In this document: positions 1-44,209 of the stretch, piece by piece
Numbering within the stretch: the first letter of the stretch is position 1
Layout of the letters: every line of letters starts with the position of its first letter
NCBI GenBank assembly: GCA_947463915.1
Contig: CANHVO010000015.1
Location: 1 to 44,209, forward strand
DNA: 44,209 nt
DNA from: Planctomycetaceae bacterium
Lineage (GTDB): Bacteria > Planctomycetota > Planctomycetia > Pirellulales > Pirellulaceae
Reading direction: 5' to 3'
Position numbers and translations under genes: made by a program
Notes under the pieces: generated by a model
What the model was told of the DNA's origin: nothing
Databases searched by the model: none
What the model saw: only the letters and a program-made list of their open reading frames with translations

Positions 1-323
1 CGCAATCGCTTCTGAATGTCTGTTTCTAGAACACCAAAGACAGCTTCGTGTCTTTGAATGGACATTTGAAGAGCCCCGAGCAGACGCTTGGCTGTGAAGA
101 AATTCATAATGATGCGTTGCTTGACATGGATCGGATCCTTTGGAACCCCAACTGGCTGTGGGTTAAGACCGAAATCGACGATCAGTTCTTCTGGCGAGCC
201 AGTGACTCGGCAGAAATTCGCATAACAAGCAATCGCGTCTTCGTCGTGCACTTGGACTTGGACGTTTTGTGGTTGTTGGCGCTGAGCCTCGGCGGCGTCT
301 GGTGTTTGTAGATCTGTTGACAT
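1..323 (-). CDS. DUF3467 family protein (3' end outside window)
   Basis: The minus-strand frame from the ATG at 323 stays open to the window edge, giving 107 visible codons. After a Gln-rich N-terminus (about residues 1-25) the protein matches my recollection of the DUF3467 pattern: CYANFCRVTGSPEELIVDFG, then RIIMNFFTAKRLLGAL and a tail ending VFGVL. DUF3467 proteins are small bacterial proteins without an established biochemical role. A possible Shine-Dalgarno (AGGAG) lies 13 nt upstream of the ATG. The start is 100 bp after the stop of the M50/HlyD gene in the same direction, so it may be the last gene of that operon. The family call is fairly sure; any link to the adaptor operon is inference from position. 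Confidence 0.72.
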   Translation of the reverse strand, partial: MSTDLQTPDAAEAQRQQPQNVQVQVHDEDAIACYANFCRVTGSPEELIVDFGLNPQPVGVPKDPIHVKQRIIMNFFTAKRLLGALQMSIQRHEAVFGVLETDIQKRL

Positions 324-423
324 AAGTTTAAGTTCACTCCTAGAAACAAAGGTTGAGAAGGCTCAGGCCTCTCTCCGTACAACGATTAATGTACCACGTA
401 ACTTTGGTTCGTGCAGGAATCTG

Positions 424-2664
424 CTAAAATTCAAAGTTAAAGGTTTTGAGAACGTAACGATAAAAACGAGAGCCCAAGGATTTCCATGCCAAGTGGACTT
501 TCGCGTTGCCACGATAGCCCGCCCGCAATGGCGCATCGGATTCGATGAGCTCAACTCTCGCTGGATAGGATGTGCTGATCGGTCTTGTCTTGCCCGTCTC
601 GTCGGTTTTGGTATCGAGTGTTCCCCCCGAAGTAATGGATAGGCTCGGAGGAACATCCTTCATTTCGGACTCAGAGAAATGGATGATCTTCCCATTCACG
701 GAAACCAAAGCAGCTGCATCAAACATGAACTCGACTTGATTTCCCAACTCAAGTTCTTCTCGATCGTACTGGTCGACGACAATGACTGCTTCCATTTCTC
801 GTGTCGGAGAAACGAGACACACCAACTCGCCCTCGCTAAAAACGGCTGACGAATTGCAGTCTATAAATGGATTGCCGGACCAACCGGGCAACTGTCCTTG
901 TGCCTTAGCCGCCTTGCTTTCTTCCTTGTCTTGGGGCTGGACAACAAAACCATCTATGGGACTTCGGACGACGAGATTTCTTTCCTTGCTCTCAAGCGTC
1001 TTTAGAATGTCTTGTTTTTTCTTTAAGTCGCTCTTCAATGCGTCCAGCTCTCGAATCATGCGTCGATCCGAATTGGAAATATAGATCGCTTGCTCGATCT
1101 GCAATTTCGTAAACTCGATTTCGCTCTTGGACTCTTGGATCTTGATTGTCAAATCCAGATTTTCGAGCTTGCAGATTGGTGCATCCTTTGCAATAGGTTG
1201 CCCCGGTTTGGTATACCAGTCTACCAGTTTGCCCGCGACGAGCGTGTGGATCTCGAGTGCGTCTTTGGGGCGGACTTCGCTTGCGCAGTAGACGTGGTAT
1301 GGAAGTGGGAAAAAGCAAAGGAAAGCTAACACCGCGGATGCGATTCCCAAACTGGTCAATACATTTCCTTGTTTGATTTTGGCTGCCCTTCCCGGCGTTT
1401 TGAGGAACTTATAAACTGCCGAAACCGCTGGCACGACCATGCCGGCCACGCCTGCAACGGCAAACGCGCGTCCCAAAGACTGCAATCCGTATGGCTTAAG
1501 CACTTGATTGAGAAACATAATGATTCCGAATGCCACGACCCAGCGGTAGATAAAGGATGCGATTGTGTAGATTCCAAACAACGCACGATTGCGAGTTGGA
1601 AGAAACGGGTTGTCTTGCAAGTCGAGACCTAAGCAAGTCTTTTGAAACCAACGCTTGAGAATCTCGCTCGATTTTTGACGAAGATTGGGAATCTCCAGCG
1701 TGTCCATCGTGATGTAATATCCGTCGAAACGCAGTAACGGGTTCCCATTAAAAACTACCGTGCTTACCGAGCAAATGAACATGACGCTCAAGCACAAAAA
1801 GCGGAACATCCCATCCTCGCTAAACCACCAAAGGAAGGTAGCAATCGAAGCAAGTATCAACTCGACGTACATTCCGGCCGCACCGATGAACACCCGCTGC
1901 CATTTGTTTGGCAACATCCATGAGTCAGATACGTTGCAGTACAAACACGGGGTAAAGACGAGCATCATGAAGCCCATCTCGTGGCACTCACCGCCAAATT
2001 TCTTGCAACTCAGTCCGTGCCCGAACTCGTGAAGTATCTTCACGGCTGCCATCGTGCCGCCAAGCCAGATCCAGTTATTCGCCGCAAAGAACTGCTGGAA
2101 CGTCGGAAGCTTTCCTTTGAACTCTTGGTAGTTCACCAGCACGAGCGTGATGGCCATCAAGCCGATCACGGCCACCAGCATGATGCACCATGTTGTAAAA
2201 AGCCACCCGAACCAAGGCAACAATCGATTCAAAATCCGTTCGGGGTCGATCCCGCGAAAACGAATTGCGAACACGTTAACGAATTTCCCTAGCAACTCTT
2301 TTTTGCGTTTTTGATCGCCGCGCCGACGCAACTGACGACCTTGTCCGCCAGCGTGGGAGATAACAAGTCCACTGCGGTGGAGCATTCCAACAAACTGCTG
2401 CAAGTCTTGGAGCGAAATTCTCTGGGGAGCAAACTCGGCCTGAAACGACTCTCGAATCTGCTGAAGCGAAGTCTGGCCATTCAGCATATTGAGAATGGCA
2501 AACTCCTCTTCGTGGAAACGGAAGTAATTGAGCCCGACAGGCTCCTTCACTACCCAATACGCCCGGCCATCATAACGATGTCTACGCGACTCCAAGTCAG
2601 GACGACGACGCAACCGCAGTGGGCGCATCGCGCTATTGACGAGTGAATCCGCCATCGTTGTCAT
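424..2664 (-). CDS. PqqD-like / M50 site-2-type peptidase / HlyD fusion protein
   Basis: A 746-residue membrane protein with three parts. Residues about 25-105 resemble a PqqD-like winged-helix domain. Residues about 150-460 carry several membrane segments and an M50 metallopeptidase core: HEFGH at 212-216 and NPLLRFDG at 308-315, which supply the two zinc-binding His, the catalytic Glu and the distal Asp. CHEMG and CLYC motifs follow the active site. Residues about 465-740 form a HlyD-type periplasmic adaptor with a biotinyl-lipoyl half near 470-510, a coiled coil around 515-570 and a beta-barrel tail. This resembles the 'putative peptide zinc metalloprotease' (YydH-like) group. All catalytic residues are present, so it is probably active against a membrane or exported peptide. 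It follows two other adaptor genes by 78 bp. The substrate is unknown. Confidence 0.85.
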   Translation of the reverse strand: MTTMADSLVNSAMRPLRLRRRPDLESRRHRYDGRAYWVVKEPVGLNYFRFHEEEFAILNMLNGQTSLQQIRESFQAEFAPQRISLQDLQQFVGMLHRSGLVISHAGGQGRQLRRRGDQKRKKELLGKFVNVFAIRFRGIDPERILNRLLPWFGWLFTTWCIMLVAVIGLMAITLVLVNYQEFKGKLPTFQQFFAANNWIWLGGTMAAVKILHEFGHGLSCKKFGGECHEMGFMMLVFTPCLYCNVSDSWMLPNKWQRVFIGAAGMYVELILASIATFLWWFSEDGMFRFLCLSVMFICSVSTVVFNGNPLLRFDGYYITMDTLEIPNLRQKSSEILKRWFQKTCLGLDLQDNPFLPTRNRALFGIYTIASFIYRWVVAFGIIMFLNQVLKPYGLQSLGRAFAVAGVAGMVVPAVSAVYKFLKTPGRAAKIKQGNVLTSLGIASAVLAFLCFFPLPYHVYCASEVRPKDALEIHTLVAGKLVDWYTKPGQPIAKDAPICKLENLDLTIKIQESKSEIEFTKLQIEQAIYISNSDRRMIRELDALKSDLKKKQDILKTLESKERNLVVRSPIDGFVVQPQDKEESKAAKAQGQLPGWSGNPFIDCNSSAVFSEGELVCLVSPTREMEAVIVVDQYDREELELGNQVEFMFDAAALVSVNGKIIHFSESEMKDVPPSLSITSGGTLDTKTDETGKTRPISTSYPARVELIESDAPLRAGYRGNAKVHLAWKSLGSRFYRYVLKTFNFEF

Positions 2665-2742
2665 TGAGCTTGGGCTTTCTTGTTGTTAACTTTGTTTGGG
2701 GCTATATCAATTCGGCACAAGAACCGTACGAACCGTTCCTCT

Positions 2743-3987
2743 TTATCGACTTCGCGTTCTCACTTCAATATCGGCAACCATTCCGTCACGGAATAGATAT
2801 TGGCCGTCTGGGGTCAGTCGATTAGGCAAATCTACGTGGAATTTATACTGGTTTGGGCCATCGCTCTTAGGACTGACGTAACTAATCGTTCCATCAACCG
2901 TTTCCGACTTCCCCTCAGCGTATTTGATGGTGACTCTCGCTGGTGCATTCAATAACAGGTGTGGGGACTCAGTTAGTTTGTTCGTTGTTCCAGCGACTCG
3001 GATCTTTTCCATCGACGTAAGATTGAGTATCGGTTCGCCAGCTCGGACGTAAGAGAATTGGCGTTTGACGACTTGATTCACAACTCCAGTACGTTGAGCA
3101 TTGATTCTGCGAAGTTCCAGCTGGACTCTAGCTGCTTCCAGCTTAGCGGTCTTAACACCAACATCCGCACGATCGCGCTCTTTTTCAATGGTTGACACGG
3201 TAACCTGCAACGTTGCCTTTTTGAACTCGAGCTCTTTCTTTCGACCTTCCATGAGTCCTTCTGCGCGACTCTTTATCAATTCCTTGGATATCTCGACATC
3301 CTGCATCGCCACGTCCATGGCCGCCTCCGAGTACTTGACATTGCTATCATCGTCCGCCTTCAAGCTAGCGGCCTTGAGCTCTTTCTCGGAAACGACGACT
3401 TCCTTTTCGGCTAATCGCGAATCGATTTCAATCATCGGCTTACCCGCTTCGATAACGGTACCATCGTCCACCAACAACTTCAGGATGGTCCCCTCCGCAG
3501 TAGCACTGACTGTGATGTCATCAGGAAACGAGACAATCGCACCTGTGATTAACATCACCCCGTTTTCTGAGCTAGGGACATTCAAACCTCCGGCTGGAAG
3601 AGTTGGAAGTGGCAATGCTTGAGTCGTTCGAGCGAAGGGGCTGACTGCCGTAGGTTCGTCTTGGTTGTTTGAGCGAGGTTCGGCTGCAAGTGGCTCAATT
3701 CCGCTAGCGTATTGCACATCAAACCTAGGCTTGTTGACTTCAATCTGCTCGATAGCAGTACTCTCGTAGGGCATTGTTTTCGGCGCCATCGGAACTTGAC
3801 CCGCTTCGACGTCTTCTGCTCCAATCGCTTTTGGAGTTTGAGCGACGTTCCTTGGGCCATTGATTCCCAGCCATGGAACTGTTCGGTCTACCCAGTCACG
3901 AACTCCAGGCACAACGCCAAACGCGAAAGCACTACCACCCAAAATGAGCGCAATGGGTAGGCCTATTGTCAGTTTCTTATCAGACAT
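2743..3987 (-). CDS. HlyD/RND-type periplasmic adaptor (membrane fusion protein)
   Basis: A 414-residue protein with one N-terminal membrane anchor (about 7-25) and a long Pro/Ala-rich linker to about residue 140. A biotinyl-lipoyl half follows (near 150-190, with VDDGTVIEAGKPMIEID), then a charged coiled coil to about 300, the second lipoyl half and a beta-barrel region (AGTTNKLTESPHLLL onward). This is the usual adaptor of tripartite export machines, but no inner-membrane pump or TolC-like gene is next to it. AGGA lies about 9 nt before the ATG. It is the middle gene of a same-strand group: 64 bp after the GAF-HlyD gene and 78 bp before the M50-HlyD gene. The long linker before the lipoyl domain is unusual. 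Confidence 0.82.
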   Translation of the reverse strand: MSDKKLTIGLPIALILGGSAFAFGVVPGVRDWVDRTVPWLGINGPRNVAQTPKAIGAEDVEAGQVPMAPKTMPYESTAIEQIEVNKPRFDVQYASGIEPLAAEPRSNNQDEPTAVSPFARTTQALPLPTLPAGGLNVPSSENGVMLITGAIVSFPDDITVSATAEGTILKLLVDDGTVIEAGKPMIEIDSRLAEKEVVVSEKELKAASLKADDDSNVKYSEAAMDVAMQDVEISKELIKSRAEGLMEGRKKELEFKKATLQVTVSTIEKERDRADVGVKTAKLEAARVQLELRRINAQRTGVVNQVVKRQFSYVRAGEPILNLTSMEKIRVAGTTNKLTESPHLLLNAPARVTIKYAEGKSETVDGTISYVSPKSDGPNQYKFHVDLPNRLTPDGQYLFRDGMVADIEVRTRSR

Positions 3988-4051
3988 AACTGGTGTCCTA
4001 TGGAAAACAAGTATTCGAAATCGGTATTGTCATGCTGGAATCGCGTTCGAG

Positions 4052-6112
4052 TTAGAACCAAACATTGGCTCTAACCCATTCAACCACTTCGTGAAACCAA
4101 ACGAAAGCCGCACTTTCTTTCCCGCATTTGATGTCCGCAATGATGCGAGCCTCAGGGTAACGCTGGATTTTTTCCATCGCCGCACTTTCTGGTTTGCATC
4201 GTATCTTTACCACCGCGCCATCCTCTGCGTCGAGTTCTGCACGCTGGCTAATTCCGTCGGGGTAAACCCTGGCATTATGAGTGACTTTGGAATCTGCCAA
4301 CAAAATGAAGTCGACGTCCAAATACTCTTTGCCATCCTTGAGCGCTTTCTGCATGGCCAAATCGAGATATCGCATTCGTTTCTCTGGCATCAGGACTTCT
4401 ATTTCCCAATCCTTTGTTGGGTCAAATACCGTCATTAGCAACTGGCCGGTTACCACCGGTCTTGCATTTAGGACTTTCTCAACGTCCCATGTCGATATTC
4501 TTCCAGCGATCTCGCTTTTTCTGACCAGTTTTTCTTTCTTTTCTTCGTATAGCTTTAGTAGTTCGCGTTTGTTTTCAATTGTCTTTGCGCTTTCCTCGAA
4601 CTCTTGATAGTTCTTGTTTCTCTCCGCTTGGCTCATGCTCTGATTGAGTCTCGCAGCACCCGCATTGATATTGCGAACTTTCTGGGTTTCGATTTCACCC
4701 TCAACACTGCTTATTTGTTGCTCAAGCTCTGGATTCTTTAGCTGCAGGAGGGGTTGTCCTGCCTTGACGTCTTCTCCGTGCTTGACGAACACGCCAACCA
4801 CTTCACCGTCCACATGCGCATAGACATTCTTTTCTACGCTTGGCTTGAATTTACCATTCCCTTCCAAATCAAAATCGACTGGAACAATAAACATTGCCAG
4901 CAAGGCAATGGCGATCACACCCAAAATGCCGGCGGTTTTTGGCAATGCCGAACCGCGAAACATCCATGTCATCTTGTCCAAGAATCGCCAAACCGGCATA
5001 AACAAAATCTGGCTGTGCGAAAGCGAATTGGAAAGTGCACGACAGGAGTGCTCATAGACCAAGTCGACGCGGCCCTCTAACGTCTGACGCGACAATTGTG
5101 TTTCGATTTGCTCAACGATCAATGCGCCAATAATGTCTCGCCGGGTTCGAGTCTCACTCGTCTCGCTGCGAGCCGCCAAGACATCGCCCTCGATCTTGCG
5201 CTCGGGCTGTCGGATCGGCAAAACCGTAATGGTGCGACCATGCGACAAGTCCACATAGTCCTCAACCGCTTCCTCAATCTGTGGCGGCAAGTCCACCATC
5301 GAACCGTCGTACCAAAGTGGCTCGCCGCTGCGTACAACCTTCGTCGCTAATGCATTCAAAGACTGTACAATATTCGAGCGGTTTTCGATCGAATCTTGGC
5401 CCGAAATCGCAATCACCTTGAGCTTGCCGCCCTTGAGCATCGCAACACTCACCCGGTCGCATTCGATCAACCGGCGACCTTCGTTGGCGATCGTATAAGC
5501 CGTATCATTGAGGTCCAAATTGTCGTGAACCAGTCTCGCAAACTGATCCGACTGCTGCCACATCTCCTGGCGATTGGAAACCTGCTGCAAAGCGTTCCCT
5601 TGAATCCAGTCTCCCATCAACTTGGTCATGTGCTCCAAGAACCGCAAATAGCCACGTTGCGCTTCTGCCGGCGAGTCTGGTCGCTGCATCACCTCAAGCA
5701 AGCCAACCGGTTGCTTATTCGAAACCAATGGAGCCGTTACCAAAAGATAGCGAGTTGGATTGCCTTCGCCTGATTCGTCTCCTGTGCCTGACATAGGCGG
5801 GATCAATTCGGCCCGACCCTGCGTAAAGAGCCGAGTTAGAAGCCGACCGTGCATCATGGCTTCTTGGTTGTTGGCCTGCATCAAGCTCGGATCCATTTGG
5901 ATCTGATGAGCCAACCGCATGTTGCCTTCGCCATCCACCAACCAAATCGCGCCGCCCGCGGCAGCCAACGCGGAAATGATTCGCTGCAAAACCGCCGGAT
6001 AATACTCAGCAGATTTCGCATCGGACTTGGACAGTTCCGTGATCTCATTGACCAAGGTCCGAATGTGGCGTTTGGTGTTCTCTACATTCTCATCCGATGG
6101 TCCGGAAGCCAT
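4052..6112 (-). CDS. GAF-domain sensor fused to a HlyD-type adaptor
   Basis: A 686-residue protein. Residues about 20-190 and 195-370 look like two GAF domains: the first contains GGAIWLVDGEGNMRLAHQ and PVGLLEVMQ, the second CDRVSVAMLKGGKLKVIAI and DIIGALIVEQ. One transmembrane helix follows near 395-415 (GILGVIAIALLAMFIV). The C-terminal 270 residues form a HlyD adaptor with the lipoyl half AHVDGEVVGVFVKHGEDVKA, a coiled coil and a beta-barrel. Topology implies cytoplasmic GAF domains and a periplasmic adaptor, so ligand sensing could be passed to an envelope assembly. It is the first gene of the adaptor group; no clear Shine-Dalgarno precedes the ATG. GAF ligands cannot be read from sequence. 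Confidence 0.8.
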   Translation of the reverse strand: MASGPSDENVENTKRHIRTLVNEITELSKSDAKSAEYYPAVLQRIISALAAAGGAIWLVDGEGNMRLAHQIQMDPSLMQANNQEAMMHGRLLTRLFTQGRAELIPPMSGTGDESGEGNPTRYLLVTAPLVSNKQPVGLLEVMQRPDSPAEAQRGYLRFLEHMTKLMGDWIQGNALQQVSNRQEMWQQSDQFARLVHDNLDLNDTAYTIANEGRRLIECDRVSVAMLKGGKLKVIAISGQDSIENRSNIVQSLNALATKVVRSGEPLWYDGSMVDLPPQIEEAVEDYVDLSHGRTITVLPIRQPERKIEGDVLAARSETSETRTRRDIIGALIVEQIETQLSRQTLEGRVDLVYEHSCRALSNSLSHSQILFMPVWRFLDKMTWMFRGSALPKTAGILGVIAIALLAMFIVPVDFDLEGNGKFKPSVEKNVYAHVDGEVVGVFVKHGEDVKAGQPLLQLKNPELEQQISSVEGEIETQKVRNINAGAARLNQSMSQAERNKNYQEFEESAKTIENKRELLKLYEEKKEKLVRKSEIAGRISTWDVEKVLNARPVVTGQLLMTVFDPTKDWEIEVLMPEKRMRYLDLAMQKALKDGKEYLDVDFILLADSKVTHNARVYPDGISQRAELDAEDGAVVKIRCKPESAAMEKIQRYPEARIIADIKCGKESAAFVWFHEVVEWVRANVWF

Positions 6113-6489
6113 AGCTGTTGATCGATACGAAACGAGGAACTAAATGATTCAAATAAATCGAGGCCATCCAACAATCGAATGATTGCATGCATTCCATCAA
6201 TCGGATTTGCCAAAAACGGAAACTTACCGTCAAGAATATTGTCGGACGGGCTGCCGTTAAAGCGCCAAACCGTACAACTATTCTAAGAATGCCGTTTCCG
6301 TCCGACAAATGGTCCGATTGTGAAGATTAGGAGGAAGCTACGCATTAGGCAAGCTGCTCGCGACGAAATAGAAAGTAAGATGCTTTCAAAAAGAAATAGT
6401 TCCGCGGGAGTTGGCAGAGGCCGGCAGAAACCGGTACACCAACAAGCTGGCCGCCTACCGCTGGTGTACCGCCTTTAGACGGCTTGAAC
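6113..6489. other. Intergenic region upstream of the adaptor operon
   Basis: This 377-bp gap lies between the start of the GAF-HlyD gene and the stop of the DapA-like gene. It must hold the promoter of the minus-strand adaptor group, but I see no convincing -35/-10 pair. The only clear structure is the inverted repeat at 6432-6471. Confidence 0.5.
6432..6471. repeat. Inverted repeat, 10-bp perfect arms
   Basis: CGGTACACCA at 6432-6441 pairs with TGGTGTACCG at 6462-6471 around a 20-nt loop. It lies about 20 bp after the DapA-like stop. No T-run follows on either strand, so it does not look like an intrinsic terminator. It resembles the GGTACNCC-containing palindrome at 24447-24513. Confidence 0.6.
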
Positions 6490-7437
6490 TTAATCTGCTT
6501 TACCTGACCAACCAGCCCACCAGTTTCGAAACAGTTGCCACTGGCTGCGCAAATACTCGCGCTGACTATCTGAAAGCCGATCCGTTAAGTTAATGTGATG
6601 CTCGTACTCGGAGTTCCCTTCCAAAACCATCAGGTACTTGTAATACAGCACCAAATCCGGTCCTTCATCAAACGTGGATAGAACGGTTAAGGCTTCGTTA
6701 AGTTCCGAAGCTAGCACTCTCGCTTTGGCGTCCCCGGCGGCAGCTCTCTCGCACAGCTCGACCATTCGCAACACTTCGCGCGGCAAAGCGTTACCAACGC
6801 CTGTGATTGCCCCGCCAGCCCCGCAATGAACAAACCCATGGTAAACCTGAGTGTCGACCCCTACCATCAAGGTTAGCTTGGGATTGCCTGTTGTGATGTG
6901 CTCTGCCGCATACGTCAGCGATTTCGCACCGCCGAACTCTTTGAATCCAATCAAGTTCGGGAACTCTCGATGCAAGTCAAAGAACAAGTCAGCCTTGGTC
7001 TCGAAACCATAATAAGGACTGTTGTAAATGACAGCAGGAAGATCGACACTCGCTTTGAGAATGCCAGCAAAATGCGCCCTCTGGGCTGCAACCGAATTAC
7101 CGCGGGACAAAACTCTGGGGATCACCATCAAGCCCGCAGCGCCGACACTCTTCGCATGCGCTGCATGCGCCGCCGCAATCGCTGGATTCTGGGCACCCGT
7201 CCCAACAATCACCGGCACACCCGCCGCTGCCAGCCGACGCACTCCCTCTTGTCGCTGTGAATCCGTCAAAAGCGGCCAGTCCCCCATCGAACCACAATAA
7301 ACCACAGCTCGCATTCCTACTTCGACCAGCTCTTTCCCCTTAGCAACCAATTGGTCAAAAAGCGGTTCCCCCTTTTGTGTACACGGAGTCATCAAAGCGG
7401 GAATACATCCAGTAAAAATCGTGCTCTTGTCGTTCAT
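6490..7437 (-). CDS. Dihydrodipicolinate synthase (DapA) family lyase/aldolase
   Basis: A 315-residue (beta/alpha)8 enzyme of the class I, Schiff-base DapA/N-acetylneuraminate lyase family. Seen: GSMGDW at 49-54, where the family has its GTTGE-type loop; VIYNSPYYG with the conserved Tyr at 138; and the Schiff-base Lys at 166 in IGFKEFGG. I chose the ATG at 7437 because family members begin just before the FTGCIPALMTP strand; an ATG at 7476 would add 13 unsupported residues. Members cleave or condense 2-oxo acids such as pyruvate with an aldehyde, and the GTTGE variation suggests a role other than lysine synthesis. No neighbour indicates the substrate. The family is near certain, the reaction is not. 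Confidence 0.85.
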   Translation of the reverse strand: MNDKSTIFTGCIPALMTPCTQKGEPLFDQLVAKGKELVEVGMRAVVYCGSMGDWPLLTDSQRQEGVRRLAAAGVPVIVGTGAQNPAIAAAHAAHAKSVGAAGLMVIPRVLSRGNSVAAQRAHFAGILKASVDLPAVIYNSPYYGFETKADLFFDLHREFPNLIGFKEFGGAKSLTYAAEHITTGNPKLTLMVGVDTQVYHGFVHCGAGGAITGVGNALPREVLRMVELCERAAAGDAKARVLASELNEALTVLSTFDEGPDLVLYYKYLMVLEGNSEYEHHINLTDRLSDSQREYLRSQWQLFRNWWAGWSGKAD

Positions 7438-7522
7438 TCTGTAATTGACTGTTCCAATAGTGAGACGGTGCAGCACTCATATCGAGAGTGACTTAACACA
7501 GCCTGTTTGTTTCTGAAAAATT

Positions 7523-7583
7523 GGGAGAGCGAGGCTCCAGCCGAGCTGGGGACGCCGCGGTTCGGCGGGTGCCTCACCCTCCC
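7523..7583. repeat. 61-bp imperfect palindrome (GGGAG...CTCCC)
   Basis: The left half starts GGGAGAGCGAGGCTCCAGCC and the reverse complement of the right half starts GGGAGGGTGAGGCACCCGCC, so 16 of the first 20 positions agree. Each half has its own small dyad (GGC-tcca-GCC and GGC-accc-GCC), the same two-hairpin plan as the other repeats in this window. Confidence 0.6.
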
Positions 7584-7651
7584 TAGTATTGAATGGTTGG
7601 GTAATCTCGAAGGAAATGTGATTGGGCGAGCGGCGGTTTCCATTATTCCTG

Positions 7652-7707
7652 GCACGACGCGCAAGCTAGTCAATCTACCGTCTGGTTCACTAGCTTGCGC
7701 GGCGTGC
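7652..7707. repeat. GCACGACGCG-type inverted repeat, 19-bp arms
   Basis: GCACGACGCGCAAGCTAGT at 7652-7670 matches the reverse complement of 7689-7707 at 18 of 19 positions, with an 18-nt centre. The same arm recurs at 15289-15307 and, degenerate, at 12491-12509 and 12732-12750, so this is a dispersed family. Confidence 0.75.
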
Positions 7708-7841
7708 TACGATAGTTCGCAATCTGCCGCGCGCCTTACGAAGGGCCCCCTTCATTTCTCGAGCTAGCTGCTCAAGTTATCTTGAACTCCAAAACCCGTC
7801 CAGAGTTAATGGTTCGCCGACTCCAGAAAAACAATGCTCTT

Positions 7842-9395
7842 TCAATCTGACGACTTGGCTTCCGTCTGCCGACGATTGTCTTCACGCCCCCATTCTTCTT
7901 TGACCTGCCTAGGCAACGAATCGGTAACAAGCTTTTGCTTGTCCTCTTCCATCAGCGCCAGTTTACTTGCCGCATCTTCATACAGCTTCGGCCACATCCG
8001 ATTGCCGATCAGTTTGTTGCTTACGTAACCCAATTCAATCGTTGCGATCACTGGGATCGCCGGTTCTGTGTATTCCGATTCCAAGATACTGACAAGCGTA
8101 TCGACCGCGGAGGTGAAATTACCCCCTTCGATCGCGAGCCTAGCGATTTGCAACTTTGCTTTCGCCGCGTAGTCCTTACTGGCGCTATCCGTCGGTGGAA
8201 AATTCTCGGAAACGGCCAACCAGTGTTTCAAATTATTCTCGATCAAAGCTAACGCATATTGCCTTTGGATTGTGCTCTGGTGTGTCACTCCGGCTGTCGT
8301 CTTCACTTGATTGGTGAATAGATCTTCACGGAAAAAATAGTATGCGGACAAAAAACCTAGAATCAATGCAGACGTAGCTAAAACGAATCGATGGATCATC
8401 CACTTGCTTTTGGATGTTAATGTCTCAGTAAAGTTCGCACTCGGTTTGGCCAGCTTTTGCAGTTCCTGTGTTACCTCTAGATTGCTGATGCGCTGCTGCT
8501 CTACCACTAAACCCGAAAAGGGAAGGACCTGATTCGTTTGCTCTGAAGTATCACTGTCCATCAACTCTTTTAAAGCTCGCGCTAGCTCAAAAGCAGATGC
8601 AAAGCGATCGTCAGGATTCTTGGCTAACAATCGATGCACAATCCCGATGAGCCCAAGTGGCAGATCAAACCTTAACTGCTCCAATCGTGTTGGCTCTGCC
8701 TGCAGATGCTGCATCGCAAGTGCCAGCGCTGTCTCACCTGAGAATGGCGGTCGCCCTGTTAACATGTGATAAGCTGTCGCGCCCAGCGAATAGAGATCGC
8801 TTCTTGAATCAACTGCCAAACCCTGAATCTGCTCTGGACTCATGTACAACGGCGAACCGAGCGTAACACCGACTGCCGTCAGATTCAAGGATTGCCCTCG
8901 CGCACGCGCCAAACCAAAGTCTGCCACCTTGACCTCGCCGTCCGGCGTCAGCAACAGATTGTCAGGCTTGATGTCGCGATGGACCAACCCAATCGATGCG
9001 GCCTTTTGAAGCGCTGCAGCCGTTTGCCAAAGTATCGATAGCGATTCAGCCAACGGCAAAGCACCACGACGCTGAACATAGGAAAAAAGATTGCTGCCAG
9101 GCACGTACTCTTGCGCGATATAGTGAATCGATTCAAACTTGCCGACGTCATAAACCTGAACAATATTCGGATGGATCAGCGAAGCGACCGCCCTCGCCTC
9201 TTGCAAAAATCGCTGCTCATGGTCGCTCGAACCAACCAAATCCGCTCGCATCACTTTGAGCGCCACGTGCCGATGAAGCGATTCCTGGAAAGCGAGATAG
9301 ACTTCCGACATGCCGCCAACGCCCAAACGATGCAAGATCGAGTATCCAGCAATGCTCTTGTTCGTTAAATCAATCGTGTCTGAATTTGGGTTCAT
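7842..9395 (-). CDS. Hanks-type serine/threonine protein kinase, single TM
   Basis: A 517-residue kinase. Seen: glycine loop GVGGMS at 25-30, Lys 47 in VALKV, catalytic loop HRDIKPDN at 139-146, DFG at 159-161, SPLYMSPEQ in the activation/P+1 region and WD-less DSRSDLYSLG in subdomain IX. A transmembrane helix lies near 333-355. The remaining 160 residues are helical and would be extracytoplasmic, possibly TPR-like (IERNLKHWLAVSENFP-type helices), with no firm domain. I chose the ATG at 9395 because it overlaps the stop of the GH38-like gene as ATGA, implying translational coupling; the alternative start at 9428 would overlap further. All catalytic residues are intact. Confidence 0.9.
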   Translation of the reverse strand: MNPNSDTIDLTNKSIAGYSILHRLGVGGMSEVYLAFQESLHRHVALKVMRADLVGSSDHEQRFLQEARAVASLIHPNIVQVYDVGKFESIHYIAQEYVPGSNLFSYVQRRGALPLAESLSILWQTAAALQKAASIGLVHRDIKPDNLLLTPDGEVKVADFGLARARGQSLNLTAVGVTLGSPLYMSPEQIQGLAVDSRSDLYSLGATAYHMLTGRPPFSGETALALAMQHLQAEPTRLEQLRFDLPLGLIGIVHRLLAKNPDDRFASAFELARALKELMDSDTSEQTNQVLPFSGLVVEQQRISNLEVTQELQKLAKPSANFTETLTSKSKWMIHRFVLATSALILGFLSAYYFFREDLFTNQVKTTAGVTHQSTIQRQYALALIENNLKHWLAVSENFPPTDSASKDYAAKAKLQIARLAIEGGNFTSAVDTLVSILESEYTEPAIPVIATIELGYVSNKLIGNRMWPKLYEDAASKLALMEEDKQKLVTDSLPRQVKEEWGREDNRRQTEAKSSD

Positions 9396-12373
9396 GTTGC
9401 CTTCGCTTCGTTTTTCCCAAAATCCCATCGCAATAGTATTCGGGACTGCTCGTACGCTTGCACTTCGAGAACGACTTGGCCATCGACTATAGACAGTGTA
9501 TCAAATTCTCGACCCTGGCAATCAACTCGCCAAGCTTCACTCACGTTACGAAAAAAACTCAACTTGGCCGAACCTCGTCGCCCCTGCATTTCTCTGAGCC
9601 AAATGCAGCCGTCCGCAGTTTGCCCCGTCCAAGTGTCCGATTCCTCGGCAGGAAAGAAACTCGCATCCAAAACCGGCCTAAAGTCGTCCCACGCGAGATT
9701 CACATTCGAAAGACTGCATTGGGCAAGCCAAGCTCCCGAATCGGGCTTGTCGCCTGCAAATGGATCTTGCATGAGCCACGGCGAATCGCACCGATCCATA
9801 GCGGTTTCGTAAGGACGAGGCCAATCCAAGCCAATCGCAATGCTCGCTCGGCTTTTCCCCTCACTATCCACTGGAAGATGCGAGATCAAAAATCGCGAAC
9901 CAGATCGCCGATGGGCGCTCAGTCCTCGCGGGGCAATGAAAATGCGATGGTCCGCATCGTCTACTTCGATCAACTCAACCGTACCCTGAAGCGGCCCTTG
10001 CAACTTGCCTTTGACCCCTTGATACCAAGCGGCGACGCCCGAGCCCTCATTTTGCCAGGCCGTTCTCCAAACACATCCGCACGATTCCAGATTCATCCCT
10101 TCCGCAACAATATCGATTTCGATCGACCGCGAACCTTTCCATAACGTATATCTGGTTGTGACTCTTGCCGAGCTGCCATCGGAGTTTTTGGCTGATCCAG
10201 TCACCTCAATGATTCCTACCAACTGCGTCGATTCAACCAACTTGAACTGAACATTCGTCAGTTCGAGACAGTCGTCATCGTTCCATTTTCGGAGCACATC
10301 AACCGGCCCTCGCACCAGCGATGTCATGCCGCTCAAATGACTGCCCCGTTTGTTGGCGATATAGACCGAACGCAAATGCCCTTTCTTTGGATCGATCTGA
10401 ATCTCCATAAACTCATTGGCCAGCGTCCAATCCGCCTGTGCTATCCCCGATCGCACACCAGCGATTCTTTTCCAAATGGATGGCTTTGAACTGGATAAAT
10501 CCGCCGAACTCGAAGCACCAGAAGCATTCATTCGGAATCGGACGAAGCCAAACGGAGGAATGTCGATCACCACTCGCGAATTGCCCGACTTGGTCTCCGC
10601 TGCAAGGATGCGTGTGCACGATGCGGAATCAACCACGCCTGGCAAATCGGAAAGGAACATGCGTTGCGAATGATTCGATGGATTGACGACTAGGTACGCA
10701 CCTGCACCATTCGCACCGGGCTTCGCCGTCCCGCCGCCGAGCGTCTTTTGAATGCAAGCCATCATCTTTCCTTTGCCATCCGCAATCGCCTGCGGAATTT
10801 CGTCCACAGAAATCTTTTCATCAAAAGAACCGTCCATTCGCGACAGAAGCTCTGCGATCTCGGTTTGCTCAGGGGACTTCGCACGAGCGTCGTTCGATGC
10901 TTTGCTGCCAACTTGTTCCCAAAGATGAGAGAGCGACCATAGCCTTTCCGCTTGGACGCGATTTTTTTCGTATCCAACTAGGCTCAGGTGTAGCTGATGT
11001 TGTTCACGCAGATTGGCCGGAACTGGAACCTTGAACGTATTGCTTGGGAAACTATCGCTCGAATAGGGTTGCGTGGTGGTTGCGAAATAGTCTTCCGCTG
11101 CGTGAAATTTACCCAGCGCCGGCGTGCGCGCGATGACTCGCAGAAAATCATCCAAAGCGACCAAGCGAATGCCCGGCCAGTGGGCTAGAACCAACGTTGG
11201 GATGTGATGGTAGTCCAACTGCGATGATAACCGCACGGCCAAATCGATATAGCTATCGGCGCTGGCTGCGTCCAGGACATGACCAAGCACCGTGTCTAAT
11301 GACTTGCCATCATCGGAAGCCTGCCATCGTATCTTGGCTTGATCTTTGTCGGGAACGACTCCCCCCGACCACGCTGCGAGAAAAGCTCCCGTGTAGCCAA
11401 ACTGCGTCAGCCACGTAGGCGATGAAGCCAAAAAACCTGGTTGAAATCGGGTAAACACTCTCGGCGGCGCGACACCGATTTCCGTATAGGACCTAAGGCC
11501 GCGTCCCAACTCACGAACGATGGAACCTGACGAAAGGTATGCATGAGGGCGCTCAACTTCGAGTCCACCCAACAAAGAACAGGTCTTATCTGTAACGAGT
11601 CGGTTTAAACAAGTCCATGCGCCAGGGTTCTTGTCCTTGAGTTCGCTGAGCAATTTGGAGGTGGCGATGAGGCTGAACGGATGCGACACTTCCATTTGTC
11701 GATCCAACGATGTCCCGAGAGTGCTAGATGCCAACAGAACGACATCGAGCAAGTACGCTTGCTGTGAGCAGTATCGATCGCGTTCCTGCGACAGCGAGTC
11801 GAAGCTGGCTTGTAGCCATTGTTCTGTCTCTTCGGCGTTTTGTGCCAAAGATGCCCGTGCGGCCGAGAGTACTTGTTCCGAGAACATGATCCAATCGATG
11901 TTCCAAGAATAACGCAGCTTACGAGCAAGGATTTGAACTTGAAGTACTGCGTAGCCTAATGCATAAAAGTCCTCGACGAGAAGCGGCGGTGGGGTGGCTA
12001 CGGCTCGTTCCGCTGGCTCTTCACTTTCGCTCGCAGAAACAACGTCCATGAGTGCCTGCACCAGTTCAGGACGAGGCCTCGACTGGGACTCCACGACGAT
12101 GCATTGGTTTACCGCCATTTGCTCGCGAGTCGAAACCTCAATCTTCGGGCTGGAAACGTCTGGGCACAGGACGAGTGAAGCATTCAGATCGAGCGAGCTG
12201 CCGTCTGCTTTTTTCCATTCAGGCAGTGTTCCCAGAGCAACCAGCAGACGCGGGTCCCATTGTGAAGTCCAAGCCGCAAGGAAATCGGACGCTAGTTGGT
12301 GCCCCATTCTGGGCGGCAAATCCTCCAATGCGGAGCTGGGGATTACAAAGATCGATCGTTTCAGTTGCGTCAT
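9392..12373 (-). CDS. Large GH38-like (alpha-mannosidase-like) protein, possibly catalytically divergent
   Basis: A 993-residue protein without signal peptide. The C-terminal 400 residues resemble the beta-sandwich of GH38 enzymes: a strand like NEFMEIQIDPKKGHLRSV, then TRYTLWKGSRSIEIDIVAEG and PFGFVRFRM. The middle (about 330-460) aligns by eye with the GH38 barrel, around FQPGFLASSPTWLTQFGY and AAWSGG. At the place where GH38 enzymes have the nucleophile Asp in a DxFG-type motif I see no Asp. It may therefore be an inactive or altered homologue. The ATG at 12373 is preferred; longer starts at 12412 and 12475 run into a hairpin. Coupling to a kinase by ATGA is unusual. GH38 is a family-level guess from faint motifs. 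Confidence 0.55.
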   Translation of the reverse strand: MTQLKRSIFVIPSSALEDLPPRMGHQLASDFLAAWTSQWDPRLLVALGTLPEWKKADGSSLDLNASLVLCPDVSSPKIEVSTREQMAVNQCIVVESQSRPRPELVQALMDVVSASESEEPAERAVATPPPLLVEDFYALGYAVLQVQILARKLRYSWNIDWIMFSEQVLSAARASLAQNAEETEQWLQASFDSLSQERDRYCSQQAYLLDVVLLASSTLGTSLDRQMEVSHPFSLIATSKLLSELKDKNPGAWTCLNRLVTDKTCSLLGGLEVERPHAYLSSGSIVRELGRGLRSYTEIGVAPPRVFTRFQPGFLASSPTWLTQFGYTGAFLAAWSGGVVPDKDQAKIRWQASDDGKSLDTVLGHVLDAASADSYIDLAVRLSSQLDYHHIPTLVLAHWPGIRLVALDDFLRVIARTPALGKFHAAEDYFATTTQPYSSDSFPSNTFKVPVPANLREQHQLHLSLVGYEKNRVQAERLWSLSHLWEQVGSKASNDARAKSPEQTEIAELLSRMDGSFDEKISVDEIPQAIADGKGKMMACIQKTLGGGTAKPGANGAGAYLVVNPSNHSQRMFLSDLPGVVDSASCTRILAAETKSGNSRVVIDIPPFGFVRFRMNASGASSSADLSSSKPSIWKRIAGVRSGIAQADWTLANEFMEIQIDPKKGHLRSVYIANKRGSHLSGMTSLVRGPVDVLRKWNDDDCLELTNVQFKLVESTQLVGIIEVTGSAKNSDGSSARVTTRYTLWKGSRSIEIDIVAEGMNLESCGCVWRTAWQNEGSGVAAWYQGVKGKLQGPLQGTVELIEVDDADHRIFIAPRGLSAHRRSGSRFLISHLPVDSEGKSRASIAIGLDWPRPYETAMDRCDSPWLMQDPFAGDKPDSGAWLAQCSLSNVNLAWDDFRPVLDASFFPAEESDTWTGQTADGCIWLREMQGRRGSAKLSFFRNVSEAWRVDCQGREFDTLSIVDGQVVLEVQAYEQSRILLRWDFGKNEAKAT

Positions 12374-12441
12374 TGGCTTGTCAGAATACGAGTAGGTGTG
12401 ACCACCTACCATACTACCACAAGCGGCCCGATTCGTCCTGA

Positions 12442-12467
12442 GAAACAGCCTATTTGCAGGCTGTTTC
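12442..12467. repeat. Perfect 10-bp hairpin
   Basis: GAAACAGCCT at 12442-12451 pairs perfectly with AGGCTGTTTC at 12458-12467 around a 6-nt loop. It lies just upstream of the GH38-like gene. No T-run follows, so it is a repeat or a leader hairpin rather than a standard terminator. Confidence 0.65.
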
Positions 12468-12490
12468 GTCCTCAAGGCCCCGTATTTCTA

Positions 12491-12750
12491 GCACGACGCG
12501 CTAGCTAGTGAATTGAACTCGTTCCCAGACGCCGCCGCGGAGCCTCGAAAGCAGCGCGTTCCAAGCCGGAGCCCAACGACGTGAAGCCTTTTGTAGCGAA
12601 ACTCGTCAAGAGTTTCGGTCGTTTAGGCAATGCTGCCGAAAGTCTTGACGACTTTCGCTACGCAAAAGCCCGCTTTAAACAAGAGAAAATCGCTCATGGT
12701 GTTGGGTGGAGCTCTGGGACGAGAGTGAACCACTGGCTTGCGCGTCGTGC
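12491..12750. repeat. GCACGACGCG-type inverted repeat interrupted by another palindrome
   Basis: The left arm GCACGACGCGCTAGCTAGT (12491-12509) and the reverse complement of the right arm, GCACGACGCGCAAGCCAGT (12732-12750), agree at 17 of 19 positions. Other copies have 17-18 nt between arms; here they are 222 nt apart and the 69-bp-core element sits between them. This looks like one repeat nested in another. Confidence 0.6.
12593..12661 (+). repeat. GTAGCG bipartite palindrome, copy 1 (core)
   Basis: The 69-bp core is a 26-bp A arm, a 17-bp spacer and a 26-bp B arm. The A arm holds GAAACTC-GTCAA-GAGTTTC, the B arm GAAAGTC-TTGAC-GACTTTC. Outer inverted repeats around CCAAC...TGA extend the element to about 12572-12706 (135 bp). 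The core is 110 bp downstream of the cyclase stop. Confidence 0.9.
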
Positions 12751-12771
12751 TCAGTTTTCGGACTGTCACTG

Positions 12772-14652
12772 CTACTTGCTTTTGGCATTCCAAACCGGAG
12801 AAAATGGCTGCGATGGCTCGACCAGTTCATTGACTGCCCGGACAAGCATGATTAAAGATGGGCCGTCAGCCGGGAACTGTTGTACCAGCGAACCGAACGC
12901 GCGTACCGCTTCTCGAAAATGACAGCCCGACTCGTAAAGTTCTAAAGCCGCAGCGTAGGCAGCCACGAGTTCGGCATTTTTCGCGGAGTCGTTAGGCAAC
13001 AATTCGAACAGATCTAAATCGCCATCAAGTCCGACCACTTTCGCTCTGCAAAGTCTTCGTTTTAATAAATCGCTTGGCAAGCATTTTGCGGTCTCTTCAT
13101 CCATGAGTGCCGAGACTTTCCAATGCTTGGTGAGCCCCTGGATTCGGCTTCCTAGATTCACTGTTCGGCCCATTGGGCCATATTTGAACTTCTGTTTGGA
13201 ACCTGTATTTCCAACCCGCGCAGGCCCCGTGCAGATTCCAATTCCGAAATCAATCCCTTCCGGAATCGATTCCTTGTATCTTTCGCTCAAATTTTTTCGA
13301 AGCGCCATCATTTCTCGGGCTGCCATGGCTGTCCGAAACGCATGATCGGGAGAAACCTCTGGCGCTCCCCACATCGCAAACATCTCATCCCCTACGTAAT
13401 CAACCAAGACGCCGTCCGATTCCAAAACCAAGGCTGACAGCTCGCTTAGTATGTCGCCAATCCAAGACATGGCTGCTTTGGTACCAATCAAATCTGTCGT
13501 ATGACTGAACCCGCGTATGTCACAGAACAATACCGATACCTCGACATCCTCCCCTTCTAGCAATGCCGGATTGAGACTAATCGCCTCAGTCACTTTAGGA
13601 GAGAAAAACTGTTGGTATTTGGTCACGAGCGTCTCTCGTTTTATGCGAGCAATACTCGAGGCGATCGCCGTTGCAAGAATCGCAATCAATCGTTGTTCCG
13701 CTTCCATGACCCTGCCCAATTGCCATTCCACATTCAGCATGCGATCCGCATAAAGAACTCCAAGGATCTCATTGCCTCCTTCGAGGATGTCGAGAATTGG
13801 GCAAGCGACGGCAGTATGCAGCAATTGAACACTCATCGATTGCAGATCGGACGAGCCTCTGTGAGATTTCGGATAGACGACAATTCGCTTGGTGTCCAGC
13901 ACTTGCTGCAACATGGTATTCGATGGCGCTCGCAAGCTCGCTTCGTCGATTCGAGGATTGACGAAACGCCTAGAAGCATCAAACTCCCACTGCTTGCCAT
14001 CCCACAATATAACTTCAGCTCGATCCACTTCGATAATACTCGCTACGGCTTGCGCGATTCCCAAAAAGAAGCCAGCGGAAGAAACCGGGCGTTGCATAGC
14101 TGAGACCGCTTGCCCCAACCATTCGAGTACGACTTGGACGTCAAGCTGAGAACCGCTCCCCCCTTGCATTGAAAATCGAGAAAAGCTCTGCTGAGGTTCA
14201 AACAACTCGTTGCCTGATAGCCTTAGTGGAGCCACACCTATCGCGCAGAGACTTCCTTCCCAGGCTTCATCAACGTATTGCGGCTTTTGGGTAACGCTCG
14301 ATTCAAAGCTCAACGAGATGCTCTCGGGCAATTGAATCTTGGAGGGTAAATCAATTGTGCAACTTTCATTGAAGCCAAGTGTCTTGATGCCGGGCACGGC
14401 AATGGTCGCACTTTTGTGAAGGTTCGATATTCGCCATTGATTCCCTTCTGTCGGATCAAGACGAATGAGAGAACGGGGTACCGTTCGCAGCTCAAGTTCT
14501 GCGATGATCAGTCGCCATTGCCCAAGAGGATTTTGATACAAAAGCGGTTCCTCAGGCTCGCCAATCTGCCTTCGCCCAATCTCCACTGCCTCATCAATCG
14601 ACGCAGAATAGACAGTCGCCCCGTTTCTAGTGACTGTTACGAGTAGTGACAC
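12772..14652 (-). CDS. Class III adenylate/guanylate cyclase with FHA-like and GAF domains
   Basis: A 626-residue soluble protein. Residues about 1-115 look FHA-like (EIGRR at 24-28, RSLIRL, WRISNL). Residues about 180-335 look like a GAF domain (AEVILWDGKQWEFD, ILGVLYADR). A class III cyclase catalytic domain spans about 368-560: metal-binding Asp 378 in FCDIRGFS and Asp 422 in GDEMFAMWG, and the transition-state Asn 499 and Arg 503 in GRTVNLGSRIQG. Both metal sites and the Asn-Arg pair are present, so it should make a cyclic nucleotide; by family habit cAMP is likelier than cGMP, but the specificity residues are not decisive. The start is GTG. It is divergent from the small kinase-associated-domain gene at 14824. 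Confidence 0.88.
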   Translation of the reverse strand: MSLLVTVTRNGATVYSASIDEAVEIGRRQIGEPEEPLLYQNPLGQWRLIIAELELRTVPRSLIRLDPTEGNQWRISNLHKSATIAVPGIKTLGFNESCTIDLPSKIQLPESISLSFESSVTQKPQYVDEAWEGSLCAIGVAPLRLSGNELFEPQQSFSRFSMQGGSGSQLDVQVVLEWLGQAVSAMQRPVSSAGFFLGIAQAVASIIEVDRAEVILWDGKQWEFDASRRFVNPRIDEASLRAPSNTMLQQVLDTKRIVVYPKSHRGSSDLQSMSVQLLHTAVACPILDILEGGNEILGVLYADRMLNVEWQLGRVMEAEQRLIAILATAIASSIARIKRETLVTKYQQFFSPKVTEAISLNPALLEGEDVEVSVLFCDIRGFSHTTDLIGTKAAMSWIGDILSELSALVLESDGVLVDYVGDEMFAMWGAPEVSPDHAFRTAMAAREMMALRKNLSERYKESIPEGIDFGIGICTGPARVGNTGSKQKFKYGPMGRTVNLGSRIQGLTKHWKVSALMDEETAKCLPSDLLKRRLCRAKVVGLDGDLDLFELLPNDSAKNAELVAAYAAALELYESGCHFREAVRAFGSLVQQFPADGPSLIMLVRAVNELVEPSQPFSPVWNAKSK

Positions 14653-14742
14653 GGTCGGTGGAAACCCCCTATAGAGAAAACTGACTATTCATTGTCGCTA
14701 AAGTACTTGGGCATGGGAAGGAGTCGAAAGCGATCGCTGTCC

Positions 14743-14772
14743 TTGTGACTTCGTGTTGCGATCGGCTATACT
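14743..14772 (+). promoter_or_regulatory. Possible sigma-70-type promoter for the gene at 14824
   Basis: TTGTGA at 14743-14748 and TATACT at 14767-14772 are separated by 18 bp. They match the -35 consensus at 4 of 6 and the -10 consensus at 5 of 6 positions. The spacing to the ATG at 14824 leaves a leader of about 45 nt. Prediction by eye only. Confidence 0.4.
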
Positions 14773-14823
14773 TTAAGCAAAGTTCGGAAAGTATTTTTGC
14801 TTGTAAAATACAAGGTGAGTTCA

Positions 14824-15282
14824 ATGGACCGCGGATTGCTTGTGGCTTTACTAGCCCTACAAAATCAGTTTATCCTCCCTCCGCAGTTCTTGGTCGGATT
14901 TCAGACTTGGCTGGCGAATCGAAGTCAGTCCCTGGACGAGATCCTTGTTCAACGTGCCTACATAACCAAATCACAGCGAGAGAGTCTAACACTAACGATG
15001 ATCGCTATCCTGGAAAAGTCACACAATAATTGGCAAACGGCCGTCGCTGAGAACAATGCGATTGGGACGATTTACCGCGACATGTTGGCTTTTGCAGAAA
15101 AAGACGCAACTGTGTTGGAATGGGTCAAGCAGATCCGAGTATCGATTCCTAGTATTTCGTTACCGGTCGATACGAGCAGACATGTGGGTGCTGAAAAAGA
15201 CCCATACGGCACGATCGACTTTGACACGGAGTTAGGCCCCTATGCCACATTGTCTGGAGAAGAAAGCCAGGCCGAACAATAG
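14824..15282 (+). CDS. Orphan N-terminal regulatory domain of planctomycete Ser/Thr kinases
   Basis: A 152-residue protein starting at the ATG at 14824, with AAGGTGAG just upstream; a start at 14797 would add nine residues. MDRGLLVALLALQNQFI, then SLDEILVQRAYIT, match from memory the segment (DRNLL..LALQ...I...L) found in front of the kinase domain in many large planctomycete Ser/Thr kinases. Here the frame ends shortly after that segment, in an acidic tail, and no kinase motif follows in any frame before the next gene. It may be a stand-alone adaptor that imitates the kinase N-terminus, or a remnant. The family is recalled, not searched. Confidence 0.65.
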   Translation: MDRGLLVALLALQNQFILPPQFLVGFQTWLANRSQSLDEILVQRAYITKSQRESLTLTMIAILEKSHNNWQTAVAENNAIGTIYRDMLAFAEKDATVLEWVKQIRVSIPSISLPVDTSRHVGAEKDPYGTIDFDTELGPYATLSGEESQAEQ

Positions 15283-15288
15283 TTCTAC

Positions 15289-15337
15289 GCACGACGCGCA
15301 AGCTAGTGAATTGGGCAGTCGTTTACTAGCCTGCGGG
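15289..15337. repeat. GCACGACGCG-type inverted repeat, degenerate right arm
   Basis: GCACGACGCGCAAGCTAGT at 15289-15307 is identical to the arm at 7652-7670. The right side, ACTAGCCTGCGGG from 15325, keeps only part of the complementary arm. It begins 7 bp after the stop of the gene at 14824. Confidence 0.65.
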
Positions 15338-15462
15338 TTTTGAAATTGCACACTTGTGATTTCGTAGCAGAATTCGTGAGAATTCTGGCCGCGTCTTAAT
15401 TGCAAAGTGTCTGAATTCTCACGAATTCAGCTACATTTCTCAACACAGTGCAACTTCAAAAC
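15338..15462. repeat. 125-bp bipartite palindrome, GAATTC type
   Basis: The 71-bp core (15364-15434) has a left arm GTAGCAGAATTC-GTGA-GAATTCT and a right arm whose reverse complement is GTAGCTGAATTC-GTGA-GAATTCA. The arms differ at two positions, and the A/T swap keeps each arm's own hairpin. Outer arms TTTTGAAATTGCAC (15338-15351) and GTGCAACTTCAAAA (15448-15461) extend the palindrome. It lies between the small gene at 14824 and the stop at 15474. Confidence 0.8.
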
Positions 15463-15473
15463 TTGCGCGACCG

Positions 15474-16745
15474 CTATTTTGGAGCTTGTTGTTTGGCAAT
15501 CGGTGAGACAACGTTGCTCGACGAGTTGTTGTCATTCGAAGCCACGACTGCAGTCACCACTGCTAGCCCTGCAATACCTAGGCCTGCACCTCCAATACCC
15601 CCGCCGCTGAATCCGCCGCCGCCGAATCCCCCGCCGGCAAAGCCGCCGCCACCTCCTAAAGAGCCTACTCCCACACCGCTGTTACCAGCCATTGGCAGTC
15701 CCGAAACTGGACTTGCCGATGATGATGCAGTATTCGGCTGGCCATATGCTTGCCAAATTCGATCGGTGATTTGGGGGACCAGTTTCGGAGGACACAAAAA
15801 GACAAATAGTTTTTCGTTTGAGTCGGCTTGAACAAACGATACGGGTCTTCCGGAAATGGAGTCACCAACTCGGACTTGCTTTTCTGTCGGAAGGACATCG
15901 AACGCATAAGAAGCGTAGCCTGCTGGCCCGGCCGCAATCACGCTATACGAACCCGGTTTTAGCCCGGGAACATTAAAACTCCCGTCGCTTGGATTCGAAT
16001 CGGTTCGAGCGACTACCTGATTGTTACGCAAAAATGTCAATCTGGCATAGCGAAGATTTTCGGCTAATTCTTTGTCGGCAATCACAATCTTCCCGGGCAT
16101 ACTTCCATCATTCCCCAATCGCACACTATAAGGATTCACCGATTGCAGTTTGTATTCGCTGGCATCATAAAGCTTCCCTCCTAGAGTGTCAGAAGGAACG
16201 ATGCCTCTGGCTATTGAGCTCAAGATTTCTTCTCGATTGACTGGCGCTAACGGCAAGCTAATCGAGTTGGAAGTGATGTTTCGCTTTGCGGCATTTTCAG
16301 CGCTCACCGTCAACAAAGGTACCGCCGCATGGACGTTCTCATCGACCACCAACAGTGCATGGAGTTCATCTGGTTGTACGTCCGTGAACGTCGCAATCCC
16401 TTGCAAATCCGTCGTCGCTTCTTTTTCTTTCCCGCTGGAATTTAGCAATCGAACCAAAAGGCTTGACTTCGGCACTTGAGCATTGATTGCACCCATCGCC
16501 ACCAATGCAACTTCCATCTTGTTGCCATCCACCCTCACCATGAAGTCTTCAGGGAGCTCTATTTCTTGGCCCTGCGCATTTAAAATTTTGACCAAATGCG
16601 TATCGGTGACATTGCTGTCGTCGTCCAACACAGCGTAAAGACTCGACACGCTTGACAACGCAAGTCCAACAGCGAAGCCTGCATTCGCTAACCGTGAAAA
16701 TGCGGACACGCGAACGAAACAACCGGAAGAGTCTGACTGAGACAC
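15474..16745 (-). CDS. Secreted protein with carboxypeptidase-regulatory-like domain and Gly-rich C-terminus
   Basis: A 423-residue protein with a GTG start preceded by GAGGG. A signal peptide is likely at about 12-38 (VGLALSSVSSLYA). The middle (about 215-290: IVIADKELAENLRYARLTFL, SDGSFNVPGLKPGSYSVIAAG) resembles a carboxypeptidase regulatory-like (peptidase-associated beta-sandwich) domain. The C-terminus has a run of Gly triplets (about 360-385), a hydrophobic stretch (GLGIAGLAVVTAVVAS) and an Asn/Ser/Gln-rich end. That layout suggests an exported envelope protein anchored at its C-terminus. No enzyme motif is visible. Confidence 0.65.
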   Translation of the reverse strand: MSQSDSSGCFVRVSAFSRLANAGFAVGLALSSVSSLYAVLDDDSNVTDTHLVKILNAQGQEIELPEDFMVRVDGNKMEVALVAMGAINAQVPKSSLLVRLLNSSGKEKEATTDLQGIATFTDVQPDELHALLVVDENVHAAVPLLTVSAENAAKRNITSNSISLPLAPVNREEILSSIARGIVPSDTLGGKLYDASEYKLQSVNPYSVRLGNDGSMPGKIVIADKELAENLRYARLTFLRNNQVVARTDSNPSDGSFNVPGLKPGSYSVIAAGPAGYASYAFDVLPTEKQVRVGDSISGRPVSFVQADSNEKLFVFLCPPKLVPQITDRIWQAYGQPNTASSSASPVSGLPMAGNSGVGVGSLGGGGGFAGGGFGGGGFSGGGIGGAGLGIAGLAVVTAVVASNDNNSSSNVVSPIAKQQAPK

Positions 16746-17100
16746 GATGCCCTCACTTCGATTTACATGCTAAAAACGATTTCGACTCGACAAACGACTT
16801 GCTTGGTGACAACTAGCTCGATAATCCCAAAAACATCTTTCTTGTCGAATTGCCTATTCATCAAATAGTAGCCTAACATCCTTCCATAGTCCAAGCAAAA
16901 AGGTCCCTAAGTCACCCCCCGTTCAGTTGAGGATGGGTGGCGATTTTCAATGCCAAAAGAACACGCTTTTCTGTAGCGAAAGTCGTCAAGACTTTCGGCT
17001 TCAACGCCTAAACGACCAAAACTCTTGACGAGTTTCGCTGCAAAATACTTCAGCGCGTTGCCGTTTAGTGATGCATTGAATGTGACCTTACGATCAAAAA
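16746..17100. other. Intergenic region upstream of the secreted protein
   Basis: This 355-bp gap holds one 69-bp-core palindrome (16973-17041). The rest is unique sequence. A weak minus-strand promoter-like pair (TTGGAC, 18 nt, TACTAT) is seen around 16865-16895 but is not strong enough to list. Confidence 0.45.
16973..17041 (-). repeat. GTAGCG bipartite palindrome, copy 2 (reverse orientation)
   Basis: A 69-bp core with the B arm (GAAAGTC-GTCAA-GACTTTC) on the left and the A arm on the right, so it is reversed relative to copy 1. The outer CTTCAGCGCGTTGCC end is at 17050-17062. It is 60 bp downstream of the beta-helix kinase stop. Confidence 0.88.
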
Positions 17101-20073
17101 TCACGGTCGGCCTGCTCTTTTTACAACCGAAAAATTCGTAAGGTCTGTTCCTTTTTGCTCCAAATCCTCGTCCATCAATTTTGGCATTCGTTGGCTCTCT
17201 GACAAGTCTCCATCGAGTTGCTTGACTCGGCTTGAACCCATTCCGTTGAAAACCCACCCGCCGTCGCAATTGGTCAGGGTAAGGTGATCGCTGTTCACTT
17301 TGACAGGCGTTGTCAAATTCGTCTTTGCCAACTCCCCAACGATCTCGATCAAACTTCTCTTTTCGGGAAAGCCTGTCCCGTTGATCAGTTCACGTGGGGG
17401 ATCTACGAAAATTCCGCATAGGCAATTCGAGAAAGTGCCCGTATTGAATTCGACGATACCGGAAGAAACATAAACAGCGGGCGTGATTTTCTGTTCAGCG
17501 ATGCGTGCCTCAACAACCAAAGTACTCAGCTTGACCGAAGCCCCTTTGCTCAAAACGGCCAATCCATAGTTCGCAACGCTGAGGAGGTTTAGTTCATTGC
17601 CGACAACTGTTCCGCCATCGACAAGCATCCCAACAAAGCTCGTATCGCGAATCGCAACATTGCTTACGTCAATTGAGCTCTGATTAAGAAGGATTCCGCA
17701 CGCAGAACCAAAAAAATCACAGTCAGTGCAAGTCACTTCCGAGTTCTCTGTGATTTGCATACCGACTCTATTTCGATTGCTATTGATGTCCCTGACGCCG
17801 TCCACGTTAACCCAAGATAGATGGACGATACTTTGTTTTATGCTCAAGCCATAAATCGCGTTCTTGAGCTCGCAGGGTTCATCCGGAGTCCCCTTGATGA
17901 CGACTGCTTTGCATGCCTTGGTTTGAATACCGATGTCGCAATTGTCAAACTGACAACCTTCAATGGTGAGCTCACTTGTGGGGCTATCCATCCAGTCGAT
18001 TCCAGCAATGCATGGCCCGTCAAACACGCAGCGTTGAATCAGTCCGGTCGCGCCGTTCCCTTGGACGCCGATCCGTTTCAAGCTGGGATCGGAATTCCCT
18101 GAAAAGTTGAATGATGAATCGCGGACGGAAACCGACGAGGTTTTTTCAGCTGAGACAACAACATCCACCGTTGATTGAAATTTGCATTCGTCCGCCACGA
18201 AAGTTGCGTTTGCCCTCGCCTTGACGCAATTATAGGACTGATTGGAGCTTGCAAAAACATCGCACTGCTTGAGTCGCAAGCTGCCACCAGCTAAATCAAT
18301 TGTGTTGAATTTCGCCGCTTGAGAGTCGAGCGTTACCTTTTCGATAGAGACTTGGCTGTCCGCTTGGATTTTGACGCAAGCTTGCTCTGTTGAAAGAATC
18401 TTAACTACCCCCTCGCCAACAAGATGGATCGAACGATCAATCAAAAGAGACTCGCGGTACGTACCCTCGAGGATCGTAATTGTGTCGCCTGCTGCTGAAT
18501 CGGCAATGGCTTTCGCAATAGACTCGTGCGTGCCTTTACCTCCAATCGAAACCGAAAAGGGTTTGCTAGGTGGCAAAGGCTTGGGGGCAACCGGTAGTTC
18601 TTTTGGTTTGATCTCTGCGACGCCAACGTCGCTTGAGGCATTGCTTGGTGACTCCCCATGTTCATTAACACCCGTATTAAGCTCCTCATTTTTGGGAGGC
18701 GAATCCGTTTGTTTCGACGTATCAGCCTTAGCCGCGAATGGTCCAGACTTGGTAATCCAAGCAACGCCTCCGATTCCCGCCAACAAAACAGTCGTCAATA
18801 GGGCAGGTAGTGCGAGCTTCCAAAGCAAACTGGACTCGCGGACAGTTGCACCTCCCGCGGAGTCTCTCATGGTCGATTGGGCAGTGCTCAAAGCATTGAG
18901 TCCACGTACCGTCTGCCCCGCTTGGATTGATTCGCCAGCTAATCCAAAGTTCGCACCCGACGTTGAGTTCAAAGCTCTGAAGGCACCGCTACGCGACAAC
19001 GACATGGAGTTGACCGTTTCCAAGAATGGAAGCGATTCTACGATCCCATCCAAATCTGCAATCATCTCGCGGACGCTCGCATACCGATCTCCAACATTCT
19101 TTGCGCAACATTTTCGGAACACAGCGTCAAATGCACTTGGGATTTTTGGATCGCGCTGATGGATCGGTCGCGGATCTTTGTTCTTGATTTGGTCTCTTAG
19201 TTCATTCAGCGTTGTCCCTGTGAAAGGAGTCTTTCCGGATAGAAGCTCGTACAGAATGACTCCGAGTGCCCAGATGTCCGATCGACCATCCAGCCATTCA
19301 ACACGGCCAGCGAATTGTTCTGGCGACATGTACATCGGCGTCCCCGCGACTTCCCGACCTTTTTTGTTTTGTTCGTCATCTTCGAGAATCGCGAGTCCGA
19401 AATCGGCCACGTAAACCCGCCCCTCCGGTTCAACCATCAGATTCTCTGGTTTTAGATCTCGATGGACGATCCCTGCTGTGTGTGCAGCATCAACCGCCAA
19501 GCAAACCTGGCGAATGATGTCCACAGTCTGCATGATAGGCAATCGAAGATCGCCCTTCTGGAGAATTTCGCGTAACGTTGAACCTTCAATCAGCTTCTGA
19601 ACGACAAATGGTTCCTGATTGGCCGTCATTCCAACTTGGTAGATGGGCACGATCGACGGATGATCCAGTTTGACCGCCTTTTTCGCTTCGTCGATATATT
19701 GCTGCCTATGGGCAGGGTTATTGATCAGCGGCCTCTTGATGGCCACCTTGCGGTCCAACAATTCATCACGTGCGCGATAGACGACGCCAAAGGCACCACG
19801 GCCCAATTCGCCCTCGACGACGAAGCCTGGGATGTCCGAGGGGAAGTCAATCTTGTTGGTTGTTCCTACCGACTGTGCTGGGGCGGACGGAACATTGCCG
19901 TCCGAACGCATTGTCGCATTGGCGAATTGAGTTGAATAGATATCGATCGAAGCTGAATTCGGATCGGGTACTCTCGTATTCGTCGTAACCGAAAAATCTG
20001 TGGTTTGGTTCGGAAATGCCGATCCAATTTGCGTTTCGTTCGGTTTCAACTTGTCTTCGTCCGGCCCAGACAT
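17101..20073 (-). CDS. Ser/Thr kinase with right-handed beta-helix ectodomain
   Basis: A 990-residue kinase. The ATG at 20073 is chosen because GAGGTG lies 6 nt upstream; a TTG at 20085 would add four residues. A Thr/Asn-rich N-terminus (1-80) precedes the kinase domain: GRGAFGVV at 91-98, Lys 113 in VAIK, HRDLKPEN at 204-211, DFG at 224-226 and GTPMYMSPEQ at 244-253. A TM helix lies near 418-440. Residues about 520-960 are a run of short repeats of the pectate-lyase-like beta-helix type (TFVADECKFQSTVDVVVS, SVSVRDSSFNFSG, LTIEGCQFDNCDIGI). This topology places a possible polysaccharide- or ligand-binding helix outside the cytoplasm. All catalytic residues are present. Confidence 0.88.
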   Translation of the reverse strand: MSGPDEDKLKPNETQIGSAFPNQTTDFSVTTNTRVPDPNSASIDIYSTQFANATMRSDGNVPSAPAQSVGTTNKIDFPSDIPGFVVEGELGRGAFGVVYRARDELLDRKVAIKRPLINNPAHRQQYIDEAKKAVKLDHPSIVPIYQVGMTANQEPFVVQKLIEGSTLREILQKGDLRLPIMQTVDIIRQVCLAVDAAHTAGIVHRDLKPENLMVEPEGRVYVADFGLAILEDDEQNKKGREVAGTPMYMSPEQFAGRVEWLDGRSDIWALGVILYELLSGKTPFTGTTLNELRDQIKNKDPRPIHQRDPKIPSAFDAVFRKCCAKNVGDRYASVREMIADLDGIVESLPFLETVNSMSLSRSGAFRALNSTSGANFGLAGESIQAGQTVRGLNALSTAQSTMRDSAGGATVRESSLLWKLALPALLTTVLLAGIGGVAWITKSGPFAAKADTSKQTDSPPKNEELNTGVNEHGESPSNASSDVGVAEIKPKELPVAPKPLPPSKPFSVSIGGKGTHESIAKAIADSAAGDTITILEGTYRESLLIDRSIHLVGEGVVKILSTEQACVKIQADSQVSIEKVTLDSQAAKFNTIDLAGGSLRLKQCDVFASSNQSYNCVKARANATFVADECKFQSTVDVVVSAEKTSSVSVRDSSFNFSGNSDPSLKRIGVQGNGATGLIQRCVFDGPCIAGIDWMDSPTSELTIEGCQFDNCDIGIQTKACKAVVIKGTPDEPCELKNAIYGLSIKQSIVHLSWVNVDGVRDINSNRNRVGMQITENSEVTCTDCDFFGSACGILLNQSSIDVSNVAIRDTSFVGMLVDGGTVVGNELNLLSVANYGLAVLSKGASVKLSTLVVEARIAEQKITPAVYVSSGIVEFNTGTFSNCLCGIFVDPPRELINGTGFPEKRSLIEIVGELAKTNLTTPVKVNSDHLTLTNCDGGWVFNGMGSSRVKQLDGDLSESQRMPKLMDEDLEQKGTDLTNFSVVKRAGRP

Positions 20074-20433
20074 ACAACACCTCAAGTTGGAATTCGCGAC
20101 CAGAGTAAAACACGTAGCCCTTAAGTCTCGAGGGAAAGGTCCAAGGTGGCACTGGAAGCAGCATGCTCACGTTCCTCTCTATCTTAAACCCGCTGATCAA
20201 GACCGAACAGACGTGGCAATCAAAATGCCCGCCCAAGTTACGCACGCCCGCAATTCGCCGAGAAACTCGCGTTCTAGCCCATCTACGTTGATAACCGCAA
20301 CTAACGCCAAAGCTTGGTCGCTTTCCGTTTCGATGGTGTCTTGCCGGCGATTGGCGCAAGTATGGCGTTCAGGCGATACTGACGTAGAATAAAAACAGTT
20401 CTAACTACAATCACTTAAAGTGGAAAGTTTGCC
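20074..20433. other. Intergenic region between divergent genes
   Basis: This 360-bp stretch separates the minus-strand kinase from the plus-strand Coa1-like gene and should contain both promoters. I see no repeat, RNA or convincing promoter motif in it. The frames open here have no family-like content. Confidence 0.5.
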
Positions 20434-20916
20434 ATGTCCTTTACGCCGGCTACGTTCGATTCACCACAAACGAATGCGAATGGTCCGAAGAAACGACGGA
20501 TATGGCCTTGGGTTGTCTTTCCCCTTGGCTGCATAACTTTGATCGGTGTCTGCTGTTGTGGCGGATTGGGAATGCTAGGATTCGGAGTCTTCGCTGCACT
20601 GAAATCCTCCGAACCATACCAAACCGGCCTTAAGCGGGTTCTGGCGAGTGAGGACGTCAAGGACGCAATCGGAGAGCCGATTAAACCCAGCTTCCTTGTG
20701 CAAGGAAACATAAATCTTCAAAACGAGAATGGTGAGGCCGATATTACCTTCCCAGTGACAGGGCCTCGAGGGACCGCTCAAGTCCACGTAAGAGGAACTC
20801 GCGCGGGTGGAAAATGGAGATATGACGAAATTTCCGTCACTTTAGATGAAGGAGCCGTCATCGATTTGTCCAAAGAACCCATCGGGCGGATTCGTACTGT
20901 TGGGGAAGATGCCTAA
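20434..20916 (+). CDS. Coa1-like (cytochrome oxidase complex assembly protein 1-type) membrane protein
   Basis: A 160-residue protein with a Pro/Lys-rich N-terminus, one TM helix near 25-55 (WVVFPLGCITLIGVCCCGGLG) and a C-terminal domain of about 90 residues. The domain reads ASEDVKDAIGEPI, then ADITFPVTGPRGTAQVHVRG and KWRYDEISVTL, the usual pattern of the Coa1/Tim21-like family ('DP.V..alG.pi ... W....l'). In eukaryotes the family helps cytochrome oxidase assembly, but bacterial members are often uncharacterised and may do something else. The TM carries Cys-Cys-Cys-Gly. The next gene is 220 bp away, so it is probably monocistronic. Confidence 0.75.
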   Translation: MSFTPATFDSPQTNANGPKKRRIWPWVVFPLGCITLIGVCCCGGLGMLGFGVFAALKSSEPYQTGLKRVLASEDVKDAIGEPIKPSFLVQGNINLQNENGEADITFPVTGPRGTAQVHVRGTRAGGKWRYDEISVTLDEGAVIDLSKEPIGRIRTVGEDA

Positions 20917-20971
20917 ACGTTACCATTCGATTCCCCTATTGCCCAGTTTCGGATCCGTTTTGAAGCATTTT

Positions 20972-21040
20972 GTAGCGAAACTCGTCAAGAGTTTCGGTCG
21001 TTTCCGCGATGCGGCCGAAAGTCTTGACGACTTTCGCTAC
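20972..21040 (+). repeat. GTAGCG bipartite palindrome, copy 3 (core)
   Basis: A 69-bp core in the A-left orientation with canonical arms and a spacer of TCGTTTCCGCGATGCGG. It lies 55 bp after the Coa1-like stop and about 100 bp before the next start. The upstream part, TTGAAGCATTTT, matches the outer left end of other copies. Confidence 0.9.
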
Positions 21041-21137
21041 ACAAAAGCCTGACAATTTCCTGACTTTCACTTTGGTCTCCAATGGTACATTGTCTCCAAG
21101 ATCAATTGTTAGCACTTGAAACGAAGGACTCTCAACC

Positions 21138-22832
21138 ATGCCTGCCTCTTTTCGACGCAACTTCATTCATAATTCGGCACTGGTTGCCGTGTTCTGCTTG
21201 CATTTCCAGCCTTGCTTCGCCTTTGCTGCGGACGACGAAAAGGAAGTCGAAAGCAAAGTGGTTTCGGTCGGGTTATTCAAAAACGGACTAGCCGTAATCA
21301 AACGCGAAGTTGCTTTACCCGGCAATGGCACCGTTCGTGTTGCGGATGTTCCAGAACCCATTCACGGAACCTTCTTTGTGGAAAGCAATGGACCATTAGA
21401 AGCGCGTGTTGAGATGCGACGCGTTGCAATGAAGAACCAGCCTTCGCTTGGGCAAAATCTTCAGGATGAGTTAGCCGGTCTCAAGGTTACGGTCTATGGC
21501 AAGAACGCCAAGACGCCAGTGACGGGAACGGTTGTCCGAATTCCGAAACCGGAAACAGATTTGGCTTCGGACAACACAGGGTGGTCGCCCTACACCACAT
21601 TATTCTCGCGCAGTGTGGCACCGATAGCGTCCAACCCGAGCCGATTTCTTTTGCTCAATACCGAAAAAGGAATCTCGTACATCGATCTCAACGAGATCGC
21701 TTCTGTCGACGCCGAAGGAAGTCCAAAACGCGATCCGGTGATGGAGAACAAGCCTGTGTTACTTTTGGACAACGCAGCCAAGTCAGCAAGCACTATGGCT
21801 CGAATCAGTTATCTCGCCCATGGGCTCAGTTGGGCCCCTAGCTACAAAATCACCTTGATCAACGCCAAGCGATTGGCCATTGAGCAAAATGCCGTGATTC
21901 GAAATGAGCTTGTCGATCTAAAGGATACGGAAGTCTCCGTGATCAGCGGTTACCCAAGTGTGCAATTTAGCCAAGTGATCTCACCCCTTGCGGCAACACA
22001 ATCATGGACGCATTTCTTTCAGCAACTTGACGAACGACGGGGAGGCAGCAACGCCGTCATGGTCCAGGGCATGGGACAAGTGGCGAGCAATCGGCGAGGT
22101 GGCGATGATGGATCGGAACCAGTCGTTGCCCCCAACGTGGGTGACACCATCGATTTGTTTTACCACTCCATCGGCAAACGCTCGCTTAAGAAAGGAGACT
22201 CTATTGCGTTGTCGACCGGTGCGGCGCAGGTCGATTACGAACGCATTGTCCAGTGGACCATTCCAGACAATCGGGATGAATGGGGCGCCCCCACAAACAA
22301 TCATAATGTCGATCCGAACACGGGTGAACAGATGCAAGACGACGTATGGGATGCTTTGAAGTTTAAAAACATGCTGCCGTTTCCAATGACGACAGCCCCA
22401 GCCACCGTGCTGACAGGCGACAATTTCAGCGGCCAGGGGCAAGTGCTTTGGACCAACAAAAACGAAGAAGCGACTCTGCGAGTCAACAAGGCCCTCAGCA
22501 TTCGCGCAAGGCATGTCGAGTACGAAAGCCAAGTCGGGGATCCCGCTAAGTCCGAACGCGATCTCGTCAATATTGGTGGCCGACGATTTAGGAAAGTCAC
22601 GGTCAATGGTGAGCTTCGCCTAAGCAACGGCCGTCCAACGGAAACAAAAATGAGCATCAAACGCCAGTTCTCCGGCGACTACATCAAAGGGGATGACTCT
22701 CCCAAAGTCGATCTTCGCGAAGAAGGAGTTTGGACCGTGAACAAGCGAAACGAACTGCTTTGGACAATCGTTCTGAAACCAGCCGAAGAACGCACGGTGA
22801 AGTTTCAGTACTCCATACTAATCAATTTTTGA
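21138..22832 (+). CDS. Secreted DUF4139-like protein
   Basis: A 564-residue protein with an N-terminal signal peptide (hydrophobic LVAVFCLHFQPCFAFA, cut near residue 31). GAAGGA lies 9 nt upstream. Its N-terminal strand VVSVGLFKNGLAVIKREVALPG and the C-terminal part (VIRNELVDLKDTEVSVISGYPS; LLWTIVLKPAEERTVKFQYSI) fit the DUF4139/mucoidy-inhibitor-like beta-rich family. Residues about 345-400 and 430-480 form another beta-rich region. Family function is unclear; members are exported or cell-surface proteins. Assignment is by resemblance. Confidence 0.65.
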   Translation: MPASFRRNFIHNSALVAVFCLHFQPCFAFAADDEKEVESKVVSVGLFKNGLAVIKREVALPGNGTVRVADVPEPIHGTFFVESNGPLEARVEMRRVAMKNQPSLGQNLQDELAGLKVTVYGKNAKTPVTGTVVRIPKPETDLASDNTGWSPYTTLFSRSVAPIASNPSRFLLLNTEKGISYIDLNEIASVDAEGSPKRDPVMENKPVLLLDNAAKSASTMARISYLAHGLSWAPSYKITLINAKRLAIEQNAVIRNELVDLKDTEVSVISGYPSVQFSQVISPLAATQSWTHFFQQLDERRGGSNAVMVQGMGQVASNRRGGDDGSEPVVAPNVGDTIDLFYHSIGKRSLKKGDSIALSTGAAQVDYERIVQWTIPDNRDEWGAPTNNHNVDPNTGEQMQDDVWDALKFKNMLPFPMTTAPATVLTGDNFSGQGQVLWTNKNEEATLRVNKALSIRARHVEYESQVGDPAKSERDLVNIGGRRFRKVTVNGELRLSNGRPTETKMSIKRQFSGDYIKGDDSPKVDLREEGVWTVNKRNELLWTIVLKPAEERTVKFQYSILINF

Positions 22833-22893
22833 TTCGATGCGCAGCAGTGCTGTTCAAATCGCCGCGCGAAGTAAGAAAACGGTCTCCAGGGCT

Positions 22894-23667
22894 TCATGGC
22901 CGGGCCATCATTGGGAACACCTCGACATCGACCCCTGTAGCATAGTGCGCATAGTCTGGAGGGCGATCCGTTTTGGGTAGGCCAACGGCCTCAAGCATCG
23001 TTTGCTTCAGCGATAGTACTGTGGCTCGCTGAGCTGGATAAGGTTTGTGAGAGACTTGCCCGGAATGCATTACTCCATGCCGCTCTACAAAAAGAAGGTA
23101 ACGTTCCAGTAGGAAGTGCTACAAGGAATGGAGTTCCGATGGTCCGAGATGTTCGCCAATGGAGTACTCCACCTGCACTGCAGCTTTCGAACCGATTCGG
23201 GCATTCGAGTACGCGATGCGTTCAGAGTTCTGGCGGATCGATTGACGAGCCACATAATACGGCAAGCTCCAGCCGAGGTTGGCGGCCAATACGGCGATGA
23301 CGGAGTTCGCGTCCAAGGAGAAAAAGTAGACTCCAGGCATCCCTTGATGTACGACATAGGTTCTCATGTTGGTTTCCAAAAAGTTGAAACCAGACCCCAG
23401 TTTCCACCATCGAGGGCGGACGTTTTTCATCACAAACGGAACAAGACCGATAAACGCTTTCCCCTCGAACTCATCAACGATCAGTGGCTTCGGAATGAGT
23501 GATTGAAGAAGACTCGCAGGCACCTCCCAATGAAGAAATAGCAGGTCTCGCCAAAGCTGATAGCCAGCAGGCTTCCCATCAGGCCGAACGGTAGCCGAGA
23601 CTCGGTCAATCACGATCACTCCTCGATTGAAAACGGTAGATTGTAGCAAGGCCTGAAAGGCCGACAT
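22894..23667 (-). pseudogene. DUF2071 (YqjF-like) gene with one in-frame amber codon
   Basis: The minus-strand frame runs 257 codons from the ATG at 23667 to TGA at 22894, interrupted once by TAG at 23119-23121. The first 182 residues carry DUF2071 features: WRDLLFLHWEVP, PKPLIVDEFEGKAFIGLVPF and MPGVYFFSLDANS. Immediately after the TAG the same frame continues HFLLERYLLFVERHGVMH and then PYPAQRATVL, matching the typical C-terminal end of the family (L-E-H-F-L-x-E-R-Y). A GAG Glu codon would need only one base change to become TAG. It is therefore a nonsense-mutated gene, a sequencing error or, less likely, a stop-suppressed gene. DUF2071 has no established enzyme activity. Confidence 0.8.
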
Positions 23668-23675
23668 ATTCCTAG

Positions 23676-23695
23676 CCGTGGCTGATAAGCCACGG
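23676..23695. repeat. Hairpin CCGTGGCT-GATA-AGCCACGG
   Basis: A perfect 8-bp stem with a 4-nt loop, just upstream of the DUF2071 start. A second small dyad, GGCCTGAAAGGCC, covers about 23650-23662. Both look like short dispersed repeats rather than a regulatory site. Confidence 0.6.
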
Positions 23696-23748
23696 TGTCA
23701 AGACCAATCGAGAGACGAGCCCCGAAAGGCAACGCAGTGAAACATTTT

Positions 23749-23817
23749 GTAGCGAAACTCGTCTAAAGTTTCGGTTGTTTATGCAGTGCAGCCGAAAGTC
23801 TAGACGACTTTCGCTAC
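23749..23817 (+). repeat. GTAGCG bipartite palindrome, copy 4 (variant loops)
   Basis: A 69-bp core in A-left orientation. Its A loop is GTCTA rather than GTCAA and its B loop is TAGAC rather than TTGAC, so the loops remain complementary. One A-stem base (G to A) is uncompensated. The full element extends from about 23728 (GGCAACGC) to 23864, where its right end overlaps the stop codon of the next minus-strand gene. Confidence 0.88.
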
Positions 23818-23849
23818 AGAATAGCCTGTTTTCCGTCGAGGAAAATGCT

Positions 23850-24326
23850 TCACAGCGTTTGCCCGATTGGGGCTATCGCCCGTTTCGCATTGAGCCGAAT
23901 TGCAGCTTGCAATCGCTCTTTTGAGACTGCGTTTTTGAGTATCAACGGATCGTGTGGGAAAGCGGGATGGTAGAGAAGGAACGCAGGTATGGAAACCAAT
24001 CCATTGTCTCTTAACAATTGAACAACCGCAGGATCGCTGTTCGTCATATCAGCGCGAAGCGTGACCAATCCGTGATCCCTTATGAAACGATAAGAATCAT
24101 CGCTATTGATGGCAGTCGTTTCATGATACGCGCAAATCGGATCCCAATCTGCAGACAGCGTGATCAACACGGATTGGTTGCGTTGGAGTGCAAGCTGGAG
24201 AGTCGCTGATGAATAAGGCTCCCATTGTAGCGGCCTATTGCGAAAGCTGTCGACAATCAACCAAGTCCCCAACGCGACGACTACGAAAACGACGAATAAC
24301 GATCGGATACCAAACTGAACTCGCAT
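23850..24326 (-). CDS. Membrane-anchored thioredoxin-like protein lacking the first CxxC cysteine
   Basis: A 158-residue protein starting at the ATG at 24326 (FGIRSLFVVFVVVALGTWLI), where a TM helix begins; longer starts at 24365 and 24395 add residues with no family support. A thioredoxin-like fold follows, close to the DsbD C-terminal domain: LITLSADWDPICAYHE, then RADMTNSD and VSIPAFLLY with the cis-Pro. The usual CxxC is DPIC, so the first Cys is Asp. It may not be able to act as a dithiol oxidoreductase. The last codons, ACG CTG TGA, coincide with the outer end of the palindrome at 23749, which supplies the stop. Confidence 0.7.
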   Translation of the reverse strand: MRVQFGIRSLFVVFVVVALGTWLIVDSFRNRPLQWEPYSSATLQLALQRNQSVLITLSADWDPICAYHETTAINSDDSYRFIRDHGLVTLRADMTNSDPAVVQLLRDNGLVSIPAFLLYHPAFPHDPLILKNAVSKERLQAAIRLNAKRAIAPIGQTL

Positions 24327-24638
24327 AATCCGCTCGCTATCCTCAAATTTGGACCGACAACTCATGATAGGAAATGCATGAGACCGACAAGCCATTCTAC
24401 AACCATGCCATCTTACAAGGGCGAAAGCTGTTTGGAGAGGGGACTTCGTTTAACCGTCAGCCGTAGGTGTACTGCCAAAAGAACGCGGTACGCCTACGGC
24501 AGACCGTTAGACGACCGCGAATCCTAGCATAGCCAGCGATTTATCTCACTTTCCGGCGTCGTATTATGCAGGTTGCGTTTTTTCTTGCTAAACTTGGGGA
24601 CTATCGAATATTCGCGCCACTCACCTTGTCAGTTGCCC
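24327..24638. other. Intergenic region upstream of the DUF58 gene
   Basis: This 312-bp gap separates divergent genes. Apart from the palindrome at 24447-24513 I see only unique sequence. Promoters for both sides must be here, but none can be read with confidence. Confidence 0.45.
24447..24513. repeat. 67-bp imperfect palindrome (CGTTTAAC...GCCGTAGG)
   Basis: The left half reads CGTTTAACCGTCAGCCGTAG onward, and the reverse complement of the right half reads CGTCTAACGGTCTGCCGTAG onward. Most positions agree, with an 8-nt centre. A single arm of this family recurs at 35566-35591. It lies between divergent genes. Confidence 0.7.
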
Positions 24639-25550
24639 ATGGCTGAGACTTCTACAATTCGCTCTTCCAAGCCTTCCTCGGCTCTTCTTTCCGCGGAAAC
24701 GATGGCCAAACTAGAACGCATGGAGCTGGTAAGCCGAAAGATCTTCCGCGGTCGGATGAAGGGGGAGCGAAGAAGCAAACGCAAAGGGCAGAGTGTCGAA
24801 TTCGCAGACTTCAAGAATTACGTCAGTGGCGATGACTTGCGGTTTATCGATTGGAATCTGTTCGCCAGAATGGATCGGCTGTACCTCAAGATCTTTCTCG
24901 AAGAAGAAGACCTCCATTTTTACACCATTATTGACGATTCCATGTCGATGGATTTTGGTGACCCAAGCAAATTTTTCGTCGCAAAACAAATCGCGGCCAG
25001 TCTCGCTTACATCGGCTTGTGCCGTGGCGATCGCGTTTCTGTGTCCAGCTTTGAAACGTCGGCCAGTCCGGTTGTGATCCGCGGCAAGTCATCCGCGCAT
25101 CGATTGATTGGGCATCTTGAGTCGCTATCCTGCGTTGCCTCGGCCTGCACGATGTCGGAATCGATCAAACGATTCTGCGTCAAGAACACCGGCAAAGGAA
25201 TCGTGGTGCTTGTGACCGACTTGATGAACAAGTCCGGTTACGAAGCAGCCCTTCGAATGTTGGTCGCTCGCGAGATGGACATTTTCCTCATTCACTTGTT
25301 GAGCCCTGAGGAGCTTAATCCTGCGGCTCAAGGAGACCTGAAATTGGTAGATTGCGAAGACGGTGACCAAAGAGAAGTATCCATCTCCGCTGGACTGCTC
25401 AATCGATACCAACAAACCTTGGCCGCCTTTATCGAGCAAGCGAAGTCATTCTGCAACAAACGTTCGATCACGTATGTCCCCGCTAGAAGCGATCAAGCAG
25501 CAGATGTGCTTGTCAATGAATACCTTCGCAGCAAAGGACTCGTGCGATGA
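24639..25550 (+). CDS. DUF58 domain protein
   Basis: A 303-residue protein starting at the ATG at 24639; the frame's earlier start at 24573 would add 22 residues not typical of the family. GDDLRFIDWN at 64-73 and the following KIFLEEEDL are the DUF58 signature, and DDSMSM at 99-104 is the MIDAS-like DxSxS of the VWA-like fold (here DDSMSM). DUF58 proteins usually sit with MoxR-type AAA ATPases and VWA membrane proteins and are thought to work in their assembly. It overlaps the VWA gene by 4 bp (ATGA). No MoxR gene lies in this window near it. Confidence 0.88.
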   Translation: MAETSTIRSSKPSSALLSAETMAKLERMELVSRKIFRGRMKGERRSKRKGQSVEFADFKNYVSGDDLRFIDWNLFARMDRLYLKIFLEEEDLHFYTIIDDSMSMDFGDPSKFFVAKQIAASLAYIGLCRGDRVSVSSFETSASPVVIRGKSSAHRLIGHLESLSCVASACTMSESIKRFCVKNTGKGIVVLVTDLMNKSGYEAALRMLVAREMDIFLIHLLSPEELNPAAQGDLKLVDCEDGDQREVSISAGLLNRYQQTLAAFIEQAKSFCNKRSITYVPARSDQAADVLVNEYLRSKGLVR

Positions 25551-27565
25551 ACTGGATCAGTGCTCTTGGCCCATTGCAGTGGCTGATGATTTTGGCGGTG
25601 CCACCCGCGGTTCTCAGTCTCTACTTTTTGAAACTGAAACGAAAGGAACTGGCTGTACCCAGTACGCTCCTTTGGCGCAAAACGCTGGAAGATGTGCACG
25701 TGAACAGCATTTGGCAGAGGCTTCGCAAGAACTTGCTGTTGTATTTGCAGTTGCTGTTCTTGGCTCTTTTGATTTTCGCCTGCTTGCGACCCGGTTGGAG
25801 CGGACAAAGTCGTGTTGGGGAGCGACGCATTTACATCATCGATAACTCTGCCAGCATGCAAGCGACCGATGTATCACCGAACCGATTGGACTTGGCCAAA
25901 AAGAAGGTGCGAGAACTGCTTTCGGACACGTCGGCGGACGACGTTGGAATGGTGATCGCCTTCTCCGATCGGGCCGATGTGCGACAAGGGTTTACCAAGG
26001 ATCGAAACCGACTTTTTAACGCGGTGGAATCCATTCCGACGACATCTCGGGGTACAGATGTGAGCGAAGCGTTGCGGGCCGCTGCTGGACTCGCGAATCC
26101 TGGCCGATCGAGCTTTGACAACTTGAGTGACATCATGGTTGCCGACGCGGTTCCCGCCACGGTCTATCTTTTGAGCGACGGTGCGTTCGGTGACCTCGGC
26201 GATTTTGAAATGGGGAAACTCAAGATCGAGTACATTCCGATCGGCGAGACCAAGACGAACAACTTGGGCATTTTGAGCTTCGCTGTGCAACGAAATGAGG
26301 ACAAAGCGAACAAACTAGAAGCCTTTGCGAGAATCACGAATCGGGGTGACCAAAAAGTCGACTTCACGGCCTCACTCGAGTTTGATGGCAAATTGTTGGA
26401 TGCGTCCGCGGGCAGCGTAGAAGCGGGCGAAGAAGCCGGTTTGCTATTCGAGCTAACAGATACCGACGAGGGGCAATTGAAACTGACGTTGGACTATGAG
26501 GACGCGCTGGCGGTCGACAACGTGGCGTATGCTGCGATCCGACCGCTCAAGCAGATCAGCGTCCTGTTGGTGACTCCAGGTAACAATGCTTTGGAGACAG
26601 CGTTGCAGACTCCGAGGGTGCAGCAGATCGCCTCCGTTCAAGTCGAAAGCCCAACGTTTCTTACCGACCCAAAGTACATTGATGCGACTCTCAATGCGAC
26701 CTATGACTTGGTCATTTTCGATCAATGTTCTCCAATGCAAATGCCGTCGAGCAACACTCTGTTCATCGGCAGCGTGCCACCACAAGTTGCAACGCCCAAG
26801 CCGGCTGAGGAGTCCAAAGAGGATGCCAAGAATGTTGGCTGGAAATTTGGCGAACCCAAAGGCCCCATTTTTATCCTCGACGTCAATCGCTCCAACTCGA
26901 TCACGCAGTTTTTGGAAATGGGAGCTGTAGAGATTGTGGAGGCCAGGACCGTGGAGCCGGGTGAATCGGGAACGGTTTTGATGACCAGCTCGGACGGCCC
27001 TGTTTTTGGAATTGCACCTCGCGGGCCGTTTCAGGATGCAGTACTAGGCTTTTCGATCGTTCAGAAAACCAACGAGGGATCAGCTCGAAATACCAACTGG
27101 TGGGCTCGACGCAGTTTTCCTGTCTTTGTCTATTCTGCGGTTGAGTACCTCGGTGGCGGCGTCACGGAATCTTCGTCCCCCTCGGTGCAGCCAGGTTGGC
27201 CCATTGGTCTGATGCTCTCCAGTCGATTTCAGGACTATCGAGTGGTCGCTCCGGACGGGCAGACGACAGATCTAGTACGTGGCGATGAGAGCCGATACAC
27301 CTTCACCAAAACGGACGAAATGGGTATCTATCAAGTGTTCGCCAAAGGGGTTGAGAAACCTGTCGAGTCTTTCTGCGTCAATTTGTTTTCTAACCGTGAA
27401 AGTGATTTGACCGTCGCCGATTCGGTCAAAATGGGTTACGAAAAAGTAGCGGCAACGAGCAGTGTCGTTCAAGCGAGACAGGAGACATGGCGTTGGATTT
27501 TGCTGGCCGGTTTGCTGTTGTTGGTGATCGAATGGGTCGTCTTCAATCGCCGTGTTTTCATTTGA
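25547..27565 (+). CDS. BatA/aerotolerance-type membrane protein with VWA domain
   Basis: A 672-residue protein. It begins with two TM helices (about 8-28 and 62-80) around a PSTLLWRK segment, the N-terminal BatA-like arrangement. A VWA domain follows, with the MIDAS DNSAS at 99-103 and an aspartate-bearing STLSDG-like loop (YLLSDGAFGD). The rest is a long extracytoplasmic beta-rich region and a C-terminal TM (WRWILLAGLLLLVIEWVVF) near the end. The ATG overlaps the stop of the DUF58 gene. Together they resemble the MoxR-associated BatA/VWA systems, and by family knowledge are probably involved in envelope stability or protein assembly. No metal-ligand loss is visible. Confidence 0.85.
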   Translation: MNWISALGPLQWLMILAVPPAVLSLYFLKLKRKELAVPSTLLWRKTLEDVHVNSIWQRLRKNLLLYLQLLFLALLIFACLRPGWSGQSRVGERRIYIIDNSASMQATDVSPNRLDLAKKKVRELLSDTSADDVGMVIAFSDRADVRQGFTKDRNRLFNAVESIPTTSRGTDVSEALRAAAGLANPGRSSFDNLSDIMVADAVPATVYLLSDGAFGDLGDFEMGKLKIEYIPIGETKTNNLGILSFAVQRNEDKANKLEAFARITNRGDQKVDFTASLEFDGKLLDASAGSVEAGEEAGLLFELTDTDEGQLKLTLDYEDALAVDNVAYAAIRPLKQISVLLVTPGNNALETALQTPRVQQIASVQVESPTFLTDPKYIDATLNATYDLVIFDQCSPMQMPSSNTLFIGSVPPQVATPKPAEESKEDAKNVGWKFGEPKGPIFILDVNRSNSITQFLEMGAVEIVEARTVEPGESGTVLMTSSDGPVFGIAPRGPFQDAVLGFSIVQKTNEGSARNTNWWARRSFPVFVYSAVEYLGGGVTESSSPSVQPGWPIGLMLSSRFQDYRVVAPDGQTTDLVRGDESRYTFTKTDEMGIYQVFAKGVEKPVESFCVNLFSNRESDLTVADSVKMGYEKVAATSSVVQARQETWRWILLAGLLLLVIEWVVFNRRVFI

Positions 27566-27615
27566 CCGAGGCTGAACCGATCTTGATGAAGAAGAGCGTC
27601 AGAATGGAAGCGACC

Positions 27616-27669
27616 GTAGCTGGATTCGCCAGAATTCAGAAAGAGCTGAATTCCGGCGAATCCAGCTTA
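27616..27669. repeat. 54-bp bipartite palindrome, GAATTC type
   Basis: Two arms, GTAGCTGGATTC-GCCA-GAATTCAG and CTGAATTC-CGGC-GAATCCAG (then CTTA), pair across a 6-nt spacer with few mismatches. It lies between the VWA stop (27565) and the lipoprotein start chosen at 27739. Its plan is the same as that of the element at 15338-15462. Confidence 0.75.
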
Positions 27670-27738
27670 GAATCGGGCGACGAAGCGTGTCGTGTTTTTT
27701 CCTTCCGTTCACCGAGGAAGGGATTTGAGATAGGCATC

Positions 27739-28296
27739 ATGTTTGGGCTTGGGTTGTATTGCAGTTTGTTGCTCGGCTGCGATCGGCAACCTACGCAGCT
27801 CCCAAGCCGACACTCTCAGGCCGAGCCAACAATACCATCCCCACCTTCTCCGTCTGGAGAGGAAATAGTTGCAGCTGCAACTTCGAACGGGACCCAGTTG
27901 AAGTTGATCGTACAAGTAGAAGGTTTTGCCAACGACAAAGGCATTTGTCGGGTCGCCGTCTACTTGGGCAAAGCCCATTTTAATGATCTGGAATATGCGA
28001 TCGCAAAGGAATCGACAGCCGTTCTCGATTCGAAGGCCGAGGTCATTCTGGCGATCCAGCTCCCCACCGCAAAAGACAGAAGCGAAATCGCAGTTTCTGC
28101 CTATCATGACGAAAACGACAATTCTCGGCTGGACAAAAATTCATTCGGCATTCCAATCGAGCGATATGGTTTTTCCTCGAATCCTAAACGTGGCTTCGGA
28201 CCTCCCAAATTCAACGAAGCGGCAATCGACCTCGACGCCGCCATTGTGCAAAACGAGTCTGGGGCAAAGTTAGTCATTCCCATCACGATCAAGTAA
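27739..28296 (+). CDS. DUF2141 lipoprotein
   Basis: I place the start at the ATG at 27739, giving 185 residues: MFGLGLYCSLLLGC is a short lipoprotein signal ending in the lipobox LLGC. ATGs at 27586 and 27487 would read through a palindromic repeat (27616-27669). The body fits DUF2141: LIVQVEGFANDKGICRVAVY, EIAVSAYHDENDNSRLD and YGFSSNPKRGFGPPKF, about 115 residues. DUF2141 proteins are small secreted beta-sandwich proteins of unknown function. It lies 173 bp after the VWA gene, in the same direction. Confidence 0.8.
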   Translation: MFGLGLYCSLLLGCDRQPTQLPSRHSQAEPTIPSPPSPSGEEIVAAATSNGTQLKLIVQVEGFANDKGICRVAVYLGKAHFNDLEYAIAKESTAVLDSKAEVILAIQLPTAKDRSEIAVSAYHDENDNSRLDKNSFGIPIERYGFSSNPKRGFGPPKFNEAAIDLDAAIVQNESGAKLVIPITIK

Positions 28297-28301
28297 TCAT
28301 T

Positions 28302-30044
28302 TTGTTGTTCCACTCAGCGGACTCGGGAGCCCCGGGACCAGTTTTCATCGATGCCAGTCGCCTTGAAGCAGCCCATGCCAACGTGGGGGCTCGACTGAGT
28401 GCACAATCTGCGATTGCTCCCAACGCCATTGCAATTGCGTCTCCTCGAGGTTCTCATCGTCAACGCGACCATCGGACCTACGACACGATTTCGATGGCGG
28501 ATTTGGACTATCGGTCCTCGTCGATTGCGGCTGGATTGCAAAGCATGGGGATTGGTCCCGGCAAACGTATTGGTTTGCTGGTTCGATTCGGTGAGGACTT
28601 TATTGCGTTGGTCTTTGCCGTGCTCAAGTCGGGGGCAACACTGGTGTTGATCGATCCCGGAATGGGACGCAAGAACCTCATCGAGTGTTTAGCGGCCACG
28701 AAGCCGGATGGTTTCATTGCCATTCCGATGGCTCACGCCATCCTGCGTTTCTTCCAATCGCGATTCCCGAGCGCCAAGCTCAATGTAACAGCGGGGCGTT
28801 GGCTGCCTGGACTTCCTAGCGTTACCTTGGACGCATTGGAAAGGCATTCGCCTCAGGACTTGAGATTGCCTCCCACGCAACTGGACGATCCAGCCGCCAT
28901 CATCTTCACCACGGGCAGTACTGGGCCACCCAAGGGAGTCCTTTATACACATGGCACATTCAATGCTCAGATCGATCAAGTGGCTGGTCACTATGAGATC
29001 AAGCCCGGCGGCCGTGACTTGAGCTGCTTTCCATTGTTTGGGCTGTTTAATGCCGTCATGGGAACGACGACGATTTTGCCGGACATGAATCCGATTCGGC
29101 CTGCGGATGTAGATCCTATTCGGCTCCTCGATGCGATCGATCAATGGCAGATCAATCAATCGTTCGGTTCGCCTGCGCTGTGGACGAAAGTGGGCGGCTT
29201 CTGTGCGACAACAGGACGTCGAGTGGAATCGCTACGTTGTGTGTTGTCGGCAGGGGCGCCGGTTCCACCAAGAATCTTGGAACAAATGCGAGCGGCCATG
29301 CATCCAGATGGTTGCATGTATACACCCTACGGGGCGACTGAAGCATTGCCTATCGCATCGATTGAATCGAGGACGGTATTGCACGAGACAGCCGCGTTAA
29401 CGCGACAAGGTGCGGGCACCTGTGTCGGCAATCCTTTCTCGGGCATTCGCTGGCGCATCATCGCAATCGACGACGGACCGATGGACGATATATCGAAGAC
29501 ACGAGAGTTGCCTCTGGGTGAGATTGGCGAATTGATGGTTAGCGGTCCAGTTGTTTCGAAAACCTATATGACTCGTCCAGATCAAAATGCTATCCACAAA
29601 GTCAAAGATGGCAAAGCAATTTGGCATCGCATGGGAGATGTTGGATACCTTGATGCTCAAAATCGATTTTGGTTTTGTGGTCGCAAGACGCATCGCGTGA
29701 TCACTGGCCCAAGAGTTCTCTTCACGGAAACCATCGAAGCTATCGTCAATGCAAACCCTGAGATCTATCGTTCTGCCTTGATTGGATCGGGAGAGCGTGG
29801 TTCGCAAACGCCGATGGTGATCATTGAACCGTGGCCCAAAGGGACGCACGGCCGGAAACTTGGCAACGATCAGTTGCTAGACGTGGTCTTGACCCAGCTG
29901 CGAGCAAACCCGCGCAGTCAGGCAGTAGAACGGGTGGTGGTTTACCCGACAAAACTACCCACCGATATACGTCATAACTCGAAGATTTTTCGCGAGAAGC
30001 TCACAGTGTGGGCAAATAAAAAGTTCAGACCTAAATCATCTTGA
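28302..30044 (+). CDS. OleC-like AMP-dependent ligase / beta-lactone synthetase-like protein
   Basis: A 580-residue member of the ANL (acyl-CoA synthetase) superfamily. Motif A3 FTTGSTGPPKG is at 202-212, then CFPLFGLFNAVMGTTT, and PIRPADVDPIRLLDAIDQWQ and FGSPALWTKV, which I recall as the OleC pattern. A5 YTPYGATEA and a WHRMGDVGYLD, FCGRKTHR C-terminal domain follow. OleC enzymes adenylate and cyclise beta-hydroxy acids to beta-lactones in olefin biosynthesis; the same subfamily includes long-chain acyl-CoA ligases. No OleA, OleB or OleD gene lies in this window. The TTG at 28302 is the start, 6 bp after the previous stop; the next ATG would cut the conserved N-terminus. Confidence 0.8.
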   Translation: MLFHSADSGAPGPVFIDASRLEAAHANVGARLSAQSAIAPNAIAIASPRGSHRQRDHRTYDTISMADLDYRSSSIAAGLQSMGIGPGKRIGLLVRFGEDFIALVFAVLKSGATLVLIDPGMGRKNLIECLAATKPDGFIAIPMAHAILRFFQSRFPSAKLNVTAGRWLPGLPSVTLDALERHSPQDLRLPPTQLDDPAAIIFTTGSTGPPKGVLYTHGTFNAQIDQVAGHYEIKPGGRDLSCFPLFGLFNAVMGTTTILPDMNPIRPADVDPIRLLDAIDQWQINQSFGSPALWTKVGGFCATTGRRVESLRCVLSAGAPVPPRILEQMRAAMHPDGCMYTPYGATEALPIASIESRTVLHETAALTRQGAGTCVGNPFSGIRWRIIAIDDGPMDDISKTRELPLGEIGELMVSGPVVSKTYMTRPDQNAIHKVKDGKAIWHRMGDVGYLDAQNRFWFCGRKTHRVITGPRVLFTETIEAIVNANPEIYRSALIGSGERGSQTPMVIIEPWPKGTHGRKLGNDQLLDVVLTQLRANPRSQAVERVVVYPTKLPTDIRHNSKIFREKLTVWANKKFRPKSS

Positions 30045-30188
30045 AGCCATCGATGGGCGAGTCGATGCGATTTTGTCTTCTAGCCGCTTTTCGGCTTTCG
30101 GCAACGCTATCAAGCAATTCAGGATGGCGGGGGCTTGTCCCCACCGTCCGCAGCTTTGGAGTTCTAGATTCGCGTTGTCCCCTGTTGC

Positions 30189-30241
30189 ACAACTCCGAAT
30201 TCGTCGCACCGCCATTGGCGGTGCGACGAATTCGGAGTTGT
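30189..30241. repeat. Perfect long inverted repeat, 26-bp arms
   Basis: The arms are perfectly complementary around the single base at 30215 (physically a 3-nt ATT loop), running from ACAACTCC at 30189 to GGAGTTGT at 30241. It is followed by TATTTT. It could act as a terminator for the OleC-like gene, 145 bp upstream, but the T-run is interrupted. Confidence 0.85.
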
Positions 30242-30338
30242 TATTTTCATCACGATGACCATTAGAACACCAAAGCGGTGTCCGGTCGGGACCAGCCCGA
30301 ACCGGACAAAACTTGGGATGCTAATGACGGGCTTTTGT

Positions 30339-30407
30339 GTAGCGAAAGTCGTCAAGACTTTCGGCTGCATTGCCTTAACGACCGAAACTCTTGACGAGTT
30401 TCGCACC
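30339..30407 (-). repeat. GTAGCG bipartite palindrome, copy 5 (reverse orientation)
   Basis: A 69-bp core in B-left orientation. The last bases are degenerate (GCACC instead of GCTAC). GGCTTTTGTGTAGCG precedes the core, matching the outer right end of other copies. It is 94 bp before the start at 30501. Confidence 0.85.
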
Positions 30408-30500
30408 TTCCAGACTTTTTCGACCTATGTTTCTAGTTAGAGTTCACAGGTTGGTGTCCCACTAGTTAATCAAAGCTGTCCTTTTGTCGGAGTCAAATTC

Positions 30501-30950
30501 ATGACGCTAAGAATCGCCGGTTATTTTCTCACGGCTGTATCGATCACAGCATTCGCCAATGCATATGCCGGCGGGCCGGGTGGGGGGGGAGCTGGTGGTG
30601 GCGGGAAAGGGCATGGAGGAGGCGGTGCCCGCAGTAGCGGCCCGGGCGGGGCCAGCGGCTCACTTGGGCGTGGAGCAAGCGTTGGTGAACAAGGCCATGG
30701 TGCGCGCCCACCTAAACCTGATAAGGAAAGCGGCAGGCCCCCCAAACCCCCGAGGGGCAAAGGGGATGAGCATCGACCTGGCGGTCCAGACGGACTAGGG
30801 CCAAGCGGGCATGGCCCTACAAAGAAAGGTACCGACCAAGGACCCAAAGCTGGTAACGACTCGCGCGGGCCCGGGGCGGGGAATTCAAACGGTGTCCCGC
30901 ACGCAGGGAAAAATGGACCAAGCGGCGGAAGAGGTGGCCAGCATAAGTAG
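30501..30950 (+). CDS. Secreted Gly/Pro/Lys-rich low-complexity protein
   Basis: A 149-residue protein with a clear signal peptide (residues 1-23, ending NAYA before GG) and a good upstream GGAG at 9 nt. The mature part is dominated by Gly, Pro, Lys, Arg and His in runs such as GGPGGGGAGGGG. It is likely exported and unstructured, and positively charged. The reverse-strand frame here is Pro-rich and has no signal peptide, so I prefer the plus strand. No family can be named. Confidence 0.6.
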   Translation: MTLRIAGYFLTAVSITAFANAYAGGPGGGGAGGGGKGHGGGGARSSGPGGASGSLGRGASVGEQGHGARPPKPDKESGRPPKPPRGKGDEHRPGGPDGLGPSGHGPTKKGTDQGPKAGNDSRGPGAGNSNGVPHAGKNGPSGGRGGQHK

Positions 30951-30996
30951 GCGAGCAAATATAGGCGTAGTGTTATCCTCGTTCTATAGTTCTTCT

Positions 30997-31065
30997 GTAG
31001 CGAAACTCGTCAAGAGTTTCGGTCGTTTAGGCGACGCAGTCGAAAGTCTTGACGACTTTCGCTAC
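30997..31065 (+). repeat. GTAGCG bipartite palindrome, copy 6 (core)
   Basis: A 69-bp core in A-left orientation with one change in the B arm (TCGAAAGTC). It sits between two converging genes: 47 bp after the stop at 30950 and 72 bp from the flotillin stop at 31137. The right extension, GCTTTAA...GTTCACGGCGTTG, matches copy 1. Confidence 0.9.
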
Positions 31066-31136
31066 ACAAAAGCCAGCTTTAATTGGGAGGAAATCGTTCA
31101 CGGCGTTGAGCCCCGTCTTGGAATGCACTGCAACAT

Positions 31137-33119
31137 CTAGCCGATCACCTTCGTTACAGGCTTGTCCGCTAGATTCAGATTACCTGCGACCCCAAGGAGT
31201 TGGATTAGCTGGTTCCTGACACCGTCGCTACCACCGCTTGAGAGCAGCTTGGCGATCAAAGCAGCAACGCTCAAATCCTTAATGTCACCTGAGTCCAAGT
31301 GGAACTGTTCGAGTAAACCACCCAGTCGTTCCTTGAACTGTTCTGGGTTTCCCGAAAAGAAGGTGTCCTTGATGTCCGTCGCAACCTTTGAACTCAGGAC
31401 AAATCGATCGATTGCCTTGCCGCCTTGCACAGCGGAGCTGATTTGATCGAAAAACTGGCCATCTCCACCGATGATATCGATCTTGGCTGATCGTAGAGCT
31501 TCGCTCAACACCAACGCTTGACTTTCGGAGATCGACTTTTGAGCCGAGATGGCAGCAATCTCGATTTGCTTATCCTTTTCCAGACGCAATTTAAACTCTT
31601 CGTGGTCTTTGCCAACGGTATCGAGAATCTTCATTGCATTTGCCTTCTCGGTGATACCCTGGGCTTCTGCATTGTACTTTTCCTTGAGCACGCGCGCCTC
31701 AGCCAAACCTTGATCTTGTGTCGCATTGGCCTTGGCCAGCATGACTTCGGCTTCGGCTAAGCCTTTTGCCGCGAAGTCTGCCCGCGAAGCGTCCGCCATC
31801 AGCTTCATGCCTTCTGATTTCTTTTCTGCTTGGTCGCGACCAGCTTCGGCCTCGAGACGAATCTGTGCTGTCTGACTTTCGGCCGACTTGAGTGCTGCCT
31901 CAGCTGCTTTGATCTCTTTGACGAGCGACTGTTCGGCGGCCATCTCCGCGGCGGTGACTTCTACACGTTTCGTTCTGTCGGCAGCAGCAAACGCTTCAGT
32001 GTCCAAGATTTTCTGTTTCTCTTCGACCACGGATCGCTCAACCATAACGCGTTCTCGAATCACTTCTTGAATATTGCGTCGTTCTGTTTCGAGGGCTTTG
32101 TCTTTTTCGACGGTCGCTAGCCCGACGACTCGTTCCCGTTCGGTTACCTCCAATTGCCGATCTCGTTGAATTCGCTCCAATTCGATTCCGTCGGTCCGCT
32201 CTTTATTTCTTTGGGCTACCAGAATGGTTCGATCCTTGTTCTGGGTAGCGATTCCGATTTCCTCTTCGGTATTGATGCGAGCGCGTTCTCCTTCCAATCG
32301 ATTTTCTTCTCGCGATTTCGTTGCGCTTGCGTTTTCGCGCGCTTGGATTTCGGCCACTTCTCTCTTCTGACGTTCAGTCGCTTCAATACGTTGGCGTTCC
32401 AATTCGAGAATCGCTTCTTGTGCTTCCACGTCCTGCTTCTTGAGAGTTTTTTCTCGTTCGCGGGTGAAGTGGTTCTCTTTGATTTTTTCTTGGGATGTCA
32501 ACTCGGTGATCTTCTTGATACCTTCGGCATCTAAGATGTTGTTTGGGTTGAGCAGTTCTAGACGAGTCTGCTCGAGGTAGTCGATTGCACAGTCATCCAA
32601 GCGGTAACCGTTGAGATCGGTTCCGATGACTTTCAGGATCTCGTTCTTGAATTTATCCCGTTTGTCGTAGAGTTCGACGAATTCAAACTGCTTCCCTACG
32701 GTTTTGAGGGCTTCGGAGAATTTGGCATCGAAGAGTTCACGCATGGTTTCGATTTGAGATGCCCGTTTGCAGCCGATAGATTGAGCGACCTCTTTGATTT
32801 CCTCGGCCGTTTTGTCTACACGTATGAAGAATGCGGTTTTGATATCAGCACGGATATTGTCTTTGCAGATGAGTCCCTCAGCACCTTCTCGTGCGATTTC
32901 GAAACTCTTCAACGTCAGGTCCATCTTTTCGTAACGATGGATCACGGGCCAGATAAGCGACCCGCCATCGATGACGACTTTTAGTCCTCCCATTCCCGTT
33001 TTTACGATAGCCTCATCCGGTCCGACCTTGACGTAGAACTTACCGGCGATGATGGCAAGTGCGACGATCAAAAGCAACCCGACGAAAACGATAGCGAGAA
33101 CCGTTACGATAATTGTCAT
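31137..33119 (-). CDS. Flotillin-like SPFH/Band 7 protein (YqiK-like)
   Basis: A 660-residue protein with one N-terminal TM helix (7-27: VLAIVFVGLLLIVALAII), an SPFH domain (about 30-190, GPDEAIVKTGMGGLKVVIDGG) and a very long charged coiled coil (about 215-540) rich in Glu/Ala/Lys/Arg. This is the layout of flotillins and E. coli YqiK. By family knowledge such proteins scaffold membrane microdomains. The ATG at 33119 overlaps the stop of the upstream gene as ATGA, so the two are translated together. No odd feature. Confidence 0.88.
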   Translation of the reverse strand: MTIIVTVLAIVFVGLLLIVALAIIAGKFYVKVGPDEAIVKTGMGGLKVVIDGGSLIWPVIHRYEKMDLTLKSFEIAREGAEGLICKDNIRADIKTAFFIRVDKTAEEIKEVAQSIGCKRASQIETMRELFDAKFSEALKTVGKQFEFVELYDKRDKFKNEILKVIGTDLNGYRLDDCAIDYLEQTRLELLNPNNILDAEGIKKITELTSQEKIKENHFTREREKTLKKQDVEAQEAILELERQRIEATERQKREVAEIQARENASATKSREENRLEGERARINTEEEIGIATQNKDRTILVAQRNKERTDGIELERIQRDRQLEVTERERVVGLATVEKDKALETERRNIQEVIRERVMVERSVVEEKQKILDTEAFAAADRTKRVEVTAAEMAAEQSLVKEIKAAEAALKSAESQTAQIRLEAEAGRDQAEKKSEGMKLMADASRADFAAKGLAEAEVMLAKANATQDQGLAEARVLKEKYNAEAQGITEKANAMKILDTVGKDHEEFKLRLEKDKQIEIAAISAQKSISESQALVLSEALRSAKIDIIGGDGQFFDQISSAVQGGKAIDRFVLSSKVATDIKDTFFSGNPEQFKERLGGLLEQFHLDSGDIKDLSVAALIAKLLSSGGSDGVRNQLIQLLGVAGNLNLADKPVTKVIG

Positions 33120-33886
33120 GACTTAGATCCGGTGGAGGTAGTGTTCGATGTGGTCGTTGTCGCAGATACGATGTAGATGCGTTTTTTAGGGTCGTAGTGG
33201 GTCAGCCAGACACGAGTCCCTTTGGGAACATGCGGTCCGTCTGTTCGCACATTGAGAAGCAATGGGGCACCATCCGTCTTGAACTTCGCTTGACCATTTT
33301 CAGGTGTGGCGTCAAAGGAACTTATCTCAGCTTCTTGTCCGACGAGAGAGACAGAGGTCAATTCCTTGGTGTCAAACCAACCTCGCATAGGTTGTGTCAT
33401 GGCCTTGGTCGCCAACAAACCCAATAGCAAATTCCTCAAGATCATTAGGGAAATGACCATTGGGCCAGGCTCCCTCACGAACGCTGTGTCTATTGCAACC
33501 CAGATTAAGATTGAGACAGACCACCAGCTGATCGTGAAGATTCCAGCCCACAATACAAGTGGCAGTTGCTTCAGGTTCAGCCACTTCATCGGAACCATCA
33601 CAAGTGAACCCATGGCATCACCCAGGGTATGGGCAACCGAATGTCCTATCCCGTCTGCGTCCACATGGCCACCGCCGGCTAGCGGACCTGCGTCCGAAAA
33701 TGGATTATGAAAATGCCATGAAGCGGCGAGGTGACTATCGAGCCCGCCGATCACAATGGTCATCAAGCTCCATGCCACAAGCACACCGAGCAGAATCGTC
33801 GCTGGGAGAACCGGGGCAGCTAGTAAGGAACAAAAAAATTCAAACACAATTGGTTTCGATGGGAAATAATCCGCGCTGGATTTCAA
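33116..33886 (-). CDS. YqiJ-like membrane protein with NfeD-type OB-fold
   Basis: A 256-residue membrane protein with about three TM helices (near 22-48, 105-130 and 145-160) and a C-terminal OB-fold-like region (about 175-245: SVSLVGQEAEISSFDATPENG to TRVWLTHYDPKKRIYIV). YqiJ/NfeD-type partners are encoded next to flotillin genes, as here, with an ATGA overlap. The start is uncertain: the TTG at 33886 gives the full length, and the GTG at 33847 would give MFEFFCSLLAAPV. No ATG lies nearby. The Thr/Ser-rich tail is unusual. Confidence 0.72.
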   Translation of the reverse strand: MKSSADYFPSKPIVFEFFCSLLAAPVLPATILLGVLVAWSLMTIVIGGLDSHLAASWHFHNPFSDAGPLAGGGHVDADGIGHSVAHTLGDAMGSLVMVPMKWLNLKQLPLVLWAGIFTISWWSVSILIWVAIDTAFVREPGPMVISLMILRNLLLGLLATKAMTQPMRGWFDTKELTSVSLVGQEAEISSFDATPENGQAKFKTDGAPLLLNVRTDGPHVPKGTRVWLTHYDPKKRIYIVSATTTTSNTTSTGSKS

Positions 33887-34054
33887 GCAAAACTCGCAGC
33901 TTCAGTATCATCCAAGAAGCAAATTGTTCAATCCTGAAAGGGCTCGCTTGCTAGTGGAATTCACCGTTGTTTCGGTAATTGGCCCTTGAATCTCGGACTT
34001 AGGGCGCTTTTCCTGGTCTAGATTTTGTTCGCGTTTTTCTCTAAAAGCGAAAGC

Positions 34055-34540
34055 ATGCAGGAATTCACCATTCAACGAAGCTCGCGTAAATGCCACAAAG
34101 GAGACCGCCCGTTCGAACCCGGCGAGCGATACTACTCTGTTGTGCTCGAACGAGGCAGCGAGCTGGTTCGCCAGGATTTTAGCAAAGAGCATTGGCATGG
34201 ACCTCCAGAAAAAACGGTCGGTTGGTGGGTAAGTCAAATGCCAGCCAAACGAACTGGAAAACTGACATTGGCGCCGACGCTAGTTCTGCTCGATGCCTTA
34301 GAAAAATTGTGCGAACAGCCGGAGGATGGCGATCTCGCGTACCTCCTGGCGGTCCTGTTGATCCGACGACGCTTGCTCACGGATTCGCCGAGCGATGGCT
34401 CCGAGGAGGAGCCTTCGCATTTGCAACTGACTTATCCATCAAGCGGGCGCGAGTTCCTAGTACCTGCCCAAACACCAACTCCTGATCGCGTTCCACACTT
34501 GCACCAGAAACTGATCGACTTGCTTTACTGTGAAACCTAA
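34055..34540 (+). CDS. Small conserved planctomycete protein (unknown function)
   Basis: A 161-residue soluble protein. The ATG at 34055 is used; a start at 34025 adds ten residues. The N-terminal segment SRKCHKGDRPFEPGERYYSV resembles a C..G....PGE.Y...L pattern I recall in planctomycete proteins, but only one Cys lies there. The rest is helical (LAPTLVLLDALEKL, LAYLLAVLLIRRRLL) with a charged middle and a short C-terminal end. No function can be named. It overlaps the downstream lipoprotein-like gene by 11 bp, so the two are probably co-translated. Confidence 0.6.
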   Translation: MQEFTIQRSSRKCHKGDRPFEPGERYYSVVLERGSELVRQDFSKEHWHGPPEKTVGWWVSQMPAKRTGKLTLAPTLVLLDALEKLCEQPEDGDLAYLLAVLLIRRRLLTDSPSDGSEEEPSHLQLTYPSSGREFLVPAQTPTPDRVPHLHQKLIDLLYCET

Positions 34541-35516
34541 TTCGCCCGACATCTCTTTCGGACCGAAGGAGTCAAAATCCTTGAGAGCATTGCAGTGCTT
34601 GGCGATTGTTCTTTTGACGTTCGTTACCGGTGGTGCCACTTGCATGCCGCGGCGATCGATTCCAGAGTTTCAGCCAAAGCCATTGTTCACGAGTCCTCCT
34701 ACCTTGTTCCAGCTCACCGAAGCGATCAATCGCTCTCGCAATGTTCAGTCGCTCCAGTCCAATTCGGTTACGGTAAATGTCAACAATGAGCGCACCATCA
34801 ATACCAACGTGACTTGGGCCCGCGAAAAGCGGTTCCGAATGACAGCCAGTGTTGCCGGAGTTGCGGGCGTCGACATCGGCAGCAACGACGATGAATTCTG
34901 GATGACCATCCGCGCGGGTCTGACGAAAGAAATGTACTATGCCCGGCATGTCGAGTTTGATGCTCAGCCCAATCGTCCCGTGTTGCCGGTTTCGCCTGTT
35001 TGGCTGATCCAGGCGATGGGGGTTTGTGATATCGATTTGAATAAGCCCATGGCTGATCCTGTCACGCGGGCCGATGGCATGGTCGAACTTACGACGCCAG
35101 AACCCTCGCCCATCGGAAACTTCACTCGCACTTTGGTTGTCGACCCTAAATTCGGCTATAGCCGTCAAGTGTTCTTGCGAGATCCAACAGGTCGTTTGGT
35201 TGCGAATGCAACTCAGGCTAAACATGAGTATTATTCCTCCATTCAATCGTGCCTACCTCATCAGGTTAAAGTTCAGTTGATGCCTGCTGGCAGCGACTTA
35301 ATAGAGCTCGAAATCTCAATCGCCTCATACGTCGTTAATAGTTTAGCCCCAGATAACATGACTCAGTTCCAGTTGCCCGGCATGAACGGCTACAAGGTGG
35401 TCAATTTGGGACAGACGGGACCGCAGGCTATTACGCCGCAGCAAGTGGCACCGCCTCTGCCCAGTTATCCGCAAACTTCCTTTCGCGGCGTCTCACAGGA
35501 AGGGTTCGTACGTTGA
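34530..35516 (+). CDS. LolA/DUF4292-like exported envelope protein
   Basis: A 328-residue protein from the GTG at 34530, which overlaps the previous gene. A hydrophobic segment (about 19-38: ALQCLAIVLLTFVTGGATC) could be a signal or lipoprotein leader, but the box GGATC is not a good lipobox. The body has the strand pattern of LolA/DUF4292 lipoprotein carriers: SVTVNVNNERTINTNVTWA, then FRMTASVAGVAGVDIGS and DEFWMTIR, then a DPKFGYSRQVFLRD. It probably binds a lipid-like ligand in the periplasm, but this is family inference. Confidence 0.6.
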   Translation: MKPNSPDISFGPKESKSLRALQCLAIVLLTFVTGGATCMPRRSIPEFQPKPLFTSPPTLFQLTEAINRSRNVQSLQSNSVTVNVNNERTINTNVTWAREKRFRMTASVAGVAGVDIGSNDDEFWMTIRAGLTKEMYYARHVEFDAQPNRPVLPVSPVWLIQAMGVCDIDLNKPMADPVTRADGMVELTTPEPSPIGNFTRTLVVDPKFGYSRQVFLRDPTGRLVANATQAKHEYYSSIQSCLPHQVKVQLMPAGSDLIELEISIASYVVNSLAPDNMTQFQLPGMNGYKVVNLGQTGPQAITPQQVAPPLPSYPQTSFRGVSQEGFVR

Positions 35517-35565
35517 TGATTTGTTTGCACCAACTGAGCCGTAGACGTACGGTTGTTGACTTAGT

Positions 35566-35591
35566 CGTTTAACAGTCAGCCGAAGGCGTAC
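35566..35591. repeat. Single arm of the CGTTTAAC...GCCGTAGG palindrome family
   Basis: CGTTTAACAGTCAGCCGAAG onward matches the left arm at 24447 with few changes. A related GCCGTAGACGTACGG precedes it at 35538-35552. It lies between a LolA-like gene and the histidine kinase. Confidence 0.5.
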
Positions 35592-35687
35592 TCAGTACCT
35601 CCACCTTCTGCGAAGCAAAACAGCAAGCTCCTCGCAAAAGCGTCGGGGGCCCCCCCTGCGAGTAACCTGAAACAATGGACTGGAACT

Positions 35688-37376
35688 ATGGGCATACCTT
35701 GGATTTCTAGATCGACGATTCGCAAGAAACTGCTCGTTTCGATGGTCGTACTTGGGCTTGTCATCGCTGTTCTTGGCTACAGTAGTTTTCGCGGCGTGTA
35801 CGCCTATCGCGATCTTGCAACCACGTTGAGCAGCCGCGCTTCCGAGATGCCTTTTACTGCTGAACTGACACGATCCATCGACGATTTGCGACTCTCGTTT
35901 CAGCAGATGGACTTGCGTGACCCCTCGGATTACCCGTTGTCCCCCAAAGAATTGGACATTGGGATTCGTTCGATAGAAGCGTTGCAAAGCCAGCGAGAAT
36001 TCAGTGAAAAATTGCATCACGTCCGCGTCGTTCTCGCACGCTACAAGTCTCGTTTGGAGCAATCGGACATCGATGACCCGTTTTTGTCCGACTTGACTGA
36101 GGAATTTGCTACATCGGCGGAGCTAACAGAAATACTCAACGCGATCTCACTTCGCCATTTGATTCTGCTTGAATCGCACAAGATCGAAAAAGCCCTTCAA
36201 CAAATGCAAGATCTCGAACGACTCTCGAAGCTAGCACACAAACTACCGACCTTCTTCGGCGATCGTATGGCTAGTTTCAAAGAAGAGGTCAAATCTCGTT
36301 ATCGGACTTGGATCATCTTGGCATGGAGCAGCGCTTCCTTGGCCACTTTTTTGCTGGTCGGACTATTGCTTTATGCAAGAATCGCGGTCATCAGGCCGTT
36401 CAAAGAGCTCCTGGCCGCTTCGCGACGTGTTGCCGCAGGTGACTTTGCACATCGCATTCATATCGACAGCAAAGACGAACTGTCGGAGCTGGCTGATGCA
36501 GTTAACTTAGGCGCCGCGAGTTTTCTGAGTATTCAGCGCGATCTCAATGATCAAGTTCGCGAGCGATCTCAGGAAGTGATTCGCAACGAACAGCTTGCCA
36601 GCGTCGGCTTCTTAGCGGCTGGTGTCGCTCATGAAATCAATAACCCATTGGCTTCTATCGCTTGGAGCGCCGAGGCGCTCGAGTCACGGCTCCATCGAAT
36701 CCTTCACCCAATTGCAGCTGACGATGAAAACGCCAGCGAAACACCCCCTTCAGGTTTCGATCTAGATACGCTCCGCACCTACTTGCGTCGAATTCAAGAC
36801 GAGGCCTTTCGCTGCAAAGGAATTACCGAAAAGCTGCTCGATTTTTCTCGACTGGGGACCGAACAACGCAAGCATTCGATCGACATGAATGAGATTGTGG
36901 GCGATGTCGTAGATATGGTACGACATCTTGGTCAATTTCGAACTCGAAGAATCGAATTCCAACCTCGTCCGATGCCGATGATCGCTTGGGCTAGCCCTCA
37001 AGAAATGAAACAAGTGGTCCTGAACCTGCTCACCAATTCGCTTGAATCTTTGGATCCAGCTCGAAGTGATGGGTTTGTTTCCATCACGCTTGAGGCTCTG
37101 CATGACTCGGTTCGGTTGGTGATCGAAGACAATGGATGCGGCATGACCGAGGAGGTTTTGCAGCATCTTTTCGAGCCGTTCTTCACGCGACGACGCGATG
37201 GTCGTGGAACGGGCCTCGGACTTCCCATCACCAGCCGAATCATCGCGGACCACGGTGGCCGTATTACACCCAAAAGCCAAGGGCCGAACTGCGGCACTCG
37301 ATTCGAAGTGATTTTGCCTAATCAACCTGCCAACAATCAAAGTTATGACAATACCCATGAAAAAATCGCAGCCTAG
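35688..37376 (+). CDS. Sensor histidine kinase with HAMP domain
   Basis: A 562-residue kinase. TM1 is about 13-32 and TM2 about 208-230, with a 175-residue helical extracytoplasmic region between them. A HAMP domain follows (IRPFKELLAASRRVAAGDF, 235-253), then the HisKA phosphoacceptor His 315 in AAGVAHEINNPL, and an HATPase_c domain with the N box NLLTNSLESL and G boxes DNGCGM and GRGTGLGLPI. It should autophosphorylate and pass phosphate to the overlapping NtrC-type regulator. No PAS domain is seen. The C-terminal end overlaps the regulator start by 32 bp. Confidence 0.92.
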   Translation: MGIPWISRSTIRKKLLVSMVVLGLVIAVLGYSSFRGVYAYRDLATTLSSRASEMPFTAELTRSIDDLRLSFQQMDLRDPSDYPLSPKELDIGIRSIEALQSQREFSEKLHHVRVVLARYKSRLEQSDIDDPFLSDLTEEFATSAELTEILNAISLRHLILLESHKIEKALQQMQDLERLSKLAHKLPTFFGDRMASFKEEVKSRYRTWIILAWSSASLATFLLVGLLLYARIAVIRPFKELLAASRRVAAGDFAHRIHIDSKDELSELADAVNLGAASFLSIQRDLNDQVRERSQEVIRNEQLASVGFLAAGVAHEINNPLASIAWSAEALESRLHRILHPIAADDENASETPPSGFDLDTLRTYLRRIQDEAFRCKGITEKLLDFSRLGTEQRKHSIDMNEIVGDVVDMVRHLGQFRTRRIEFQPRPMPMIAWASPQEMKQVVLNLLTNSLESLDPARSDGFVSITLEALHDSVRLVIEDNGCGMTEEVLQHLFEPFFTRRRDGRGTGLGLPITSRIIADHGGRITPKSQGPNCGTRFEVILPNQPANNQSYDNTHEKIAA

Positions 37377-38751
37377 CCAGCTCTCCATTTTGTTTGCCGA
37401 TGACGAACCATCGCTACAAGAGTTGATGCGCATGGAGTTGCCGCATTTGGGACATCGCGTCACTGTTTGCCCAGATGGCTATACGGCTGTCGCAGCGCTC
37501 GAACGAGAAACGTTTGACTGTCTGATCGTGGACTTGGACATGCCTGGAATGAACGGCATTCAAGTGATCGAGCGGGCTGCAACCCTTTCACCAAAAACCG
37601 AAGCAATCGTCCTCACTGGCAAGCAGTCGCTCGAATCCGCGGTGTCGGCATTACGCTTTGGTGTGATCGATTATCTGAGCAAACCATGCCGGTTATCCGA
37701 GCTGCAATCGTTGTTGCAACGAGTTGCAGCTCGACGCGAGCTCAAGCGGAATTCAGCAGCCTTGGAAAAGCAATCCGAGTCCTCGCTATCAGGCTCCGCC
37801 AAACTGATTGGCAGTTCGAGTGCGATGGAAGAAGTTCTGACTTTGATACGCAAAGTTGCTCGCACTCAAAGTACTGTTCTCATACGTGGCGAGACAGGTT
37901 GTGGCAAAGAGTTAGTGGCTCGCGCTCTTCACGACCAGAGCTCGAGAAGCGGAAATGCGTTTGTCGCTGTGAACTGCGGTGCATTGCCTGAAAACTTGAT
38001 CGAAAGCGAACTCTTTGGCCACAAGAAAGGTGCCTTCACGGGGGCCGATGCGCAGCGTGAAGGACTATTCGAGGTTGCAAGCGGAGGTACGATTTTCTTG
38101 GACGAGATCGGCGAGTTGCCGCTGGCCATGCAAGCCAAATTGCTTCGGGTTTTGGAGAGCGGCGATATCCGTCGAGTTGGCGACAACCAAACTTTTCATG
38201 TGGATGTTCGTGTCGTTTGCGCCACGCACCGCGACGTGGAAACCATGGTTGAGTCTGGCGCGTTTCGCGAAGACTTGATGTTTCGAATCAATGCATTTGA
38301 GATCCACGTTCCGGCCTTGCGCGATCGCATGGAAGATGTTATGCCGCTCGCTCGTCATCTGTATTTGCGTCATCGACCAGAACACGCGTCGATTGAAAAC
38401 ATCTTTGCTGACGAGACCATTGCTGTTTTCAAGCAGCATCCCTGGCCGGGCAATGTCCGAGAATTGGCCAACGTAGTCGAGCATGCGACGATCCTGTGCG
38501 ATCACCCGCCGATCTTGCCGGAACATTTACCTCGCCACTTTGGAGATAAACGAGCGAAGCGAGAGATCAAAGCGACAAGCTTGCCGTCGAATCCCTTAAG
38601 TCTTCGAGAAATGGAGTCGCTGGCAGTCCAAGAAGCGATCCAACGACATCAAGGCAACAAACCGGCCGCAGCCGAAGAGTTGGGGATCAGCCTCAAGACG
38701 CTCTACAACAAACTCAATCAGAGCGACTTGGCCAACAAAAAAACTGGATGA
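37345..38751 (+). CDS. NtrC-type sigma-54-dependent response regulator
   Basis: A 468-residue regulator. The receiver domain has the acidic pair FADDE near 17-21, the phosphoacceptor Asp 63 in IVDLDMPGMNG and Lys 113 in LSKPC. The AAA+ domain has Walker A GETGCGKE at 182-189 and the sigma-54 contact GAFTGA at 229-234. The C-terminus has a Fis-type helix-turn-helix (AVQEAIQRHQGNKPAAAEEL). It should activate sigma-54 promoters after phosphorylation by the overlapping kinase. The first ATG (37345) is used; ATG at 37357 is an alternative. No target promoter can be named from this window. Confidence 0.93.
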   Translation: MTIPMKKSQPSQLSILFADDEPSLQELMRMELPHLGHRVTVCPDGYTAVAALERETFDCLIVDLDMPGMNGIQVIERAATLSPKTEAIVLTGKQSLESAVSALRFGVIDYLSKPCRLSELQSLLQRVAARRELKRNSAALEKQSESSLSGSAKLIGSSSAMEEVLTLIRKVARTQSTVLIRGETGCGKELVARALHDQSSRSGNAFVAVNCGALPENLIESELFGHKKGAFTGADAQREGLFEVASGGTIFLDEIGELPLAMQAKLLRVLESGDIRRVGDNQTFHVDVRVVCATHRDVETMVESGAFREDLMFRINAFEIHVPALRDRMEDVMPLARHLYLRHRPEHASIENIFADETIAVFKQHPWPGNVRELANVVEHATILCDHPPILPEHLPRHFGDKRAKREIKATSLPSNPLSLREMESLAVQEAIQRHQGNKPAAAEELGISLKTLYNKLNQSDLANKKTG

Positions 38752-38777
38752 GTGTGACACAGCCAACAAAAGCAGCA

Positions 38778-38795
38778 GGCACGCTTCGTCGTGCC
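38778..38795. repeat. Hairpin GGCACG-CTTCGT-CGTGCC
   Basis: A 6-bp stem with a 6-nt loop between the converging ends of the response-regulator gene and the squalene-cyclase-repeat gene. A T-run is lacking, so it is not a clear terminator. Confidence 0.4.
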
Positions 38796-38846
38796 GTACG
38801 CGGGAGTGAACTGACGAGGAGTCCTGTGAACGGCACACCAGCTGTT

Positions 38847-39938
38847 TCATCGCTGAAAGATAGGCAGATACCCTAAATCCAATTGCAACATGATCAGGTT
38901 GCACGCGGTCTTATAGACCTTGTCATACGAGTTCTGCTCCTGCGCCCACGAACCATCTTGCGTCTGTTCGTCCGTTATCCTGGCATAGAGACGATCACGA
39001 AATGGAAGCCAATCCTCATCCCCTTGGCGGTAGACAACTTGGCTGTAATAAAGGTATGTGTAGTGCCAATGGCCAAACGAATCTTCACCAGGCCCGATGT
39101 TGTAAAGATTTTTTCGCGAGTAGGCCAGCATTTCCGGCACTTTTTTGCTCTCATAGTCACCAGCATTGTAGAGAGCGGCAAGACTCGCAGCAGTGATCGC
39201 TGGGCGTGATGATCCCATCTGTTGGCTTGAATAGCTGATGCCACCATCTTCGTTTTGGCACTTATAGATGTATCGCTTTGCTGATTCGATAATCTCGGTC
39301 GGCACTGCGATGCCAGCATTGCGACACCCTCTTAACCCTTGCACTTGCGTGATGGTGGTGGAGCCTTCGTCGTAATCGTTTCCTTCCTTGGCGCTGACAT
39401 AGCCCCATCCCCCAGCTGGTGTCTGCGATTTACCGCAAAAAGCAACCGCACGCGTCAGCACGTCCATCAAGTCATCTCGCCGGTCCTGAAGCCCTTCTTC
39501 CCCCAAAACCTGAGACAAGAAAAGCATAGAAAACCCATGTCCATACGTGTATCGCTGATCGTCACTATCGCCAATGAGGCCATTTTTTCGGCTTCTGCTG
39601 ATAAGAAAATCGGTCGTGCGTTTTAGTGGAACCGCATAGGGCCCCTGCGTGATGGTTGACCCACTGCAAAGCAGCGCCAAACCCGCTAGAGCCCCGATCG
39701 CAACAGGATACGGAGGGGTGTTCCATTGTCCGAGACTCGACTGTGTTTTCTGGAGAAAGACGAGCCCCTTCTGAGTCGCATTGTCCCAAGATGGATCTCG
39801 AGAATTGCGTGCGAAATCGTCGGCGAACGGCGACTTGGCCATCGCCCGTCCAGCTAACGCCCCACCTAGCGAAATAGCCGCCGTGCTCGCACACCGCGAT
39901 AGAAACCGACGACGCTCAAGCGTTCTTGGATCATGCAT
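38847..39938 (-). CDS. Tat-exported protein with prenyltransferase/squalene-cyclase-type repeats
   Basis: A 363-residue protein from the ATG at 39938, with a twin-arginine signal (ERRRFLSRCASTAAISLGG, cut near residue 34). The rest is an alpha/alpha barrel repeat of the squalene oxidase/prenyltransferase type: GLVFLQKTQSSLGQWNTPPY, CQNEDGGISYSS, ATPAGGWGYVSA-like and TQDGSWAQEQ. A DSDD sequence precedes YTYGHGFSMLFLSQ; it recalls the DxDD of class II terpene cyclases but lies in a part of the repeat where such proteins usually have no acid cluster, so cyclase activity is not assumed. Many planctomycete relatives are of unknown function. Confidence 0.72.
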   Translation of the reverse strand: MHDPRTLERRRFLSRCASTAAISLGGALAGRAMAKSPFADDFARNSRDPSWDNATQKGLVFLQKTQSSLGQWNTPPYPVAIGALAGLALLCSGSTITQGPYAVPLKRTTDFLISRSRKNGLIGDSDDQRYTYGHGFSMLFLSQVLGEEGLQDRRDDLMDVLTRAVAFCGKSQTPAGGWGYVSAKEGNDYDEGSTTITQVQGLRGCRNAGIAVPTEIIESAKRYIYKCQNEDGGISYSSQQMGSSRPAITAASLAALYNAGDYESKKVPEMLAYSRKNLYNIGPGEDSFGHWHYTYLYYSQVVYRQGDEDWLPFRDRLYARITDEQTQDGSWAQEQNSYDKVYKTACNLIMLQLDLGYLPIFQR

Positions 39939-39960
39939 TAGAGGTCTCAAATGTTCTGGT

Positions 39961-40902
39961 TTAGGTTCCTAGATCACCAAACAGCGGAGTAGAGAGATAA
40001 CGTTCCCCGAGGCTGCACATAATGGTCACAATACGTTTGCCTTGGAATTCAGGGCGGGCAGCAACCTGCGCTGCGGCCCACATGTTGGCCCCGCTGCTGA
40101 TGCCCCCCAGAATTCCTTCGTGCTTGGCAAGCTTGCGGCCCCACTCAAAAGCGACCTCATCGTCAACTTGAATGACATCGTCGATAATGGATCGATCGAG
40201 GTTCTTTGGAACGAAGCCCGCGCCGATACCTTGAATGCGATGCTTGCCAGGCTGGCCGCCACTGATCACCGGCGATTGCTTTGGCTCCACGGCGATCGCT
40301 TTGAAATTTGGATTCATTTTTTTGAGATAGCGTGAGACCCCTGTAATGGTCCCTCCTGTTCCGACGCCAGCAACGATCGCATCGATCTGTCCCGCTGAGT
40401 CGGCCCAAATCTCGGGGCCTGTGGTCTTTTCGTGGACAGCTGGATTGGCTGGGTTTTCAAATTGCTGCGGCATCCAGCCGTTGGGGTCGTTCGCAACCAA
40501 TTCCGATGCCTTGGCAATCGCGCCTCGCATTCCATCGGCTGCTGACGTCAGCACTAGACTTGCACCCAATGCCCGGAGCAATGCTCGTCGCTCAACCGAC
40601 ATTGATTCCGGCATGGTCAACGTCAAGCGATAGCCTTTGGCTGCGCAAACGAACGCCAAAGCAATCCCTGTATTGCCACTGGTTGGCTCAATGATATGCG
40701 TGTCCTTGGTCAATCGGCCGCTTTGCTCAGCATCCTCAACCATGGCCATCCCAATTCGATCTTTGACGCTGTGCAGTGGATTAAAGAACTCGCATTTGGC
40801 AAAGACCGTTGCATGTTCTGGTGGCACCAATCGATTGATACGAATCATCGGGGTGTTTCCAACAGTGCTGACAACGCTATCAAAAGTCTTTCCCAAAGCC
40901 AT
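39961..40902 (-). CDS. cysK: Cysteine synthase A (O-acetylserine sulfhydrylase)
   Basis: A 313-residue PLP enzyme from the ATG at 40902 (MALGKTFDSVVSTVGNTPMI); an in-frame start at 40950 would add 16 residues. The PLP Lys is at 47 in NPLHSVKDRIG. EPTSGNTGIALAF forms the substrate loop, GVGTGGTITGVSRYL binds the PLP phosphate and GAGFVPKNLD follows. These fit O-acetylserine sulfhydrylase, which makes cysteine from O-acetylserine and sulfide. CysM or cystathionine beta-synthase-like enzymes share the fold, but the pattern is CysK-like. It stands 253 bp from the next gene. Confidence 0.88.
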   Translation of the reverse strand: MALGKTFDSVVSTVGNTPMIRINRLVPPEHATVFAKCEFFNPLHSVKDRIGMAMVEDAEQSGRLTKDTHIIEPTSGNTGIALAFVCAAKGYRLTLTMPESMSVERRALLRALGASLVLTSAADGMRGAIAKASELVANDPNGWMPQQFENPANPAVHEKTTGPEIWADSAGQIDAIVAGVGTGGTITGVSRYLKKMNPNFKAIAVEPKQSPVISGGQPGKHRIQGIGAGFVPKNLDRSIIDDVIQVDDEVAFEWGRKLAKHEGILGGISSGANMWAAAQVAARPEFQGKRIVTIMCSLGERYLSTPLFGDLGT

Positions 40903-41092
40903 TTGCAAAACTCTCTCGTCTGGAAGGAAGGCTAAATCTGGCGACCGCAAAGCATGCGGCTCTCCAACGACCTGGAGTATACGCTTTTTTCAAGAAATCG
41001 CCCACAGGAGTCTTTTGGCTTGACCAAAACTGGCAAAGAACCTCAGCCAACCATGCGGCAGCAGAAACCCAGGTCATTCTCGGCAAGAGTGC

Positions 41093-41122
41093 CCCACCGT
41101 GGGTCGCATCTGCCGGATGCGA
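41093..41122. repeat. Two adjacent small hairpins
   Basis: CCCAC-C-GTGGG (41093-41103) is followed directly by TCGCATC-TGCCG-GATGCGA (41104-41122). They lie between the coiled-coil gene stop and the cysK start. No T-run is present. They could be a REP-like repeat or leader structure. Confidence 0.55.
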
Positions 41123-41155
41123 CGATTGCGGACATTTGCTGAATGAAGCAAAATA

Positions 41156-42658
41156 CTACTCGCCAGGCGCAGATGGCTTTTGCTCGATGGCACTCGACTG
41201 CTCGTTGGTTGGACGAATCGATTCAAAATAGCGTCTTACGGTTTCGCGATGCCCTAACGGGAGTGGCTCAGAGTCGATCACTTCCTCCATTTTCTTGCGA
41301 AACTCAACATACTTGTCCGAATAAGCACGACTGGCATCCTGCTCTGCCTCTGGCGTGCTCGTCACTTCTCTTTCGCTCGGGCCGTCACCTGCCATGCCGG
41401 TCAAGTTCTCTTGCTTGCGTTGGCTATCAAGTGATGTTTTTTCCTCGCCAGTCGGCGAATTCGATGCTCCTTTTCCCCAGTTGTTCGACGGAGAATTCGA
41501 CTTCGCAACTTTGTTGCCGCCGTTCTTGTTGCATTCGCTTTGGCAGCAGCCTTTGCACTCCGAAAGTCGATTGAGTTGACAGTTCAAACACTCACTGATC
41601 TTCTTCTTCATGCCCTGTTTTTTGCAGACACCTGCTGCTTTGCATTGCCCGTCTTTGCATTTCGATTCTTCGGATTTTTCCAAACCTTCGGTCATTTCCT
41701 TGATCGCATCACTGAGTTCACCTTTCTTGCCTTTTCCTAGGTTTTGACTCAGTTTTTTCATGTTGGCCACAACCGCATCCTTCTCCTTGCGAGTCATCGT
41801 GGAGGAGTCAATTTTCTCTAACTCAGTGGCAGCCTTTTCGTACTTGCCCTCTTCCATCAACTGAGCCGCCGCCTTCATGGCATCGGCTGCTTTCATCGCC
41901 TCGGCAAGCTGCTGCAATTGAGCATCGATCTGAGCGATGTCCAGCTGTTTGACCGCTTCGGTTACTGCAAACTGCATTTCAGACAACTTCGATAGTGCAT
42001 CGCGTTGGTCTACATCCGGTGCCTTCATCTCCTCGAGCATTTCCTTTAGCTCTTCGACCAACTGCTCCAGTTCAGGCGTCTTCTCTTCTTTCAGTAATGT
42101 TTCAAGCTCTTCGACCATCGTCTCTTCCAATATTGCCGCTTGCTCACTTACGACCTGCAAAGGTTCATTCGAGCCTTGCGAAAGCGATTTCGAATGAGGC
42201 AACATCAAACAAGCGATCAAACCTGCACAGCCCATCGATGCCCAAAGAGTTTGTTTCGGTGCAACAATCGGTCTCGCGCGGCTCGGGTCAACTTTGGACA
42301 AGTGCAGTTGCGCGTCAGCCAATTGCAACTCTTGAATATCGGTCCGAGTAGCCAATTCAACGAATTGCAAAGCAGTGGTGGCTCTATCCTTAAGCTGGCA
42401 ATGAACATCGATCAATCTGGCTGCCGTGTGCATTCGTACTGGCCAAACCAGCGCCAAAAAGGCGGGAGCGAATGCGAGAGAAACGAGCGTCGGTAAGATG
42501 CCTGCAAGAGAAACGGCAGGCTGAATCCAATGAGCCACGAGCCAAATGATCCCAAGAGTGGATGACAAAGTAATCGCCCCCATCAACCAACTCAACGCTC
42601 GGTTGATTCGATGACGCCTTTGTACCGGGACCAGTAAAGCGAGGATCGGGTGATTCAT
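41156..42658 (-). CDS. Membrane coiled-coil protein with Cys-rich cluster
   Basis: A 500-residue protein with two or three N-terminal TM helices (about 22-42, 50-70 and 135-155), a Glu/Lys/Ala-rich coiled coil (about 170-330) and a Cys-rich stretch (about 340-385) with nine Cys: CKDGQC, VC, ECLNC, EC, GCC and EC. A Ser/Pro/Asn-rich linker and a helical tail (SDKYVEFRKKMEEVIDSEPL) follow. I recall similar DUF4175-like membrane proteins in planctomycetes, often near DUF58/VWA genes, but here it is beside cysK. The Cys-rich stretch could bind metal or form disulfides. Function is unknown. Confidence 0.65.
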   Translation of the reverse strand: MNHPILALLVPVQRRHRINRALSWLMGAITLSSTLGIIWLVAHWIQPAVSLAGILPTLVSLAFAPAFLALVWPVRMHTAARLIDVHCQLKDRATTALQFVELATRTDIQELQLADAQLHLSKVDPSRARPIVAPKQTLWASMGCAGLIACLMLPHSKSLSQGSNEPLQVVSEQAAILEETMVEELETLLKEEKTPELEQLVEELKEMLEEMKAPDVDQRDALSKLSEMQFAVTEAVKQLDIAQIDAQLQQLAEAMKAADAMKAAAQLMEEGKYEKAATELEKIDSSTMTRKEKDAVVANMKKLSQNLGKGKKGELSDAIKEMTEGLEKSEESKCKDGQCKAAGVCKKQGMKKKISECLNCQLNRLSECKGCCQSECNKNGGNKVAKSNSPSNNWGKGASNSPTGEEKTSLDSQRKQENLTGMAGDGPSEREVTSTPEAEQDASRAYSDKYVEFRKKMEEVIDSEPLPLGHRETVRRYFESIRPTNEQSSAIEQKPSAPGE

Positions 42659-42800
42659 GGCTGCGACCTTGACCTACATTGCGGACGAGTTGGAACAAAA
42701 TTCAACCGGCTGCATTGTATCGGTCTGCGATAAGAAATTGCGAGCGGAAAGAAACGGTTTTTCGCCCTAATCCGCAAAAAAGAGACTCCTCGCTGTCGAT

Positions 42801-42895
42801 AGCGATTCTCTTACAAGGCAGCGATTCTCTCACAAGGCAGCGATTCTGTCGCGAGGCAGCGATTCTGTCGCGAGGCTGCGATTGCCCTCTCGCTC
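42801..42895. repeat. 19-bp tandem array, four units plus a degenerate fifth
   Basis: Units of 19 bp start at 42801, 42820, 42839, 42858 and 42877. The first reads AGCGATTCTCTTACAAGGC, the third and fourth AGCGATTCTGTCGCGAGGC. The fifth keeps only GCGATT and scattered bases. The array lies upstream of the coiled-coil gene. Confidence 0.85.
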
Positions 42896-42922
42896 GGCTT
42901 CGGGAACGCTGTGAAGCTTTTT

Positions 42923-42991
42923 GTAGCGAAACTCGTCAAGAGTTTCGGTGGTTTATGCACTGCAGCCGAAAGTCTTGACGACTTTCGCTAC
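42923..42991 (+). repeat. GTAGCG bipartite palindrome, copy 7 (core)
   Basis: A 69-bp core in A-left orientation with canonical arms and spacer TGGTTTATGCACTGCAG. GGGAACGCTGTGAAGC precedes the core, matching the outer left end seen elsewhere. It is 114 bp past the surface-protein stop. Confidence 0.9.
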
Positions 42992-43028
42992 GGAAAGACG
43001 GTTTTCAGCTACGGAAAGACTGTTTTCA
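42987..43028. repeat. Tandem duplication, 2 x 21 bp
   Basis: GCTACGGAAAGACGGTTTTC onward (42987-43007) is repeated at 43008-43028 with a single base change. The first unit includes the last five bases of the 69-bp core palindrome, so the duplication arose at the palindrome end. Confidence 0.75.
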
Positions 43029-43042
43029 GAAGAGAAAAAGTC

Positions 43043-43073
43043 AAAAAAAAGCACCCGAAGGACTTCGGGTGCT
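43043..43073 (-). terminator. Rho-independent terminator
   Basis: Read on the minus strand, AGCACCCGAAG and CTTCGGGTGCT form a strong GC-rich hairpin (43050-43073), followed by a run of eight T. It lies 32 bp after the stop of the surface-protein gene at 43105. This is the best intrinsic terminator in the window. Confidence 0.9.
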
Positions 43074-43104
43074 TTCCATGAGCCTTAATGAGCGGACAGT
43101 CAGC

Positions 43105-44209
43105 CTACCAATTCTCTTGTTCGAAGAGTTCGTCTACCGCATCCAAGTAGCTGCTGGCTCTTCTGGAGATTTCCACTGGAGGAGCAGCCAACGAAACTCG
43201 CTGCCATGCCAAGTCAGAGCTGCGGGCAACAACTCGTACGAGCTGCCCGGCGTTTGTCGTAACAACCAGGAATTGTCTTCGATCCAAGGTTGCCGTGTAC
43301 ACTTCGTGCGATGGGCCGCGAACTGCGGTGACATACGCATTGCGACCATCGTTGCTAAGGACGACTTCTTGGAACGTGTCGGATTGGTAGCCTTCGAGAC
43401 CCACTGTCCATTCTGATCGTCCATTGGCCCCAATCGCAGCGTACATCCCTGTGTTTCGCGAAGTTATGCCGTTGGCATTGAAGTAGCTGGATGCCAAGTT
43501 ATCAAGCGAGTTAGCATAACCTGGCGTCATACCTAGGACGCTGAAATTGAACTCAGCATCGACATTGCCCGGCGCAACAATCGTCCTGGAGAACGTATTG
43601 GGAGTTGAGGAATCCACGGTGAACGCTGGTACTGCATAGGTAACCGTGTATGCTCCCGGCGGTAGCAAATCGAACAGATAGGTACCATCTACATGCGTTT
43701 GCTTGGTCTGCGTTCTGGCTGGCGTAGTCGCTGTTGCAGGAACCGTCAAAGTAACTTCGATACCACCCAATCGAAGTTCATTTGGATCCATAACGCCGGA
43801 GGTGTTGTCATCAACGTAAACGGTTCCACGAATCTTGCTAGGAATGAACGGCGAGATGTCCACATTGAACGTGCCGATCGAAGTTTTTGGATCCGCAACT
43901 CCGTTGGTCGTTCCATTGTCGATGATCTCGTATCGGAACGTATCTCGCCCGCTGGCTCCGAGTGGTGCCGTATAAGTGATCGTGCCGTTTGCGTTCAAGA
44001 CAATTGCGCCGGTTGTGGTCGCGTCACGAATAATGCGGCTGACTCGCAGCGTTTGACCGCTCTCGTTGGCTGGCCCCTTAGGCATCGTCTTGAAGTCCTC
44101 GGACAAATCGAAGACGGTTGGAACGCTCGCGAAAACGCTTCGTGTCAATGTCGCAGCCGTTGGTGCGTCGTTCACTTCGGTAACGTTAATTGCCAACGTT
44201 GCCGTCGCA
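43105..44209 (-). CDS. C-terminal end of a large cadherin/SdrD-like surface protein (5' end outside window)
   Basis: The frame is open to the right edge (VTEVNDAPTAATL...), so this is the end of a longer protein. TEVNDAPTAA and DTFRYEIIDNGTT are cadherin/VCBS-type Ca-binding repeat patterns, and KIRGTVYVDDNTSGVMDPNE followed by DGTYLFDLLPPGAYTVTY is an SdrD B-like (prealbumin-like) domain. The last domain (about 120 residues, YFNANGITSRNTG to FLVVTTNAGQL) is not recognised. The end SSYLDAVDELFEQENW is an acidic helix that I recall at the C-terminus of planctomycete surface proteins. It could be a sorting tag, but this is not proved. A terminator follows. Confidence 0.75.
   Translation of the reverse strand, partial: ATATLAINVTEVNDAPTAATLTRSVFASVPTVFDLSEDFKTMPKGPANESGQTLRVSRIIRDATTTGAIVLNANGTITYTAPLGASGRDTFRYEIIDNGTTNGVADPKTSIGTFNVDISPFIPSKIRGTVYVDDNTSGVMDPNELRLGGIEVTLTVPATATTPARTQTKQTHVDGTYLFDLLPPGAYTVTYAVPAFTVDSSTPNTFSRTIVAPGNVDAEFNFSVLGMTPGYANSLDNLASSYFNANGITSRNTGMYAAIGANGRSEWTVGLEGYQSDTFQEVVLSNDGRNAYVTAVRGPSHEVYTATLDRRQFLVVTTNAGQLVRVVARSSDLAWQRVSLAAPPVEISRRASSYLDAVDELFEQENW

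Follow-up and report, generated by a model that had tools for sequence, protein, structure and literature searches.

The repeat family and its constant core

The window, by which we mean the whole 44,209-nucleotide stretch of planctomycete DNA analyzed here, contains seven copies of an intergenic repeat whose core is exactly 69 bp long in every case (a 26-bp arm, a 17-bp spacer, and a second 26-bp arm). The A arm lies on the left of the plus strand in five cores and is reversed in the two at 16973 and 30339. All seven cores and both orientations had been proposed in an initial annotation, and each was confirmed at its position (Table 1). A scan of the window with a 25-base arm pattern, allowing at most three mismatches, returns 14 arms that form seven inverted pairs, and returns none in 100 dinucleotide shuffles. 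Arms A and B both fold as hairpins with a GTAG foot and an 8-bp stem, making the core a head-to-head doublet of GTAG-type REPs.

The family is abundant in the genome from which the window derives (G000). The 69-bp pattern, with up to three mismatches, matches 255 strict copies, compared with none for the pattern read backwards; as the pattern is the same on both strands, 255 is a one-strand count. Core length is nearly constant. A permissive arm scan of 844 kb, comprising the window and 40 stretches chosen without regard to the repeat, recovered 32 pairs, 31 of them 69 bp long and one 68 bp, and among 82 copies in about 1.15 Mb, a set that takes in stretches fetched for holding a 69-bp match, 80 measure 69 bp, one 68 bp, and one 66 bp. 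Counting exact matches to the paired arm pattern only (gap 8–36), we found it in one of 246 genomes of the order, the source genome itself; the sister species G023 lies outside that sample.

Cores in the window are separated from the nearest ORF stops by 33 bp (core 23749, beside the minus-strand ORF 23850-24395) to 295 bp (core 30339, after the ORF end at 30044), and the ORF list agrees with the earlier observation that each copy is 3′ of at least one gene. Called ORFs contain only 7 of the 82 copies but 17,326 of 20,000 random positions. The picture of a non-autonomous, intergenic family with a REP/BIME-like GTAG core is borne out, and the outcomes that would have spoken against it (few copies elsewhere, variable core length, frequent copies in coding sequence) are absent. 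Nor was a transposase recognized in the window, as had been noted: its contig has no Y1_Tnp match, no relative of the insertion-sequence transposase described below is present, and a Pfam scan of 28 window ORFs found no transposase domain.

Table 1. Repeat copies and related features in the window, with the state of each site in sister species G023.
Feature	Position (strand)	Parts	Flanks and G023
Full-length copy, 131 bp	12574..12704 (+)	Left end 12574-12592 (16/19); core 12593-12661; right end 12686-12704 (13/19)	9-mers 12565-12573 / 12705-12713 agree 6/9; absent at matching place
Arm A example	12593..12618 (+)	GTAG foot; 8-bp stem CGAAACTC/GAGTTTCG; loop GTCAA	
Arm B example	12636-12661	Inverted partner of arm A; stem CGAAAGTC/GACTTTCG	
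Reversed copy	16930..17060 (-)	Core 16973-17041; left end 17042-17060 (16/19); right end unrecognizable (7/19 in register)	Same site occupied
Copy with worn left end	20953..21040 (+)	Left end 20953-20971 (14/19); core 20972-21040; right end unrecognizable	Flanks not matchable on both sides in the pieces compared
Full-length copy, 131 bp	23730..23860 (+)	Ends 17/19 and 18/19; core 23749-23817	9-mers agree only 4/9; within a larger stretch (about 700 bp) absent from G023
Second repeat type (part)	30102..30312 (+)	Starts with end variant CAACGCTATCAAGCAATTC (4 mismatches); different, hairpin-rich interior	Many matches in G023
Core only	30339..30407 (-)	Neither end recognizable in register (2/19, 6/19)	Core present at same site; adjoining stretch with repeat 30102-30312 absent
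Copy with worn left end	30978..31108 (+)	Left end 5/19; core 30997-31065; right end 31090-31108 (15/19)	Absent; position fits insertion of 131 bp plus 9-bp duplication; flanking 9-mers only 4/9
Copy with left end	42904..42991 (+)	Left end 42904-42922 (17/19); core 42923-42991; right end unrecognizable	Only right flank matched in the pieces compared

Terminal inverted repeats, target duplications, and empty sites

The mobile unit extends beyond the core. Intact copies measure 131 bp; they terminate in inverted repeats of 19 bp (CAACGCTGTGAAGCATTTT), and the target site is duplicated over 9 bp. The two fuller copies of about 135 bp in the initial annotation represent this intact form, 131 bp in size; the 19-bp ends and the duplications had gone unnoticed. 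G000 and G023 together supplied 133 distinct 69-bp copies, including a few orthologous pairs, and 37 of the 133 keep both ends at 13 or more of 19 positions in the 131-bp register. The 9-mers flanking these 37 agree at 5.38 of 9 positions on average, compared with 2.90 when partners are permuted (none of 10,000 permutations was as high), and the signal is maximal at a duplication of 9 bp and an element length of 131 bp; the remaining 96 copies show no such signal (2.14 vs 2.26 permuted). Individually, the 9-mers agree at seven or more positions in only 14 of the 37 well-ended copies; the complete copy L370 (G000:C93), 131 bp long, has a 9/9 duplication, CCTAAAAGG. Wear or loss of ends is common. 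In a random sample of 33 copies, scored at a threshold of 12 of 19, both ends are retained in 13, the left end alone in 12, the right end alone in 2, and no end in 6, and bare doublets, by the thresholds used, make up 13 of 147 classified copies in G000 and G023. The repeat at 30102..30312 is probably a sibling mini-element, distinct from copies of the 131-bp element.

Empty sites in relatives, which the initial annotation proposed to check, are seen in G023. Sites empty there include those of window copies 12593 and 30997 and of a copy elsewhere in the genome, L184:7749. A pair of near-identical 9-mers flanks this last copy, and G023 carries a single such 9-mer; the target is itself a repeat, and G023 has other extra DNA nearby. 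In the window, L182, and L214 regions, whose counterparts were fetched by synteny, 3 of 9 copies are shared with G023, as is one of two placed later. Some of the copies absent from G023 combine a perfect 25-base arm match with a worn or lost end (30997, L182:13312, and L214:5072). With inverted ends of 19 bp, a target duplication of fixed length, sites empty in G023, and 131 bp of DNA without coding capacity, the intact copies have the form of MITEs. They equally have the GTAG foot, hairpins, inverted doublet, copy number, and intergenic placement of GTAG REPs and REPINs, except that in copies keeping both ends the moving unit is bounded by the ends of the 131-bp element and is not the doublet itself.

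An insertion sequence with matching ends, and what may have moved the copies

The 19-bp end, with at most two mismatches, occurs in 11 of 27 genomes of the genus including the source genome, whereas the control gave one match in each of two genomes. In one species of the genus (G011), two exact ends flank a 1600-bp insertion sequence encoding a 486-amino acid protein that matches the Pfam family DDE_Tnp_1 (PF01609; 5.6e-15, 56.1 bits, cut-off 23), and the same insertion-sequence ends are found, at 100% identity, at contig ends in G024; the ends are therefore common to an autonomous element, by way of other species of the genus. Further elements in the genus with the same or nearly the same ends measure 161, 297, 320, and 555 bp, each flanked by 9-mers that match at 7 to 9 of 9 positions. 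The best curated IS4 model, NCBIfam NF033592, scores the protein at 87.6 bits, below its cut-off of 115, and we therefore call the transposase ‘IS4-type’ rather than a member of IS4; the IS4 family signature Y(2)R(3)E(6)K is recognizable by eye in the stretch YKMRWLIEVEFRGLK of the protein. Outside the ends, the insertion sequence and the 131-bp element show no similarity by blastn. A transposase search of about 1.15 of the 7.6 Mb of the source genome (about 15%) found no copy of the insertion sequence, and a scan for end sequences away from the cores found no autonomous copy in the G000 DNA examined.

We consider it highly probable that the family is an IS4-type MITE, 131 bp long and non-coding, that is moved by a DDE transposase and carries a captured REP doublet inside. 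A DDE transposase of this type would recognize the 19-bp ends, copy the element in trans, and generate the 9-bp target duplications, and the interior, a GTAG doublet of two REPs set head to head 17 bp apart, would be a passenger. All copies would descend from one founder that had captured the doublet, which would account for the fixed 69-bp core and the similar 17-bp spacer. Insertion would occur mostly just 3′ of genes, after which the ends would decay or be lost while the doublet stays visible. The insertion sequence of G011, or a close relative, appears to have moved the copies in this genome, and the doublet appears to have been captured rather than assembled within the element. Near-identical arm pairs in other planctomycetes have other spacers (12–42 bp) and no 19-bp ends, which we count in favor of capture; in 13 such pairs the best end match within 100 bp reaches 9–12 of 19, as do random stretches of the same loci. 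Several observations run against the MITE reading: the insertion sequence was not found in the part of this genome searched, few of the well-ended copies have closely agreeing 9-mers, some copies absent from G023 pair perfect arms with worn or lost ends, the insertion sequence resembles the element in its ends only, and the IS4 model scores below its cut-off. In addition, a transposase that reads only the ends should leave them the best conserved part of the element, yet in the random sample the arms diverge from the consensus by 2.7%, compared with 13.5–13.7% for kept ends and 11.4% for the spacer. That the passenger doublet is more strongly conserved than the ends responsible for its movement remains a puzzle.

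The conservation of the arms invites a second explanation, compatible with the first, in which doublets are kept as host sites, for example as RNA-stabilizing hairpins 3′ of genes or as protein-binding sites, and mobility explains only their arrival. We regard this as unlikely. A gene 3′ end adjoins 52 of 61 intergenic G000 copies, at a median of 61 bp, and divergent gaps are under-used (9/61), but avoidance of genes and promoters is equally expected of tolerated insertions. In four copies whose G023 counterparts were located by synteny, 16 of 208 arm sites differ between the two species, compared with 604 of 2367 fourfold sites; the spacers of the same four differ at 8 of 67 sites, a rate that is not significantly different (p 0.32) from that of the arms, and intergenic DNA aligned in the window differs by 11.7%. 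In the G000 members of ten shared copies, only four of which (those fetched by synteny) are free of arm-based selection, the arms depart from the consensus at 19 of 520 sites. Against such maintenance, the copies turn over fast between G000 and G023. An estimate of host constraint from 16 orthologous copies (arms 27/832, spacer 26/271) was dropped because most of its G023 pieces had been chosen for good arms and one pair, L318/L335, was misoriented. Intrinsic terminators were rejected on inspection: the flanks inspected are mostly A-rich after the core, with no directly following T run on either strand.

The mechanism by which REP doublets multiply is still open, and RAYT enzymes are the usual answer. 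A REPIN or BIME family moved by a RAYT (a Y1, HUH enzyme) that recognizes the GTAG hairpins, with incidental outer repeats, would fit the GTAG foot and hairpin form of the arms, which is that of RAYT-linked REPs, the presence of a RAYT-like gene beside a copy in two genomes, the standing of the arms as the best-conserved part of the element, and the bare doublets of several planctomycetes. We nevertheless find it improbable as the account of these copies. To our knowledge, neither 9-bp duplications nor boundaries such as those of the 131-bp element are expected of Y1 enzymes. The REP/BIME-like description holds for the core but is not supported as a whole account with a RAYT partner: what inserts is a unit terminated by inverted repeats and flanked by 9-bp duplications, with ends matching those of a DDE insertion sequence.

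A single RAYT-like gene (L083) has a copy directly beside it. The copy lies downstream of the gene in each of the two carrier genomes, G000 and G023, between which the gene is 96% identical. Its product retains HWH but has Phe where more distant relatives have Tyr, at the position that aligns with the Tyr of E. coli TnpAREP (4er8; residue 115 by the printed numbering), and so lacks the catalytic tyrosine that would accompany the HUH motif; it scores 63.4 bits against NF047646 (cut-off 80). In the available text of PMC8266576, the Y115F variant of TnpAEc gave no product, and Y130F and Y125F in two other enzymes gave no cleavage. The stop codon of the gene lies inside the end of the element, as insertion at a gene end would give, and the adjacency looks like an ordinary mini-element insertion there. 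Orthologous or related RAYTs occur in G021 (72%), G016, G009, and G015, all genomes without a strict copy. Near 14 Y1 loci we found 2 copies where about 1.5 are expected from density, which is no excess, and with the Phe at the catalytic position this makes the L083 gene an unlikely mover.

The RAYT-like gene is under strong purifying selection (dN/dS 0.059) despite lacking the catalytic Tyr. Conceivably, though we think it quite doubtful, the arms are sites of a domesticated RAYT that has lost catalysis and still binds, and the doublet is a selected 3′ module that would use any vehicle, here an IS4-type MITE; this reading of the sequences would explain both the near-identical arms amid drifting ends and spacers and the purifying selection on the Phe-bearing RAYT. 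Against this, RAYTs of the same clade occur where neither an arm nor a strict copy was seen (G021); 400 kb of that genome contained no arm with fewer than six mismatches.

In a further reading, doublets would have inserted into outer palindromes already present as a target repeat, as was proposed for REP dimers within long palindromes of other bacteria in the part of PMC3733652 available to us. It is very improbable here, given that the duplications lie outside the outer repeats, that all 131 bp are missing from the empty sites of 30997 and L184:7749 in G023, and that among the end matches listed away from cores in the DNA examined no two face each other in the 131-bp arrangement or a shorter one.

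Comparison with known repeat systems

Among the papers on REPs, RAYTs, MITEs, and planctomycetes listed by literature searches, no title or abstract opening describes a REP doublet inside an IS4-type MITE, and no paper was listed with the letters GTAGCGAAACTCGTC; as figures are not searchable, a published planctomycete REP consensus could be missed. If the MITE reading is correct, the boundaries, target duplications, and matching insertion sequence suggest that a DDE transposase is a second route by which REP doublets multiply. A caution follows for other genomes, in that a copy adjoining a RAYT gene need not have been moved by that RAYT.

GTAG repeats are reported from the PVC superphylum in the sections consulted of PMC3733652 and PMC3116915, with R. 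baltica having different REP families. With the GTAG REP doublets, REPINs, and BIMEs described there, the present family shares the GTAG foot, short hairpins, head-to-head doublets, more than 100 copies, and an intergenic placement mostly between convergent or same-direction genes. Unlike them, it has many copies enclosed in a larger element that ends in inverted repeats and is flanked by 9-bp duplications, and we identified no active cognate RAYT. MITEs of IS4-type insertion sequences are likewise short and non-coding, with terminal inverted repeats, a target duplication of fixed length, and ends common to a longer transposase-encoding element; here, by contrast, the interior is a REP doublet in which no insertion-sequence remnant was recognized, and the arms are better conserved than the ends.

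As far as the accessible portion of PMC3733652 describes them, TIRYTs and TIRtrons also give rise to repeat families from inverted repeats unrelated to REPs, but they flank tyrosine transposase genes, whereas the ends described here flank a DDE transposase. Other parallels in the same source (section 7) are GTAG-15 of A. variabilis and CGTC-1 of H. neapolitanus, each a REP dimer within an outer inverted repeat. Those dimers are described there as inserted within the palindrome, whereas the outer repeat here marks where a transposable unit terminates, as the duplications and the insertion sequence with matching ends show, and the MITE reading offers a testable view of such dimers inside long palindromes in both organisms.

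Copy number, form and position of the core

Searched at no more than three mismatches, the 69-bp pattern occurs 255 times in the assembly to which the window belongs (G000; 7.6 Mb in 618 contigs), where the pattern read backwards has no match. It was found in one of 39 relatives (24 of the genus and 15 of the order), the sister species G023, with 96 copies. The initial annotation had reported seven window cores of exactly 69 bp; all seven were verified at that length, and a permissive scan of 844 kb returned 32 arm pairs, 31 of 69 bp and one of 68 bp, with every arm in its reversed control carrying at least five mismatches. Copies outside the window are not few, then, and core length is nearly constant; the opposite of each had been named among the outcomes contrary to a REP/BIME-like family.

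Each arm consists of GTAG and an 8-bp stem, with the loop GTCAA in most copies. Single arms fold on their own (−8.0 and −7.2 kcal/mol), and the two can also pair mutually into one long hairpin. They differ by a matched swap (AAACTC/GAGTTT vs AAAGTC/GACTTT); judged by two bases, all 32 permissive-scan pairs hold one arm of each kind, and a few copies beyond these combine two like arms or include a mixed one. What had been called REP/BIME-like is, in its GTAG foot, 8-bp stem and two arm kinds, built as a GTAG REP doublet with the arms head to head, alias REPIN or BIME.

Frequent copies inside coding sequence, a third contrary outcome, did not appear either: a simple ORF caller places 7 of 82 G000 copies within ORFs, some of these calls being short and doubtful, with 14 at stretch edges and 61 intergenic (17 convergent, 35 same-direction, 9 divergent). 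Random positions fell inside ORFs in 17,326 of 20,000 cases. For 52 of the 61 intergenic copies an adjacent gene presents its 3' end, at a median distance of 61 bp. The 74 copies placed in G023 (5 inside ORFs, 7 edge, 18 convergent, 38 same-direction, 6 divergent) are not independent of the G000 set, with which they share orthologous copies. The 28 window ORFs compared with Pfam, six of them without a match, are of the usual chromosomal sort and include kinases, an AMP-binding enzyme and a two-component pair; no transposase domain was among them, as the annotation had held for the window.

The 131-bp element and its transposon family

Flank alignment shows an intact copy of 131 bp, CAACGCTGTGAAGCATTTT, core, 24-bp link and AAAATGCTTCACAGCGTTG, the length seen in 19 of 26 fuller copies. 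G000 and G023 together supplied 133 distinct 69-bp copies, and in 37 of them both 19-bp ends are retained at 13/19 or better; a few of the 37 are orthologous pairs, so not all are independent. The 9-mers on the two sides of these copies match at 5.38 of nine positions, vs 2.90 with permuted partners (0 of 10,000 permutations reach the observed value), and the remaining 96 copies give 2.14 vs 2.26. A scan over duplication length and register yields a single ridge, 9 bp outside the 131-bp element, and the duplication is perfect (9/9) at L212, L284, L304, L308, L342 and L370.

At fourfold sites of window genes the difference between G000 and G023 is 25.5%. G023 lacks window copies 12593 and 30997; at 30997 the length is consistent with a 131+9 insertion, yet the left end and duplication are worn. 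The regions fetched by synteny contain nine copies (five in the window, three in L182, one in L214), of which G023 has three and lacks six; one of the six, 23749, falls within a larger stretch absent from G023. Two copies were placed later: L179:5403 is in G023, and L184:7749 is not, the 9-mers CTGGGAGGG and TTGGGAGGG flanking it in G000 and a single 9-mer standing in G023. This target is a repeat in its own right, and G023 has some 150 bp of other DNA nearby. Flanks are colinear in G023 pieces for 24 of 82 G000 copies, but most pieces were chosen for holding a copy, and the share present among the 24 does not estimate sharing.

Of 27 genomes in the genus, 11 contain the 19-bp end at no more than two mismatches: 86+83 matches in G000, 43+42 in G023, 13+8 in G017, 8+4 in G015, 4+7 in G024, 1+5 in G021, and at most three in each of five more; the control gave single matches in two genomes. 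A pair of exact ends in G011 bounds an insertion sequence coding a 486-aa protein with a DDE_Tnp_1 domain, for which the top NCBIfam models are IS4 models scoring under cut-off. Identical ends (100%, 90 to 138 bp) break off at four contig ends in G024 (L352, L353, L356, L357), which is typical of insertion sequences present in many copies when an assembly is fragmented, and L127 in G015 codes a protein 53% identical to the 486-aa transposase. Because the ends are shared by this DDE insertion sequence and by other mini-elements, they are those of a transposon family of the genus, of which the 131-bp REP-bearing form is one mini-element.

Insertion sequence and mini-elements with the same or near-same ends
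Feature	Genome	Location	Length (bp)	Flanking 9-mers agreeing
Insertion sequence	G011	L351:516-2115	1600	8/9
Element	G015		161	8/9
Element	G015		555	7/9
Elements (two)	G017		297	9/9 each
Element	G021		320	9/9

Other repeats lie near the copies. A second type at window 30102-30312 carries a variant of the 19-bp end, and its interior is rich in hairpins; it has many matches in G023 and none at the corresponding site, and at L179 a core is followed by a segment resembling it whose end is good. G016 holds many matches (about 78-90%), and G002 several, to an 81-bp repeat (window 23649-23729) directly left of copy 23749, and tandem AGCTAGTGAATCGAAG units lie in G023 near copy 16973. Copy 12593 has on its two sides the halves of a further palindrome (AGCACGACGCGC...GCGCGTCGTGCT; window about 12485-12755, L173), a repeat that is whole in G023. 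The repeat type CGTTCCAAGGCTCTGCC adjoins several copies, among them window copy 12593, L182:5956, L182:13312, L197:14056 and L202:19008; these copies appear as if nested, and the repeat could be either their target or a second carrier. Short local duplications, such as a repeated end fragment, occur at element ends at L205:12329, L199:5723, L210:17354 and the RAYT locus L008.

Arm conservation, RAYT genes and the origin of the doublet

In a random sample of 33 copies, departure from consensus is 2.7% in the arms, 13.5 and 13.7% in kept ends and 11.4% in the spacer (over 14 defined sites), an order opposite to the one predicted for a transposase reading the ends alone. The arms may aid transposition, be kept by host selection or be homogenised. 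Four shared copies picked without arm-based selection differ between the species at 16/208 arm, 8/67 spacer, 21/94 link, 12/76 left-end and 25/68 right-end sites. The arms fall below fourfold sites (604/2367; p 3e-10) and below ends plus link (p 2e-6, some right-end alignments being lost ends), with no significant difference from the spacer (p 0.32); aligned intergenic DNA differs at 11.7%. With six more shared copies, whose G023 side was chosen by arms, the counts are 27/520 for arms and 17/168 for spacer.

As to the rival mover, a RAYT, G000 has 14 Y1_Tnp matches, and a core lies at 2 of the 14 fetched loci, with about 1.5 expected in those 41 kb from a density of 33 copies in 944 kb. At one of these two, a RAYT-like gene (L008/L083), a perfect core stands about 27 bp downstream of the stop, as in the G023 ortholog. 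Since the stop codon lies inside the left end of the element, and since the element is missing beside the ortholog that G021 has at this locus, the adjacency seems to stem from insertion at the end of the gene. In this protein and in its closest relatives within the genus, Phe replaces the catalytic Tyr; the aligned E. coli TnpAREP residue is Tyr (115 by printed numbering), and passages of PMC8266576 report that Tyr-to-Phe change abolishes activity in characterised enzymes. Despite the Phe, the gene is under strong purifying selection (dN/dS 0.059, G000 vs G023). RAYT-like proteins with this Phe occur in nine genomes (L083-L091: G000, G023, G021, G016, G009, G015, G017, G022, G024), L090 and L091 also being without the HUH motif; the set is possibly a domesticated, non-cutting RAYT. 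Contig C21 of G000 holds another weak match (38% over part of the protein). Three other Y1 transposase genes, L013 (G000:C286), L110 (G033) and L111 (G027), are each flanked by distinct GTAG hairpins of their own, the classic RAYT arrangement; at L013 the hairpin GTAGAGCGATTGTCTCAATCGCT and a variant occupy four places.

Other planctomycetes, among them Stieleria, R. maiorica and several MAGs, hold near-identical arm pairs with spacers of 12 to 42 bp. For 13 such pairs the closest match to the end lying within 100 bp is 9 to 12 of 19, and random stretches of the same loci do no worse. Twelve such genomes hold 1 to 213 arms each at no more than two mismatches; the 213 are in G269, the R. maiorica SM1 record, where the arms, among the matches listed, mainly have the variant loops GCCAA and GCAGA, which makes this a diversified family of arms. 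By chosen thresholds, 13 of 147 classified G000/G023 copies are bare doublets, one or two borderline; 10 of the 13 have the 17-bp spacer, 6 of these having been fetched with a pattern demanding 17. The simplest reading is a single capture of a doublet by the mini-element in the G000/G023 lineage; the spacer length would be fixed because one doublet was captured.

Comparison with known systems

REP doublets and MITEs are each well known. Passages of PMC3733652 describe GTAG REPs in the PVC superphylum, naming R. baltica, and REP dimers within long palindromes in A. variabilis and H. neapolitanus. Among the paper titles and abstract openings listed in our literature search, none describes a REP doublet carried by an element that has DDE-type ends, makes 9-bp duplications and is matched by an insertion sequence. 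The parts were already known; what appears new here is their combination.
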